Origin: Mesostigma viride
Lineage: Eukaryota > Streptophyta > Mesostigmatophyceae > Mesostigmatales > Mesostigmataceae
Reading direction: 5' to 3'
NCBI GenBank assembly: GCA_009746045.1
Contig: RPFO01000448.1
Coordinates: 3,144,049 to 3,208,048, forward strand
Length of the DNA stretch: 64,000 bases
A program made the translations under genes and the position numbers. Positions within the stretch are counted from its first letter, which is position 1; the number at the start of each line of letters is the position of its first letter. Under the pieces are notes generated by a model. The model was not told where the DNA came from. It did not search any database and saw only the letters and a list, made by a program, of their open reading frames with translations. Shown one piece after another: positions 1-64,000 of the stretch.

Positions 1-3000
1 GGCCACGCAGCGACCATGTTGGACGTCCAACTTCTCAGCCAGCATGGTGGCATTAAGTAGCCACTGACAAATCATGCCCAGCCCCCTGTTGCTGCCTCAA
101 GGTTTGCCCTAAGCAACTAAAAAAATTTGGCCACTATCATACCTGGCATGAAGTGACCACTGCACAACATTATCAGTCAGCTGCCTGGCCACAGGCGTAC
201 CACAGTTAACGCGCATGCTGCATGAGGCCAACTCTCCATTATTAGCCCTTTCTCATTGTGGTCTTGCTCTTGCCTTGCCCTTGCACTTCATTGCGCTTGC
301 CAACTGTCAGTCATCCTTGTACCCTGTGCCATGCTTCTTCCAGCCATCCTTGACTGTCTCCCAACTATACTGCACTTCCTCAGCTAAACTGTCAAACTAG
401 GTCGTGCCTCATCCCGTCTCTCATTGCCGTAAGGACCCGAAGTCTGGCTTGCATCTCAGCAATGGTTCGTAAGTGTGCCAGCTGTCTTTCTGGGTGAGTG
501 GCAGTGGCCTTGGAGTAAGAGGCGTTGAGCATGTGCATGTGTGTGTGGTTCTCTTGGCAATCGAACCCTTGCACCGCTGGCATTGTGGATGTATGGCCAT
601 GCGCACAGCCATAACGTCGCCAATTAAATTCTGCCAACATGCATCCTAGGAAAATCAGGAGTTGCTGGTACTAGTAGGCCACAAGAAATGAGAAACCAAG
701 TTGCACATACCTATCTGAAGGGCAGGTTTTGGGTTTCTTCATTGGCGCTGGTGGCAGCGTGCGTAGTAATTGGCTCATTTACTGACCCGTGCCCTTCGCC
801 AGCACGCACAGCCTGAACTGCAATGATGAACGTTGGCGTCCCGCATGATGACGCCCTCGGCTCATCAGTCATGGTGTCACCGTGGGTGATGAAGGCAGCT
901 TGGGTGCTGGCATGAAAGGCATCATGTGCACTACTAGAGGCCGCCATGTGGCAGGTAGCAGACCTAGCGCCCAGCACTTGACTCTCTTCCTGCTCTCATG
1001 GCATCACACCCAAGTGTCTCCTGCTCCACAAACCATGATGAATAGTTTTCATGTACAGGCATGTCCTACACATGCATGCGTCAGGGTAGATGCTTTGTTG
1101 ATGCGTAAGAGGAATGGCGTGCACGTATGCAATGGGTTGGATGGACTCGATCATCAAACTGAAGCACGCGCTGCCATCAACCGTTAAAGGAGGCCACCCA
1201 TAACTCTGGGGTTGCCATCAACATTCTTTCATTTCTTTGCCACTTAAGGGTCAGCCATGCCATATGCAAGAAAACTGCCCATATTTTGTACCACGCACAA
1301 CCATATATATGACAATTTCTTCAGGGTTATTCTCCCAGTTTCTTCAGGTTCTTCAGATTACTATTAATTTCTTCAGGGTTATTCTCCCAGTTATCGGGTT
1401 TTTCCTTATGTTGCATGCCTATCTCACCTCCGTAATCTATCATTCTCAATGAATATATATGACAAAGCAGTAGCTTCACAACGGTCTGAAAGTGCCAAAA
1501 AACACCCATCTTACTCCTCCTAGCTGCACTAATATTCGGATGATGGTCAAACTTGGTGGCTGGCTTCTCCATGGTACCCAGATTTACTGTGCCAAGTCAC
1601 ACCTTGGTTGGCCACTTGGTGCTCACAGAATGGTGACGTCCAAAAGCATAAAAAACGCCGAAATTGCCAGTTTTATTCATAATTAATTCCACAAACAACA
1701 CAATTAATGTCGTTTTGACCTGGAAATGGGCAGACACATTAAATATAACATATGCAGCTCAAGTACTAAGTTGCACCCGAAATAGAGATGGGATGGCCAG
1801 AAATTATGCTGTCAACCGTCACAAATACGGTCATTTGGAGCATTTTATGGATCATTAAATGCACCCAACAGTGCAAATGAGCTCAGATTAAGCTGGAAGT
1901 AAGCAAACACTTTACTTGCAACATCTGCAGGCTGGCTGCAAAGTTGCACCTTGATTGAACACCAACTAGTTACATGATTCTGCTGTCACGCGTCACTCTC
2001 GCGCAAAATTGGGATATATAATGCACCACAGGTAGCGCAAATGAGTTCAGACAGAGCTGAAATTTTTAATGCAATTTAAATAGAGCATGCTGAACATGAT
2101 TGCCAAGTATTACCTCAGTCACACCACAGATGACGATGTGTCACAGTGACACGTGACAGCAGCCAACATCATATAATATTTCCTTACAAGTTCATACCCC
2201 ATAACAGTACGAGCTGAGGTAAGGTTGAACTCCAACTTGGTTATCTCCACCCATACATGTGGCATGCACTTCATCATGGAAATACATGAACAGTTGTCTC
2301 TTTGATACATCAATAGTATTAACTACCAACATTCCAATGGTGGGGCGTGTTGAGAGAGAGCAACTAGTTGGCAAGTCAAATAGTGGTTCGAAGCAAACAT
2401 GGCTGCACACTACATTTGCTTGCAGTTGCTATCTAACATCTCTAGCACATTAACTAGCCAGCTAGCTCGCATGCCAAACAATCTTCTAAAGGTGCATGGG
2501 CATTTTTTTATGTGTTGTTCATCGTGCACCCTGGACTACCAATCCTAGTGAAGCATGGGCTATGCACGGCAGATGGAGGATGTGGCCATGGGCATGCCAT
2601 GAGCAGATGCCAGCGAAGGTGCTGGCAGCAGGCAGGTCAGGCAGCAGTAGTGGGATCTAGTGATGCAGAAGAGAGTGGCACATGTGGTAGAAAGTAATGC
2701 AGATGGCAGTAGTATGGCCAGTGGCACGAGGCAGCGATCATGAAGGCTATCGTTATGCAGATAGACGTTATGGTCTAGCCTTGAGGTTATGTTGCTACTG
2801 CTGCATGATGGAAGGGAAATTTATGTGGCAGGTGGCACGGTACAGCCAACAGTGGTGTAGTGTGCAAACCAACTCATTGGGGTGGGCTTGTGGTGAAAGC
2901 TCTCCATTCAGATTTCCGTGGCAACACACCAGGTCATGATATTCTGTGGTGCTGGCAAGTGGTAGTGACAGATTGATCATGCCAGTGATTGATAGCAATG

Positions 3001-4500
3001 GTGAGCAGTAGGGTGCCTTCTTTGATACTACTGGCATTATCTGTTGTGCCAGGTGCCAGCTATGTCAGCTGCCGATGCTGCTAAATGTGGCCCCAGTTTC
3101 TGGTGCTACGATAGAAGAGATGAAGAGGGCCGGCAGGAACTTGTGGCTGCAATCACGATCAAGGCTGCGATGGGCGAAGTCAATATGGCAGATTGTGGCA
3201 GCAATGGTGCAGGGCCTGGCGTTATCGTTAATGGCAGATTCCATACTGAGTTGTAGGGACACTGCCAGCAGTTACACCAACAGGCGAGACTCATGGTGGT
3301 GGACGTTGCTCCTGGTGGGAGTCTATAATATCTGTCACATGGGTATGCGCACACGATGCACCTGGTGGTCCTCCATGCTAACGACAGGAATGTTGGTATT
3401 GCTATGCAATCGTGGCACTGCTAACAACGGCGTAACAGTGGTAGGTGTGTTGGGGTGGTGGGGAGTGATGTGGCAGTGGTGTGGCAGCAAGCACTTTGGT
3501 AATCGTTATTGTGATGTTGTTGTGAGCCCGTAGAAGGTGTCCTGGTGAGATTCATGCCTCTTACGCAATGCTGTAAGCCCATTGTGCACTCTGTTGTGCC
3601 CGCAACAATATTCATCATCATAGGCAGCAACCATATCAAAGACAAATCAGCCCCCTTCCATGTATAGTACTTAATTCTCAGCCTGCTTCAACATATCTGA
3701 ATGTAACAAGGGCAATGAATCCTGGGTTTCCCAAGGCAGCAACAACATCTGCGCACTTCACATACCTGGGCTCCCCCCTGGTTTCTTCGTGCCTCCCAGC
3801 CCCAGATCAGAACACGCCGCCCATCATTGATAAACATGGTGCATTATAATCTGGCCAAGGAAAGAGGTTGAAATACTTACCAACAGGTCCGCTAAAGTGG
3901 AGCCCCAGCAGCGTGTTGTATGGCCTGTGAAAGCTGGATAAGCTCCAGGGTTGCACATCAACACACCTATATGTGCTGACTGTTGAATACAGGACATGTA
4001 CCTTCTGTTTGTTGCCTTCAGGCTCAGCTTCCTACGCCATGAATTACACTTGGAAGAATGAACAGGCGCACATCACGCTGTTTGGGGAGGCTGGCCATGG
4101 CTTACGTCTCCCTCTCGAGCAGCGATGCTTGACGAGGCGTCCGGCGTAACATGAACGAGGCGCTTTCACGAGCCTCGGGGAAAGAGACAGGCAGAAAATC
4201 TGGAAGGGGAACGGGGCTGGCTTCACCCTACCTTGGATCCGGATGCCGAAAAAGCAGGTTCCACTGTACAGCGTCGACTCAACCAGCGCAATGCGTATTC
4301 ATGCTTCATTTCGCAACGATCGCAGGCGATATTCAGTGATGAGCGCAGGTCTACACTACAGAGCCAGCAAAAAATCAGGCTGGGCTTCGCTCTAGAAGTT
4401 GTTGAAGCGCCCTGCGCAAATGGGATGACAAAAATGAAAGAAACGAGGGAGTGGCATATTTTTACGTGCGTTGCCATGATCAGCCCCGCACGCACCCTCC
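1..4500. other. no recognisable gene
   Basis: I see no reading frame here with a recognisable family, no convincing splice structure and no RNA gene. The longest frame (152 codons, plus strand, about 3075-3533) lies in a compositionally biased stretch rich in GGCAGTGGT-like words and has no family signature. Short A/T-rich stretches occur at about 1,240-2,110. Decayed mobile DNA or plain intergenic sequence is the likeliest content. Confidence 0.5.
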
Positions 4501-4954
4501 CGGCAGTTCCAACTGCTGCGGCAACGAGGCATTTACAATGGCAGTCGTTTTAACAAAAAGTTTTTCGGTCAAAATTTTTTGAATTAGTCATAGAACCGTG
4601 CGAGCGGCTTACCTTGAACTACACTGTCGCCGTTTTCGATAAGTTTCCGGTGTGACTTTTTGGGGGTCCACTGCAAAATGCAGCGGACCTGACCCGACCT
4701 CGCGAAAATGCCCGCCCTTTTTCTGTTTTCCTGAAAAAATGGACCGATTTCTTTAGGATAAAAAAATATCTACGTGAAGTAGATGAGTTATGAAGGCTCA
4801 AAATCAATTCGCTGTCCGTAATGTGTTCTCAGGACGGTCGCTAGGATTTTCACGGCCGCCATGGGTGCTGCGTGACTTTTTGCCTCGTCGTCACCTTCCC
4901 GCCCACCAGATTTTCGGGATCTCGCGCCAATTTGGTGACGGAGTAAGATGGTCG

Positions 4955-4986
4955 TTTTTGGCGGGGCTCGGACCGTTGTGTTTGTT
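4955..4986 (+). repeat. dispersed repeat motif, copy 1
   Basis: This is one of three copies of the motif TTTGGCGSGGCTCG, two variable bases, then CSGTTGTGTT. A block carrying a CCGCCATG word lies about 100 bases before it in each copy. The surrounding 4,560-5,080 resembles the blocks at 5,560-6,100 and 8,640-9,110. Inferred to be the shared end of an old dispersed repeat of unknown class. Confidence 0.4.
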
Positions 4987-6055
4987 ATCCATTGCCTTGA
5001 CTGCGCGTGGACATCAATGTTGTCATCGGCGGCAATGGCCAGCCAGCCGGCAATAGCTTGCACGCAACCCAGCACGACCTCTCCCTATCATATCCGTGTG
5101 AAGAATTGCATGCTTCTTGATATCCCTAGTCTCTAAACTAGGCTGCACATCGCTCGTGTGAGGAAACAGCTCGCCATCAAACCGTTGCTGGCTGAATGGC
5201 GCACTTCCCGTAAATTTAGGAGTACGATGACGTACACAAAGGCACTCCGGAGACGGGGAACTGGTACAACATTCATCTGCGAAAGGCATCCGCGAAAGGC
5301 CATGGCTTCGTCAAGGAGTAAATTGGCACCTAGATATGAAATATATGAGAACGTACCGCTAGTCGATAACCATGACTCTCTTGCATTTGAGGTCTGTTTC
5401 GCACACCCCGCAGCAGAAACTCGTTCGGTTGCGGCATGCACCTGCTGGCATGCAGGTTGTGCATGTGGGGAGGTTAATAACAACCCCGACGCCGTGCCGG
5501 GCATCGAGTTAGTTAGTGCCAAGAAAGCCTGCATTAAACATGACGTCTGGGGCTAACGCGAATATATATGGATTATCGTTTTGCCAAGCCTGACGCAGCC
5601 TTGAAATTGGTCAGAAATATGCGGTAGCTCGGGAAAAAAAAATTGCAGCAGTATTGAAAAAAGTCGTTTGGTCAAAGTCTTTAGAATCAAAAAATGCGTC
5701 GTTTATGATCATAAACTCGATCTTAGGGCGCACTTCATCGGAATTTTTTTTGCTGCAGTCAGGTGGGGCCGCGAGAGAAAATCTGCGACCAAACAGGCAC
5801 CCACCTGTGAATGACGCAATATGCTGTTCGATTCCGCGAATTTTCTGCCGAAAAAAAATACTGGTGGACCAAATAACTCCTTAGGAGGATGAGCGTAAAA
5901 TTTCAGCCTTGATAATGCCTTTTTACGCGCTCAACATCGCCTGCCAGACCGCCATGCAGCCTGTCGCCCGGAATTCGGTCACCGTCGTGCACGCGCACAC
6001 CAAAATTTGCATTTGGCGCCACTTTTCGGGCAACTTTTTACCACTTACGAGGTCG

Positions 6056-6088
6056 GACTTTGGCGCGGCTCGTACCGTTGTGTTGCAT
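6056..6088 (+). repeat. dispersed repeat motif, copy 2
   Basis: Second copy of the GGCGSGGCTCG..CSGTTGTGTT motif. It directly abuts the LINE reverse-transcriptase remnant on the minus strand, so this is probably an insertion boundary. Confidence 0.4.
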
Positions 6089-6089
6089 C

Positions 6090-6262
6090 CATGTGCCTAA
6101 CAATGTGGGAAACATATGGTAAATCCGCGTACAAACCCGTCATTGTGATTGTGCAAACAAAATGGGACATTATAAGTGCCTTGTGCATGCCACAGCATCT
6201 CGGTGACGTTGTCGTTGAGTTGTTTCTCCAAGCTCCTGCATCAGCGTCCAAGCAAAAACTTG
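6090..6262 (-). pseudogene. LINE reverse-transcriptase C-terminal remnant
   Basis: The minus strand encodes LYADLPYVSHIVRH and, in shifted frames, pieces related to the thumb and C-terminal part of a LINE ORF2 protein. The remnant at 47,560-48,470 has the nearly identical stretch LYADLPYVSHILRHRRLGL. The copy is short, frameshifted and truncated at both ends, so it cannot be functional. LINE assignment rests on similarity to that second copy, which also carries the polymerase YADD motif. Confidence 0.6.
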
Positions 6263-6654
6263 GTGCATGTGAATGCCTGAGTGGTGACCATTGCTAGTAG
6301 CAGAATCCATCATGTAAGGTAGGCATTGCCAGTTAATGCCAAAAAGCTGTGATCTGCAGTGCATGTCCATATGTAGTATACCCCATGACACCATGCCTCT
6401 AAACTACTTGGCACATTGCAAAATGGGAAGGAAAGGTGAACAATACATGCCACATCACTAACACAGCCATTTGAATGCTACCAACACGCACCATGCATGA
6501 TATACACTACGTGTAATACATGTCGAGAATATGCCGAGCGAGCAATGTATCAAGGTGCAGTGACCCCAACGCTGGCACATGTCACCTGGCATCCACGTAT
6601 GCTCACATGATATGGCATTGGCATATCCCATGTCTCCATCGCTTGCACTTTGTG

Positions 6655-7790
6655 CGCACCAAGCCACCCATGCAGTCGCCCACCCATGCAGCCACCTGGC
6701 CACCCACCCACACAACTGCTCCGGCACACACTCGCGCACCCGTGCACCCAGACAGCCACCTGTCCTCCCACCCAGTGACCCACCCACCCACCGGCCAGCC
6801 GCGCACGTGCTTACCCAGTTTATATATAACCATGCGTGCACCTAGGCACCCAACCACCTACCAACCCACTTGGACATCCACCCACCCACCAAGGCACCTG
6901 CGCAACCCACACACCAACTAGGTAATAAGGAGGCAATTTGCCCCATCCAATGAGCCAACCACCCAACCACCCAACCACCTAAACAACCAGCCAGCTGGCC
7001 CCATATGCACCCGTCTGGCCACCCACAGTTGACCCGCCCACGCACCTACCCACTCAACCACTCACTGCCCCCACACCCTTATACCCACTGACCCACCCAC
7101 TGACCCACCCACACATGCATTTTCTCAGCCAGCACCCCGACACCTACCTCACCCCAAACCTGCACAGCCCTTCACCTGCGATAGGTGAGTCGGTCCCTGG
7201 CAACCATAAACCCATCCACGCATCCACATCTGTGCGCCCACCCGTCCCTTCGCCCACCCACACACATCTAGTCATCTACACATGTATCCACCAGCCACCA
7301 ACCACCAACCAATGGCCCACCCACCAACCCACCCACACACACACATCCCTAACCAACCAACCACCAACCCACCACCCTCACAACCGTGCTGCCAGTTGTT
7401 TCACTCATGCATCCAACGAAACACCCACTTCAAAGTCCCCAAAGCCTATCATCACCCAGCCACCTGGCCATCTGCCAACAACCCACCGCCCTTGCACTCA
7501 TCCACCCACCATGACCAGCCAGCCACCCACCCTCTCCAACTGCCTGTGCTCCCACCTACGCAGCCAGCCATTTACCAAGGCATCCACCTATCAGCCAGCC
7601 ACCTGCCATTGAACCCACCCACGCCTAGGCATCCCTTGAAGCATCTATAGCCCAAGCCTCCCACCCAAGGCTCTCTGGGCAATCAAACAACCAAACAACC
7701 AATCACCCAGCTACACAACCACCTAATCACCTAACCACTCAACAACACAATCACCGAACCACCTAACTACCCAACACCCACACCAGCCAG
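6655..7790. repeat. C/A-rich low-complexity tract (CCACC/CCAACC words)
   Basis: About 1.1 kb is dominated by CCACCCACC, CCAACCACC and CACACA words with almost no G. Long frames here encode only Pro, His and Thr in any register and are an effect of composition. No fixed repeat period is obvious. It may be an ancient, drifted minisatellite. Confidence 0.7.
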
Positions 7791-9065
7791 GCATGTGCCC
7801 GCCTCGCATGCCCTCACCATTGCAACACTCCATACACGCCCCGCTCACCTAGCCAGCCACACACCCAGCCAGTCTCCTGCTCAACTCACGCATGAACTTA
7901 GGCAATATCAGCCATGCATGGCCTCACCTTGCACCACTTGCATTGCCTGGGTAATGTGCATGAGACAGCTTCCATCTCATTGTCAGCAACTGAAAAGGCT
8001 CTTTCTTCACAGTAATGAAAGCAACAACGTTGGAAACGTTCTCCCATTCCTCTTTAAAACAGTCTTTAAATCAGAAAGACAAGGGCAAATATCTGGACAA
8101 GGTGGCAATAACCACTGCACCATGCTCTTGAGAAAGTCTTGACAATCCAGCTTTCTACCCTTTCAGAAGCTGCCTTGCGTTAGCAACGATTCTGGGCCCT
8201 CTGACTCGCTCACCTCGCTTAATCTGCGCTTCTTTAAGGCTGCCGGGATATGCGAAGCTTGAGCCGAGCGTGTCGTGGCGAGGTCGTCTGCCGGACTCAT
8301 CACATCTCAAAACCGCACTGCCGACTAATAAAAACGAGGCCCCCATTTGCCTTTTGTATCTGGCGTCAAAAGAACAATGAACTCGCTTGGAAAACACTGT
8401 CGCAAACAGCTTCCTACAGGCATTATAAGCAATTTTCGCAGCTTTTACCGCACTTACTGCACATCCGGAAGACCATTAGCGGCCTTAGCGCGGAACCTTG
8501 GGCACGCCATATCCTCTGGTGGCTTACTGCCGCAGGCTGGCAGTATAGGAAGGTCGGGCATAGCCTAAAGAGCTGATTATCTGACGACAAAGATATGCAT
8601 TGCATGAAGCAAGAAACAGACGGATTTCGCACCCCCATATTTATTCACGTCAATGCCGGACAATTAAAAGCGAAACTCAAAAAACGAAAACACCAACGTT
8701 TTCGGGAATATTATAACGAACAAGCTGAGCTATCGTGCCGGGATTTTCGTATCCTCATGTGACCAAGACTTTGAGACACGTACCACCGAGAAATCCGGTT
8801 TTCGCGAAAAACTGGTCCGCTGTGAAAAAAACTTTTTGCCCCGTTCAATGCCCGCGTCGCAATCACAGCGTATATAAGTCCAAAATTATTCCATGGATTA
8901 ACCGTGATGTAAGCTTCGTTTTGACAGCTCGAGCGGCTGCAATGACGCAAGTTTCAGAACGCTAGCTCATGCTCGACCGCCATGGGTGTTTTCGTCGTAT
9001 TCGTCAGTCGTGGCGCGGGAAAAATCTAGATCTCGGACGAATTCCGGACAATAATTTATGTAAAA
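7790..9065. other. no recognisable gene; decayed repeat block
   Basis: No coding family is recognisable. The part from about 8,640 resembles blocks at 4,560-5,080 and 5,560-6,100 in word content and in the motif that closes it at 9,066. Confidence 0.4.
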
Positions 9066-9095
9066 TTTTGGCGGGGCTCGCGGTGTTGTGTTATA
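9066..9095 (+). repeat. dispersed repeat motif, copy 3
   Basis: Third copy of the GGCGGGGCTCG..GTTGTGTT motif, preceded about 90 bases earlier by GACCGCCATGG as in copies 1 and 2. Confidence 0.4.
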
Positions 9096-9988
9096 CACCA
9101 TGATTATGGGCACCTAGCTGATCTTCTTGCACAATCAACGCAGTATAAACCATCAACATCCAATCCTCACGATATATGTGCACGGCTTGACGACGTATAC
9201 AGCACCTAAATACTGCACAACTGCAACCTGCTATGGCTGACATGCAAGCAACGTCGAGTAGGATGGCGGTCTTAGAGAGGCTGGGCAGAGGTCGGTAGAA
9301 ATAAGTGGAAAACTGGCAGAAACTAGGTAGAAACACGATATACTTACGCCTGCAAGCACTATTGAGCCGGTGGCAGAGGCCATTTCCAGGAAAATACAGC
9401 ATACCGTAGCAATATAGCCACGGTCACGCCTTACGCTATTTGCAGGCACCATCATGCCCGGAGCTACCCAATAAAAGTCTGCACAAATCTCGGTTTAGCC
9501 GAGAGTCCGGGCGTTCGGAATGAATAAACATCATATCGAAATCATAATCGAAGTCGTTCGAAACACCATGGAAATACCAAGCATGGTGCCGCAGCAGACC
9601 CGAGTCTTGACGTAATATTATGTATGCCGGCTTCCAGGGTTTCCGCATGAAAGTTGGGTGAGAAACTGGAAAAAACTACGTTTCCTTTGCCCCAGTACCT
9701 CAACAAACTCGTAGAAACCTAATTATCAACCTTTGAACGCATCATCATGGTCGTGCCAACCAACAGCCACTGAAATTCGCGCGAAAACTGGCGAGATCTA
9801 CCTGCCGCCATCGCCGTCGTCTTCACCTTCGTCCCGCGAAAATGCCTGATTTCAGTGGTACATATTTGTTTGCAGCTGTCACAAAAAAAATACCAAAAAT
9901 ACCAGGATTTTTTCTTGAATTCTATGAGATGTTTCTGACCTATGTTGAAAGTTTCAGACCAAAAATCGCATGTTTAATATGTTTGCCA

Positions 9989-10060
9989 CGTGTTTTTTTA
10001 CAACGCGATACATCGCGTTCTAACCCTACAACGCGATGTATCGCGTTGTAAAAAAACACG
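9989..10060. repeat. perfect 31-bp inverted repeat (hairpin/cruciform)
   Basis: The left arm is 9,989-10,019 and the right arm 10,030-10,060. They are exact reverse complements around a 10-base loop, CTAACCCTAC. Each arm holds a seven-T/A run and the near-palindrome AACGCGATRYATCGCGTT, so each arm could also fold on itself. It is not a simple terminator: it is far from any gene, the closest being the 3' end of the membrane-protein gene at 10,622. It could be a foldback-element relic or a snap-back replication product. Confidence 0.85.
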
Positions 10061-10621
10061 GGTTAAAGTGTTTTTCAGCCCTGTGTATGTTGCACGCTGG
10101 GAAGGGGGCAGAGACACCCGTCTTCCCTCATGCCCGGTCAGAGGCAAGCCGCAGCTGCAATAGAAACCACACACGAGGAGAGTCTGGCATAATGGCGGGC
10201 GCACTAATGCTAAAATGTGTGTGGGTGGCACGGCGGGGCATCGTCCAGATGGCACAATGAAACTGAAGACTGACTCACAAGCCCAACTCAGAAGCAGGCA
10301 CTGCAACTGAGATCAGGGGGGGAGGTGAAAAAAGGGGGTTGAATAGCTCACCGACTTGCTGTATGCATACATTGATAAATGACTCTAGATTCAGCAGCTA
10401 GTTCAGCAGCATGGATATCGTTCAGTTTGAGTAATTTCCTGTTGCCACCATTTATTGAAAATGAGCTAATCCACCCACTATGTGACATGCACAGTGCAAA
10501 AAAGCGGAACCGCCCACACATGCACAGTGCATGTATTCATGCATGGGTGCACACACTTACAACTGCTCTGTTACTACAACTGACAGAGGAACAAGCAGTT
10601 CCTCCATCCTCGCATTCGTCA

Positions 10622-13600
10622 TTAATCCAGGTCATGGTGCCCACTCAGCCCCCTTGCTCGGTACCGATCAGCACGGACGTCACCCATTGATGGGGGGGGC
10701 CTGTAACTGGACCCACCAAACCCACCACTCTTACGTGCGTTGAAGAACTGCCATATACCCACAAGGATCAGCGCGCCAATAAATCTGCACATGGACAGCC
10801 AGACGCCGCAGAGGTGTATAGAAAGCAAGTTCTTACATGACTAGTCAGCAATGATAATGCAGCTGGCATCCTCAGTCTGCGCTCCCTAGCGAGTTAGGGT
10901 GTCTCCAGTGAGGCATTCCAATATGACATGTATGGGCGGTCCCTCAGGCTAACGAATGGGGAGTTTGACCCTATGTATATTGAGTTTGAACCGTATTTCA
11001 TTTCCTCCCCCCTCAGCCATAGCGCTGATACAAGCTGACTGGATGCTTGATAGTGACGTGGTGGCGGTGGTGGTTTGGGGGGTTACATTGTCACGGGAGG
11101 TAGGTCAGTGCATGTACGCTGGCCTGCACTAGTAGCCTCATCCATCTGGCAGTGGCAAAGATAGTGAGGCAACACCCTGCATGCTTCCTGGGCTGACTAA
11201 CAGTACCGAATGCCGGCGCTCTACCAGCCCCGCACCGATGACCCAAAATGCCGTACAGCACTTGAATGCATTATTTACATGAATGATATCATTCTGTATG
11301 AGTGTATAACTCTTTGTGTGTTTCGTGTATTCCATATACACTACCATGGTCCGGAAAGGAAACCACAAATGCTGCGAATCAAAAAGCAACACACAGCCTG
11401 CAGCCAAGGTCCGGCAAAGTGTAAGACCCTCACCAAACTGGGCCTACACTAGCTGGGTGGCCAACCAACTGGCTGGCAGAGAGCGGGCGCTGAGGCGGCA
11501 GAAGGGGGGTGGGTTGTGTTGACAAAGGGAACTCCCAGGGATCAGGGATCCATGCAGGGCATCGACGACGGTTAAAGGGTGGGGAGGTATTGAGAGAGCT
11601 AAACGAAAGGAGGCGGGAGAGAGAGAAAAGGACGCAAATGGGAAAGATGGGGTGTCTTAGAGGAGGTGTATTAAGGGGGATGTTGGAGGAACAGCATTAA
11701 GGGGGTTGTAGGAGGAAGAGCATTAAGGCGCGTCTTGGAGGAAAAGCATTGTTAATAGGGGACTGCGTGCTGGCGTCATGGCACACCAACTATATACCCC
11801 CCCCGTTCCCCACCGCCCCCCCTGCCGCCCTGCCTTCCTGGAGATCACGCAGCTTCCTGCACAAAAGATACATATGGGAGGCTACTCCATAAAAGCAATG
11901 CCGTTTCCAGAATTATCGAATGCACATGGGGCTACCCCAGACTTACTATGTTTTTTCGAGGCAACCACTTTTTAACTCGAATCCCAACCGATTATCTAGT
12001 AACGCAGTCTCCAGCATCACTCAATATGTACCTAGGGCTACTCGCCTACTCCGGAGCTACTCTCGCATTATACTAATACTACTGTTGGAAAAACTGCTAT
12101 TTGTTTGGTTGTCCAGTCAATGTCCATGCGGCTACTCCAGAGCGTACGCATTCTTCCGCATTATATTACAACGCATTACTAGAGCAATCACTAATGGTAT
12201 TGTTGCGTATTTCACTTACATGGGGCTACTCCAGAGCTTTGCCGAGAACTCGGGTGGCGTCTGCACCGGCAGATGCGACTCGAAGAACGCCAGCATGCCA
12301 CCACCCAGGGACAGCGCCAGGAACTTGTTGCGGTTGCTGGCGAGCAGCGGCCAGGGGAGAATTGAGGGCCCTGGCCGACCGGATAGACCTGTGGTTAGGC
12401 TGCTGATCGGCACGGAGAGAACGTCGCGGGGGCCCCCGCGTGTGAGCGTGGTCGTGTTGAACACATGGACGTCGGTGGATGTGCCGATGATTCTGCACGC
12501 GGCCGCGTTCGATGGGCAGCATCCAGGAACGTGTTGAGGAACGTTGTTACAGAATTTGTTAAGGAAGGAGTATTAAGCAACGTGATAAGGAACGTTGTTA
12601 CAGAATTTGTTAAGGAAGGAGTACTAAGCAACGTGATAAGGAACGTTGTTACAGAATTTGTTAAGGAAGGAGTATTAAGCAACGTGTTAAGGAATGTGTT
12701 AGGGAACGTGTTAAGGAATACGTTCACTGAGGAACGTTGTTAAGGAACGCGTGCCACACCCGTCGCATGAAGGAGCATGTGCACCACATGGGCAGCAGCA
12801 AAGGGACGTCTATCACATGGGCCACAACGAAAAGCAACGCTAACAAAAATGAGCCACATGCCTTGGTAACATCGCCAAGTGGCAACGTGGAGTGGGTGGG
12901 TGTAGGGGATTAGAAGAACTGGAACCGCTCATTGAGACATGACTCTAGGTTGAAACAGCCCTTTGACAACCTTCTCCTCCTCTAAAAACCTCTTTGACAC
13001 TCCTCTCTGGAACACCTTTTTCCCCTTCAAAACACCTTTTTGAAAACCCTATTTCTCGTTCTCAGCAACTAGCAAGACCCAACTCCCCTTTGACACATTT
13101 CTTGAAACTACCCTTGCATACTAGAGAGGGAGGAAACATGACGCTGTGGCTGTCAGTGTTTGGAGATACGTTTTGGAATGAGGACAAGAATGTGAACAAG
13201 AAATGCAAAGGCCAGCTTTCTCATATTCGTAGGATCTTTCCGCGGCCCCACCCTCAAGATCATCTAGTCGCTCTTAGCGTAGCCAGCCATAATTTCAATG
13301 ACCAAGGCTACATATTTCCATCTTCATTCATATTCATCATCCTGAACGAGTCGAGAACGCAGATAAGATAACAGCACTCGAGCTACCATGGTCCGGAATT
13401 CTCAAGATTTCTGGCCTGCGCTGGTTGTCTTGTTGGTATTACGTATCTCGCCCCGTATTGTACGTATGTTCACCGTATTTGCCCCGTATTTCGAATACGC
13501 GGCAATATCAGGTCACGTGCTCATATTTACTGTATTCGTATTTCCAAGCGCTGGTGGGTGTACGTGGTGAACACCGCTCATGTGCTGCACAGTCATGCAC

Positions 13601-16600
13601 ACAATCCTTTCTAACTTAGTGGCGTTGAGGCCAGACAGGAGTTGGGTTTCGGGGTGAGGGGAAGGCGTGGAGATAAGAGGCATGCGTGGGAGGGAAGCCA
13701 CACGCAGCGCTTAAGAAGAAGGACAGATGTCCTCTCAAGGAAGCATAGCGTGTCAGGAAGCATAGCGTGGCGTGTCCCTAAAGGATCCACGTAGATACCA
13801 TGGTAGGGACTAGTGTGATTAGCGTAGTATGATTAGAGTAGCACGATTCCAATAGCGTGGCGTGTCCCTAAAGGATCCACGTAGATACCATGGTAGGGAC
13901 TAGTGTGATTAGAGTAGTATGATTAGAGTAGCACGATTCCAAGAAAAGAAGATACTCATTGCTTTGGAACAAGGACACATCTCCTCTAAAGGAAGCGTTG
14001 ACTGCCCTCACTTGCTAGATCCACGTAGATGCTAGGCAGTAGCATGATTCCAAGACAAGTGCGCCCCATCATGCACGCACATGTATCCCTTGATGGCAGC
14101 GATCTGAACGGGCGGCAAAATGCCGAGTTGCCGGCGAAGCTTGACGATGCAGGTGAGCTGCGTGGCATCCGCTGTGACGTGGATCAGCAGGAAATCGCCT
14201 TCCTTGGTCATGGCATATGCCTGAGTGGGTCCTCACACAGCAAAGCCGAGCAAGACACGGAGGCACGTGGGTTCCGGTTACAGGCATGCTGAATGGGCGA
14301 GTAGTGCACGCAGATATACACGACGGTGAGTGCTTTGTGTGAGAACTATCTGTGAGTATTATCTGTAAGTACTATCTGTAAGTATTATCTGTAAGTACTA
14401 TCTGTGAGTACTATCTGTGAGTATTACCTGTAAGTACTATCTGTAAGTATTATCTGTAAGTACTATCTGTGAGTACTATCTGTGAGTACTATCTGTGAGT
14501 GCTACATGACGCGCATGCCAAACCGATAGAGGGTCATCATGATGGACATGTAAGTCTTGCCAGAATTTGGTAGCCACAGGTAGGGGCTAGACGCACATAG
14601 GGGCTTTCGACTGGCTAGACAAAGGTACCAAGCACCACCGCTCTTGCAGAGAGCAAGTGTGGCAAGAAAAAAGAAAAGCTTGCCATGCAGAGTCAGCACG
14701 GAACAGTAACGACCGGTTGTACAAGGGACAGGTGGCATGTTCCTGCACCGACGGGGAGCTGCCGAGCATGAACCCTTTTATGATGACGGAACGACTCTAT
14801 CACTATACCCTGCCTGTCCTATCCGCCTAGTCTAGCCTAGGGGTCAGGGCCCCCGACTGCGCGATAGCCCTCATGCCCCCCCCCCCCCCCTCTCCCCCAT
14901 CACCTTCATCGCCAGCTCATCGCCCGCTTGCCCCGCCTTGGACAGCTGGTGTCAAATCATGTCGCTCACCTTGGACATGGACCGTGATGCCGCTCACCTT
15001 CGATGGAAGGAAGGGGTCAAACTGGGCCGCCACGATGGTGGACGCATCCAGCCCTGCACACGGTGTCGTCTCCATGATATTCCGCTTGAGGTCCAGCATG
15101 CCCACCCGCCGCTCGGTCAGGAAGAGAGGCACACCGGGCGCGCGGCCACGGAAGTGGAGCACTGGCTCGGGGGAGACGTCCTGGGTCAGGGGGGGAGGGG
15201 GGGCGGGGGGGCAAGGGTTTATTTAGGCGACAATGAGGGGCAAGGGGGTTAATGAGGAAGCATCAGGAACGGGCGACGGGGTAACAAGGTCAAGGTAAGT
15301 GAGTAAGAGGCAACTGGGGGGTTGAATGAATGGCACTTTACTCCTCCTCATCCCTTCTTTCCCCGTTGTACTTATGACGGGCACCGCTTGAGGTTATGCA
15401 CAAGAGTGAAAATGAAGCCCCCCCCCCCCCCCAAACAAAAGGAGGCGCACCTGTACTTCGTTCTTAAGGATGTGGTACAGTTGCATGTGAGGTCAAACCC
15501 ATTACCCGATGGCCGAATCCATCCCTTACCCCGCCCCCCCTCCCCCCCCCCAAAAAGCCCAACGAGCACATCGAGCAAAGTTCAGCAAGAGGCACCGAAA
15601 AGGAGAAGAACAGGACAGGGAGACACGTGGAAGATTCCCTCTTGAGTGTGAGTAAGATCCCTTGAGCAACTTTTCACCTTGCTTTGGCCATGAAAGCCGC
15701 TGGTTGCCTGGCATGTGTATGTACGTCAAGGATGCACACCCAGCCACAGCCATGCAAGAATGCCCAGAGAGAGGCAGGCCGAGAGAGGCATTCTCGCAGA
15801 CGCAATACGATGGTGACCACACACACATGCGCCCAGACAGTCACGCACAACCAAGTCTCGCATACTTGCCCCCATGCAGGCCCAACCGCGATCACACTTT
15901 GCGTGTCTGTCAAGTTCAATCGCACTAGCAAACTTCTACAGTGATGCTGTTCAAGTGATGGTACTCTACTAGCAGCCACCATGTTTTTACTTTGGCCCTG
16001 CGACCTCCCATGAGGGCGCACATTATGATCAGTTGACACGGGTGCTGTGTGTAGCGCGGCCACCCACCTGCATGTGCAGCGTGAGGTTGTCCCGGAACAC
16101 GGTTATGCCACCTGACGCGTCGGCCAACGCCAAGTAGCGCCGGTGGTTGACGCGGAACGTCTCCATGGCGGTGATGGCATAAGGGATGCCAATGGCCTGT
16201 GCCGGAGGGGAGTTGATGGAAATGTGCCGGATGGGAGTGGAAAGGTTGTCATTAGTAATCCTGGCCAAGGGGCAGTTGTGCCGGATGGGAGTGACAAAGG
16301 TTGCCATTTCTCAGCGTGGCCAACGGGCAGACGTGAACAGGATGGAATCAGCACAAGAAGAAAACGAGTATAACATCGTGAAAACAGCAACCATATGACC
16401 TTAACCCCCAGATGTAGGGGTCAGTTCGGCAAGTTCTGGAGCCGTGGCTTTTCTGGAGCCGTGGCTGGCAATTACAAGGAGGTACAACCCTGGGAGGAGC
16501 CCGCCAGGCACAATGGGGACTTGTGTGCCTGCGAAGCGGAACCATGGCACTTGGGCACGAAACTATCTCACTTGGGCACGACACTATGTCAAGTGGGCGC

Positions 16601-19275
16601 GAAACTATGTCACTTGGGGGCGAAATTATGGCACTTAAGGACGGGGCATGGGTGGTTAGGTGGCAGGAAGAAAGCATGGGTGGGGGTGGGGGGGTGAAAG
16701 GGACAAAATGGTGACAAAATGGGAAAGATGTTGTTCGTGTATACTTGACTAGTGCTGTAATTGAATATGTTGCACAATATTGCAAAGTAGGGTGCCATGC
16801 TGTGCTGTGATGTGCTGTGCTGTGCCATGCCACGATTCGCAAGGATGAAAAGATAAGATAATTGGATATAGAGATAAGATCATCGTAACTGACCAAGGCT
16901 ATGACACCCTTCAACATTCCATGCTTTATAACAATATAAAGATAACGATAGAACCGAGATAGGCTTTTAACCACCCTACAAGGCCAGCCAGCCTTCTACC
17001 CTTCTGTGACCGTTTTTGTGGCCTATTTGCTATGGCAAGCGCATGGCCAGCCTCAACATGCTTGGCCGGAGGCTCCCTAGACTGCTAGGCTGTGCGAGGG
17101 CAACCCTAGTTCCAAAAAATACCGACAGAAACATGACCAATGAGGCACACGGATGTCTACGGCAAGACTGCCCAAATTTGCAGTTTTTTTGCTCTTGCGA
17201 CATTTCTGTTCTTCCACTTGGTACTTCGCACCAACGTCACCAACCCAGGCACGGTAAGCTCTACGGCAAGTGCCGTTGCTGTCATCCCACCCTTCCGCTT
17301 GGTCCTTGTCGCTACCAACCCCTCCCTCACCGCATCCGCGCCACCGTCGTGTGTGCTATCTCCCGCAGCAGTCGCAGGCAGCCAGGTGCCTCTGGTCAGG
17401 ATGGTCAGGGGCTCTGCTGTGAGCACGTGGTGGTCCACTGCCAGGGCCACAACAGGACAAGGAAAAGGAGGGGGAGGGGGGGCGGGGGCAGGGGATAGTT
17501 TGATTAATAAGGGCAAGCATGTGGTGGTCCACTGCCAGGGCCACAACAGGACAAGGAAAAGGAAGGGGGAGGGGGGCGGGGGCAGGGGATAGTTTGATTA
17601 ATAAGGGCAAGCATGTGGTGGTCCACAGCCAGAACTGCAGCAGGACAGACAAGGGGCGCAAGGAAGCTAATTAATCAGGGAAGGCATGTGATTGTCCCCT
17701 GCTGGAGCCACGGCAAAGGCGTGCAGCAGGTCAAGGCATGCAGCGGGGCAAGGCGTGCAGCAGGTCAAGGCATGCAGTGGGAGGCATGCCCTCCCAAGGA
17801 GCTTGCCGCTTGGTGGTGATTCCGGCTCATGGCTGTGCAAGCAGGCAGTTAACGAGGAAGCGCGTGACATGGTGACGCGGATATTGGATACAACACCCCA
17901 CATTGACATCATCAACGCAGCCACGTCACCGTGCGGACGCACCCTCGGGCATGTCAGGGTCCTTGGCCACCTCCTCGAACACGCGGTGCGCGACTGTGGT
18001 GCCGTCCTGGTGCGCCACCAGCATGGTCGACTCATTGCGCTTGACGGGGTACGCCAGTATGCTGGTCACGGGGGGTAGGCTGCGGCCACCGCTACTGCTG
18101 CCGCCGTCCCCTTGTGGGCTGCCGTCCCCTCGCAAACTGCCGTCTCCTCGCAGACCGCCATCCCATGAAGCGTGGTCAGCTTGGGCTCTGTCGGGTGGAT
18201 CTTTCGCCCGCCCCCCGTGCAGATTGCTGGCGGTGTGGTGCTGGTGGTGGCCAGGCTCTGCCAGGTGCCCCAGGGAGGAGAAGCGGACCATGAACTCCCC
18301 GTGGGGCCGGAAGAGGGTGACGTCGCCAGAAGTGTCGCCGACGGCGATGTAGCGGGCGAGGCCGTCCATCATGTCCGGGTAGAGCAGGTGGAGCACGGTG
18401 GGCTGGGGGGGGGGTATATAATGGGAGCGCATAAAGTAGGAATAGACCATGATGTGAAGGTAGAGCAGGTGGAGCACGGTGGGGCTTGGGGGTTGATGGG
18501 GATTATGGTATCAAGGGCACGCAAGATAGGGGTAGTGAGGCGTTGCCTTAAAAAAATTATGGTGACAAGGAGGTGGAGAGCTGTGCTGCAGCCTATTACA
18601 TTACGCCACGCGGCACATACTTGACGCATTGTTTTCCCCACCCAGGCCCCACCTTGAGTGCGTCAGCAGTTGCAGGAGGGCTGGTAGATCGAACGCAACG
18701 CTTCGTAAAACCAGTGGGCGATAGGCTGGTAGACAGGCCAACCCATATGCCGATCGACAGCGCGACCCATAGCCATCTGCCGATCAATAGTTACAGTTTC
18801 GCAAGGCACCCGCCCAAGCGTTGTAGTGACCAGTATAGTGGCCCATGGGTCTAGTACAGTATACTAGTGCTTCGCAAGGCAACCGCCCAAAGGTTGTAGT
18901 GACCAGTACAGTGACCGATGGGTCTACTACAGAAGCTACGGCTTCGCAAGGCAACCCCCATACCCGACCGCCTGAACTGGTGGGGATGGGTGGGGTGGGA
19001 TGGGGGTGGGGGTGGGGGTGGGGGGGGGTGGGGTGGGGTGGGGGTGGGGGTGGGTGGGGTGGGGTGGGGGGGGGGTGGGGGTGGGGTGGGTGGGTGGGTG
19101 GGTGGGGGGGGGGGTGGGGGGTGGGGGGTGGGGGTGGGGGTGGGGTGGGGGGGTGGGGGGGGTGGGGTGGGGGGGGGGGGGTGGGGGTGGGGGGGGGGTG
19201 GGGGGTGGGGTGGGGTGGGTGGGGGTGGGGGTGGGGTGGGGTGGGGGTGGGGGGGGGTGGGGGTGGGGGGGGGGT

Positions 19276-19321
<46 letters not shown>

Positions 19322-22300
19322 GGGCTTTGGGGTGGGGGTGGGATACCAGCAGCCGAAGGGCGAAGATGCAGGAAGAGTAGCCACGGAAAGATCGACGGCA
19401 GTACATCAGTCCCCCCTTTCACATTGGTGCCATTCCCCAGTAAATATACTGTAGTATCGTAGTCAGTGATGGGCCATACGCGATACGCGTCGTACGCGGC
19501 CCCAGGTGTATAATGTATAATACGCGGTGTATAATGTATTATACGCTGATCGTACGCTAACCGTTGAAAACCCCTTTTTTGGCATGATTTTGAGGGGTTT
19601 TCAACATTCTGAGCAACCAAGCATAGTCTGCTGGTGTTTTTCCATACCTTTTGCCTATACATGACATATATAGCATGACCTTTGGCATTGCCACCACTAC
19701 CTAAATACAAGCTTAGTTTCTAACGGTCTAACTTGATATTTTCTCTTCAAAATCGAGACAACATGCAACTGAGTATCAATACCAGTATCAATGCACAACT
19801 CACTGGAAAGGATAATAAATTTGTAGAACTCAAGATATGCATGCACTATACATTGCCCCGAGGTGTCGATGACATTGAAGGGCGTCGATGGCATTGAAAG
19901 GCGCAAATGAATGCCTCGCACAGCTCCTCGTCCAGCTGCTCTTTGCTGAGCCCATAAGGTGCGGGCAAATTACCGTCGGTGGATTGGCCCTTTGATGATC
20001 CGCTTGGCCCAGCCGCCCCAGCAGCGCGCCCCGAGGTGCTGCTGGCATGAGCGGACACCCAGTTAAAGGCGTCGGTTTCTACAACGTCTGCAAGCCTGTC
20101 TTTAAGTGCCGCCCGCACATCAGCCTGCTTCTTGGCGTCACTAGTCGCCTTCCTCTTCCTGGTATTGCTTTCCTTCTCCGCCTGCTCGACCAGCAGCCTG
20201 TAACGGAGTACTCCATCATCCATGTAGTAGTTATTTGTCTGCTGCCGATTCTTGAGGATGCGCTCTTTGCTAATGTATGTCCAGACAGTTTCGGATGTGG
20301 CCTCTTCTTCATCGGGCCGCACATCATCATCGTGTTCCATTGACTCACGTGTCAGCCATGCCTGGATGTCGATATGCTACGATCTAGGTGCCAGACGACC
20401 ACGACGTTGCTGGCACACCTTATCACCTTCTTGATCCAGATAAATAGGTGTACGTTTATTTCCAAATATACTGTTGCTTATCACCTTCTTGATGATGAAT
20501 CTTCAGCCTTCCCGCCTTCACCTTCCCGCCTTCACAAGTCACAATGAACGCGCTTTTAGCTTTAGTGCACTATACACTAGCTAGCTCATCACGCAATTAT
20601 TTGTTCCTACTACAGGTCGGCGCGCCGCAGTCTAGGCAAGCAAATGCACCCACCTCGTAAGCCAAAAATATGCCAAAAATACGCGAAAATACGCAAAAAT
20701 GCGCAAAAATACGCGTATGATAAATATGCGTATGAAAGTACCCCATTTTCGTACGCGCCGCTTGCGTATCGCGCATAATACGCTAAATACGGCGTATAAT
20801 ACGGCGTATGGCGCATCACTGATCGTAGTACTGCTATATCCTATTATATAGAGACTGTTCCTAGCTATCTTTGTGAGGAATATTTGCACCCATCTACCTT
20901 AAGGGGCTCATGGTCCCACTGCTACACGCTCCCCGGTCTACAAGTAAGGACTATCGTTGGGCTCATTGTGGCATAAGTAAGGACTGCCGTTGGGCTTAGT
21001 GTGGCATTGGCTATTCTATAGTCAAAGAGTATAATAGACAGCCCGCACTATGCTGGGTTCATTGAAGCATTGGCTTCCACAACTCCACATTGCCCTCCTC
21101 CATGCAACCACGGGCTATGGCTTCGTAAGGCAACTCCCAGGTTGGTTTCCGTATTGTGCCCCTTCTGCCGACACAAGCAGACCATGTGTGAGAGCGTGTG
21201 TCAATAACGAAGCACTGGTTGTTTTAGGCACACATGCAAAGCTTCTTAAAGTTGGCGGTCGTGATCATCGAGCAGCTCCCTGTCGTAGCTAGAAACTACA
21301 AGTTCATAGGAGGGGTTGCCTTGCAAAGCCTTATATTTGACTTATCAGATACTTGAATAACTCGTTCTACATATCGCGGGCGCAACGGGACACAGTATGT
21401 CTCAAAGGGATGAAATCGAGCCTCCCTGGCCACGCAAACATCCATAGTAGCCCATTCTTTAAATCCATACCTGAGATGATAAAGATATAGAAGCACTAAT
21501 GATAAAAACATAAGATGCAATCCAGTCATATAACTACTTACCTCAGACGGGTCGTCCCCATCGCTGCCACCGTGAGGGAACCCTCCCGGTACAACCCCCC
21601 TGCCCCTGCCTGCCCCCGCCGCATGGGCGGACACCGCCGAGAGGAGGGCGAAGAAGTCTGAGAAGTCGTGGCGCAGCCGGAACCCTGGCCCTGCGATGCC
21701 CAGGGGCCCGCCAGCCGCAACGTCGCTCGCCAGGAGGAGCTCGTTGCCGACGACGGCGCCCCCAACCCCGTGCTGCGACGGGGCGCCGCCACCTGGCGCC
21801 GCCCCCTCCTGCACCTCCAGGCGCCCGGGCGGGTAGAACGGCTGCCCCGTCATCGGCGTGTGATGGCTGCTTCCAAGGCTGCTGGGGTGCCGCGGGGTCG
21901 AGTTTGGGCCATGGGCCACCCGGGTGGGCTGACTGGCTATTGTCTTGTCCATGCTGCGGGGCCGGGGGGGGGGGGGGGAAGGGGCAGGGAGGGCGGTTTC
22001 CATGCATCCAGGCCATGCCAGTTGATCCACAGGCAAATGGAAGTCATGTAGTTGACATTGATTGACCAGCAAACCATGGTCACCGCGGCAAGGTTCCACA
22101 GTGGCTGTCTCGCGAAGCCTTGCGTATACGTGCGCTCAGCCGATGCCGGCCGACGAAGGGCAGCAGCAGATCAGAGGCGAATTAATGGGCGTTGTGTATC
22201 CACCTAGGGATTAGCGCGACGAGCGAGGCAATAATGAAAATATTATGAATAGTAAAAATAACACTTATAATGTTGTAATTGATGTATCGAGGGCTTGAGG

Positions 22301-25300
22301 TGTGCATCCCACGACAGGCACCAACCCACCTTCAAGCCCAACCCAATGTCCTTGCACTCAGGTGTGCGAGGGCATGTGCCTCCTAAGACTGCACGACCAC
22401 TTTCCCATACCCTCATCGGCCAGCCAGGGACCCTCGTCGGCCAGCCAGGGACATGCCAGGCATGGTAGATATGGCGTAGGCCGTAGGTAGTATGACACCT
22501 ACCGTGACTGGCCCGTGTTCCTAACATGGGCGGGCGCTGGCCTATTACACTGGCCTATTCATATAATTAATATAATAAAGATGGATTATATTGAGTGTTG
22601 CACATAATACGTTGTATACGTTGTTTTATGATATACAGCGTGCACAAAAAATTGGCAGTTTTGGGGCTGCGACAGCGGGCGGGGGTTGGGCGGGCAGGTA
22701 AGCTAAGCTAAGCTAAGCTAAGCTAAGGGTCAGAAAGATCAACCTAAGGGAAGAAAGGGAGGAGGATAGGTACCCGGGAAGATAGGCTAAGGGGCAGGAA
22801 AGAACAAGCTAAGGCCGGGGAAGAAAGGAAGTTAGACAGGTACCTGCCGCGGTAGCCAAAGTGGCCGACGGTCTCCGCAGGCCCGCAGTCACACGTGGGG
22901 ATGCCAGCAGCTCCACGCATCGCCCCAATGATCCTCTCCTGCGCGCTCACCACCTCCTTAAGCTCTCGCAACAGCCGCTGCTGGGCATTTATGAGCTGCA
23001 TCAGCTCCGTGTTGCTGCCTGCATCCCCTATCGTGGCGCCATCGTTGCCAATCAAAGAGCCATCCTTCTCTTCTCCCTTGGGGGAGGAACCATCCTCGCT
23101 TCCGAGGCCAGCGCCAGGCGGGGAATCCACTCCGGCGCCAGAATCAGTGTCCTCCTTTAAGGCGGGTCTGGCCCCTGTTTTGCTCCTGTCTCCATCCCGT
23201 CTCGCTGCCGCGGCGTTATCACCCTTATGGCCTTTTTCCGCTGTCGACGGGGAATGCCTTCCCAAATTCGTGGCAGCACCCTGGGAGGCATCATCGACAG
23301 GCGCGTCCCTCGGCTGGGGACACTGCCGAGTGCTCACGGGATCACCAGCAGGGGGCAGGTCGCCCGAGCACCCTGGGAGGGTCTCCCCTTGACCGATGAC
23401 TTCCTCTGAGGCTGACGTGTCGTCGCCGCTTCCCTTGGCGGCCACCAACTCCCCGTTTGTCGCATCGGCAGTCCTGTGCTTGAGGTCGCGAGCGGGGGCG
23501 GCGGCCGCGATGGTTGCGCTGGCGGCTGCCACACCGGATCGGACCGCCTGGTAGAGACACAAACGGGTATGCCATCCAAGGGGCAGCGTCAGAGGGGGGC
23601 ATGTTGCTGAAGGGAGGGCATTGAGGGGGACCTCATTCATGGGAGGGCGTTGGAGCGGGACGTCATTAATGGGAGGGCGTTGGAGCGGGACGTCATTAAT
23701 GGGAGGGCATCTGAGGGGGACATCATTAATGGGAGGGCATCTCAGGGGGATGTGATATCAGGGAGTAATCCGAACGTGGATGCCATCCATCCACGTGAGC
23801 GCATCCCAAGTCGATGGCATCCAAGTGAGGGCACCACAGGCGGTAGCAATCCAAGGGAGGCGATCAAAGGGGGGCATGATGAAGAGGGGGGCAGAAAAAG
23901 GGGGGTGTCATTCACGTGAGGCAAGTCAAGAAAGGCACGACAAGGCGCCCATGCTCACACATAGGAGCTGTGTCACTCATGTGAGGCCAGTCAAGAAAGA
24001 CATGCAATGACGCCAATTAACACATATAACACATAATTAACACACATAGGATGACACCTACCACCAGTTGGATGACGGGCAACACTTGGCTATTGTGACG
24101 CACATGGTGACACCACATGATGTCAGGATGATGCAGAGCATCATCAAGCACTAGCCGTTGGTGCATATTAGTGCCAAGACAAGACGTTAGCAAGGTGCAT
24201 ATTGGTGCCAAGTCTCTGGTCATACAAAGCAGCGACCATGGAAGCGACAGAGTGACCATGCTGGCCATGGCCAAGTTTCTGGTTATACAAAGCAGCGACC
24301 ATGGAAGCGATAGAGTGACCATGCTGGCCATGGCCAAGTCTCTGGTTATACAAAGCAGCGACCATGGAAGCAATAGAGTGACCATGCTGGCCTTTGCCAA
24401 GTCTCTGGTTATACAAAGCAGCGACCATGGAAGCGATAGAGTGACCATGCTGGCCTTTGCCAAGTCTCTGGTTATACAAAGCAGCGACCATGGAAGCGAT
24501 AGAGTGACCATGCTGGCCTTTGCCAAGTCTCTGGTTATACAAAGCAGCGACCATTGCGGCCATAGAGTAACCATGCTGGCCATTGCCAAGTCTCTGGTTA
24601 CACAAAGCAGCGACCATGGAAGCGATATAGTGACCATGCTGGCCTTTGCCAAGTGTCAGGCTATACAAACCAGCGACCATGGAAGCGATAGATTGACCCC
24701 GTCCTGGCCTATCCATGTCCCGAACCCAGTCTTGTTTCCCAGGATCATTACCATGGGTTTCGTTGCGCAAAGATTACTATCTGCGATAAAATATGTGGCG
24801 GTATAACATAGAATATGGCAGTCTGACCGATGTGTTAGCATATTCAAGGTACCTATAAAGTGGTGGGGCAATATGCTATTTATACATCACTTGACATGTA
24901 CCTGGTGCAGGTACTTTGGTCTAGCCCTTGGGATTTCCTGAGTCCTGTGCATGCTTATGTCTTTCGGCCATGGCAGGCGCTTTCTATAGCACCTCCTTTA
25001 GATGTGAAATTTCCTGTAGTGATTACTAGTAATTTGAGGGTGACGTTCAGCGTATGGACGTGATTTGCTGAATGCATACGCGCCTGGCACTATATGACAA
25101 TGAGCACCTAGCAGTATAAATGCCTAGAGTACTCGCTGTCAGTTTGGAGTACATGCACTTAGCAACACTAGTGCCGTTGACCGGAGTGGATTGGCCATAC
25201 CTCAGCACATGCAGGTGAGAATACAACAAACAATGGGGAAACGCATACTCTACGACCGTTGCGGCTTCTGCGTTTGCAGGAAACTACTTTAATCCGTGGC

Positions 25301-25626
25301 CCATGCACGATGCAGTGCGGAGAAGAAGAGGACAGCTAAGGATCCTCCTAGGTTAGGGGGGCAGAAAGGCATGAAGATAACTGGGGGGAGATGCAGCTTT
25401 TTTCTACTGTGGAAGTGAAGTTTCTCGAGACACGGGTGGCGATTTTTAAAGGTTGTCAAACCGAAAAACTCCATACCAGAGAAAAAAGCAGACAACGAGG
25501 GAGGGCAGAAGAAACAGTGGGGTGCATGTAGATGAACATTCTGCTTACCTCGTCCTGGAGGTGCCCATACGCGGAGGAGATAATGCCCAGCATAAAAAGA
25601 GCAGAGACGCACGTTCTGCCGTTCAT
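10622..25626 (-). CDS. At1g75140-like membrane protein (WD40-like propeller, C-terminal TM)
   Basis: Ten exons modelled 5' to 3' on the minus strand: 25549-25626, 22844-23547, 21542-21953, 17943-18402, 17265-17389 (tentative), 16068-16196, 14998-15180, 14081-14220, 12220-12492, 10622-10784. They join in phase to 888 residues. Donors include GTAAGT, GTAAGC, GTGAGC and GTGCGT. Seen: an N-terminal signal peptide (MNGRTCVSALFMLG, cleavage near SAYG); a low-complexity region; a coiled coil around 207-236; propeller-like blades with ARYIAVGDTSGDVTLF and YLALADASGGITVF; then LFLTERRVGMLDL, SKAYAMTKEGD and AIKGYIIIG; finally KLWSSPIFIGALILVGIWQFF, a C-terminal membrane helix. The order and these motifs match, from memory, the plant 'uncharacterized membrane protein At1g75140' family. 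Function is unknown; topology suggests a lumenal or extracellular propeller. The protein is longer than the plant one because of low-complexity inserts. Introns hold a hAT element and many satellites. The alternative FG-GAP protein At3g51050 was rejected. Confidence 0.8.
11918..12250 (-). repeat. tandem degenerate copies of an exon-9 donor junction
   Basis: The true junction on the minus strand reads CTGGAGTAGCCCCAT then GTAAGT (donor at 12,219). Related pieces follow in the intron near 12,126 (CTGGAGTAGCCGCAT), 12,022 (AGTAGCCCTAG then GTACAT) and 11,925 (GGGTAGCCCCAT then GTGCAT), spaced about 95-100 bases. They look like three decayed tandem copies of the exon end and donor. Confidence 0.65.
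12540..12705. repeat. 51-bp tandem repeat, about 3 copies
   Basis: The unit begins AACGTTGTTACAGAATTTG and recurs at 12,540, 12,591 and 12,642. It lies in intron 8 of the At1g75140-like gene, within 50 bases of the exon-9 acceptor. The period divides by three, which explains open frames on both strands. Confidence 0.9.
13285..13435 (+). repeat. dispersed repeat with conserved ~52-bp core
   Basis: About 150 bases (from GCCATAATTTCAATG to CTGGCCTGCGCTGGTTGTC) match 31,822-31,975. The core, CCATGGTCCGGATTC through TTTCTGGCCTGCGCTGG, also recurs at 32,388, 40,703 (inverted) and 48,775 (inverted). It lies in an intron of the At1g75140-like gene. Mobile origin is likely; class unknown. Confidence 0.7.
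13763..13942. repeat. 90-bp tandem duplication
   Basis: TAGCGTGGCGTGTCCC starts at 13,763 and again at 13,853. The two 90-base units are almost identical and contain GATTAGAGTAGTATGATTAG sub-repeats. Intronic. Confidence 0.85.
14348..14503. repeat. 13-bp tandem repeat, 12 copies
   Basis: Twelve head-to-tail units of ATCTGTRAGTAYT run without interruption from 14,348 to 14,503. They sit in intron 7 of the At1g75140-like gene. Confidence 0.95.
14963..15003 (-). repeat. duplicated exon-7 donor site
   Basis: On the minus strand CCATCGAAGGTGAGCGGC (true donor, 14,997) is followed 28 bases on by CCATGTCCAAGGTGAGCGAC. Two AAG/GTGAGC donors therefore lie in tandem. Use of the second would add 28 bases and break the frame. 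Confidence 0.7.
16541..16640. repeat. 21-bp tandem repeat, about 5 copies
   Basis: CACTTGGGCACGAAACTATCT-like units start at 16,548, 16,569, 16,590, 16,611 and 16,632. Intronic (intron 5 of the At1g75140-like gene). A pentanucleotide GTGCT tract follows at about 16,797-16,826. Confidence 0.85.
17427..17640. repeat. 94-bp tandem repeat, about 2.3 copies
   Basis: GTGGTGGTCCACTGCCAGG begins at 17,427 and 17,521, with a third partial copy at 17,615. Each unit carries a GGGGGAGGGGGGCGGGGGCAGGGG block. It lies in intron 4 of the At1g75140-like gene. Confidence 0.9.
18377..18485 (-). repeat. duplicated exon-4 acceptor and exon start
   Basis: The start of exon 4 (plus-strand 18,380-18,399, TAGAGCAGGTGGAGCACGGT) is repeated exactly at 18,461-18,480, 81 bases upstream in the intron on the coding strand. 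The copy encodes LHLLY as the true exon does, but lacks an intact acceptor directly before it. Confidence 0.75.
18792..18962. repeat. ~72-bp tandem repeat, about 2.3 copies
   Basis: TTCGCAAGGCAMCCGCCC followed by TTGTAGTGACCAGTA recurs at about 18,799, 18,872 and 18,944. The GCTTCGCAAGGCAAC word also occurs elsewhere in the window. Confidence 0.8.
18978..19343. repeat. G-rich (GGGGTGGGG) low-complexity tract
   Basis: About 365 bases consist almost only of G with isolated T, ending in an uninterrupted G run of roughly 40. It is dense in G-quadruplex-forming runs. Within intron 3 of the At1g75140-like gene the transcript would be C-rich. The long Gly/Val/Trp and Pro/His frames here are artefacts of composition. 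Run lengths may be unreliable in assembly. Confidence 0.95.
19464..20821. mobile_element. hAT-type non-autonomous DNA transposon
   Basis: The left end reads CAGTGATGGGCCATACGC. The right end, reverse-complemented, reads CAGTGATGCGCCATACGC. Both sides carry the 8-base direct repeat ATCGTAGT (19,456-19,463 and 20,822-20,829). A CAGTG end with an 8-bp target duplication is the hAT signature. Subterminal TACGC/GTATA words are dense. Inside, the minus strand has a 164-codon frame (19,846-20,340), Lys/Glu/Asp-rich, with no hAT transposase or BED motif I recognise. At 1,358 bp it is non-autonomous and sits in intron 3 of the At1g75140-like gene. Intact target repeats suggest recent insertion. Confidence 0.88.
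19846..20340 (-). CDS. hypothetical 164-aa frame inside the hAT element
   Basis: An ATG-initiated frame on the minus strand starts MEHDDDVRPDEEEATSETVW and continues with a Lys/Arg-rich, then Ala/Gly/Ser-rich stretch. No domain is recognised. It may be a remnant of the element's own protein or captured host sequence. It is shorter than any transposase, and I see no evidence of expression. Confidence 0.3.
   Translation of the reverse strand: MEHDDDVRPDEEEATSETVWTYISKERILKNRQQTNNYYMDDGVLRYRLLVEQAEKESNTRKRKATSDAKKQADVRAALKDRLADVVETDAFNWVSAHASSTSGRAAGAAGPSGSSKGQSTDGNLPAPYGLSKEQLDEELCEAFICAFQCHRRPSMSSTPRGNV
22699..22728. repeat. (AAGCT)n pentanucleotide microsatellite
   Basis: About six AAGCT units in intron 2 of the At1g75140-like gene. 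The exon-2 donor region is itself repeated nearby: GTACCT followed by a TTCCTTTCTTCCC tract occurs at 22,843 (true donor) and at 22,773 on the minus strand. Confidence 0.85.
23611..23760. repeat. 30-bp tandem repeat, 5 copies
   Basis: Units of GGGAGGGCGTTGGAGCGGGA plus a tail ending CATTAAT repeat every 30 bases. The array lies in intron 1, about 65 bases upstream of the exon-2 acceptor of the At1g75140-like gene. Confidence 0.9.
24208..24715. repeat. 63-bp minisatellite, about 8 copies
   Basis: Units containing CTGGTTATACAAAGCAGCGA and GAGTGACCATGCTGGCC repeat every 63 bases (starts at 24,212, 24,275, 24,338 and so on). Because 63 divides by three, frames of about 200 codons stay open on both strands. 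They are not genes. The array lies in intron 1 of the At1g75140-like gene. Confidence 0.92.
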
Positions 25627-27543
25627 CTGCAGTTCTGCAGTGTGGACGTGGATATCCGCTGAATCCTTTGTTGTAGATGTAAGATGGCTAAGCAGCTGTT
25701 CGACTGCAGTTTAGTGACATTCTGTATTCACATCTGAAGAATGCCATCTCGACTCCGCGGGCATGGATCACCTCCTGTTTTCGATTTGATGCATGGAATC
25801 TTCGAATGTGTCACGGATTTAAGTTCGAGGCTGATGTGACAATTGGTTCGTTCACAGATTTGCAGCTACCGAGTCCAGTGATATCATGGACTTTAAAACA
25901 CCAGGCTCTCGGCAGTCGGCAAGGACGAATGATTATTTACTGCAGAAATTGATAATCACAAGTGGAGATGTTACTTTGTGTATTTGCATCCGCGGGGAAA
26001 TCACTGATCAAGTGATCAGACCTTCATAAATCATAATAAATGCAGCACCGAATACCTACTGAAGTATGTACTACTGTAAAATTATGGCCAAGGGGTCGCC
26101 GAGTTTTTCATACAGTAAACGTCTTATTACGTCGGACACGCATACATAAGATCTCCGCTTCTACAGTGTGGGCGGTTCCGCTTACGGCACTGTAGATAGC
26201 AGCTGATGGGAACATGCAGAAAACTTAGGAAACTAGCGGTCTCCGCTTCTACAGTCATTCGCGCCTTAAGTTGGGCTAGCTTAAGTTGTGTTCACGCCCC
26301 AAGTTGGGTCGCATAGGATTTTGTCATTCTAAGTTCAAAGTAGTTATTAATATTGTGTTTTAGTATCTTTAGTTAAAATCAGTAAATTTTTTTCTTACAT
26401 TCATTCACGCCTGAAATTGTTTTCACGCCTCAAGTTGGCTATGTTGACCCCTTAAAAACCTGGAACCCAACTTCAGGCGTGAAATTTCTTCACTATCGCA
26501 CGCGGGAGGGGTGGCATGCCCGGGCAAAAGCACGTGCTTGGTCAGGGCTTGGTTGTTGTTGTTGTTGCTTGTTGTTGATTCCCCTAATGTATTCCCAGAC
26601 CGCACATGGCAACTAACCGCGCCAGCAGAGATTCTAAAGTTGCCGAGGGCCGGATAGTATCATGTGCTATTGTTGTTGTTGTGTCCCACGCCGCACATGG
26701 GCAGCAGAGAATCTATAGTGGCCGGAGAATCTATGGTGGCACACGTGCTATAGTATGTCCGGATAGTATCACTTTCCATAGTATCAAGTAGCACGTGCTC
26801 GGTACAACCCTTGCGTCAGGTTTACGTAGAATTGGGGGGGCAGCTGCGGTGTGACGCGACAGTGCGACACAAGGAAAGCCCCCGTGTGAGTGGTCAGGCC
26901 GGGTTGCTGACGCCACGGATTCACGTTTGCAAATAACGAACCATGCTCCATGCCTGTATCCAGGAGGCTGTTCCAGGTGGCTCTTGCGGGTTCGAAGTAC
27001 GATCTGGATGGGTTGCCGGCTGCCGCCCACCAGCACCTTGTTGCAGCCGATACTGGACAGGCCGGCCCGAGCTCCGGCCTGGTACAGTACAGTGTACGAC
27101 CTTCTTTCAAAGGCTTTAAATGCGTCGTGTTGAAGACACGAGTCACACGACGATAGGCAGTCACGTCACGTTACCCCCGCGGGCAAAATCATTGCGCACC
27201 CGCTGCACGGTTTAGGTTTCCAACTGACCAAAATAAGGGCAAACGCTCGAACATCCACACAATTTGCGCAGAGAGTAGTGGTTTGTGTGCGTGTGTGGAG
27301 TAGTCCGCAGAGTTTGTGGTTCATCCAGCCTCCTGGTTGACGAGCAGAGCTTTGTGCGTGTTGCTATTTGACGCGTAATTGTGGTCTGGTGTACGGCTCA
27401 GGATGTCGTCAAGTTTTGTAAAAGATGGGGAGAGCGGGGGCGAAGCCGGTTGTTCATCGAGTTGTGCTGTCGCTGGCAAGCCACACTAGATTAGATGGCA
27501 TTTTGCTAGGACTACGTTGATTTCCTCTGGCAACCATCCACGG
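25627..27543. promoter_or_regulatory. shared upstream region between two divergent genes
   Basis: This 1.9-kb gap separates the starts of the At1g75140-like gene (minus) and the LOG-like gene (plus), so both promoters should lie here. I see no reliable TATA or initiator element. It holds CTCCGCTTCTACAGT twice (about 26,154 and 26,240), a possible MITE at 26,258-26,483, and TTG-repeat tracts at about 26,548-26,575 and 26,668-26,681. Confidence 0.4.
26258..26483. mobile_element. possible MITE with ~18-bp terminal inverted repeats
   Basis: The left end is TTCGCGCCTTAAGTTGGG. The right end, reverse-complemented, is TTCACGCCTGAAGTTGGG, 16 of 18 identical. Further internal copies (TTCACGCCCCAAGTTGGG, TTCACGCCTCAAGTTGG) lie between. 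No clear target-site duplication is visible, so the superfamily is open. Confidence 0.45.
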
Positions 27544-30500
27544 ATGCGGATGTTGTCTTCACTCGCAATAATAGATGAGGAGTCCCGGAAGACCCGCGAA
27601 TTGGTCAAGAAAATTGGGCATGGCATTGTCTTTTTCGGTTCTTCGAGAGTGTGCGAAGGAAGCATTTACTTGGAACGGGCGTCTACCCTCGGTCGCCAGG
27701 TACGTTTACACCGAACCTTCCGAGGCACAACTTCCGGCCGTCTCACGTAAACCATATCTTGCCCCAACTTTCGTCCGACAACTCGTGTCCATGCAGCCCT
27801 AATGTAGCATGCGTAGGTCGTGAGTGCCTTCCATTTGTCATGCTAACATCGCCATGTAATCCGCATATATCTCCCTCCTTCGTTAGCGACCAGTCAGCAT
27901 TGTATCCAACCCATTCAACGCTCGTCCCGGTCGGTCTACTGTTAATCCTCGAGGGAATCACATTGCTTGCTTTAAATAGGGAGGTGCTCCATAAGTCATT
28001 TCTACCATGCTGCTGGTGACACATGATTAGAAATCATATGTCGTTTCTCGTTTTTCACTGGCCAGCCCACACAAACCCCCAAGCACCCCCATGGCCATCA
28101 CTGGTATCACCCTTTCGGCACGGCCGCACCAGCAACCATGGGCACCACTCAAAGCGGTCACAGGGCTGTCTAAAGTATGCAGCGATGTTGGTATCACGCT
28201 GTTGCCTTCCCACTAGGTCACTCTCACAAAACGGACGCACTAGCATTGCCATGGGTATGGGTGGCTGTAAGCTGTACACCGCGTTAGGCCCTTGGCTATG
28301 CCTGCTCCGCTGGAATTGCTTGGCCTTTCTGGTCTGCTTCACCATGTGGGTAAAGCTCCTTGCGTCTACCTTCTCCCCAGCGAGCGGCGCAAACCGTCCT
28401 GGGTCAGGAGCTTCTTTCTGCTAGCCAATGCCTCTTTGCCTTTGTGTACTCTTCTTTGCCATGAGCTCAGAATCAGGCCTGTTCGCACAAGTGGGCTCAA
28501 AAGGATCCATACCATTTGCCATGACTGCACACGAATCATCAGTTTATAATTTTTATCGTTTTTGATACTATTATTCTGATCATACTATTATCATTATTGG
28601 GAAATGCACAGCCACGGTGTGTCCAACGCTTTGCAGGGCAACCACGTTTAAAATTTGTGAGATAGTCCGATTTTATAGGCCCTGCTTTTACCCGCCACCT
28701 CCCAACGGCACCGTGCTTTCCTTCCCTTTCACTCCGTAGTAAAGTTCACGTCATCGTGGCTGTCGGCCCGTGTTTGGCCATTCCTGCTCACGCTCATGAT
28801 CCTGGCGCCCGCGGTTTCGAACATGGCTGACCGTCTGATCACCACCATGGCCCAAACCACCATGACCTGGGATCACGCCCTCCTTTGTCCTTTCATTGGG
28901 ATTACATTCTTGCTCTAAAAACAGGTGGGCGTACTCCTGGACCGCCCGCTGTGGACCGGCGGCGGCCCTGGCATGATGGAGGCCGTGAGCAAAGGGGCGA
29001 TTGCTGCTGGCTGCCGCACCGGCGCGGTCAGCATCCTTCCCGAGGACGCGGATGAGTCGGCCGAGGAGGAGCACCCTTACTTGCAGCAGGGGACGTTCAT
29101 CTACTGCCGGACACCGCTGCGGCAAAAGGTGGGCAATCGGTGTACGCTTGGCGCTGGTTCGCTCGTGATGGTTGATGCTAGCACCCGTATGTGCACAAGG
29201 GCATCGACTGCCGGGCGCCGCTGCTGCCAGCGGTGGACCGTGTGCTTACTCAACCTGCGCGTGGTTGGCGGAAGGTAGGAGGGTGCAATCTTGTGGGGGG
29301 TGCTTTCTCGACCTGCACGTGGTTGACAAAAGGGGGGCGAAAAGTGCATGCTTGTGTGGAGGCACTCCTGCTGGGTGGCGCGCAGACATCATAGGGCTGG
29401 CCTTGCAAAGTCCGCAGGAGCGGTGTTTGGGGAACTAGTTACATGATGCGTGGTCATGGGATGCTTGTGTTGGTGCTTGTGGGCATGTTTGGCACGTGGA
29501 AGACTTTGGACGGGTCGGCTCTTGTGGGAGGGTGTTCTTGTTCAAGTATAGGGATTTTCGCATGCCCGACTTGCTTGTTGCCAAAGCCTCATCCATCCGA
29601 TTGGTGCATTGGGTGTTACAGTCCCCAACGCGCGCACCCACTGCACGTGTCTCATCCTTCGCAGACTTCTCATCCCTCTCTCGCTCGCCCCCGTCGCCCA
29701 ATGTTGCACATGCCGGGGGTGGGTTCAGGCGTATGAACTTCCGCAAGGATCAAACTTGCCCCCCTCTGTTTGCTCGTCGGTTCCCTCATTTCCGCCCCCA
29801 TTCCATATCCGCCTCCTCCCTCCCCCCCACCTTGACCTCCTCCCCCATTGTTTCCACATTGCTAAATATAATTCCCTACCGAAACTAAATGTTACCACTG
29901 TAATTTAACTTAGAGCCTTTCCACATATGGTGACGAATACGCGCGAATTAGGAGGACTCGGATTGGTCCGGACCGCAGTTCCAGGCTCGAGGTCTAATTC
30001 GGCGCGGCGAATAATAATAATTAGCGGTGAATTGATCGGGACCTCCTTTCCACAACCAGATCCGATCCGTACCGTCCTGGCGCTTTCCCCGCCGGTTTCA
30101 ACAACTCGACCTACCTTTCTTGACCCTAATTCTGACTGGAACTGGCCGGAACTGCTTTTTTCGAGTTCCAGGAGTTCCACCCCAGTTCCGGTCGAATTAG
30201 CGGTCGTATCCAATTAAATTTCTAATTGGACGGTCAAATGTGGAAACCTCTAGTTCCGGAACCGACTGAATCAGGACCCTAACTCCCCGGAACTGACGAA
30301 TGTGGAAAGGGTCTTAAACATCCGATAATTTAACTTAAGTATCCGATAATTTAACTTAAATATCCGATACCGTGTTCAATCTAAACGTTTCCCCGGTACG
30401 CAGGTGGGCCTGGTGGAGGCGGGCGAGCGCAAGAGCTCCTCGGACGTGACCGCCTACATCATCCTGCCTGGGGGTCTGGGCACCCTGTACGAGCTGCTGG

Positions 30501-32736
30501 AGGTGATCACGCTCGCGCAGATCCGCGGCAAGGACAGCAAGGCGCTCCAGATCCCTGTTCTCGTCATGAACTACGGTGAGGGATGGATTTATATAGTACT
30601 ACTAATACCTTGTGCTCGTCATGAGTTGCGGTGAAGGATGGGTGACGTAGTCTATACTGTACCACTGTTCCCTGGTCCTCGTCATCAACTATGGTGAGGG
30701 ATGGGTGCCATAGCCTGTATGGTACTATCTTTGATGATATTAGTGCTGGATGTTTTCTAACCTGTTTCTGCGAGTTGTTCGTCACCGGGGGGCTTGCTCG
30801 TCACCGTACGTCCACTGGGCAACTAAGGTGCCTTCCTGATATCCCGTGCTATGTTCTGTCGCATATATAAAGGTGTGTGCAATTATTGAATGCTGCGTAT
30901 CCACACCTTCCAGATGCCCCTGCGTGCGATGCGCTGGTCCGGCAAATAAGTTTTGCAAGGTCATGCTGCGACATTGACCCGCTGCGTGCCCACGTGTAAC
31001 TAAATGTCTTTTTCGGTTCTGGCCAGATCTGCCATGCCCGCTAGGTGATCCCTTAAATGGCTCGCGTAGGTTCCACAGAACCCGGTTCTATGAAATGCGT
31101 GCTATGCCTCTTATCCACATCTTTCGGACACCTCTGCCGAGCCCTGCCAGGTGATTTGTACGGGGGCATGCTCCGCTTTTTTGCCATGGAATCATGCTAG
31201 TCATCTTTACCTTTTGTGAAGCACTCACATCTAAGTAACTCGTTTTTTGTCCCGGATTCCCCCCTGAACTTTGTTGCTCCGCCAGACGACTTCTACGAGG
31301 GCATGCTCAGCTTCCTGGCCAAGTGCGTCGAGTCGGGAACCGTGGAGAATGGCAACGGGTCGCTGGACCAGGTCGTGGTCGCCTGCGACACCAACCTGCA
31401 GGTAGGGATGACCGGTCACCGGATACACTATATCAGGGTCACTTAACTCGTCAGTATACATGTTTTTAACTGCTAGCCAGTGTTTAAGAAACACGCCGCC
31501 CCGTGGCGTCCTTTCCGGCAGTAATGTCTGTGCCGCGGGCTGTTGGCTTTTGCCGACCGTTGCACCGTGCTACGATATCGTGCCTTTGTCTTTGCACGGT
31601 GTGCAGCTTTTCTTGGACATTTGGAAGCATTGCCTGGCTGACGTAATGAGTGGCATGACCTATTGATGGTAGCTCCATCGAGGGTGACTCCTCGTGTTGA
31701 ATGGCGGGAGAGCGATCGCAGCAGTGGTACTTACAACTGGACACTCCTGGCCGCTAGGAACAACTGCCCTGATTGCGCGAGGTTGTTTTTAGCTAGACCG
31801 TCTAGGTCTCGATGAACGTTAGCCATAATCTTTAATGTCCACGGCTACACATATTCACCTCCATTTCGATCATCCTGAACGTCTCGAAAACGCGGATAAG
31901 ATAACAGCAGGCTCGAGCTACCATGGTCCGGATTCTCGAGATTTCTGGCCTGCGCTGGTTGTCTCTTTGATATCCATCAATTACGGCACAGTAGCTTGTG
32001 GTCGCGTGCGGCGCCAACCTGCTGGTAGGGGCGGATGATTCTGGTGCATCACGGGCAGATTATGCATCGATTACGGCGTGGTAGGTCATGGTCGCCTGCG
32101 ACGCCAGGGTGCAGGCAGGAATGGGGTCAAATACGGTACGTCAGTTTCGCTATACTCTCTTCCACCTCTGTCGCTTACCTTGCTGGCCCTTAGCACGCTT
32201 CACCTGGCCGACTTCCGCAGCCATCAATTAGCACTGACCAGTGTCCTACTATCGTCCCATTCCCCCATGCGTATTGGATCTGCTTTTCTCTACAGGCGCT
32301 CAGGTACCTTACCGTCATCTACAACGTCTCAAACAGCAAACATGCGTAGTGCTGACTGTGTTTCCATTTTATTTGTGCGCTACCATGGTCCGGATTCACC
32401 CAGATTTCTGGCCTGCGCTGGGTGTCTCTTTGATAGTGCTGAGTGTTGTTTTGGTCTTGATCGTTCCCATGCTCCCTTTATTGCCTCGCCGGCCCCACAG
32501 GCGCTCGAGTACCTGGCCGACTTCTATGACATCTCAAGTAATAAACATGCATGTTACTGACATCTGTTTTTTATTGTCGCAATGATCCCTTAATTGCGTC
32601 GCTGGCCCCGCAGGCGCTGGAGTACCTGGCCGACTTCTACGACGTGTCTCCCGAGAAGCGGCGCACGTTCCAGGACGCACGCCGGTCCTCCCGCTCGCAG
32701 GGACGCTTCCTCTACGTGCCCACGTCGCTGTTCTAA
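27544..32736 (+). CDS. LOG / 'lysine decarboxylase-like' Rossmann-fold family protein
   Basis: Five exons modelled: 27544-27699, 28925-29128, 30404-30575, 31286-31401, 32614-32736, joining in phase to 256 residues. Seen: VFFGSSR (29-35), the first strand and nucleotide-binding turn; TGGGPGMMEA (63-72); and LPGGLGTLYE (141-150). The last two match the GGGxGxMEA and PGGxGTxxE signatures of the family (TIGR00730/COG1611), whose plant LOG members are cytokinin-riboside 5'-monophosphate phosphoribohydrolases. The PGMMEA form fits the broader COG1611 class better than plant LOG, so nucleotide phosphoribohydrolase activity is inferred. The start ATG at 27,544 is the first in the open stretch before VFFGSSR; an upstream ATG at 27,403 leads to a stop. 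No transit peptide is evident. Introns carry a MITE and many duplicated splice junctions. Divergent from the At1g75140-like gene. Confidence 0.85.
29097..29236 (+). repeat. degenerate duplicate of exon-2 donor (LOG-like gene)
   Basis: The exon end CATCTACTGCCGGACACCGC ... AAAAG/GTGGGC (29,097-29,134) is echoed 102 bases on by CATCGACTGCCGGGCGCCGC ... AGCG/GTGGAC (29,199-29,236). The copy keeps a GT at the equivalent position. Confidence 0.65.
29913..30313. mobile_element. PIF/Harbinger-like (Tourist-type) MITE
   Basis: The left end is GAGCCTTTCCACATATGG. The right end, reverse-complemented, is GACCCTTTCCACATTCG; the first 14 bases match except one. Both sides carry TTA (29,910-29,912 and 30,314-30,316), the TWA duplication typical of PIF/Harbinger. 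At 401 bp with no coding capacity and self-complementary GTTCCGG-rich arms it is non-autonomous. It lies in intron 2 of the LOG-like gene. Three copies of a TATCCGATAATTTAACTTA-like word follow it. Confidence 0.75.
30557..30711 (+). repeat. triplicated exon-3 donor junction (LOG-like gene)
   Basis: The true junction CTCGTCATGAACTACG/GTGAGGGATGG (donor 30,576) is followed by CTCGTCATGAGTTGCG/GTGAAGGATGG (30,631) and CTCGTCATCAACTATG/GTGAGGGATGG (30,694). All three keep GTGA donors. Use of the second would insert 55 bases, of the third 118; both shift frame. Confidence 0.88.
31822..31975 (+). repeat. dispersed repeat with ~52-bp core, second long copy
   Basis: Matches 13,285-13,435 over about 150 bases, ending in CCATGGTCCGGATTCTCGAG then TTTCTGGCCTGCGCTGG. 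Located in intron 4 of the LOG-like gene. Confidence 0.7.
31995..32125 (+). pseudogene. two decayed copies of the exon-4 end (LOG-like gene)
   Basis: The true exon end GTGGTCGCCTGCGACACCAA then CCTGCAG/GTAGGG (donor 31,402) recurs as GTGGTCGCGTGCGGCGCCAA then CCTGCTG/GTAGGG (GT at 32,025), and as ATGGTCGCCTGCGACGCCAG then GGTGCAG/GCAGGA near 32,115, where GC replaces GT. Both copies lie in intron 4. Confidence 0.8.
32171..32560 (+). pseudogene. decoy last-exon copies upstream of exon 5 (LOG-like gene)
   Basis: The true acceptor and exon (CCCCGCAG/GCGCTGGAGTACCTGGCC, 32,614) is preceded by two copies with intact AG acceptors. At 32,501 the copy encodes ALEYLADFYDISSNKHACY then stop. At 32,296 it encodes ALRYLTVIYNVSNSKHA then stop. 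A fainter piece (CACCTGGCCGACTTC) lies near 32,205. If spliced, each would replace the 41-codon C-terminal exon with a shorter tail in frame. Confidence 0.82.
32388..32438 (+). repeat. ~52-bp dispersed core, third copy
   Basis: CCATGGTCCGGATTCACCCA followed by TTTCTGGCCTGCGCTGG and GTGTCTCTTTGATA. It lies between the two decoy exon copies in intron 4 of the LOG-like gene. Confidence 0.75.
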
Positions 32737-34134
32737 GGATAGAGGCCTGTTCTCGGCCCAGGAACGATTCATCCCAGTCACAGCCGCTCTTCCCAAGAAC
32801 CGTGCGTGGTAGTCATGCAAATCCAGGGGGTGGCACCGTGAAAGAGGCATCATTTGCCCCCCAAGAAATGGCTTTGGGAGCTGCATGCAGGGATGCGCAC
32901 TGGTGCACCTGGCACTGGAGGCTGGTGAGGATCTGCGTTGAATTGTTTTTGTTGGAACGGCGAGCTGAGAAAAAGGGAAATTCAAAGGGGTATTCTAATG
33001 GAATTTTCCTGTGAGATTTCCACGGAAGAAATCACCGCGGTGTGCCAAGTATTGGCTGGAGGACAATCTGTCCTTTCAAAGGAGCATGATCTCGAGGCCA
33101 TCTGGCATAAGGGCGTGCTCTTGAGGCACTTTGACAAGGCTCGCCCATGGCCTCGGCCCCCTCCTTGGAATCGGGGGGGAGGCGCGGAGTAAGATGGGGG
33201 CTGTGAGTCGTTGGGTGGCCCCTGGGTTACACGGGTGCCCAGGTGTTTCCTGAACAGGGCGGCGCGGGCGCATGCACGGAGTCTCATGGATCTCCCGTGT
33301 TTTCCATGCATCGCTGCCACACCCAAGTTTCATGGGTTTGCTGCATGGCATGCGTACAGAATGGGCCGATAGGGCGCCTGGTAGGCCCAAACTGCCCAGG
33401 TGGCAACATATCGTGGAAACATCGAAGGTCTCACTGTCGGTAACTGGGCCGTGGGCCTGGAATTTTGTAGATGCGGCATGAGCGTGGATCACCGGGCCTG
33501 GGTGTAAACTAGGCGTTGCCTGGCAAAGCCATAGGATGTGGTGGCTTGGGCATCCCTGGCAGGTGATCGCAGCATTCGTTTTCCAGGTGGCTGTCTCACT
33601 TGATTTTTCAGGGTGCCACTCGCCAGTCCAGGTATTGTTCCCACCGCTGACAGGTGTGGCTTTGAGTTTTCAAGGCCAGAGGTGCAGGGCATATGGGATG
33701 CCTTTGCGCTTGGTGCAGTTTGCGCTGGTGGCAATGTTAGAATAATTCTTTTTGGATCACGGTGCAGGCTGCCCGGCATGGTTCCTGCTCACGGACGTGA
33801 TCTGATTTGTTTATTTATTCCCCCTGGATGGTTTGGTTTTTCAGGGGTGTTTCAGGTACAGCCCGTTACATTTTGTCTGTGCATATTGTTTATGCCGTTC
33901 GGGGTCCCAATGCAGGCAGGCTTGGTTGGGAAAATTTGTGCACATTTGTAATGGCTGTCTGATTGTGACGTTTGTCACCAGAAGCATTCTTTAAAGGGCA
34001 TGGGTGATACTGGAAGCAACTTGTAGCTGCCCCTGCCAGGAAAATTTAGTACACATGCTAGGTGTAGAATGACTAGGTATTCGAATAAACAACATGTGTT
34101 CACGAGTTCCCATAAAATAGAATATAAATAAATT
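32737..34134. other. 3' flank of the LOG-like gene; no gene seen
   Basis: This probably contains the 3' untranslated region. No polyadenylation signal can be assigned with confidence; a TGTAA word occurs at about 33,945. No frame here shows a recognisable family. Confidence 0.5.
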
Positions 34135-34425
34135 AAGTTATAACATGACTCCGCTGGGAGATCATGTAGCATGTATTCCATTGCTGGCGGGTGGGAAGGA
34201 CCGGAGCGGCGGAGCCGCGAAAACTAAGTGATCGATCTCTAACATACTCTACCAAAATCATAGCTACTCTACTCAGCAAAGCGCCCCTTCCTCCTTGGGG
34301 GGGGGGGGGGCGGGGCTTGCCCACAGGGGCTGGCATGTGGGCCTGACGTACAATGGTCTGCCATCTCGATCAGTGTCCTGCGCGGATGGCACTCCAAGCT
34401 TGAGAGAGCTAGGGAGGAAGTTGCT
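34135..34425 (-). mobile_element. LINE 3'-end fragment (ORF2 C-terminus + 3' UTR)
   Basis: The minus strand shows a decayed form of the C-terminal peptide GKPPPP seen at 46,919-47,345. It then has the shared 3' end TGTGCTACATGATCTCCC-like and an A/T tail. The copy is 5'-truncated, as is typical of LINE insertions. Confidence 0.6.
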
Positions 34426-34458
34426 AAATTATAACATGACGATCCGTTGGGAGATCAT

Positions 34459-36389
34459 TGAATTGAATTGAATTGAATTGTAACATAACTCCGTTGGGAG
34501 TATATGTAGCACATAGCCCTTGAGAGGGGGCATATGGCCTATCATACATCCTAAGCTACCTCCTGCAAGGGTGGGGATGTAAAGGACCCTTGCTCTAGGT
34601 GCACCAGGGCACGTGCATCCCCATGATCTTCAAGCTATGCCCAGCGAAGGGGGAGCCTGTCATGGGGGGGAAGATCAGCATAGATATACAAAGAAGCTAG
34701 GGCATGGCGTCTCAGCAGAGAGGTCGGTACTCCCTGCATGGGCACAACATAACTAAATAAAGCTAGGCATTATCTGGAGTGTGGCTCATCATAGGCACAC
34801 ATGTGCATGATTAAATAAAGCGTGTGGCTTAGCTAGGATAGGGCCTGTAGGAGGCGTACATGCACATGGCCACGGTCTATCTATTCTACACTACTACTGC
34901 TGTATTCCCCTAAGCTGGGGCGTCTGGAGTCGCTGGGGCCGCGGGGGTCGCCTGCCATGCAGGGCTTGTGGCCGACGTAGATGGCCGCCCCCTTCCAGTA
35001 CACCGGCTGCCCCGCCTTGGTCTGCCGGAGCTGGAGGTAGGTCGGCCATAGCTCCCGTCGCCGTTGTTGCTGCGCCAGGGTCAAGTCGTCATCAAGGGTG
35101 AAGAGAGTCTTCTCGAGCCGCTTGCGGCGTCTGAGAAAAGAAATCTTGTCCGCCGGGGTCTTAAAGGTGAGAAGCAGCGGGGGCGGCCCTGCCTTACCCC
35201 GCGCGCGGGGAAGGCGGTGGGCGGCCAGCTCGATCTCACCAGTAAGGCCCATGCGATCAAGGATTTCTCTCTCAAAAGCACGCGCAAGCTTCTCGGAATT
35301 CTCACCTTCCTCCATCTTGAGATTCTTGACAATGACGTTGAGGCTGCGCTTGGCGAGCTCGGCCTCCTCGCGGAGGTCAAGCGTCTGCCGTTAATTGAAG
35401 CTGGGCTGCGACGGCGGAGGTGGTGGAGGTGGTGTGTTGCTTAAGCATGTCCGCCCAGGTGGTGATGGGAGGAGCATCGCCGGCCAGGCCAGCCGGGGCT
35501 GGCTTGGCGGCAATGTCCTTCACCGCCTGGGCGGTGAGGCCTGTGGTGTTCTGCAGAACCTCGATAGCAATGGCGTTGTCCTTAAGACGCTGGTCGATGT
35601 CGCGGAGCTGGGCGGTGATGGAGTCGGTGGAGGCGGAGGGGGGGGGGGGTGGAGGCGAGGAGGGCGGCGGTGGCGGTGGGTATGGTGGGGAGCTCAGCAG
35701 CCAGCGTGCCGCCAATTGCCGCCACATCTGCGGCAAGAGGGGTCACGTGCTGCTCGAAAGCTTCCTTGAGGAGGGTGCGGATGGTGGCTTCGGTGGGGAA
35801 GGTGGGGGGGGGCGGTTGGGAAGCCCAGATCTCGGATTCGGAGCGTCCAACAAGGGAGCAGAGGGCGAAGCGTTGAAGCCTGGGGCGAGGCATGCGGTGA
35901 ATGATTGGGAGAGCCTCGGCGGGGTCGACAAGCTTGCCGTCACCAGGCCAGCGGCCACGGTTGTGCATGGGACGTGAGGTACACGCACAGAGCTAGAAGC
36001 GAGGCGTGATTGCCGTAAAACACGTCTTCCATGAACCATTGAACTGGGGCTGCGTTGCCAGAAGCCGGAGCTGTTGACGTCAAAGGAGGTCTCTTCCCAG
36101 GGCGGCTCAGCGGAGCGACTGCGCTTAGGTTCAGGCGATGCAGATGGCGAGGCGAGCCCGGAAGGCTGGGCGGGCACCAGTGCACGACTAGTGTCACCGT
36201 TGCCATCTGGGCCGGTGGGCGAAGCTGCAGCCGAAGCTGCAGACGTATTTTCATTGCCGAGCGCAGCCGTCAGGCTGCGTTGCGTCGATGGGCGTTTGCT
36301 CATCGTATATTGCGTAATAGCGTCGGAAAATTATATCAGCATGTGCGTCTTAGAAAGACGAAGCGATTGTGATATTCACGACTAAATTC
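34459..36389 (-). mobile_element. ORF1-only LINE-like element A, full length
   Basis: It runs from the 5' end near 36,389 to a (TGAAT)n tail at 34,459-34,480, flanked by the direct repeat GGGAGATCAT (34,449-34,458 and 36,390-36,399). Its insertion split an older LINE 3' end. The protein starts at 36,303 (MSKRPSTQRSLTAALGNENT) and ends near 34,900. In order it has a low-complexity N-terminus, a coiled coil (around SITAQLRDIDQRLKDNAIAI), an RRM-like part (AHRLPRARGKAGPPPLLLTF) and a C-terminal part (LTLAQQQRRRELWPTYLQLR), resembling L1 ORF1p. Frameshifts break the frame near 36,020 and 35,640. No endonuclease or reverse-transcriptase frame is present, so it is probably non-autonomous. Confidence 0.75.
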
Positions 36390-36399
36390 GGGAGATCAT

Positions 36400-36760
36400 G
36401 TAGCACATATTCAATTGCTAGTGGGTGGGGATGAGCGGAGCCGCGAAAACTAACTAAGCTAACTCTAATATAATCTAATGTAATCTAATCTAGTCTACCA
36501 AAATCCGAGCGCTACTCAACTCGATCAGCAAAGCGCCCTTTCCTCCTGGGGGGGGGGGGGCTTTCCCATGCACGGCAGGGGCCGGCGTGTGGGCCTAGAC
36601 AGTGGTCTGCCATCCCTTCTTGTCCTGCATGGCAGTCCAAGCGCTAGGGAGAGGGAGGAAATGCGGTGTTCAAACTGAGCTGGGACCATGCGGTCGGCCA
36701 GTGTCATAGGACTGCATCCAGGTTGCATCACCCATGCAGGCACGGGTGTGACTAATTAAT
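36400..36760 (-). mobile_element. LINE 3'-end fragment interrupted by element A
   Basis: Continuation of the LINE end split by element A. The minus strand encodes VPAQFEHRISSLSLAL and a terminal GKPPPP tract, matching VPAQFEHRIHSLSRLW at 46,919-47,345. A further 60-bp tail fragment with (TTAAT)n follows at 36,753-36,812. Confidence 0.65.
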
Positions 36761-36812
36761 TAGGAACATCACTCCGTTGGGAGTAAATGTAGCACATATC
36801 CCTGAGAAGGGG

Positions 36813-38733
36813 CATTAATTAATTAATTAATTATCAACATCACTCCGTTGGGAGTAGATGTAGCACATAGCCCTGAGAAGGGGCATATGGCTTTTAATAC
36901 ATTCTAGGCTACTTCATGCAAGGGTGGGAATGTAAGCTACCCCTGCTCTAGGTGCACCAGGGCACCCGCACCCTCATGGTCTATCACGCTATGCCCGGGT
37001 AAGGGGGGGAGCATGCCTGTGAGGGGGAAGATCATCATGGCTATACAGAAACTAGAGCGTGGCATCTCAGCAGAGAGCAGCCCTCTGCATGGGCACAGCA
37101 TTACTAAATAAAACTAGGCATCGTCTGGAGTGTGGAGCCCTCATCATAGGCACACATGTACATGAGTAAAAAGGCTAGGCCTCAGCTGGTATAGTGCCTG
37201 TAGTAGGCGGGCATGTACAAGGCCACTGTCTAACTATTCTACACTACTGCTGTATTCCCCTAGGCTGGGGCTGGAGTTGCTGGGGCCGCGGTGGTCGAGG
37301 GGGTCGCTTGCCAGGGCTTGTGGCCGACGTAGATGTCCGCCCCCTTCCAGTACACCGGCTGGCCCGCCTTGGTCTGCCGGAGCTGGAGGTAGGTCGACCA
37401 TAGCTCCCGTCGCCGTTGTTGCTGTGCCAGGGTCAAGTCGTCGTCAAGGGTGAAGAGAGTCTTCTCGAGCCGCTTGCGGCGTCTGAGAAAAGAAATCTTG
37501 TCCGCCGGGGTCTTAAAGGTGAGAAGGAGCGGGGGCGGCCCGGCCTTACCCCGCGCGCGGGGAAGGCGGTGGGCGGCCAGCTCGATCTCACCAGTAAGGC
37601 CCATGCGATCAAGGATTTCTCTCTCAAAAGCACGCGCAAGCTTCTCGGAATTCTCACCTTCCTCCATCTTGAGATTCTTGACAATGACGTTGAGGCTGCG
37701 CTTGGCGAGCTCGGCCTCCTCGCGGAGGTCAAGCGTCTGCCGCTGGAGCTGGGCTGCGACGGCGGAGGTGGTGCATGGAGGTGGTATGTTGCTTAAGCAT
37801 GTCCGCCCAGGTCGTGATGGGAGGAGCATCGCCGGCCAGGCCAGCCGGGGCTGGCTTGGCGGCAATGTCCTTCACTGCCTGGGCGGTGAGGCCGGCTGTG
37901 TTCTGCAAGACCTCGATAGCGATTGCATTATCCTTGAGGCGCTGGTCGATGTCGCGGAGCTGGGCGGTGATGGAGTCGGTGGAGACGGAGGGGGGGGGGG
38001 TGGAGGCGAGGAGGGTGGCGGTGGCGGTGGGGATGGTGGGGAGCTCAGCAGCCAGCGTGCCGCCAAGTGCCGCCACATCTGCGGCAAGAGGGGTCACGTG
38101 CTGCTCGAAAGCTTAATTCCTTGAGGAGGGTGCGGATGGAGGCTTCGGAGGGGAAGGGGGGCGGTTTGGGAGCCCAGAGCTCGGATTCGGAGCGTCCAAG
38201 AAGGGAGCAGAGGGCGAAGCGTTGAAGCTTGGGGCGAGGCATGCGGTGAATGATTGGGAGAGCCTCGGCGGGGTCGACAAGCCTGCCGTCACCAGGCCAG
38301 CGGCCACGGTTGTGGGACGTGAGGTACACGCACAGGGCTAGAAGCGAGGCGTGATTGCCGTAATAAAAGTCTTCCATAATCCAACAGGGGCTGCGTTGCC
38401 AGAAGTCGGGGCTGTTGACGTCAAAGGAGCGCTCTTCCCAGGGCGGCTCAGCAGAGCGACTGCGCTTAGGTTCAGGCGATGCTGATGGCGAGGCGAGCCC
38501 GGGAGGCTGGGCGAGCACCAGTGCCCTACTAGTGTCACCGTTGCCATCTGGGCCGGTGGGCGAAGCTGCAGCCGAAGCTGCAGGCGTATTTTCATTGCCG
38601 AGCGCAGCCGCCAGGCTGCGTTGCGTCGAGAGGCGTTTGCTCATCGTATATTGCGTAATAGCGTCGGAAAATTATATCAGCATGTGCGTCTTAGAAAGAC
38701 GAAGCGATTGTGATATTCACAGCTGAATTCGGC
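36813..38733 (-). mobile_element. ORF1-only LINE-like element B
   Basis: About 95% similar by eye to element A over its length: 5' end near 38,733, start codon at 38,644, coding region to about 37,260, then a 450-base 3' UTR and a (TTAAT)n tail at 36,813-36,835. The N-terminal half stays in frame, with FWQRSPCWIMEDFYYGNHAS and LYVTSHNRGRWPG-like text. A 4-base AATT insertion near 38,113 relative to element A shifts the frame, so it is inactive. No clear target-site duplication was found. Confidence 0.75.
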
Positions 38734-39624
38734 GCTCAAACGTGAAAGTTATGAGCTCCGACAGCCATGGCTACCTCGTGGCTCGTGGCTGCATAGGGGA
38801 TAACCCTGTTAACGTGAAGGGGCATATGGCTTTTAACCCCTCATTGGTCTTGCAGCCGATTTTCCGCCAAAAATCGACTTGCAGCCGATGCATCGGCTGC
38901 TCCGCGGGGGACCAAATTGCGCGAAAACTATTGAGAATTAGGAAAAGTTTAGCTGAGAAGATCGAAAGTTTATAATTTTCCTCACAGCATGGTACTAGGG
39001 TTCGCATACTTCTGACAAAGTTATAGAGGTGTTCTGGCCGGTCAAAGTACAAGGGGTCAGGGTACTTTTTCACGTACAACGTGCATTCCGGAAAACGACG
39101 ACCTGGCCATGGCGGCTTGCGCCCACGCATGGCATTTACGTTTTCGTTCGAATTTTCTGACCAAACTCAGGAAATTGATTTTATACGCCCTAAAGATCAC
39201 ACTGGCCAATTTTTGGTTCGCGGGAATGCCATTTGATAGGTGTCGGCAGCGTTCTTGCTGGAAAAAACTGCGATCAGGCCGGACGATAGAAACGTTGACA
39301 GCAATACCTTTCCGGCGTATTTTAAAGGATATATTGGTTTCTTTGTACTTTTTATGATACATAGTAGTCGTAAACGTGCAAGGGTGGCAAGAAATCGCCG
39401 AATCTAGCGACCATGCTGCACAACTTTGGTGTGCCGAAATGCGCCATTTTGCGGCCACCGCCTGGGCCAAGGTAACGCCATCCATGCCTGGTAAAGCTTC
39501 AGCATCGTTTTCCTATCGACGTTTGACGTTTATATATACGTTCTAGCTTGTGTAGCACATTCTTTTTGCATTATTCATGCTGACTTTCTTGACCCTGGCC
39601 TGGCCCCTTTCTAAAACACCCTAC
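38734..39624. other. no recognisable gene; decayed repeat-like DNA
   Basis: Word content (CGATTTTCCGCC, GACCTGGCCATGGCGG, ATTTTCTGACC) resembles the decayed blocks at 4.5-9.9 kb. No coding family is recognised. Confidence 0.35.
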
Positions 39625-39886
39625 AAATACATTCTAGGCTACTTCATGCAAGGGTGGGAATGTAAGCTACCCTTGCTCTAGGTGCACCAGGGCACCTGCA
39701 CCCTCATGATCTATCACGCTATGCCCAGCTAAGGGGGAGCATGTCATGTGGGGGAAGATTATCATGGCTATACAAGAGCTAGGGCATGGCTTCTCAGCAG
39801 AGAGTGACTCCCTGCATGGGCACTGCATAATTATAAATAAAGCTAGGCATCATCTGGAGGGTGGCTCATCATAGGCACACATGTAC
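39625..39886 (-). mobile_element. LINE 3' UTR fragment
   Basis: Matches the 3' UTR of elements A and B (TACATTCTAGGCTACTTCAT, GGTGCACCAGGGCACC, GGCTCATCATAGGCACAC). It ends at the palindrome centred on 39,922. Confidence 0.75.
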
Positions 39887-39957
39887 ATGACTAATTTAAA
39901 GGCTAGGCCTGTGACTATTACCGTAATAGTCACAGGCCTAGCCTTTAAATTAGTCAT
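39887..39957. repeat. 71-bp near-perfect palindrome
   Basis: Arms of 35 bases (39,887-39,921 and 39,923-39,957) are exact reverse complements around one central base. Each arm includes AAAGGCTAGGCCTGTGAC. The left arm belongs to the LINE 3' UTR, so this marks a snap-back inversion junction. Confidence 0.92.
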
Positions 39958-40440
39958 AATATTAATGCTAATAATATTAATGGCTAGTCTAGCCGTGGAC
40001 TAGCCCGTGGGGGGCGTCCACAGCTGGTTGTTGACTATCAGGTTGCCACCCCTCCAGAACACCAATTTGGCTTCTTTGGGTCTTGCTTGTGGCGGAGGTG
40101 CTCTGGCCACAGGTCGCGTCACTGTTGCATGCTGCTGAGCGGGCGTCAGGTCGCCATCCAGCTAGTGTCCAGGGGAGGTCGTGCATGTTCCTGCGGCGAG
40201 AGAGATCGAACTGTCGCTTATCCTCCATGGATCTGAAGGTCGGAGAAGGACTGGTGGGGATGTCGCCTTTTCCCGTTAGTGGGGAAGGCGGTAACCACTC
40301 AGCTCTAGCTCACCTACGAGGTAGCAGCAGTTGGGTAAGAAGCTTGCTTCTGAGCTCGGCCTCAAGAGACATGGCCGGTCTCCCCTGGCTTCTGCTCGAA
40401 ACGACGCAGCACCACTCGGCATTGGCGGCGGGCGCAGTCG
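39958..40440 (-). pseudogene. divergent LINE ORF1 C-terminal remnant
   Basis: Shifted minus-strand frames give WTLDGDLTPAQQ-like and KLVFWRGGNLIVNNQLW-like text, parallel to TLDDDLTLAQQQ and PVYWKGAAIYV of elements A and B. It is a more distant family member, frameshifted. Confidence 0.5.
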
Positions 40441-40471
40441 GTGTCCTCGCGCCCGCAGTTATGCTGCACCA

Positions 40472-40508
40472 AATTATTAATAATAATAATAATTATTATT
40501 ATTATAAT
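40472..40508. repeat. (TAA)n(TTA)n palindromic microsatellite
   Basis: TTATTAATAATAATAATAAT followed by TATTATTATTATAA can fold as a hairpin. Confidence 0.85.
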
Positions 40509-40702
40509 GTGTACATATTAGATTGTACGTGTTCGCGTCTGCAGACGTGTGGCCTGCGCCCGCTTGCATGCATGATGCATGGCTGTGAGAGAAGTGAGCT
40601 AATGCCAGCTTAGTAGTAGTTGCATGAGGGCACCCCGGCTGATCCCTATAGCTCTTCTTCTTGTTGTGTAATTTAGGGGTCAAACGCTTGCATCACATAT
40701 TA

Positions 40703-40861
40703 TCAAGGAGACAAACAGCGCAGGCCAGAAATCGGGAGAATCTGGACCATTAAAAGTAATTAATTAATTAGAAACACGACTCCGTTGGGAGTACATGTAG
40801 CACATAGCCCTGAGAAGGGGCATATGGCTTTTCATACATTCCGGACCATGGTAGCTCATAT
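40703..40861 (-). repeat. ~52-bp dispersed core, inverted copy split by a LINE tail
   Basis: TATCAAGGAGACAAACAGCG then CAGGCCAGAAATCGGGAGAA is the inverted core. It resumes at TCCGGACCATGGTAGCTC (40,844-40,861) after the LINE tail insertion. Confidence 0.7.
40755..40843 (-). mobile_element. short 5'-truncated LINE tail insertion
   Basis: About 90 bases of LINE 3' end (CGACTCCGTTGGGAGTACAT, GGGGCATATGGCTTTTCATA) with an AATTAATTAATT tail. It is flanked by GGACCAT on both sides, consistent with target-site duplication inside the dispersed core repeat. Confidence 0.65.
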
Positions 40862-41589
40862 CTATTATGGTCGTCGTACCAGCCATGCATGCACGTGGCG
40901 CGCAGCGCTGGTACAACGATATATATGCGGTTGTGCAGCGCATGGGGCCGGTGCGGATGTTGCGCGATGGCAGTGATGGTTGCGCAGCCGGGTATTGGAA
41001 TTAAACCTGGGTGTGCCCCTAGAAACCCTCAGGCTTCAAGCGCTAGATCGTTCGAGGTCTTTACTATATACTCTCCCAACTGGCGCAGGCCCCTCAATGA
41101 GTGCCAAGCCTATATCTGCGGCCTAAAGGACGGCACGGCGGCATCCGCGCTATGCTAGCTTTGGCTACATTTTACAGTGCTCACCCTGCAGTTGGGCCAG
41201 CCAGCATCATGATGCGGAGACAGTTCTCTGTGGCCTGCCCACGTCATACTTTCAAGGCAGCAAGAGAAGCTAGCTAGGCGCCCTGAGCCCTCCTCGAATA
41301 ATTATTGTATAGGGTTTGAAGGTTGGACTTTATTAGTACCCATGTGCCGTCGCGGTAATGCACGCACTTTATATCATTATTTCTTTCATGAATAAAGAGA
41401 TATGCCACCCTTGTAGAACTGCATCGGCTAGCTAGGTAGCTGTGTTTCAGCTGACCTCGCGTTTTAATTATTGCGCCCACAGTAGATGCCTGACTCTCCT
41501 AGAATCGGTAGTTAGCATCTGTATGCATGGCCTATGCTAGCTCCTTGGCATAGACAGATGGCATTATTAGACCGAAACCATCGTCCGCA

Positions 41590-42540
41590 CCCTCAGTTAA
41601 GGAAGCTTTCGAGCAGCACGTGACCCCCCCTTGCTGCAGATGTGGCGGCATTCCGCGGCAAGGGGCGGCACGCTGGCTAGCTGCTGAGCTCCCTCACCTT
41701 TCCACCACCGTCACCTCCATGCACCTCCACCCTTCTCGCCTCCACATCCACTGCCACCTCCACCTCGATCCGGCCACCGCCGCCCTCAAGGCCCAGCTCC
41801 TCCGTCGACATCGACCAGCGCCTCTTGAAAGGACACCGCCATCGCCATATATCGAGTGCATGCATGCGAAACACGACAGGCATCACCGCCCAGGCGGTCA
41901 TGAAGGACATTGCATGCCGCCAAGCCAGCCCCCGCTGGCCCAGGCTGCGACGCCCCTCCCACCCAGACCTGGGCGAACCTGCTCACAAGCACCACACCAC
42001 CTCTACCACCTCCGATCCACCATCGCGGTACAGCTCAAGCAACAACTTGCCCTCCTTCTCTGTGAGGAGGCCGGCCGACCGCACCCAGTGCAGCCACAAT
42101 CAATGTCATCGTCAAGCACTTCGACCAGCCGGCAAATGAGACCTCGACGACTCTTCTCACGGCATTTAAGCGCGACATTCTTGCCCCCATGCAACTCACT
42201 GGTGAGCTGCGGATGTCGGCTGCCCGCCTTCCCCGCGCGCGGGGTAACGCTGGCCCGGCCCCCGTGCTCCTCACCTTTAAGTACATGGCGGATAAGCTGT
42301 CGTTCCTTACATGCCGCAAGAAGCTCTTGAGGACTCGCTACACGCTAGACGACGACCTGACCCTGCATGGCCCATGGCAACAACGACGAGGCGAGCTATA
42401 TGGCCGACCTACCTCCAGCTCCGGCAGAGCGCAGGGGGGAAATTAACCGGCCGGTATACTGGAGGGGGGACGTCATCCACGTCGACCACAAGCCCTGGCA
42501 GGAAACCCCTGCCACCTCAGCAACCCCAGTCTAGGGAATA
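41590..42540 (+). pseudogene. LINE ORF1 remnant, plus orientation
   Basis: A decayed copy of the element A/B ORF1 on the opposite strand: ADVAAFRG-like, ITAQAVMKDIA, then MQLTGELRMSAARLPRARGN and YTLDDDLTLHGPW in shifting frames. Many indels. It ends at a stop next to AACCCCAGTC TAG. Confidence 0.7.
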
Positions 42541-42590
42541 TAGCTAGCAGTAGTGTAGATTAGTAAGGGTTTTAGCTTACCACGTGGCCC

Positions 42591-42869
42591 ATGCACACAC
42601 AACTGCTTGAAGATGCAGGGCTTCTGGGACTATCCGTACTCCGCGCCCGCATGATTGACAAGGAGAAATGGGCTGCCATCTGCATATGCGATAAGCACCT
42701 CCCCGAGGGGTATGCTCCTGTTTTCTCCCCACGGGCCCCGCGGCCCGTTGCTAGCCAGGGTAGAAGTCCGCAGGTGGAGGTTATTGGTCCTGAGGATAGC
42801 CGCTACACTACCGCCTCGTCTGCCATTACAGTAGAGGACAGCTCGGATGAGGATTACATCCCCATCTAG
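42591..42869 (+). CDS. hypothetical 92-aa frame, acidic C-terminus
   Basis: An ATG frame (MHTQLLEDAGLLGLSVLRAR) ends in VEDSSDEDYIPI. No family is recognised. Its position between two LINE copies suggests a scrap of another mobile element, but the acidic tail looks coding-like. Confidence 0.25.
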   Translation: MHTQLLEDAGLLGLSVLRARMIDKEKWAAICICDKHLPEGYAPVFSPRAPRPVASQGRSPQVEVIGPEDSRYTTASSAITVEDSSDEDYIPI

Positions 42870-42910
42870 TGCTTAACGGTTGGGGGATGATGCAGACGAT
42901 ATTTGTTTAA

Positions 42911-45900
42911 TTAATTAATTAATTAATTAATTATCAACATCACTCCGTTGGGAGTAGATGTAGCACATAGCCCTGAGAAGGGGCATATGGCTTTTAATAC
43001 ATTCTAGGCTACTTCATGCAAGGGTGGGAATGTAAGCTACCCCTGCTCTAGGTGCACCAGGGCACCCGCACCCTCATGGTCTATCACGCTATGCCCGGGT
43101 AAGGGGGGAGCATGCCTGTGAGGGGGAAGATCATCATGGCTAGACAAAAACTAGAGCGTGGCATCTCAGCAGAGAGCAGCTCTCTGCATGGGCACAGCAT
43201 TACTAAATAAAACTAGGCAGCGTCTGGAGTGTGGCTCATCATAGGCACACATGTACATGACTAAAAAGGCTAGGCCTAAGCTGGTATAGTGCCTGTAGTA
43301 GGCGGGCATGTACAAGGCCACTGTCTAACTATTCTACACTACTGCTGTATTCCCCTAGGCTGGGGCTGGAGTTGCTGGGGCCGCGGTGGTCGAGGGGGTC
43401 GCTTGCCAGGGCTTGTGGCCGACGTAGATGGCCGCCCCCTTCCAGTACACCGGCTGGCCCGCCTTGGTCTGCCGGAGCTGGGTGTAGGTCGGCCATAGCT
43501 CCCGTCGCCGTTGTTGCTGTGCCAGGGTCAAGTCGTCGTCCACGGTGAAGGGAGTATTCGCGAGCCGCTTGCGGCGTCTGAGAAACGAAATCTTGTCCGC
43601 TGGGCTATCAAAGATGAGAAGAAGCGGAGGCGCCCCTGCCTTACCCCGCGCGCGGGGGAGGCGGTGGGCGGTCAGCTTGATCTCACCAAGAAGGCCCATG
43701 CGTGCAAGGATTTTGCTCTCAAACGCGCGTGCAAGCTTCTCGGAATTCTCACCTTCTTCCATGTCCAAGTTCTTGAGTATGGCGTTGAGGCTGCGCTTGG
43801 CGAGCTCGGCCTCCTCGCGGAGGTCAAGCGTCTGCCGCTGGAGCTGGGCTGCGACGGCGGAGGTGGTGGAGGTGGTATGTTGCTTAACTCTTAAACCGTT
43901 CTCGCGCCGTTTTCGTGGTACCAGTTGAAGTCCTACCACTCTAACGGACTGAGTTTGTGCGCCTACCAGGCGCCGCGCCAATAATAATTTAACGGTCAAA
44001 CCTGGGGGGATCGAAAGATCTAGACGTCAGCTTTCCGTAGAGCACTTCAGACCGTACTTTGGACACCTGGCCAGGGAGATATGCTTGAGCAAAGTTAGGG
44101 GGGTACCATGGTCCAACGGGACCGACGTGCAGGAAAAATATTGACGCGCACGGCTATGGCGGTGCAAAGAACTGACTGGTACGAGAGAATGGCTTGACGT
44201 ATTGGACTCAAATTTTGTAGGCATGATTCTTAGATCCTAAAAATTGAATATCCCTAGCCATGGAAGGTTCGGAGGTACGTAGATGGGTCTCGGGGTGCTG
44301 GTCGGCGCAGCAAATGACGTTAGCGGCCAGGCAGTGATGGTGCGAGTGCTGCATGTTGCTAGGCCGAATTTTCCCAGACATCTGCGCATCGATCAATTTA
44401 GTACGTTGTTCCCAACAAGATTTATTAGCATTGGCAGCCAGTAAAGGCTCGAGGCTACGTCCATTACTCTGGCGTGCTGGCTCGCGCAAGAAAGGTAATC
44501 TGCTGTACCGACCTGGTACGTTCTAGCCTCCAAGCGTGTTCTATTAGCCGTATATAGTTGTATTATCGTTTAAAGCTAATATCAGAGTTATTACCGAGGG
44601 GTTGTGATTGTCTTTTTGTTGTTTTGCTGCCTCTACGCATCGGCTTGTCATGGTTGGGGAATACCATCAGGTCAAGCAGATTTTGGACCATGTTTGGTCA
44701 CCGTTAGCTGATGCTGCAACGGAAATAGCGAGGTAACGATTGTTATCGGTCACTAATATGGTAACGTTGATTACCCAATGCTTTTCCTTGGTCAAGCACC
44801 CCGAGACAAGTTCTTTTCTGACCAGTGTTAGGCGTGGCTTCTTGTTTTGCTGGCCAACGCCCACCTTCTTGTTTTGCATCCATTGCATGTGAAAATCGTG
44901 GAGATACCCATAACCTGTTTGCATGGGAGCATTATACCAACTTATTCCTATTGTTTTATTCATTGTTTCCAAGAACATAGAGGTGTTTTGTCGTTCATTG
45001 GGTGTGTTAGTGATGTAGCTCCTTGCCACCCTTTGTACGCGCGCTTTAGGCCTTGATATGAGCCTTACACCTATTGTATAGCATGAGCTTGTGTCTTATA
45101 TGCTGGACATGGTGTTGGCATTGCTTTTGTGGCCATCTAGTTGTTGTTTTGTGCCACTTTGGGATAGGAAACCTATACGGCAGTTCTAGCAACCGTCCCA
45201 AAATAGCTTGCACCGTTATAACGGTCTGAGCTATTTTGGGCTGTTTGCTAGCTAGCATGTGCAGTTCTGTGACATTTCATGCTGTGAATGCATTGATGGC
45301 ATGCCTGTGATTCTAATAAACTGCCTTTAAAAGGCCAGGGCCACCTGATTTGTGTAAATGGTCTATAATGCATTATATATGTCACCAACCCCATGTGCAC
45401 CGTACCCCCCTGGGGGGGGTGCTATTTATAGCATGCATGGGGCATAGATATGTGACCAACCAAATTTCCCAAACATTATTTGATATAAAAGCATGCTTGG
45501 TTCCAAGGGTGGGCCAGAAAATCTTATTTGGCTAGTTACTCTCAGGCGCACAAAGATACCCAAACTCAGTCCGTTTCGGTGGTTCCAGTCCAGACGGTTG
45601 AAGAGTTAAGCATGTCCGCCCAGGTCGTGATGGGAGGAGCATCGCCGGCCGGGCCAGCCGAGGCTGGCTTGGCGGCAATGTCCTTCACTGCCTGGGCGGT
45701 GAGGCCTGCCGTGTTCTGCAAGACCTCGATAGCGATTGCATTATCCTTGAGGCGCTGGTCGATGTCGCGGAGCTGGGCGGTGATGGAGTCGGTGGAGGCG
45801 GAGGGGGGGGGGGGGGGGGAGGCGAGGAGGGTGGCGGTGGCGGTGGGGATGGTGGGAAGCTCAGCAGCCAGCGTGCCACCTATTGCCGCCACATCTGCGG

Positions 45901-46197
45901 CAAGAGGGGTCACGTGCTGCTCGAAAGCTTCCTTGAGGAGGGTGCGGATGGTGGCTTCGGTGGGGAAGGTGGAGGGGGGCGGTTTGGGAGCCCAGATCTC
46001 GGCTTCGGAGCGTCCAACAAGGGAGCAGAGGGCGAAGCGTTGGAGCTTGGGGCGACTCATGCGGGGAAGGACGGGGAGAGTCTCGGCGGGGTCGACAAGC
46101 TGGCCAAGACCAGGCCCGCGGCCGCGGTTGTGGGACGTGAGGTACACGCACAGGGCTAGAAGCGAGGCGTGATTGCCGTGAAACACGTCGTCCATGA
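42911..46197 (-). mobile_element. 5'-truncated ORF1-only LINE element, split by a TTAA element
   Basis: The direct repeat ATATTTGTTTAA lies at 42,899-42,910 and 46,198-46,209. The (TTAAT)n tail is at 42,911-42,932 and the 5' truncation at 46,197 (peptide MDDVFHGNHASLLALCVYLT). The ORF1 C-terminal half is at 43,355-43,883 and the N-terminal half at 45,606-46,195. They rejoin exactly when the TTAA-flanked insert is removed. About 1.57 kb of LINE sequence remains. Confidence 0.85.
43888..45605. mobile_element. TTAA-flanked DNA transposon (piggyBac-like target), non-autonomous
   Basis: It interrupts the LINE ORF1 at GCTTAAGC: TTAA sits on both sides (43,884-43,887 and 45,606-45,609), and elements A and B show the empty site. 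Ends: left CTCTTAAACCGT, right (reverse-complemented) CTCTTCAACCGT. Subterminal AACGGACTGAGTTTG and TTTGTGCGCCT occur near both ends in inverted orientation. A TTAA duplication is the piggyBac hallmark, but the CTCTT terminus is not the classic CCC end. The 1,718-bp interior has no frame over 120 codons and no transposase I can name. Confidence 0.85.
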
Positions 46198-46299
46198 ATA
46201 TTTGTTTAAACTTTTGTGTAATTAAATTTTTCTAATGAGATTAGCATAGTACTCCGTGGCATGCCTTTGCGCATGACACGCAAGTACTTACTTACTTAT

Positions 46300-46720
46300 A
46301 CTTATGCACACGCATGTGCGCCCATAATGGCCCTCCCATGGATGATGCCTTCCGAATATAGGGCCTGCCTGTATAATGGGACTCCCCATGGATGTTGCAT
46401 TTAGCCAAGCTCTGCCTATCCAGAGAGTCACTCTCTGCTGATGAGAAGCCACGCCCTCTAGCTTTTGTATAGCCATGATTATCTTCTGCACCCCCTGACG
46501 TGCCCCTTTGTGCTCTGAGAGATCGATCATGGTGGTGCAAGTGCCGTTGGTGCACCTAGCGCAAGCTAGTGTCGTTTACATCCCCACCCTTGCAGGAAGT
46601 AGCCCAGAATGTATTAATTAAAAGCCATATGCCCCTTCTCAGCCCTGGATACGTGCTACATGTACTCCCAACGGAGTTATGTTCCTAATTGATAAATTAA
46701 TTAATCAATTAATAGACAGA
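46300..46720 (+). mobile_element. 5'-truncated LINE 3' UTR, plus orientation
   Basis: Reverse orientation of the element A/B 3' UTR. It ends GTGCTACATGTACTCCCAAC then GGAGTTATGTTCC and an AATTAATTAATC-type tail. Confidence 0.7.
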
Positions 46721-46734
46721 TGCATGCACGACTT

Positions 46735-46918
46735 CCCTTCGCTGGGCATAGCTTGAAGATCATGGGGATGCAAGTGCCCTGGTGCACCTAGAGCAAGGGT
46801 CCTTTACATTCCCACCCTTGCAGGAAGTCGCTTAGAATGTATGATAGGCCATATGCCCCTTCTCTGGGCTATGTGCTACATATACTCCCAACGGAGTTAA
46901 TATTAAATTAAATTAAAT
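46735..46918 (+). mobile_element. 5'-truncated LINE 3' UTR, second plus copy
   Basis: A shorter copy of the same 3' UTR with an (ATTAA)n tail. It meets the next LINE tail-to-tail at about 46,918. Confidence 0.7.
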
Positions 46919-47345
46919 TATAACATGCCTCCGTGGGGAGGTCATGTAGCACATATTCCATGATGGATGGGGTGGAGGAAGCCGCGTGATCGAACTATAC
47001 TAACTCTAAGCTATCTAGAAAATCCTAACTACACTACTCATCAAAACGCCTCCTCCGCTTGGGGGGAGGTGGCTTGCCCACAGGGTCGGGCGTGTGCGCC
47101 TTGACAATCTTCTTCCACCGCGTCTTGTCCTGCATGACAGTCCAAAGACGGGAGAGAGAGTGGATGCGGTGCTCAAACTGGGCTGGGACCACTAGGTCGT
47201 CCAGCAACATCTGAACGTAGTTCGTGACAGGTTTCCCTACCCGTTTGGGAATGTCCGCGGGGCCAGGCCAGGTCAGAATGTGCCACCCTGGCTGGCCAAG
47301 CCGCTGGGGGCCGGCCAGACCGAGGGTGGTGTCGACCTGGCTGGT
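46919..47345 (-). pseudogene. LINE ORF2 C-terminus and 3' UTR
   Basis: The minus strand stays open for about 85 codons: GWHILTWPGPADIPKRVGKP, then VPAQFEHRIHSLSRLWTVMQ, ending GKPPPPKRRRRFDE and stop. The same C-terminus is recognisable at 34,135 and 36,400. The 3' UTR ends TATGTGCTACATGACCTCCC. 5'-truncated at about 47,345. Confidence 0.65.
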
Positions 47346-47559
47346 GCTGGCAAGGTGTCCTACAAATGCTATCCTACTAACGGAGTTATGTTCCTAATTA
47401 ATTAATTAATCAATGCACGACTAATTTAATTCATTAATTATTTAATTAAACCCGTGCTCCAGTTGGGGAGTCACGGAGCATGCACCGAAGTGCTTTTAAT
47501 CCCTGTGTGTGCACAACAGCGGGAAGAAAGGGCAGAGAGCCCCTTTCTCCTGCACGACT

Positions 47560-48480
47560 AATTAACAAGCAGATTTTACTAGCTGACCTCATTTATGCCG
47601 ACGACATCACGCTCATCGAGACGCCGTCCGAGTCTGTCCAACTTTGGCTGGACTGCCTGGCGCGCTCGAGGCTCGGGCGGTTGGTCTAGAAATCAGCCCC
47701 AAAACGGAGGCCCTGGCCCTCGGCATGGCAGGGCCCCCGCCCACACTCCGCCTCTTAGACGCGACACCGCGAGGTAAACTACCCTACTTCCGGCCGCTTC
47801 AAATTGCTCGGCAGTTGGCTTCCCGACTGCGAGGACGACCTGACGACACCGGCCGATCGGCATGGCGTGGGTGCAAGTCCATGACCACCGCCGCTGGTGG
47901 AGCAACCCCGCCCTACCCCGTAATCGTCAAGCGTGACCTTTTCAAGGTCGTCATTCTGACGATCGATCCTGCCCCCGGCGCTGAGACCTGGACAATGACG
48001 CAGGAGCTGGAGCAACGACTGGCGACGGCAACGTCACCAAGATGCTGCGCAATGCCCTTAACATCCCCTTTGGTTTGCACATTCATTAGCAATGAGCTGG
48101 ATTTGTACGCTGATTTGCCCTATGTTTCCCACATTCTTAGGCACAGGCGCCTGGGCCTAGCCGGGCACAGGTGGCCCGCACAGATCAGGTAGACACATCG
48201 ATCAGATAGACTAGCTCGCACCAAGCCCGCCCAGCCTGGGCGTTATGTCCTCATGCACCTGGCGTGCCCCAGGCCGTGCGCGGCATGGCCGCCACCCGTT
48301 GACTTTTCGTGATAGACTCGGCATGGACATGTGCTACACTAGACGTGACGGGCTCACACCCGGGCAGCCTCCTGGTCTGTCTGGAGGCAGAGGCAGATAT
48401 GGTACGCAAGGATAGATGGCAAGTAGTGATGAAGGAGACCACCCCAAAGGATCTGTGGGGGCTCCGCGTGTGACCGCGTA
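47560..48480 (+). pseudogene. LINE reverse-transcriptase remnant (YADD motif)
   Basis: The plus strand encodes LADLIYADDITLIETPSESV, the polymerase active-site strand (YADD). In shifting frames follow VGLEISPKTEALALG, DLFKVVILTI, GAETWTMTQELEQRL, LYADLPYVSHILRHRRLGLAG and a terminal MVRKDRWQVVMKETTPKDLW stretch. This is the palm-to-thumb order of a LINE ORF2. At least four frameshifts and loss of the endonuclease and fingers make it dead. Confidence 0.8.
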
Positions 48481-49408
48481 TGGCATTCATAGCGATTCGG
48501 GCCGTGGTGCCCACAACCCTGTAACTAGGACCTAGATAGCTTACATCATCCATTCCATCCCATGTTCGATCCCCTCCCACTGAGGACTTATGCTCACGTG
48601 ACGCAGTCACGTGTCTATTAATTAATTATGCACGCCGGGCCGGTGTCTCTGCCCCCACGCTAGATTGTTGTGCAGTGCTCAACCAGGGATAGAAAGCACT
48701 ACATTCCTTTGTATTATTGTGCTCCGCGAGCTCCCCGACGGGATTGCGTGTATGCAAGTAGTTCTACGTATATATCAAGGAGACAACCAGCGCAGGCCAG
48801 AAATCGGGAGAATCCGGACCATGGCCAGCCGAGCAGTAACTCAAGGTGAGGGCGCCCATGCACAAGAAAGCCTACTAATTGAACCTCAACAGTTCAACCT
48901 GGAGCCACCTTCCCAAACAAGCAAATCACTACACATTGGTGGGCCGGGCCTGAGGCTCTGGGAAGGAGATTTCAGCCAGAGGGTTCTGCATAGCTCATGT
49001 CTGCTGTGTTCAGAGCTGGCAATAAACTTATAGCCAGATTACAGTAGAGCATGCTTAGTCCATGACTCAAGTCTCTGATGCCCACAGTCTAGGCCTGACT
49101 GTTCCGAGCCCATTGGGAAAAGGTGGTCATGCTGGAACAGGCCGGTCACGGGCCGAAACGACCACGTGTCGACAGCGGGCGCCAACGACCCCGCTTGACT
49201 GCCGCCGAAGCTAGCATTAGGCGGAGCCTATGGGGTCAGCATGCTTGGGCGTAGCAGCAACAGGGTTGCAAAACCTTAATCCTCAAACCACAACAGACTT
49301 GCACAGCTAGGCTTTGTAATCATTTCAAAGTGCCAAGCATGCCACCTCCGCAAACGGCTGGCCAGTTAGCTTTTGGCAGCGTGTAGAAGACCAATCAATG
49401 TCCCCAGA
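48481..49408. other. no gene seen; one dispersed-core copy
   Basis: Only the inverted ~52-bp core at 48,775-48,826 (AAGGAGACAACCAGCGCAGG ... ATCCGGACCATGG) is recognised. The rest is probably 3' flank of the minus-strand gene ending at 49,409. Confidence 0.5.
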
Positions 49409-52400
49409 TCACCGTTGAGGGCCAGAGCACTCCGGACACTGGCACAAGGCACAGCACAAACACAATCCATGCATGCCAGCAAGAAAAAGACAGATGGCAC
49501 CGTTCAGCATCTTGCAGGGACCACAATGGCGCAACCAGCGAGTAAGGCACGGCATGCAACCGCAGGTCACACCAGGTGCCGTGTGGGTGCCCTGTCGACA
49601 AACGGAGGAACTAGTCAGCCTTGAGCATTTATTATCAGGTCAGCGTTTCCAGGCATTTACTGGCCTAGGGCACAGAAAAAAGAGAGCAGAAAGAGAAAGA
49701 GAAAGAGAAAATGACCAACAGGAGCAGGTTGTGACAACTGTGTCTAAACTCAGTTTACCAGCAACATCAATTAGAATAAAACGCCTATGGCTGGGGGCCA
49801 CTCACCGACTCGCACCCAGCTCCCTCACAGAAGGCGCACGCCTTGTACACCTCCTCCATGTCCCTGTCAGCGAGGCGCGGGGGTTGGGGGTGGGGGACCA
49901 GGGTGTAGGGGCATGGGGTGTATGGACAAGGGGCAATGACATTCGTCCGCGACGGACGCCAGCAACCTCCACAATGGTGCTCGTTAGGGGGTGAAGGGCA
50001 ACCAACAAGTTTTGTGGACCGATTCGCCAGGCTACCTCTGGACATTGCGGGCTCTGGGTATGCGTTTCGGGATACTCAGTTCCTTCAGCATTTTTCGGTG
50101 CTCACGGCGGCAGCCATGCATGTATGTGGACCTGTTGACACTATGTTCCATGTCACACCCTCAACGCGTCTCTTATTGCCTCTCCCATGCACCTGTGATT
50201 CGTCAGCAATCCCACCCTCGCATGCTGAAAAGTGCCCAAGGTCACCCCATACACCGGTGCGCGCGTCAGTAAGAAGTGGGCCATGCATACACAGATCTCA
50301 TGTGTCCACATCCTAGTGGAAGGACACACCATGGATGTCATTCCATTACTAGTGGAAGGACACTGTCCTCTCCAAGTACTGCCTTCAAACCAGCCACCGT
50401 AAGATCGATGCAGCTTACCCACCACCAGCAACACCCTAGGCAACAGGGGGGGGGGGGAGGAGCTAAAGCCCTAGGGCGAGAAGGAAGGGCGGGTGGACTA
50501 CAAGCAAAAACAGAAAACCAGCGTGGCTGTGGCATCATGATGAGGGCTTGGGGAAAGTCGGCATTTTCTTTACATTTCTCTTAATTCAAGCCGTGGGCAC
50601 GTCTCGTTCGCTGAGCTGAACGTGTCGTTTGCATCGCCGATACTTCCTTCTGCAGCTCTCGACGACCTTCACTGGTCGACCTCTGCAAATACCCACAAAT
50701 CATACCAACCACCAATCGTTGCTGCCACCTATGGCCACCCTTGCATGCCACCATCCGTGCCCCCCAGCACACGGCCTTGTTCTCCACTTGCCTGTTGGAG
50801 GGCAGCGGGGTGCCTGCCCGGTTGCCTCGGCGTGCAGCTAAGGGGGGCGCGGATCCCGTGGGCGGTGAAGTAAGGCGGAACCCCGTCACGATCTTGCCGC
50901 TCCCGCTGAAGAGAGCCAATGATGACAAGGCCGCACACATTTACGTATACCATATATATATTGTACGATGCGAGTCATGTGACCCATGAACCGCCCATGA
51001 ATAGCACGCCCATACAGACAGCGCCATGCCATACCGCGAATGGGTACCTTTTGCACTGTAAATATCACTCATGATGTTAATATCACTTATGATGTGAGGA
51101 GTCAAGCGACCATACATTCATGCACCCATGTATATACCATGCACATGCACAGCCCATGTCGCAAGTACATGGTCTCTCTCTCATACTATTACATGGTTGA
51201 TGCCACGACGAAAGCCTACTTCACAAAATGCAGTAAACAATCCACACATTCCTCTAGATTTTGACGATGTGACAGTCCATTCCCATTTTTGACGGCGTGA
51301 CAATCGGTTCCCACCCAAACTTGATCCAACCACAAGTCCCATAAAATACTAACCATAGAGTCCCCCACACCCAAACAAAAGCCAACGTTTAACACGCAGC
51401 GAAGGCCTGTGTGTAGTGTGGCATATCCACGTAAAACCAGAGGAAAATAAAAACAAACAGCTGAACAACCAATGAACTTTATGCAGGCTGTCTCTTTCAC
51501 GTTATCGGTGTGAGCTTCCAGCTGAGTATGAACCCGCAGGAACTTGGGAGAGGGCACAACCAGAAGACGCAGGGCCCAGCACGTATACTGCCAGGCTGTA
51601 GACCTGGCTTGGTGCACGGCCGGAGTTCTCTGACGTGCGCGCTGGACTCTATTGGCACACTGGCATGCACTGGATGAGGGCACCACTGGCTGTCTTGCTT
51701 GATGCATGGACTCATCTCTCTCCTTTATCGATCGACTTTTACATTTCAGCCTTAACTTGGTGCAAAGTTAACAGTGCCAAGGACTTACCTGCAGAAGCGA
51801 CACGTGACGGTGCGTGCTCCCTCGCATCTGCGACCGTGGCAAATGGCATCAAGGAGGGGCAGCGCTGGATTAGGACACCGCCGATTGAGACTGTCTATGG
51901 AGGTCCAGTGATTTGTCTTGTGACTGCTTAATTATCTACTGAGAGGCATCTTACGCAACATGCCATATTATCAAATCAAAAATCGGGTTTGTGAAAAGGA
52001 AGCCTGAACAAGAAGCACCCAATATCACGCTGGCCATCTCTCCAAGTACTCCGGGCCTCTGAGACAATTCTACCAGGTGACATTGCCAAACTCTGGCTTT
52101 CACATCACTGCAATGGCTCTTGAAAAACTAGGGAACCACCATCACCCTGCACCCATGATTGGTATGACGAAAATAATTTGCCCTGCCAGCCGCCCGTCCG
52201 GCAAACAACCTCCCACTCAGGGTCATCCAACGATTAGGACTGCTGCCCATGCTACGCCCACGCAAGCAGACCACATGTGAAACTGCTGCCCATGCTACGC
52301 CCACGCAAGCGGACCACATGTGGTGGGAGCCAGGGGTCACACCCTCATGAAACGTATCAGCCCGAAGGACATCATTGTTTTCTAAAACGTAGTAGTAATG

Positions 52401-52642
52401 ATTATATCATATTTGATGGGACATTGGCGCCATGGGGCTGAGCGGGCCAACTCACCGTTCGCACACCTTCCGCCATGATGTGAGCTGCTCCGTCAGCTGT
52501 GTGCGGGATGGGCGGACGACAGAGATGAAACATGGTGTTCCCCCCAGGTTTCCAAACCAACAATGGTCCAATGATAAGTTGACGCTCTGGCGAGGGCCGA
52601 GCGACTGCAGACATGCTCCCATGTTCATGCCCATACACTAAA

Positions 52643-52687
<45 letters not shown>

Positions 52688-53065
52688 GGGCAGAAGCGGA
52701 ATCTTGTGGAAAGACTAGGATATTCCATCGTTCCAAATTCAGGCTGTACCCATGCGCAATCATAGAATCATGCAAGGCAAATCGTCTACGAATGACCATT
52801 GTTTTCCCTTGTTCCACCCTCGTTCTAACGCTGGACAGTCGTTGCTTGCTTGGCGGTGGCATCCCAGTGCTCGGCCCCTCAAGTCCCAGATACAAAAAGT
52901 ACTGCTCATTCCAAGTCTCAGATAAGCAGCTCCAAGGTACAGGTACAAAAATACCCTGCTCCGCAGGCAGGAAATGCGTTGGTGCAAAAGAAGCAACTTG
53001 TCTGGGTCAAAGTATACCTCGCCTTCCACCTCCCAGCCAAACGGCTTCTTCATGCTCACCTTATG
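49409..53065 (-). CDS. unidentified multi-exon gene with C-terminal CxxC pairs (5' end missing)
   Basis: Six exons chain in phase on the minus strand: 52955-53065, 52456-52604, 51789-51890, 50036-50131, 49806-49863, 49409-49438. They give 181 codons and a stop. Text in order: PFGWEVEGEVYFDPDKLLLL; CWFGNLGGTPCFISVVRP and LTEQLTSWRKVCER; CHGRRCEGARTVTCRFC; RREHRKMLKELSIPKRIPRA; DMEEVYKACAFCEGAGCES; CPECSGPQR. The CAFC ... CPEC arrangement suggests a small zinc-binding (DnaJ-type CxxCxGxG-like) end. I do not recognise the family. Donors are GTGAGT, GTAAGT and GTAGCC. Upstream exons are not settled; a hydrophobic piece (LSGALAATGTLLVTSNP, 53,702-53,757, donor GTACGT) ends in the right phase. The exon-2 acceptor could instead be at 52,586. 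Introns hold a CTG repeat and a 43-bp duplication. Confidence 0.5.
52240..52322. repeat. 43-bp-period tandem duplication
   Basis: CTGCTGCCCATGCTACGCCC and the following ACGCAAGCRGACCACATGTG occur at 52,240-52,279 and again at 52,283-52,322. Intronic in the CxxC gene model. Confidence 0.9.
52644..52685 (+). repeat. (CTG)14 trinucleotide repeat
   Basis: Fourteen uninterrupted CTG units. On the minus strand they read CAG and open poly-Gln and poly-Ala frames. In the preferred model the tract is intronic, directly upstream of an exon of the CxxC gene. Confidence 0.95.
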
Positions 53066-54629
53066 CTGGGGACAAGCCACCCCATTGGCTTGCAGCAGCA
53101 TAGGGCCAGGGCGCCAGCTGCCCTAAGCTACATAGCAAAACTATGTAAACAATTGAGAACAAGCTCCAGGATATGGCTTAACTGCCCCGCAATGTACGAG
53201 TACTGACAGTAATCACAACAATAATGGAAAATAGAAATAACAAGAACAGCAGTAGTGTGATAGCAACGCCGAATGCATCCCAACAATGCACGGTTGGTTC
53301 TACCGTTGCAGTCGCTATACGACATTCATGGATGTGTCGCAGCAGCTGTACTGTATTGTTTTTATCGTCACACAGCCACGATAAAAAGAAAGAAAAACCC
53401 ATGTTGTGCATAGCATCCGTGTGGCTGCGTAACTGTCGTCACCACCGACCGCCGACAAGAGGAAATCACGAGCCTAAACCACGCAGGAATGCAGCAGTTG
53501 CCCGGAAGGGCAACGAGACCCAGCGCAGTCCTGGTACAACACTCATTCGCCATGTCCACTGGTAACCTGTGTGGGTCTCATGGGGCCTAGGCACTGCTCC
53601 CAACCATTTTCTTTACTTGCCACAATGGTGGTTTCTTCATCTGAATCATCAGCACCGAGAATATTTTCAAGGAAAATGAAGAGGGAAGGGAACGTACCGG
53701 GTTGGACGTGACCAGCAGAGTGCCAGTGGCGGCGAGTGCACCCGACAAGGCTGTTGGGTTCCAAGGAAAAAGTCACGGAAAGGGGCCATGGGAAGAATAC
53801 AAGGTCAACGAAGCATCGTAAAAATACAAAGAAGACGTGACCTTGGGGGCAGGAGGTTTGATTTCATTAGCTGGGGCAGGAATGTCAGGATGATGATATA
53901 ATGGGCGCATATAATAGGAGGAATGTCAGGGCAAGATGATGATCAAATAGGAAACGGCGTGATAAGATAGGAAACTGCGGCATAAGCTTGCACAAGATTG
54001 GAAACGGCGTCTGAAGCTGAGCAAGTCTTGGCCTACTAAGCTGGCCTACAGTGTGCAATGGCAGCTGGATCAATGCTGTGGAATGTATGAATGAGAGCGC
54101 CCCACAGCAAGTGGACCCAACACCATAGGTATCATAAACAGGGCAATTGATCTACGAAATAATTCATAGCTAGTCAGAAACGGCACGGTGCATCCTTCAG
54201 TTTACTTCACACACACTCTCCATGGTCCCACACACCCAATTTCGCTATGCACATTGCTCCCTGCCCCCTACATCCCCCTTTTCCTTCCCCAGCCATTTCC
54301 CTTCTATTCCCCCCCCCCCCCCCCCCCCCCCCTAACTCAATTCCTTTCCCCTCAACTCCTGTCATTCCTTTTTTTTTATGTGGCAAGAACGGCAAATAAC
54401 ATTTTTTAATGTAGTCAATCGATAATTTTTATGTATTCTGGCAAGAATGCTGAGGTACTATTCCTTCCACCACATTTGCATCCGACGTTTCCTCCGACCC
54501 TTGCCCCATTGCCCATGCAAAGGCCACCGACCTGATCCAACACGACGTACAAAACACCAAACCCAGCAATCTCTTCCTCAGCTCTCCCCACTCCTGACCG
54601 CCAAACCCCACACCTGAAACGCCCAATAC
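53066..54629. other. probable 5' exons or promoter of the CxxC gene; not resolved
   Basis: Two possible exon pieces on the minus strand (53,140-53,207, YIAGQLSHILELVLN; 53,702-53,757) lack confirmed partners. A run of about 20 C lies at 54,311-54,332. Nothing else is recognised. Confidence 0.35.
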
Positions 54630-56322
54630 ACCCTAAACACCCGAAATACCCGAAACACCCGAAAAACCCTGAACACCCTGAACACCCTGAACACCCTGAA
54701 CACCCTAAACACCCTGACCACCCTGACCACCCTGACCATCCTGACCACCCTGACCACCCTAATCCCCCTAACCCCCCTAACCCCCCTAACCCCCCTAACC
54801 CCCCTAACCCCCCTACACACCCTACACACCCTACACACCCTACACACCCTACACACCCTACACACCCTACACACCCTACACACCCTACACACCCTACACA
54901 CCCTACACACCCTACACACCCTACACACCCTACACACCCTACACACCCTACACACCCTACACACCCTACACACCCTACACACCCTACACACCCTACACAC
55001 CCTACACACCCTACACACCCTACACACCCTACACACCCTACACACCCTACACACCCTACACACCCTACACACCCTACACACCCTACACACCCTACACACC
55101 CTACACACCCTACACACCCTACACACCCTACACACCCTACACACCCTACACACCCTACACACCCTACACACCCTACACACCCTACACACCCTACACACCC
55201 TACACACCCTACACACCCTACACACCCTACACACCCTACACACCCTACACACCCTACACACCCTACACACCCTACACACCCTACACACCCTACACACCCT
55301 ACACACCCTACACACCCTACACACCCTACACACCCTACACACCCTACACACCCTACACACCCTACACACCCTACACACCCTACACACCCTACACACCCTA
55401 CACACCCTACACACCCTACACACCCTACACACCCTACACACCCTACACACCCTACACACCCTACACACCCTACACACCCTACACACCCTACACACCCTAC
55501 ACACCCTACACACCCTACACACCCTACACACCCTACACACCCTACACACCCTACACACCCTACACACCCTACACACCCTACACACCCTACACACCCTACA
55601 CACCCTACACACCCTACACACCCTACACACCCTACACACCCTACACACCCTACACACCCTACACACCCTACACACCCTACACACCCTACACACCCTACAC
55701 ACCCTACACACCCTACACACCCTACACACCCTACACACCCTACACACCCTACACACCCTACACACCCTACACACCCTAAACGCCCTACACACCCTACACA
55801 CCCTAAACACCCTACACACCCTACACACCCTACACACCCTACACACCCTACACACCCTACACACCCTACACACCCTACACACCCTACACACCCTAAACAC
55901 CCTACACACCCTACACACCCTAAACGCCCTAAACACCCTAAACACCCTAAACACCCTAAACACCCTACACACCCTACACACCCTAAACACCCTAAACACC
56001 CTAAACACCCTAAACACCCTAAACACCCTAAACACCCTAAACACCCTAAACACCCTAAACACCCTAAACACCCTAAACACCCTAAACACCCTAAACACCC
56101 TAAACACCCTAAACACCCTAAACACCCTAAACACCCTAAACACCCTAAACACCCTAAACACCCTAAACACCCTAAACACCCTAAACACCCTAAACACCCT
56201 AAACACCCTAAACACCCTAAACACCCTAAACACCCTAAACACCCTAAACACCCTAAACACCCTAAACACCCTAAACACCCTAAACACCCTAAACACCCTA
56301 AACACCCTAAACACCCTAAACA
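54630..56322. repeat. 9-bp telomere-like satellite array (CCCTACACA / CCCTAAACA)
   Basis: About 185 head-to-tail 9-mers. The order along the plus strand is a short mixed zone (CCCTGAACA, CCCTGACCA, CCCCCTAAC; 54,630-54,812), about 1 kb of nearly pure CCCTACACA to 55,780, a mixed zone, then CCCTAAACA from 55,916 to 56,322. The CCCTAAACA unit contains the plant-type telomere heptamer CCCTAAA plus CA. The period divides by three, so frames of up to 650 codons stay open on the minus strand; they are not genes. Confidence 0.97.
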
Positions 56323-57094
56323 CTCGTACCCAAACCCACTCCGACAGTGTCTGGGCATCCTACACATAGGATCTTATGGCCAAGTCCGAAGCCTGCCGAA
56401 AGAGGCCCAAAATACTACGACATCGGTGGTGGGACACACATGATGGGTCACTGGGTCATGCCATGGATGCCGATGATCCTCGGACATACCGAGGTGTTCT
56501 AGTACGAGAGGGGTGAAGCCAAGTGAGCAGCAAACGAGCCTGTTGACAAACCGATCACCAACTTGTTGACAAACTGGCCAAAAACTTGGCCACGCCAGCA
56601 AGCTACAACAAACGATGACAATCAATGAGAAAACGGTGACAGTGATAAACAAAAATGACAAACAATGACAAAGAAGCGGTGCCCCAGGGACCCACCGATG
56701 GCAAACGCCACGCCAGCTCCTGCAGCGATGGCGATGGCGATGGAAACGGCAGCCGCGCGATGGGCACCGTCCGTGGGGAAGTGGTGCATGATGGGAGCGA
56801 GATCCACACCGAACAACCCATGAAAAAACAATCCATGGATGGGGTTCATGAAGGGGGGCCATTAAGGGGGAGTAGGAATGGGGGTGTGCCGTGTATGGGG
56901 CGCATGAATGGTCACCCCCACGTGTGGCATGGCGTGGAGCCGTCCGGATGCCAGCAATTTGTTGGCGTGATAGCCCGGTGCCGTTTGCAGTGGTTGGACA
57001 TCATGTGATAGGCCATCACGCAATGCAAGTGTGTGTGTCTAATTGTGTGTGACGTTTGTGAAATGGCACGCGCCAAAGAGCATCGTCGGGCAGC
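56323..57094. other. no confirmed gene
   Basis: One minus-strand frame at 56,690-56,840 is strongly hydrophobic (AAAVSIAIAIAAGAGVAFAI) and is followed by a GTGGGT donor, but no acceptor precedes it. Left unassigned. Confidence 0.35.
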
Positions 57095-57325
57095 ACAGAC
57101 AGCGAGAGAATAGAGAAGCGAGTTTTGTAGAAAAGAAGAGAATAGAAACAAACACAGACAGCGCGAAGAATAGAGAAGCGAGTTTTGTAGAAAAGAAGAG
57201 AATAGAAACAAACACAGACAGCGAGAAGAATAGAGAAGCGAGTTTTGTAGAAAAGAAGAGAATAGAAACAAACACAGACAGCGAGAAGAATAGAGAAGCG
57301 AGTTTTGTAGAAAAGAGAATAGATC
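57095..57325. repeat. 60-bp tandem repeat, about 3.8 copies
   Basis: AGTTTTGTAGAAAAGAAGAG starts at 57,121, 57,181, 57,241 and 57,301. Copies are nearly identical. A purine-rich strand keeps a 104-codon frame open by period alone. Confidence 0.95.
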
Positions 57326-57981
57326 CTGAACTGGACAGCTCGGCATATCCGGGTTGAAGCTACGCCCTTCCCGGCAGTCAAGTGGGCAACATGCGAGCCC
57401 TTGGTTTCCAGCATGGACCAAAATCAGCATTGCACTAGGCAACGCACTGCTGCCATGTCTTGCATTTGCCAGAAGCAGTCATGCTTGAAATGTTCACTCA
57501 TCCGTTACCACCCAAGATTAACTCATCCGACACCACCTCAGGTTCAATCATCCATTACCAGCTGACGTTAACGAATCTTAACTAATCTGTTACCACCCTA
57601 CCGCGATACTTGCGTGCACGGCCTTGACACTCATACCTGCTATATGCTTCTTCACTTCACCGTTCTTCTCATTTCATTCACAGAAAAAAAAAAAAACATA
57701 TTTGTAACTATAAAAGTGTGATACTGCTATGTGATAATTTTGTAACTATAAAAGTGTCATACTGCTACGTGATAACGTGAACCAACTTATTGCATAGAAC
57801 CCTAGCCACTAACAATAATTTACGAATCAAGGCACGAAATAGGGTGAGGGGCTGGTTTCCCTAGTCCTAGTACGCTTAAAAAAGAAAATGCGGAACCCTA
57901 GAATAGCAAACCGAAAGTATACACTTGGCTTGAATAGACTTAACATTACTATAGAGAGTGAAGAGACGGTCACAGCAACTC
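57326..57981. other. no gene seen
   Basis: Short internal repeats (AACTCATCCG/CATCCATTACCA near 57,495-57,600; TTGTAACTATAAAAGTGT at 57,703 and 57,740). Probably 3' flank of the membrane-protein gene ending at 58,052. Confidence 0.4.
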
Positions 57982-58076
57982 AGGTGTGGCCTCGCTCTGG
58001 GTAATACCATATCTAGCACTACAGCACTCTACATAGCCGTCATATACCAACTCACGTGTGGCCTCGATCTGGGTGG
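57982..58076 (-). repeat. duplicated 3' coding end of the membrane-protein gene
   Basis: On the minus strand ACCCAGATCGAGGCCACACG then TGAGTTG (at 58,075-58,049) is followed 67 bases on by ACCCAGAGCGAGGCCACACC then TGAGTTG (58,008-57,982). The junction contains both the model's stop codon and a GTGAGT donor-like word. Confidence 0.7.
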
Positions 58077-59550
58077 GCGGTCGTGGCCCCACCACCTCCT
58101 TGTACTCGCGCGGTGGCGGGCGCAAGCTCCATTGGAACGGCCGCACGGGTGCCGAGCGAGGCGCCAGTGACAAAGATGAAGATGACGATGACGACGATGA
58201 TGACGGCGGCGATGCCGAAAATGGCGACGATAATGATGGCGGCGGCGGCATGGCCCGTGAGGAAGAGACCGGGGGCGATGCAGGCCGCAACAATAATGCT
58301 GGCATGCCGTCCACACTTGCGTTCCCCCCCGGGGCAGCCCCCGTTGATGGCAGCGTGCCAGCTCGCGCCGGTGGGTACGAGCGGCGGAGCTCCCTCCCTG
58401 TCCCTCCCTCGATCCGCGCGCGACTATCCATCCCCCCTTCAGAAGCAGAAGAGGAGGATGGCGAGGACGGCTCGTTCGCAGGTGCGTTGGCCATACCTCT
58501 CGCAGCGCGTCCCTCACCACCCGCCATCACAGAGGGACCCCCACCCCCCCCTCCAGCTGCCTCTGGGGCCTCCCCTGCACCCAGCGGGGGGAAGGCGGCC
58601 CAGGGAGAGGAAGAGGGGGACGGGGAGGGGGAGGAAGAGGGCGAGGGAGAGGAAGAGGGCGAGGGGGAGGAGGGGGGAAAGGGGGCCAGAGGTGACGCCC
58701 CGGTCCCACTGACCACACCCCCGGCCGACTCCCGTGTCCTCTTGAGTGTGCGTTCCAGTCGCCGCAGGCTGCTGATGCTCGCCTCTGCATCCGGTGCGGG
58801 TGGCGAGGGCGCCGCCCCGGGGTCCCTGGCCGCCTCTGCGGGGGCGGGGGCCATGGAATCCCGCGACCGGGCCACCTCGCTCGGGGAGGGCACAGCCCGC
58901 CCCTCCAGGGACTGCCCGACAGGACCCTGGCCATCCGAGACCTGCCCTGTCGCACTGCCCAGGTTCTGCCTTTCCAACCGATGTCTCTCCAAACCAGGTT
59001 CCACTGGCGCAAAGGAACCTTGTTGGGACCCATACCCCGTCACGCCCTGCTCTCCCGCCGCCGCCTGGGCAGGCACGGGGCTGCCTTGTCTCTCTGAATT
59101 CTGTGCCACTGGGTTCATCTGACCAGCATCGAATGTTTCGTCGGCGCGTCCTCGTTTGTCAGCACTTTTGGGCGCCCGGGAAGGCTCCTCCAGTGTGGCC
59201 GCTCGCATGGGCGGATCGGGAGGGGAATGACCGTCCAGGGTGCCTCCTGCAGGTACAGGGCCCTCAAGGGGAGCGGCTCGCTCCTCGGACACCAAGGGAG
59301 CCGTTCCCGCTTCTGGCAACCGGGACAATGACTGGGCGCTGTCCTGCCCCCCCCCTTCCTGGGCCATCTCTGCACCCCCCACCAGGTCCATCTCCCCCAC
59401 CATGTTCTTGATGGACAGGGTCAGCGAGGGGGTCGAATCAGCCCACGAGGCAGGCACCGCTGCCAGTAGCAGCAACGAGGCGGTGGCGGCAGTCAGCCCG
59501 AGGTGCAGTAGCCAGGCAGAGCCCGCTGCCACGTTCTTGGCAGCATCCAT
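58052..59550 (-). CDS. putative secreted/type I single-pass membrane protein
   Basis: The modelled frame starts at ATG 59,550 (MDAAKNVAAGSAWLLHLGLT), a signal peptide with a likely cut after VPASWA (residue 37). A long Ala/Gly/Pro/Ser-rich, disordered ectodomain with a PSPSSSP tract follows. Near 58,340 the frame changes: the downstream frame encodes a very hydrophobic helix (AAAAIIIVAIFGIAAVIIVV) and a short tail ending at TGA 58,052. An 80-base intron (58,299-58,378, GTACCC ... GCCAG) restores phase and gives 472 residues. A miscounted run of seven G inside that interval is an alternative. The open frame extends upstream to 60,093 but lacks signal-like character. No family recognised; a chloroplast-lumen or cell-surface location is possible. 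Divergent from FtsY. Confidence 0.45.
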
Positions 59551-61337
59551 CGTGGCATTGGTCTGCGGCGTGAGGGGTGCAGGCAGCAAGCCCTGTTTGT
59601 TGTCACAAGTGCTTCGCGAGGCAGCCCCTGTGGCCTCTGCTGTTCTGGCAGGTGTGGATGGGCCAGGGGTGTTCTGCACGGGGCACCCTGTGGGGGCCCT
59701 GTCAGGGCCGCCACACGCCCTGCAGCCACGTGTGCAACGTGTGTGTATGCCTGTCGAGGGAGTTTTGAGATAGATGAATGGAAAAGACTGGCGAGACGGT
59801 CCTGTTACGGGGAGCCTAAGTGAAGGGCCCGGGTTGGGAGCCTTACAGGCATCAGCAGTGAAGGGGTTCCAGTGTGCACTTGTTCTATCTGAGCGGCAAC
59901 AGCGCGGTGGGACAGCACGCCAGCTGGCTGCAGGAACTCTGGAAGGCTGTACGTATGAACGCGGCGCCTCGTCGACATGCCTGGCGCCTGCAGGGATGCG
60001 CCAACCGCTACGTGCGGTCAGGTTCTCGCGGGCGCTGGCTAGCAAGCGCCCCGTCATTGTGGGCTTTTCGAGAGCCTTTCTTGGGCAGCCCACGAGAATG
60101 AGTTACCTTGCATATAAATCATTTCCTTCCAACAAGCCCTTGCGGGCTACTGGAGCAAACGGATCAACTCCTAATACAGTAAGCTATTGTTCTTCCTACA
60201 CTCTAATGGCCATGGGAAAGAACCAGGTCATCGCGTGACGACCTGTTAAGCCGCAGCCTCGCCAAAAGGGCTTCGCAATTTCCTTCACTCAGGAGAGACC
60301 CGGAAACGTATGTCTGTCAATGGTGAACGAATCCGAAGTCGTTTGACAGCGACGGGTGCTGTCATGGAGATCATTCACGGCACCGTGGCGAGACAATGCC
60401 AGCATCCAGACTGTTGCCGTACATGGAAACATCCACTTAACAAATTGTAAGGCCTTGCCCCGCCGTCAGAGGCTATCATCGTCGCTGCTGTATGAAATTT
60501 GACGGGTAACAAACCACCGCCCTGTTGCAGCTCCTCTAAAGGCAACAGCGCTCTTAGGAGAACAGCTGCAGTTAGCTGATCTTCTGTGAGCTCGGCGCTC
60601 TGTGGAAATAATATGAAGTACTGCTAGACTTGCTACCAAGCTTAGAGACTCTACATGCACTTTTTCTCAGTCGTAGAAACTCCTCGCCTTTCCCTCATTT
60701 GACGTGCAGAATGAAATTGATGTAGCCATGTGGGTAATGCAGCCATTTCCTTGCACGACTTAGCACCGTGAAGGCATTTCCCGGCAAAATGGAAACAACG
60801 CAAAAAAGGGTAGTGCTTACATAGCTCCCGTTCCTATCTACTCTACTTACTGGCTCTTATCCCTACGGCCCTCACCATCGGCTATCACTACTTGTCCACT
60901 TACCCTGGCAAGGTTCCTGCGCGAGTTTCTGTCTGATGCGTTCCACGGTGCCACGTTGGTAGCCTCCTAACACCTTCATCCGTACTGTACTAGTGCGAGA
61001 ATCCTGCCACAAGTCCGCATTTTTCATGGCCAAAACCGAGGCGGACGTCAGATCCGGCCGGACCGACCGCGAACAGCCGTGCTTTGATGGACTGACGATA
61101 CGGACACATACAAATGGATGAGGCAAATCACTCCATTTGCGGCTTTTTTATTACGATCCTGGCATCTGCCTGATCGAAGTCTCCTGATTACGATCCTGGC
61201 ATCAACTTGAGGCAAGGTTGCCTTTGTGTGCGAGTGCCGACGACTGAAGGCCAGCCCTGCCACCATAGTCTAGGTGTTTAGGACGAACTGCTGTTTTGGT
61301 TTGGTGGATAGCCACGGTTTACTTTAATTCCGCGAAA
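59551..61337. promoter_or_regulatory. intergenic region between divergent membrane-protein and FtsY genes
   Basis: It should contain both promoters. GC-rich up to about 60,090, then more mixed. A direct repeat TTACGATCCTGGCATC occurs at about 61,150 and 61,188. No core promoter element can be assigned with confidence. Confidence 0.4.
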
Positions 61338-64000
61338 ATGGCCGAATGCATTTTGCGAGCAACCTCAAGTACGCCCACTCATGGCCTGGGCATCCGCGCC
61401 GCAGCTCCGTCTCGCAGGAGTTCGTCCTTTCAAGGGGAAGCCGTGCAGGTTGCACCCCGTCCTGGTACATCCACGCTGAAAATCAAAAGCAGGCCAGTAA
61501 CAGAATGCTCATCTACGGGATCTGGCGTTCTTGGAAAGCTCGGCAGGATGTTTCAACAGAAGGTCAAGAGCGATTATGATCGCATCTTCAAGGGAGTCAC
61601 GAAGACTCGCGAGAAGTTGGCCGTTGTTGATGAGCTTCTCGGGTACTACACAATGGACGAGAAGGAGAGCATTTTGGAGGAGCTCGAAGAAGCCCTGCTG
61701 CTCTCAGATTTTGGCCCCAGCACTTCGTTCAAAGTAGTGGACAACCTTCGTGACACCATCATTGCCAAGAAACTCAAAACCGGCCCTGAAATCAAGGCCG
61801 CTCTGAAAGACCAGATTTCCAAGATTTTGAATAAGAAGGGGATGAACTTTGACTTGACGGTCGCAACATCCCAGCCTAGTGTCTACATGATTGTCGGGGT
61901 AAATGGGGGAGGGAAGACCACGACGATTGGCAAGCTGGCGAACATGCTCTCTCGGCGAGAAGAAGGGGAAGGTAGCAATGCCCAGGGAGAAGCCAAAGTG
62001 ATGCTGGCATCTGGCGACACGTTCCGCGCTGCGGCGGGTGAGCAGCTTGAAAAATGGGCTGAGCGGAGCGGGGCTACCTTTTTCGATGTGAAGGACAGCC
62101 GACCAGCCACCGTTCTATTTAATGCAGTGCAAGCTGCGGAGAAGGACGGCTACGAGTATGTCATCTGCGACACCTCTGGACGTAAGTAAAGTTGGCTGGT
62201 GCTTTTCAACCCAGCATGGAACATTGATTAGTAATCAGAAATACGATTTTTAGGAGTGAAGTCGGCAATGCAAATGTGCTTCTGTGCTTGATGGGTGGAT
62301 AGTAAATACTTCATGTCCGTGGATGAATGGCTGTGGTGTCTCCAGGATATATATAAAAAAAAAAACAAGCGGAGTCTACAACGCGATTCCTTAGTTTAGA
62401 AATCAAGACATGCGCATATTTGGTGTAGTGTCTGATCAGAGCGACTCACTTGATGTCAGAATTTGGATGCAGGCACTCTTGACATGAAGCTTCTATCAGG
62501 GATTATTAGGGTTGTCATGATGATGAAGCTTTTTAGAGTTATTGGGGCGAGATGTGAATTAGGGCTAATTAGGGTTCTCAGGCGTTTTAGGGCGAGATGT
62601 GCCTCAAGGGGAGGTGGCTGGCTTCCCTGCTTTCCCCGACGGGGCTGTTCACGGGGACAACTTGCATACTTCCCTGATCATATTGTTAGTGCCGCAGGGG
62701 CTGTGTGTTTCATGCTTCTCGTGAGACGGATGGCCAGCGTGGGTCCTGGGGGAAATGGGGCAGTCTGCATCCGGTACGGCGCTTGACTTTGGAAGTTATT
62801 GTTAGGGTGGTCAGATTCTTTTTCTTATTTCTTTTTCTCATTTTATGAGGCGACGGGACACGTCCCTGTGGGATCTGTTTCTGCTAAACAAAGGAAGAGT
62901 TCCCGTCGATAATCCCCCCCCTATTCACCCCCTTAATTATCCCCTGATTACCCTCTCTATAATTGTCATGTCTCAACGGTATCACGCGATCTCGTCCCAG
63001 TTAACTACGGGTACTTTCTTTCTAAGCTTTGAATCCTGTGGGCAGTCCCCTTTCAAGCGCAACTTCTCTACACACGGAGGCTCATGCTGCACAGCAGCGG
63101 CTTTGCCAGGCACGCATGCCTTGCCCCACCACCCTTTTTTTCCCCCCAATGACTACCAGTTGTATCTGACGCTTTCCCTCGCTCAGCTCACATGGCTACG
63201 CATCGTCCCCGCGATGCATCGGTGTCAACCTGTCCCTGTGTTCACGTGCGCTGTCCTGTGTCCACGTATGCCGCTACGGCACCTTGTCTGTCTTCCCTGC
63301 CTGAACGTGCTTTGATATATTCCTGGTCACGCCCCTTGGGCATGCATCCAACGTTTCATACGGATGGGAAGCTCTGTGACCTGCGAAAAGGTGGCAATCA
63401 CATGGGGGCAAATAAGAGGGGGCCGAGAGGGCCCCTCAAAAGTGTGCGAGAAGGTTCAAGATCGCTTGCTTATTGACTTATTTTTTCCCGCCCGGCCATG
63501 CGCATGCTTCATCAGGCTCTTTTTCGTCCGCCTGAAATGCCTGGCTGTTTGATCATTTGGATTATGCTTGGAGTGGATCACAGGGCACTGTCAGCGCTGC
63601 GTAGTGAGGGTGTTAGCCAGAACCGCTTGTTCTGGCCATCACCTTGCTAACGCACCAACACCCTCCCGCCTTTCACCATTATTTCCTTCCCCCCCTTCTG
63701 CAAGGCCGGCAAAGAAGGTTGACATTTTTCCACGGACAGTCAGGGGGGCAGCCAGGATTACGCGAACCCCTCCCCACTCCATACCGTGTGGCCATTCGTT
63801 CTTCCCCCCTTGTGGTCTCGCTTCCATTTCATACCCCGCTTGCCAGGCCTGCACACCATGCCACTTATCCCTCCTTGTGCCCGCTCTTTCCTCCCTCTGC
63901 CAGGCCTCCACGCCAACTTACGTCCTCCCCCCCTGCGTCCCCCCCCCCCCCCCATTCCAGGCCTGCACACGAACTTTGACCTGATGGAGGAGCTGGCCAA
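61338..64000 (+). CDS. CPFTSY: chloroplast SRP receptor FtsY (N-terminal part; runs off the window)
   Basis: Exon 1 is 61338-62181; exon 2 begins at 63961 and continues past the window. Donor GTAAGT and acceptor CCATTCCAG; the junction keeps phase (GGA C / GC CTG) and reads TSGRLHTNFDLMEELAK. Start at ATG 61,338, in a CGAAAATGGCC context. Seen: about 60 Ser/Ala/Arg-rich residues as a likely chloroplast transit peptide; the N domain (VVDELLGYYTMDEKESILEE); G1 loop GVNGGGKTTT (about 187-196); DTFRAAA; and G3 DTSGR with LHTN, the plant-type form. FtsY is the GTPase receptor that pairs with cpSRP54 to insert light-harvesting proteins into thylakoids. About a quarter of the protein, including G4 and G5, lies outside the window. 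Identification is secure. Confidence 0.97.
63840..63985 (+). repeat. 57-base-period triplicate of the FtsY exon-2 acceptor
   Basis: AG acceptors end at 63,846, 63,903 and 63,960, exactly 57 bases apart. Each is followed by GGCCTSCAC: GGCCTGCACACCATG, GGCCTCCACGCCAAC, and the true GGCCTGCACACGAAC. The first two are decayed upstream copies of the exon start. Both upstream copies would keep exon 2 in frame if their 57 or 114 bases were read through. Confidence 0.8.

What the first reader, a model, noticed from the sequence alone, without database searches (positions are those of the whole stretch)
10622..64000. Recurrent tandem duplication of exon-intron junctions in unrelated genes
In at least three independent genes the sequence spanning a splice junction is duplicated into the adjacent intron. 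LOG-like: exon-2 donor (x2), exon-3 donor (x3), exon-4 donor (x3), exon-5 acceptor (x3). At1g75140-like: exon-2 donor (x2), exon-4 acceptor (x2), exon-7 donor (x2), exon-9 donor (about x4). FtsY: exon-2 acceptor (x3). Periods run from 28 to about 200 bases. Copies always lie on the intron side and degrade with distance. That so many junctions are affected suggests a local process, such as replication slippage or end-joining biased to junctions, or splice-linked breakage, that builds introns outward from exons. Tandem duplication of AG/GT-containing exon sequence is an established idea for intron gain; here it would be intron growth.
Basis: partly seen in the sequence, partly recalled or inferred. 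Interest (0 to 1): 0.88.

Follow-up and report, generated by a model that had tools for sequence, protein, structure and literature searches.

The report
Introns growing outward from splice sites
In this green-alga-like genome, short DNA stretches that straddle the border between a gene's coding piece and its intron have been copied again and again into the neighbouring intron, far more often than intron DNA elsewhere, which suggests that introns here lengthen from their edges.

Summary
In the window's genes, 8 of 24 splice-junction windows have a direct copy within 200 nt in the adjacent intron, against 99 of 1,316 intron windows. In 33 other gene regions (TCP1, SRP54, kinesin), 28 of 111 donors and 9 of 109 acceptors do, against 4.9% and 2.7% of intron windows and 0 of 164 exon-interior windows. 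Counted as events, 26 arrays straddle 106 donors where uniform placement predicts 3.5; among copies at least 94% identical, 8 against 0.7. Copies are direct only (inverted 0/220) and confined to the adjacent intron. Donor-like motifs inside introns (26/520) and stop codons (0/20) lack the excess. Introns with arrays are longer (868 vs 579 nt). Best reading: ordinary short tandem duplication whose birth, or immediate survival, is focused on splice junctions, donors above all, so introns grow from their edges. Whether the cause is junction-focused breakage or a splicing-based filter is not settled. One genome, predicted junctions, no RNA data, no related genome available.

The parts
27544..32736 (+). 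LOG-like gene, exons 27544-27699, 28925-29128, 30404-30575, 31286-31401, 32614-32736
   Evidence: joined translation matches PF03641 at 8.2e-19; first exon start is a guess
29098..29236 (+). LOG exon-2 donor (29128|29129) original 29098-29132 and copy about 29202-29236
   Evidence: score 35, offset 104
30552..30725 (+). LOG exon-3 donor (30575|30576), original 30552-30586, copies about 30608-30640 and 30669-30704
   Evidence: score 50; self-BLAST
31146..31321 (+). LOG exon-4 acceptor (31285|31286), original 31281-31321, copy 31146-31186
   Evidence: score 37, offset 135
31370..32123 (+). LOG exon-4 donor (31401|31402), original 31370-31410, copies 31998-32030 and 32083-32123
   Evidence: score 47; self-BLAST
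32292..32643 (+). LOG exon-5 acceptor (32613|32614), original 32582-32643, copy 32469-32530, older copy 32292-32363
   Evidence: score 80, offset 113; self-BLAST
18366..18492 (-). Fourth defined exon of the - strand gene, acceptor at 18402, original 18366-18410, copy about 18447-18492
   Evidence: score 60, offset 82
17422..17632 (-). Next exon of the - strand gene, acceptor at 17437, copies of about 94 nt
   Evidence: TRF 2.2 copies, 96% matches; score 77, offset 94
11876..12237 (-). Exon-9 donor of the - strand gene (12220) with one clear copy about 12125-12143 and further weak ones
   Evidence: score 33, offset 94; weak copies by eye
63834..63970 (+). FtsY exon-2 acceptor (63960|63961), original 63948-63970, copy 63834-63856, third copy by eye near 63897-63915
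   Evidence: score 31, offset 114; sequence; PF00448 in exon 1

Best explanation
These are direct tandem duplications of DNA stretches (median offset about 97 nt at donors) that straddle exon-intron junctions; a median of 27 nt comes from the exon and the rest from the intron. The used exon copy stays; the extra copy falls inside the intron, drifts, and is sometimes amplified into arrays, so the intron lengthens from its edge. Shown in the sample: direct orientation, adjacent intron only, a peak at the junction, an excess at donors over intron background, over donor-like intron motifs and over stop codons, and both young and old copies. Inferred: the birth of duplications (or their survival in the first generations) is concentrated at junctions, most plausibly because paired nicks or staggered breaks form there in transcribed, splicing chromatin and are filled in and end-joined, with splicing then weeding out duplications that carry much exon or that lure the spliceosome.
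For: Windows: donors 28/111 against 57/1158 intron windows (OR 6.5, p=3.6e-11), acceptors 9/109 against 31/1143 (p=0.006). Events: 26 straddling against 3.5 expected at donors, young (>=94%) 8 against 0.7; acceptors 10 against 2.6, young 2 against 0.5; gene-level resampling 4.5-12.6-fold and 1.8-6.3-fold. Positional peak at the junction. Real against donor-like motifs 26/105 vs 26/520. Stop codons 0/20, p=0.007 against donors. Inverted 0/220, far-side intron 0/219, other genes 1/2107. Straddling arrays are no older than intron-only ones (8/26 vs 5/22 at >=94%), so slower loss does not explain the excess. Longer introns with arrays, n=16 vs 37, p=0.002. A donor array shared by two kinesin paralogs has been renewed within each gene. 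Paired nicks giving tandem duplications are described in PMC8355091 (passages).
Against: No RNA, no breakage data, no related genome. Without the complexity filter the donor excess shrinks (30 straddling, 41 intron-only). Young arrays are also common in one intergenic sample (0.39/kb against 0.79 in the donor zone; 0 in the other sample). Stop codons cannot be told from acceptors (p=0.35). The sample is 33 gene regions of three families; junctions are predicted. Breakpoint microhomology was not resolved.
Confidence: 0.5

Rival explanations
1. Even duplication, splicing-based selection: short tandem duplications arise evenly over genes, but those that repeat the local splice-site context are tolerated or favoured (redundant or decoy sites, alternative splicing) while others are lost.
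For: 38/48 donor copies and 16/17 acceptor copies keep a usable-looking site. Short exon share (KS p=1.7e-6 against uniform) and donor over acceptor bias (p=0.001) look like a splicing filter.
Against: Splice dinucleotides in old copies are kept 83/88 against 895/1020 for other non-CpG exon bases, p=0.08. Duplications deep in introns should be neutral and so at least as dense, but are not.
Confidence: 0.2
2. Exons as a whole are prone to duplication (chromatin, methylation, base composition); events inside exons are purged and only those reaching into the intron are seen.
For: No exon-only array in 211 segments, as purging would give.
Against: Exon shares would be uniform over the unit; they are short, and 0 of 5.1 expected donor arrays carry 78 or more exon bases. 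Stop codons, also coding edges, show 0/20. Donors exceed acceptors.
Confidence: 0.15
3. Duplication is even; junction copies are only easier to recognise because the exon copy is frozen by selection.
For: The expected inflation is about two-fold (reasoning), and the peak at the junction is about two-fold above the +20 to +100 shoulder.
Against: Stop codons with an equally frozen side show none.
Confidence: 0.13
4. Assembly artefact.
For: One assembly with some near-identical duplicate contigs.
Against: Median copy identity is 0.90 at donors and 0.87 at acceptors, the excess is junction-specific, and two diverged paralogs share an array.
Confidence: 0.02

Closest known systems
[quoted passage not shown] passages read)
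   Same: Direct tandem duplication beside or across splice-site sequence, leaving the protein unchanged.
   Different: There a new intron is made from exon sequence; here existing introns are lengthened, and the duplicated unit already holds exon, splice site and intron.
Internal tandem repeats at exon-intron boundaries of human segmental-duplication genes (PMC2812944; passages read)
   Same: Repeat arrays that straddle exon-intron boundaries and can offer extra splice sites.
   Different: Reported for recent human paralogs as variable repeats with novel introns; in the passages seen no excess at junctions over intron background is measured.
Small tandem duplications from repair of paired nicks or breaks with 3' overhangs (CST, Pol alpha-primase and end joining; PMC8355091, passages read)
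   Same: Direct duplications, typically under 100 bp, without need of a mobile element.
   Different: A general repair outcome at induced breaks; no link to splice junctions in the passages seen.
Introners (PMC9860276, abstract start seen in the listing)
   Same: A source of intron sequence within one genome.
   Different: Introners insert copies of themselves into many genes; here copies stay beside their own junction (other genes 1/2107).

Membership tests
AGGT tandem-duplication intron gain | Direct duplication in the same orientation | tested here: met
   direct 37/220, inverted 0/220
AGGT tandem-duplication intron gain | The duplicated unit is exon sequence and a new intron results | tested here: not met
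   in the alignments read, units hold exon, splice site and intron; the junctions exist already
Minisatellite / internal tandem repeat at an exon-intron boundary | Head-to-tail units that straddle the boundary | tested here: met
   contiguous arrays, e.g. 76-nt and 48-nt units; others are scattered single copies, so only part of the set is a true array
Minisatellite / internal tandem repeat at an exon-intron boundary | Variable copy number between alleles or individuals | not testable with these tools
   only one assembly; C622 and C2 are 99.96% identical over 4,484 nt
Nick- or break-repair tandem duplication | Unit size of tens to about a hundred bp, direct | tested here: met
   offsets of straddling donor arrays 57-299, median about 97
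Nick- or break-repair tandem duplication | Fill-in or microhomology signature at the ends | not tested
   too few clean two-copy young events
Introner | Related copies in many genes | tested here: not met
   1 of 2,107 cross-gene comparisons, junction windows only

The most novel reading that the evidence does not exclude
Splice donors in this lineage are DNA fragility sites: transcription and splicing (for example R-loops or pausing at the donor) bring paired nicks, and their repair ratchets intron length outward from the exon, so that splicing itself drives intron growth and keeps supplying cryptic splice sites.
Probability: 0.3. Interest if true: 0.88.

Novelty: new variant of a known kind. 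Interest (0 to 1): 0.72.

Why it matters
Why introns lengthen is usually answered with transposons and drift. A duplication process focused on splice junctions would be a distinct, directional source of intron growth, would seed introns with cryptic donors that carry real exon context, and would tie a gene's splicing to its own mutation pattern. It can be tested in one genome with long reads and RNA-seq.

Tried and rejected
Even duplication with only a detectability bias: rejected for donors, not excluded for acceptors. Donor-motif or G-run driven instability: not supported by donor-like intron motifs and a regression. Spaced templated insertion or RNA-mediated reinsertion: considered because many copies have non-matching spacers; the lack of inverted copies (0/220) and, in one case read by eye (C1407:82672), similarity continuing past an indel favour tandem duplication. 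Allelic comparison: C622 and C2 are 99.96% identical and uninformative. One script failed on an empty sequence and one timed out; both analyses were rerun (58 and 60).

Rows used and dropped. TCP1: 53 of 58 matches used (dropped: one intronless on C2011, three on C1641 that duplicate C887, one lone hit on C1106). SRP54: 9 of 15 (dropped: three intronless on C2011/C1006, three of the window's own FtsY gene). Of 118 exon matches, 111 gave a testable donor and 109 a testable acceptor; 106 and 105 had enough intron for the event count. Stop codons: 20 counted (three of them of the window's genes, one with only 192 nt of target), none above score 24; four dropped because the frame ran into intron or the end was unclear (C887:341605, C1568:1213561, L062, L064). 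Window: 24 junctions of 12 introns; left out are the first, fifth-to-sixth and last introns of the - strand gene and FtsY intron 2. Intron control windows rich in one base were skipped. Junctions were called from profile matches plus GT/AG rules, not RNA; one is off by 20 nt as read by eye (C1579:5609200) and the stop edge of the - strand gene by one.
Full report
Setting. The window is bases 3,144,049-3,208,048 of contig C1215 of a 439.9-Mb, 2,243-contig assembly. Its size fits Mesostigma viride (441.8 Mb, 2,363 scaffolds, mean intron 1,142 bp; PMC6947507, passages read); the identity is inference. The passages shown by a text search of that paper for intron, tandem, contigs, scaffold and repeat (12 of 20 places) do not mention junction duplications.

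Observation. LOG and FtsY are supported by Pfam; the At1g75140 name is not. 9 of 24 junctions have a copy at score 31 or more over the whole intron. Within 200 nt it is 8 of 24, against 99 of 1,316 intron windows and 0 of 23 exon-interior windows (p=3e-4).

Independent sample. Because the window was picked for this feature, I tested other genes. Exon matches to TCP1, SRP54 and kinesin profiles were fetched in part, and junctions were called by reading frame and GT/AG. With copies sought within 300 nt and low-complexity matches removed, 28/111 donors and 9/109 acceptors have a copy, against 57/1158 and 31/1143 intron windows, and 0/84 and 0/80 exon-interior windows. False matches are rare: 1 of 2,107 comparisons with introns of other genes; none of 220 matched inverted; none of 219 matched the intron on the far side of the exon.

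Shape. Scanning 40-nt windows through donors gives a peak at the junction (23/104), a shoulder of about 10% to +100, about 3-8% deeper, 2/103 at -60 and zero at -80 and beyond in the exon; acceptors show a smaller peak (9/102). Clustering self-matches into arrays gives 26 arrays across 106 donors and 22 wholly within 68 kb of adjoining intron; uniform placement predicts 3.5 straddling. Limiting to copies at least 94% identical gives 8 against 0.7. Acceptors: 10 against 2.6, young 2 against 0.5. Without the complexity filter there are 30 straddling and 41 intron-only arrays at donors, 11 and 42 at acceptors. Resampling by gene region gives 4.5-12.6-fold for donors and 1.8-6.3-fold for acceptors; 18 of 33 regions have at least one.

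Controls that bear on cause. Donor-like motifs inside introns, of similar G content, have copies in 26/520 cases against 26/105 for real donors. Stop codons, coding edges with a frozen copy but no splicing, have 0/20 (p=0.007 against donors, p=0.35 against acceptors). Introns are not poor in duplications compared with intergenic DNA: 0.41 per kb against 0.10 (window) and 0.49 (tile flanks), with 2.4 in the donor zone; for arrays at least 94% identical the figures are 0.08 against 0 and 0.39, with 0.79 in the donor zone, so against the tile flanks the young excess is only two-fold. Straddling and intron-only arrays have similar ages (8/26 and 5/22 at >=94%, p=0.75), which points to a higher birth rate or an immediate filter rather than slower loss.

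Anatomy. Exon parts are short: median 27 nt, maximum 71 at donors, with a median offset of 96.5 nt; uniform breakpoints are rejected (KS p=1.7e-6 donors, 0.004 acceptors). Some arrays are contiguous and young (76-nt unit about four times in C1468; 48-nt unit many times in C1702), others are scattered diverged copies. Two kinesin paralogs (L030, L031) share a 70-nt donor array while the intron beyond it no longer aligns; the first two units are 100% and 94% alike within each gene and 84-87% between genes, so the array has been renewed since the genes split. Copies mostly keep usable-looking splice sites (38/48 donors, 16/17 acceptors), but not significantly beyond other bases (p=0.08). Introns with an array are longer (median 868 vs 579 nt; n=16 and 37; p=0.002); longer introns may also be easier to score.

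Interpretation. The data show intron lengthening by tandem duplication focused on splice junctions. I favour a mutational focus (paired nicks or staggered breaks, filled in and joined, as in PMC8355091) combined with a splicing-based filter, which would explain the short exon share and the donor bias (28/111 vs 9/109, p=0.001). The filter alone, or exon-wide proneness, is less likely but not excluded. For acceptors the modest excess could still be a detectability effect.

Print. Nine term searches of the open PMC library listed intron-gain papers and boundary repeats in human paralogs (PMC2812944, passages read), but I saw no report of a junction-focused excess in those listings. Subscription papers were not searched.

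Noticed in passing
window 54628-56323: A 1.7-kb array of a 9-bp unit (ACACCCTAC, about 188 copies, 97% matches) with unit variants in blocks.
   Followed up: no
window 18979-19342: A 364-bp run of G-rich GGTGGG-like repeats inside the - strand gene's intron.
   Followed up: no
window 31917-31972, 32379-32435, about 13380-13440, about 48780-48840: A dispersed element of about 57 nt, 93% alike between the first two places and seen by eye at the other two.
   Followed up: partly
window about 34900-46200: Several similar - strand open frames (shared FEREILDRMG..GEI..AAHRLPRARGKAG stretches) and repeated ends rich in TTAATTAA, which look like non-LTR retrotransposon pieces (label recalled, not tested).
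   Followed up: no
G000 contigs C2011 and C1006: Intronless SRP54, TCP1/GroEL and proteasome-type matches, which look like a bacterial contaminant contig (inference).
   Followed up: partly
G000 contigs C622/C2 and C1641/C887: Near-identical duplicate stretches: C622 and C2 are 99.96% identical over 4,484 nt; C1641 and C887 show TCP1 matches with the same scores.
   Followed up: partly
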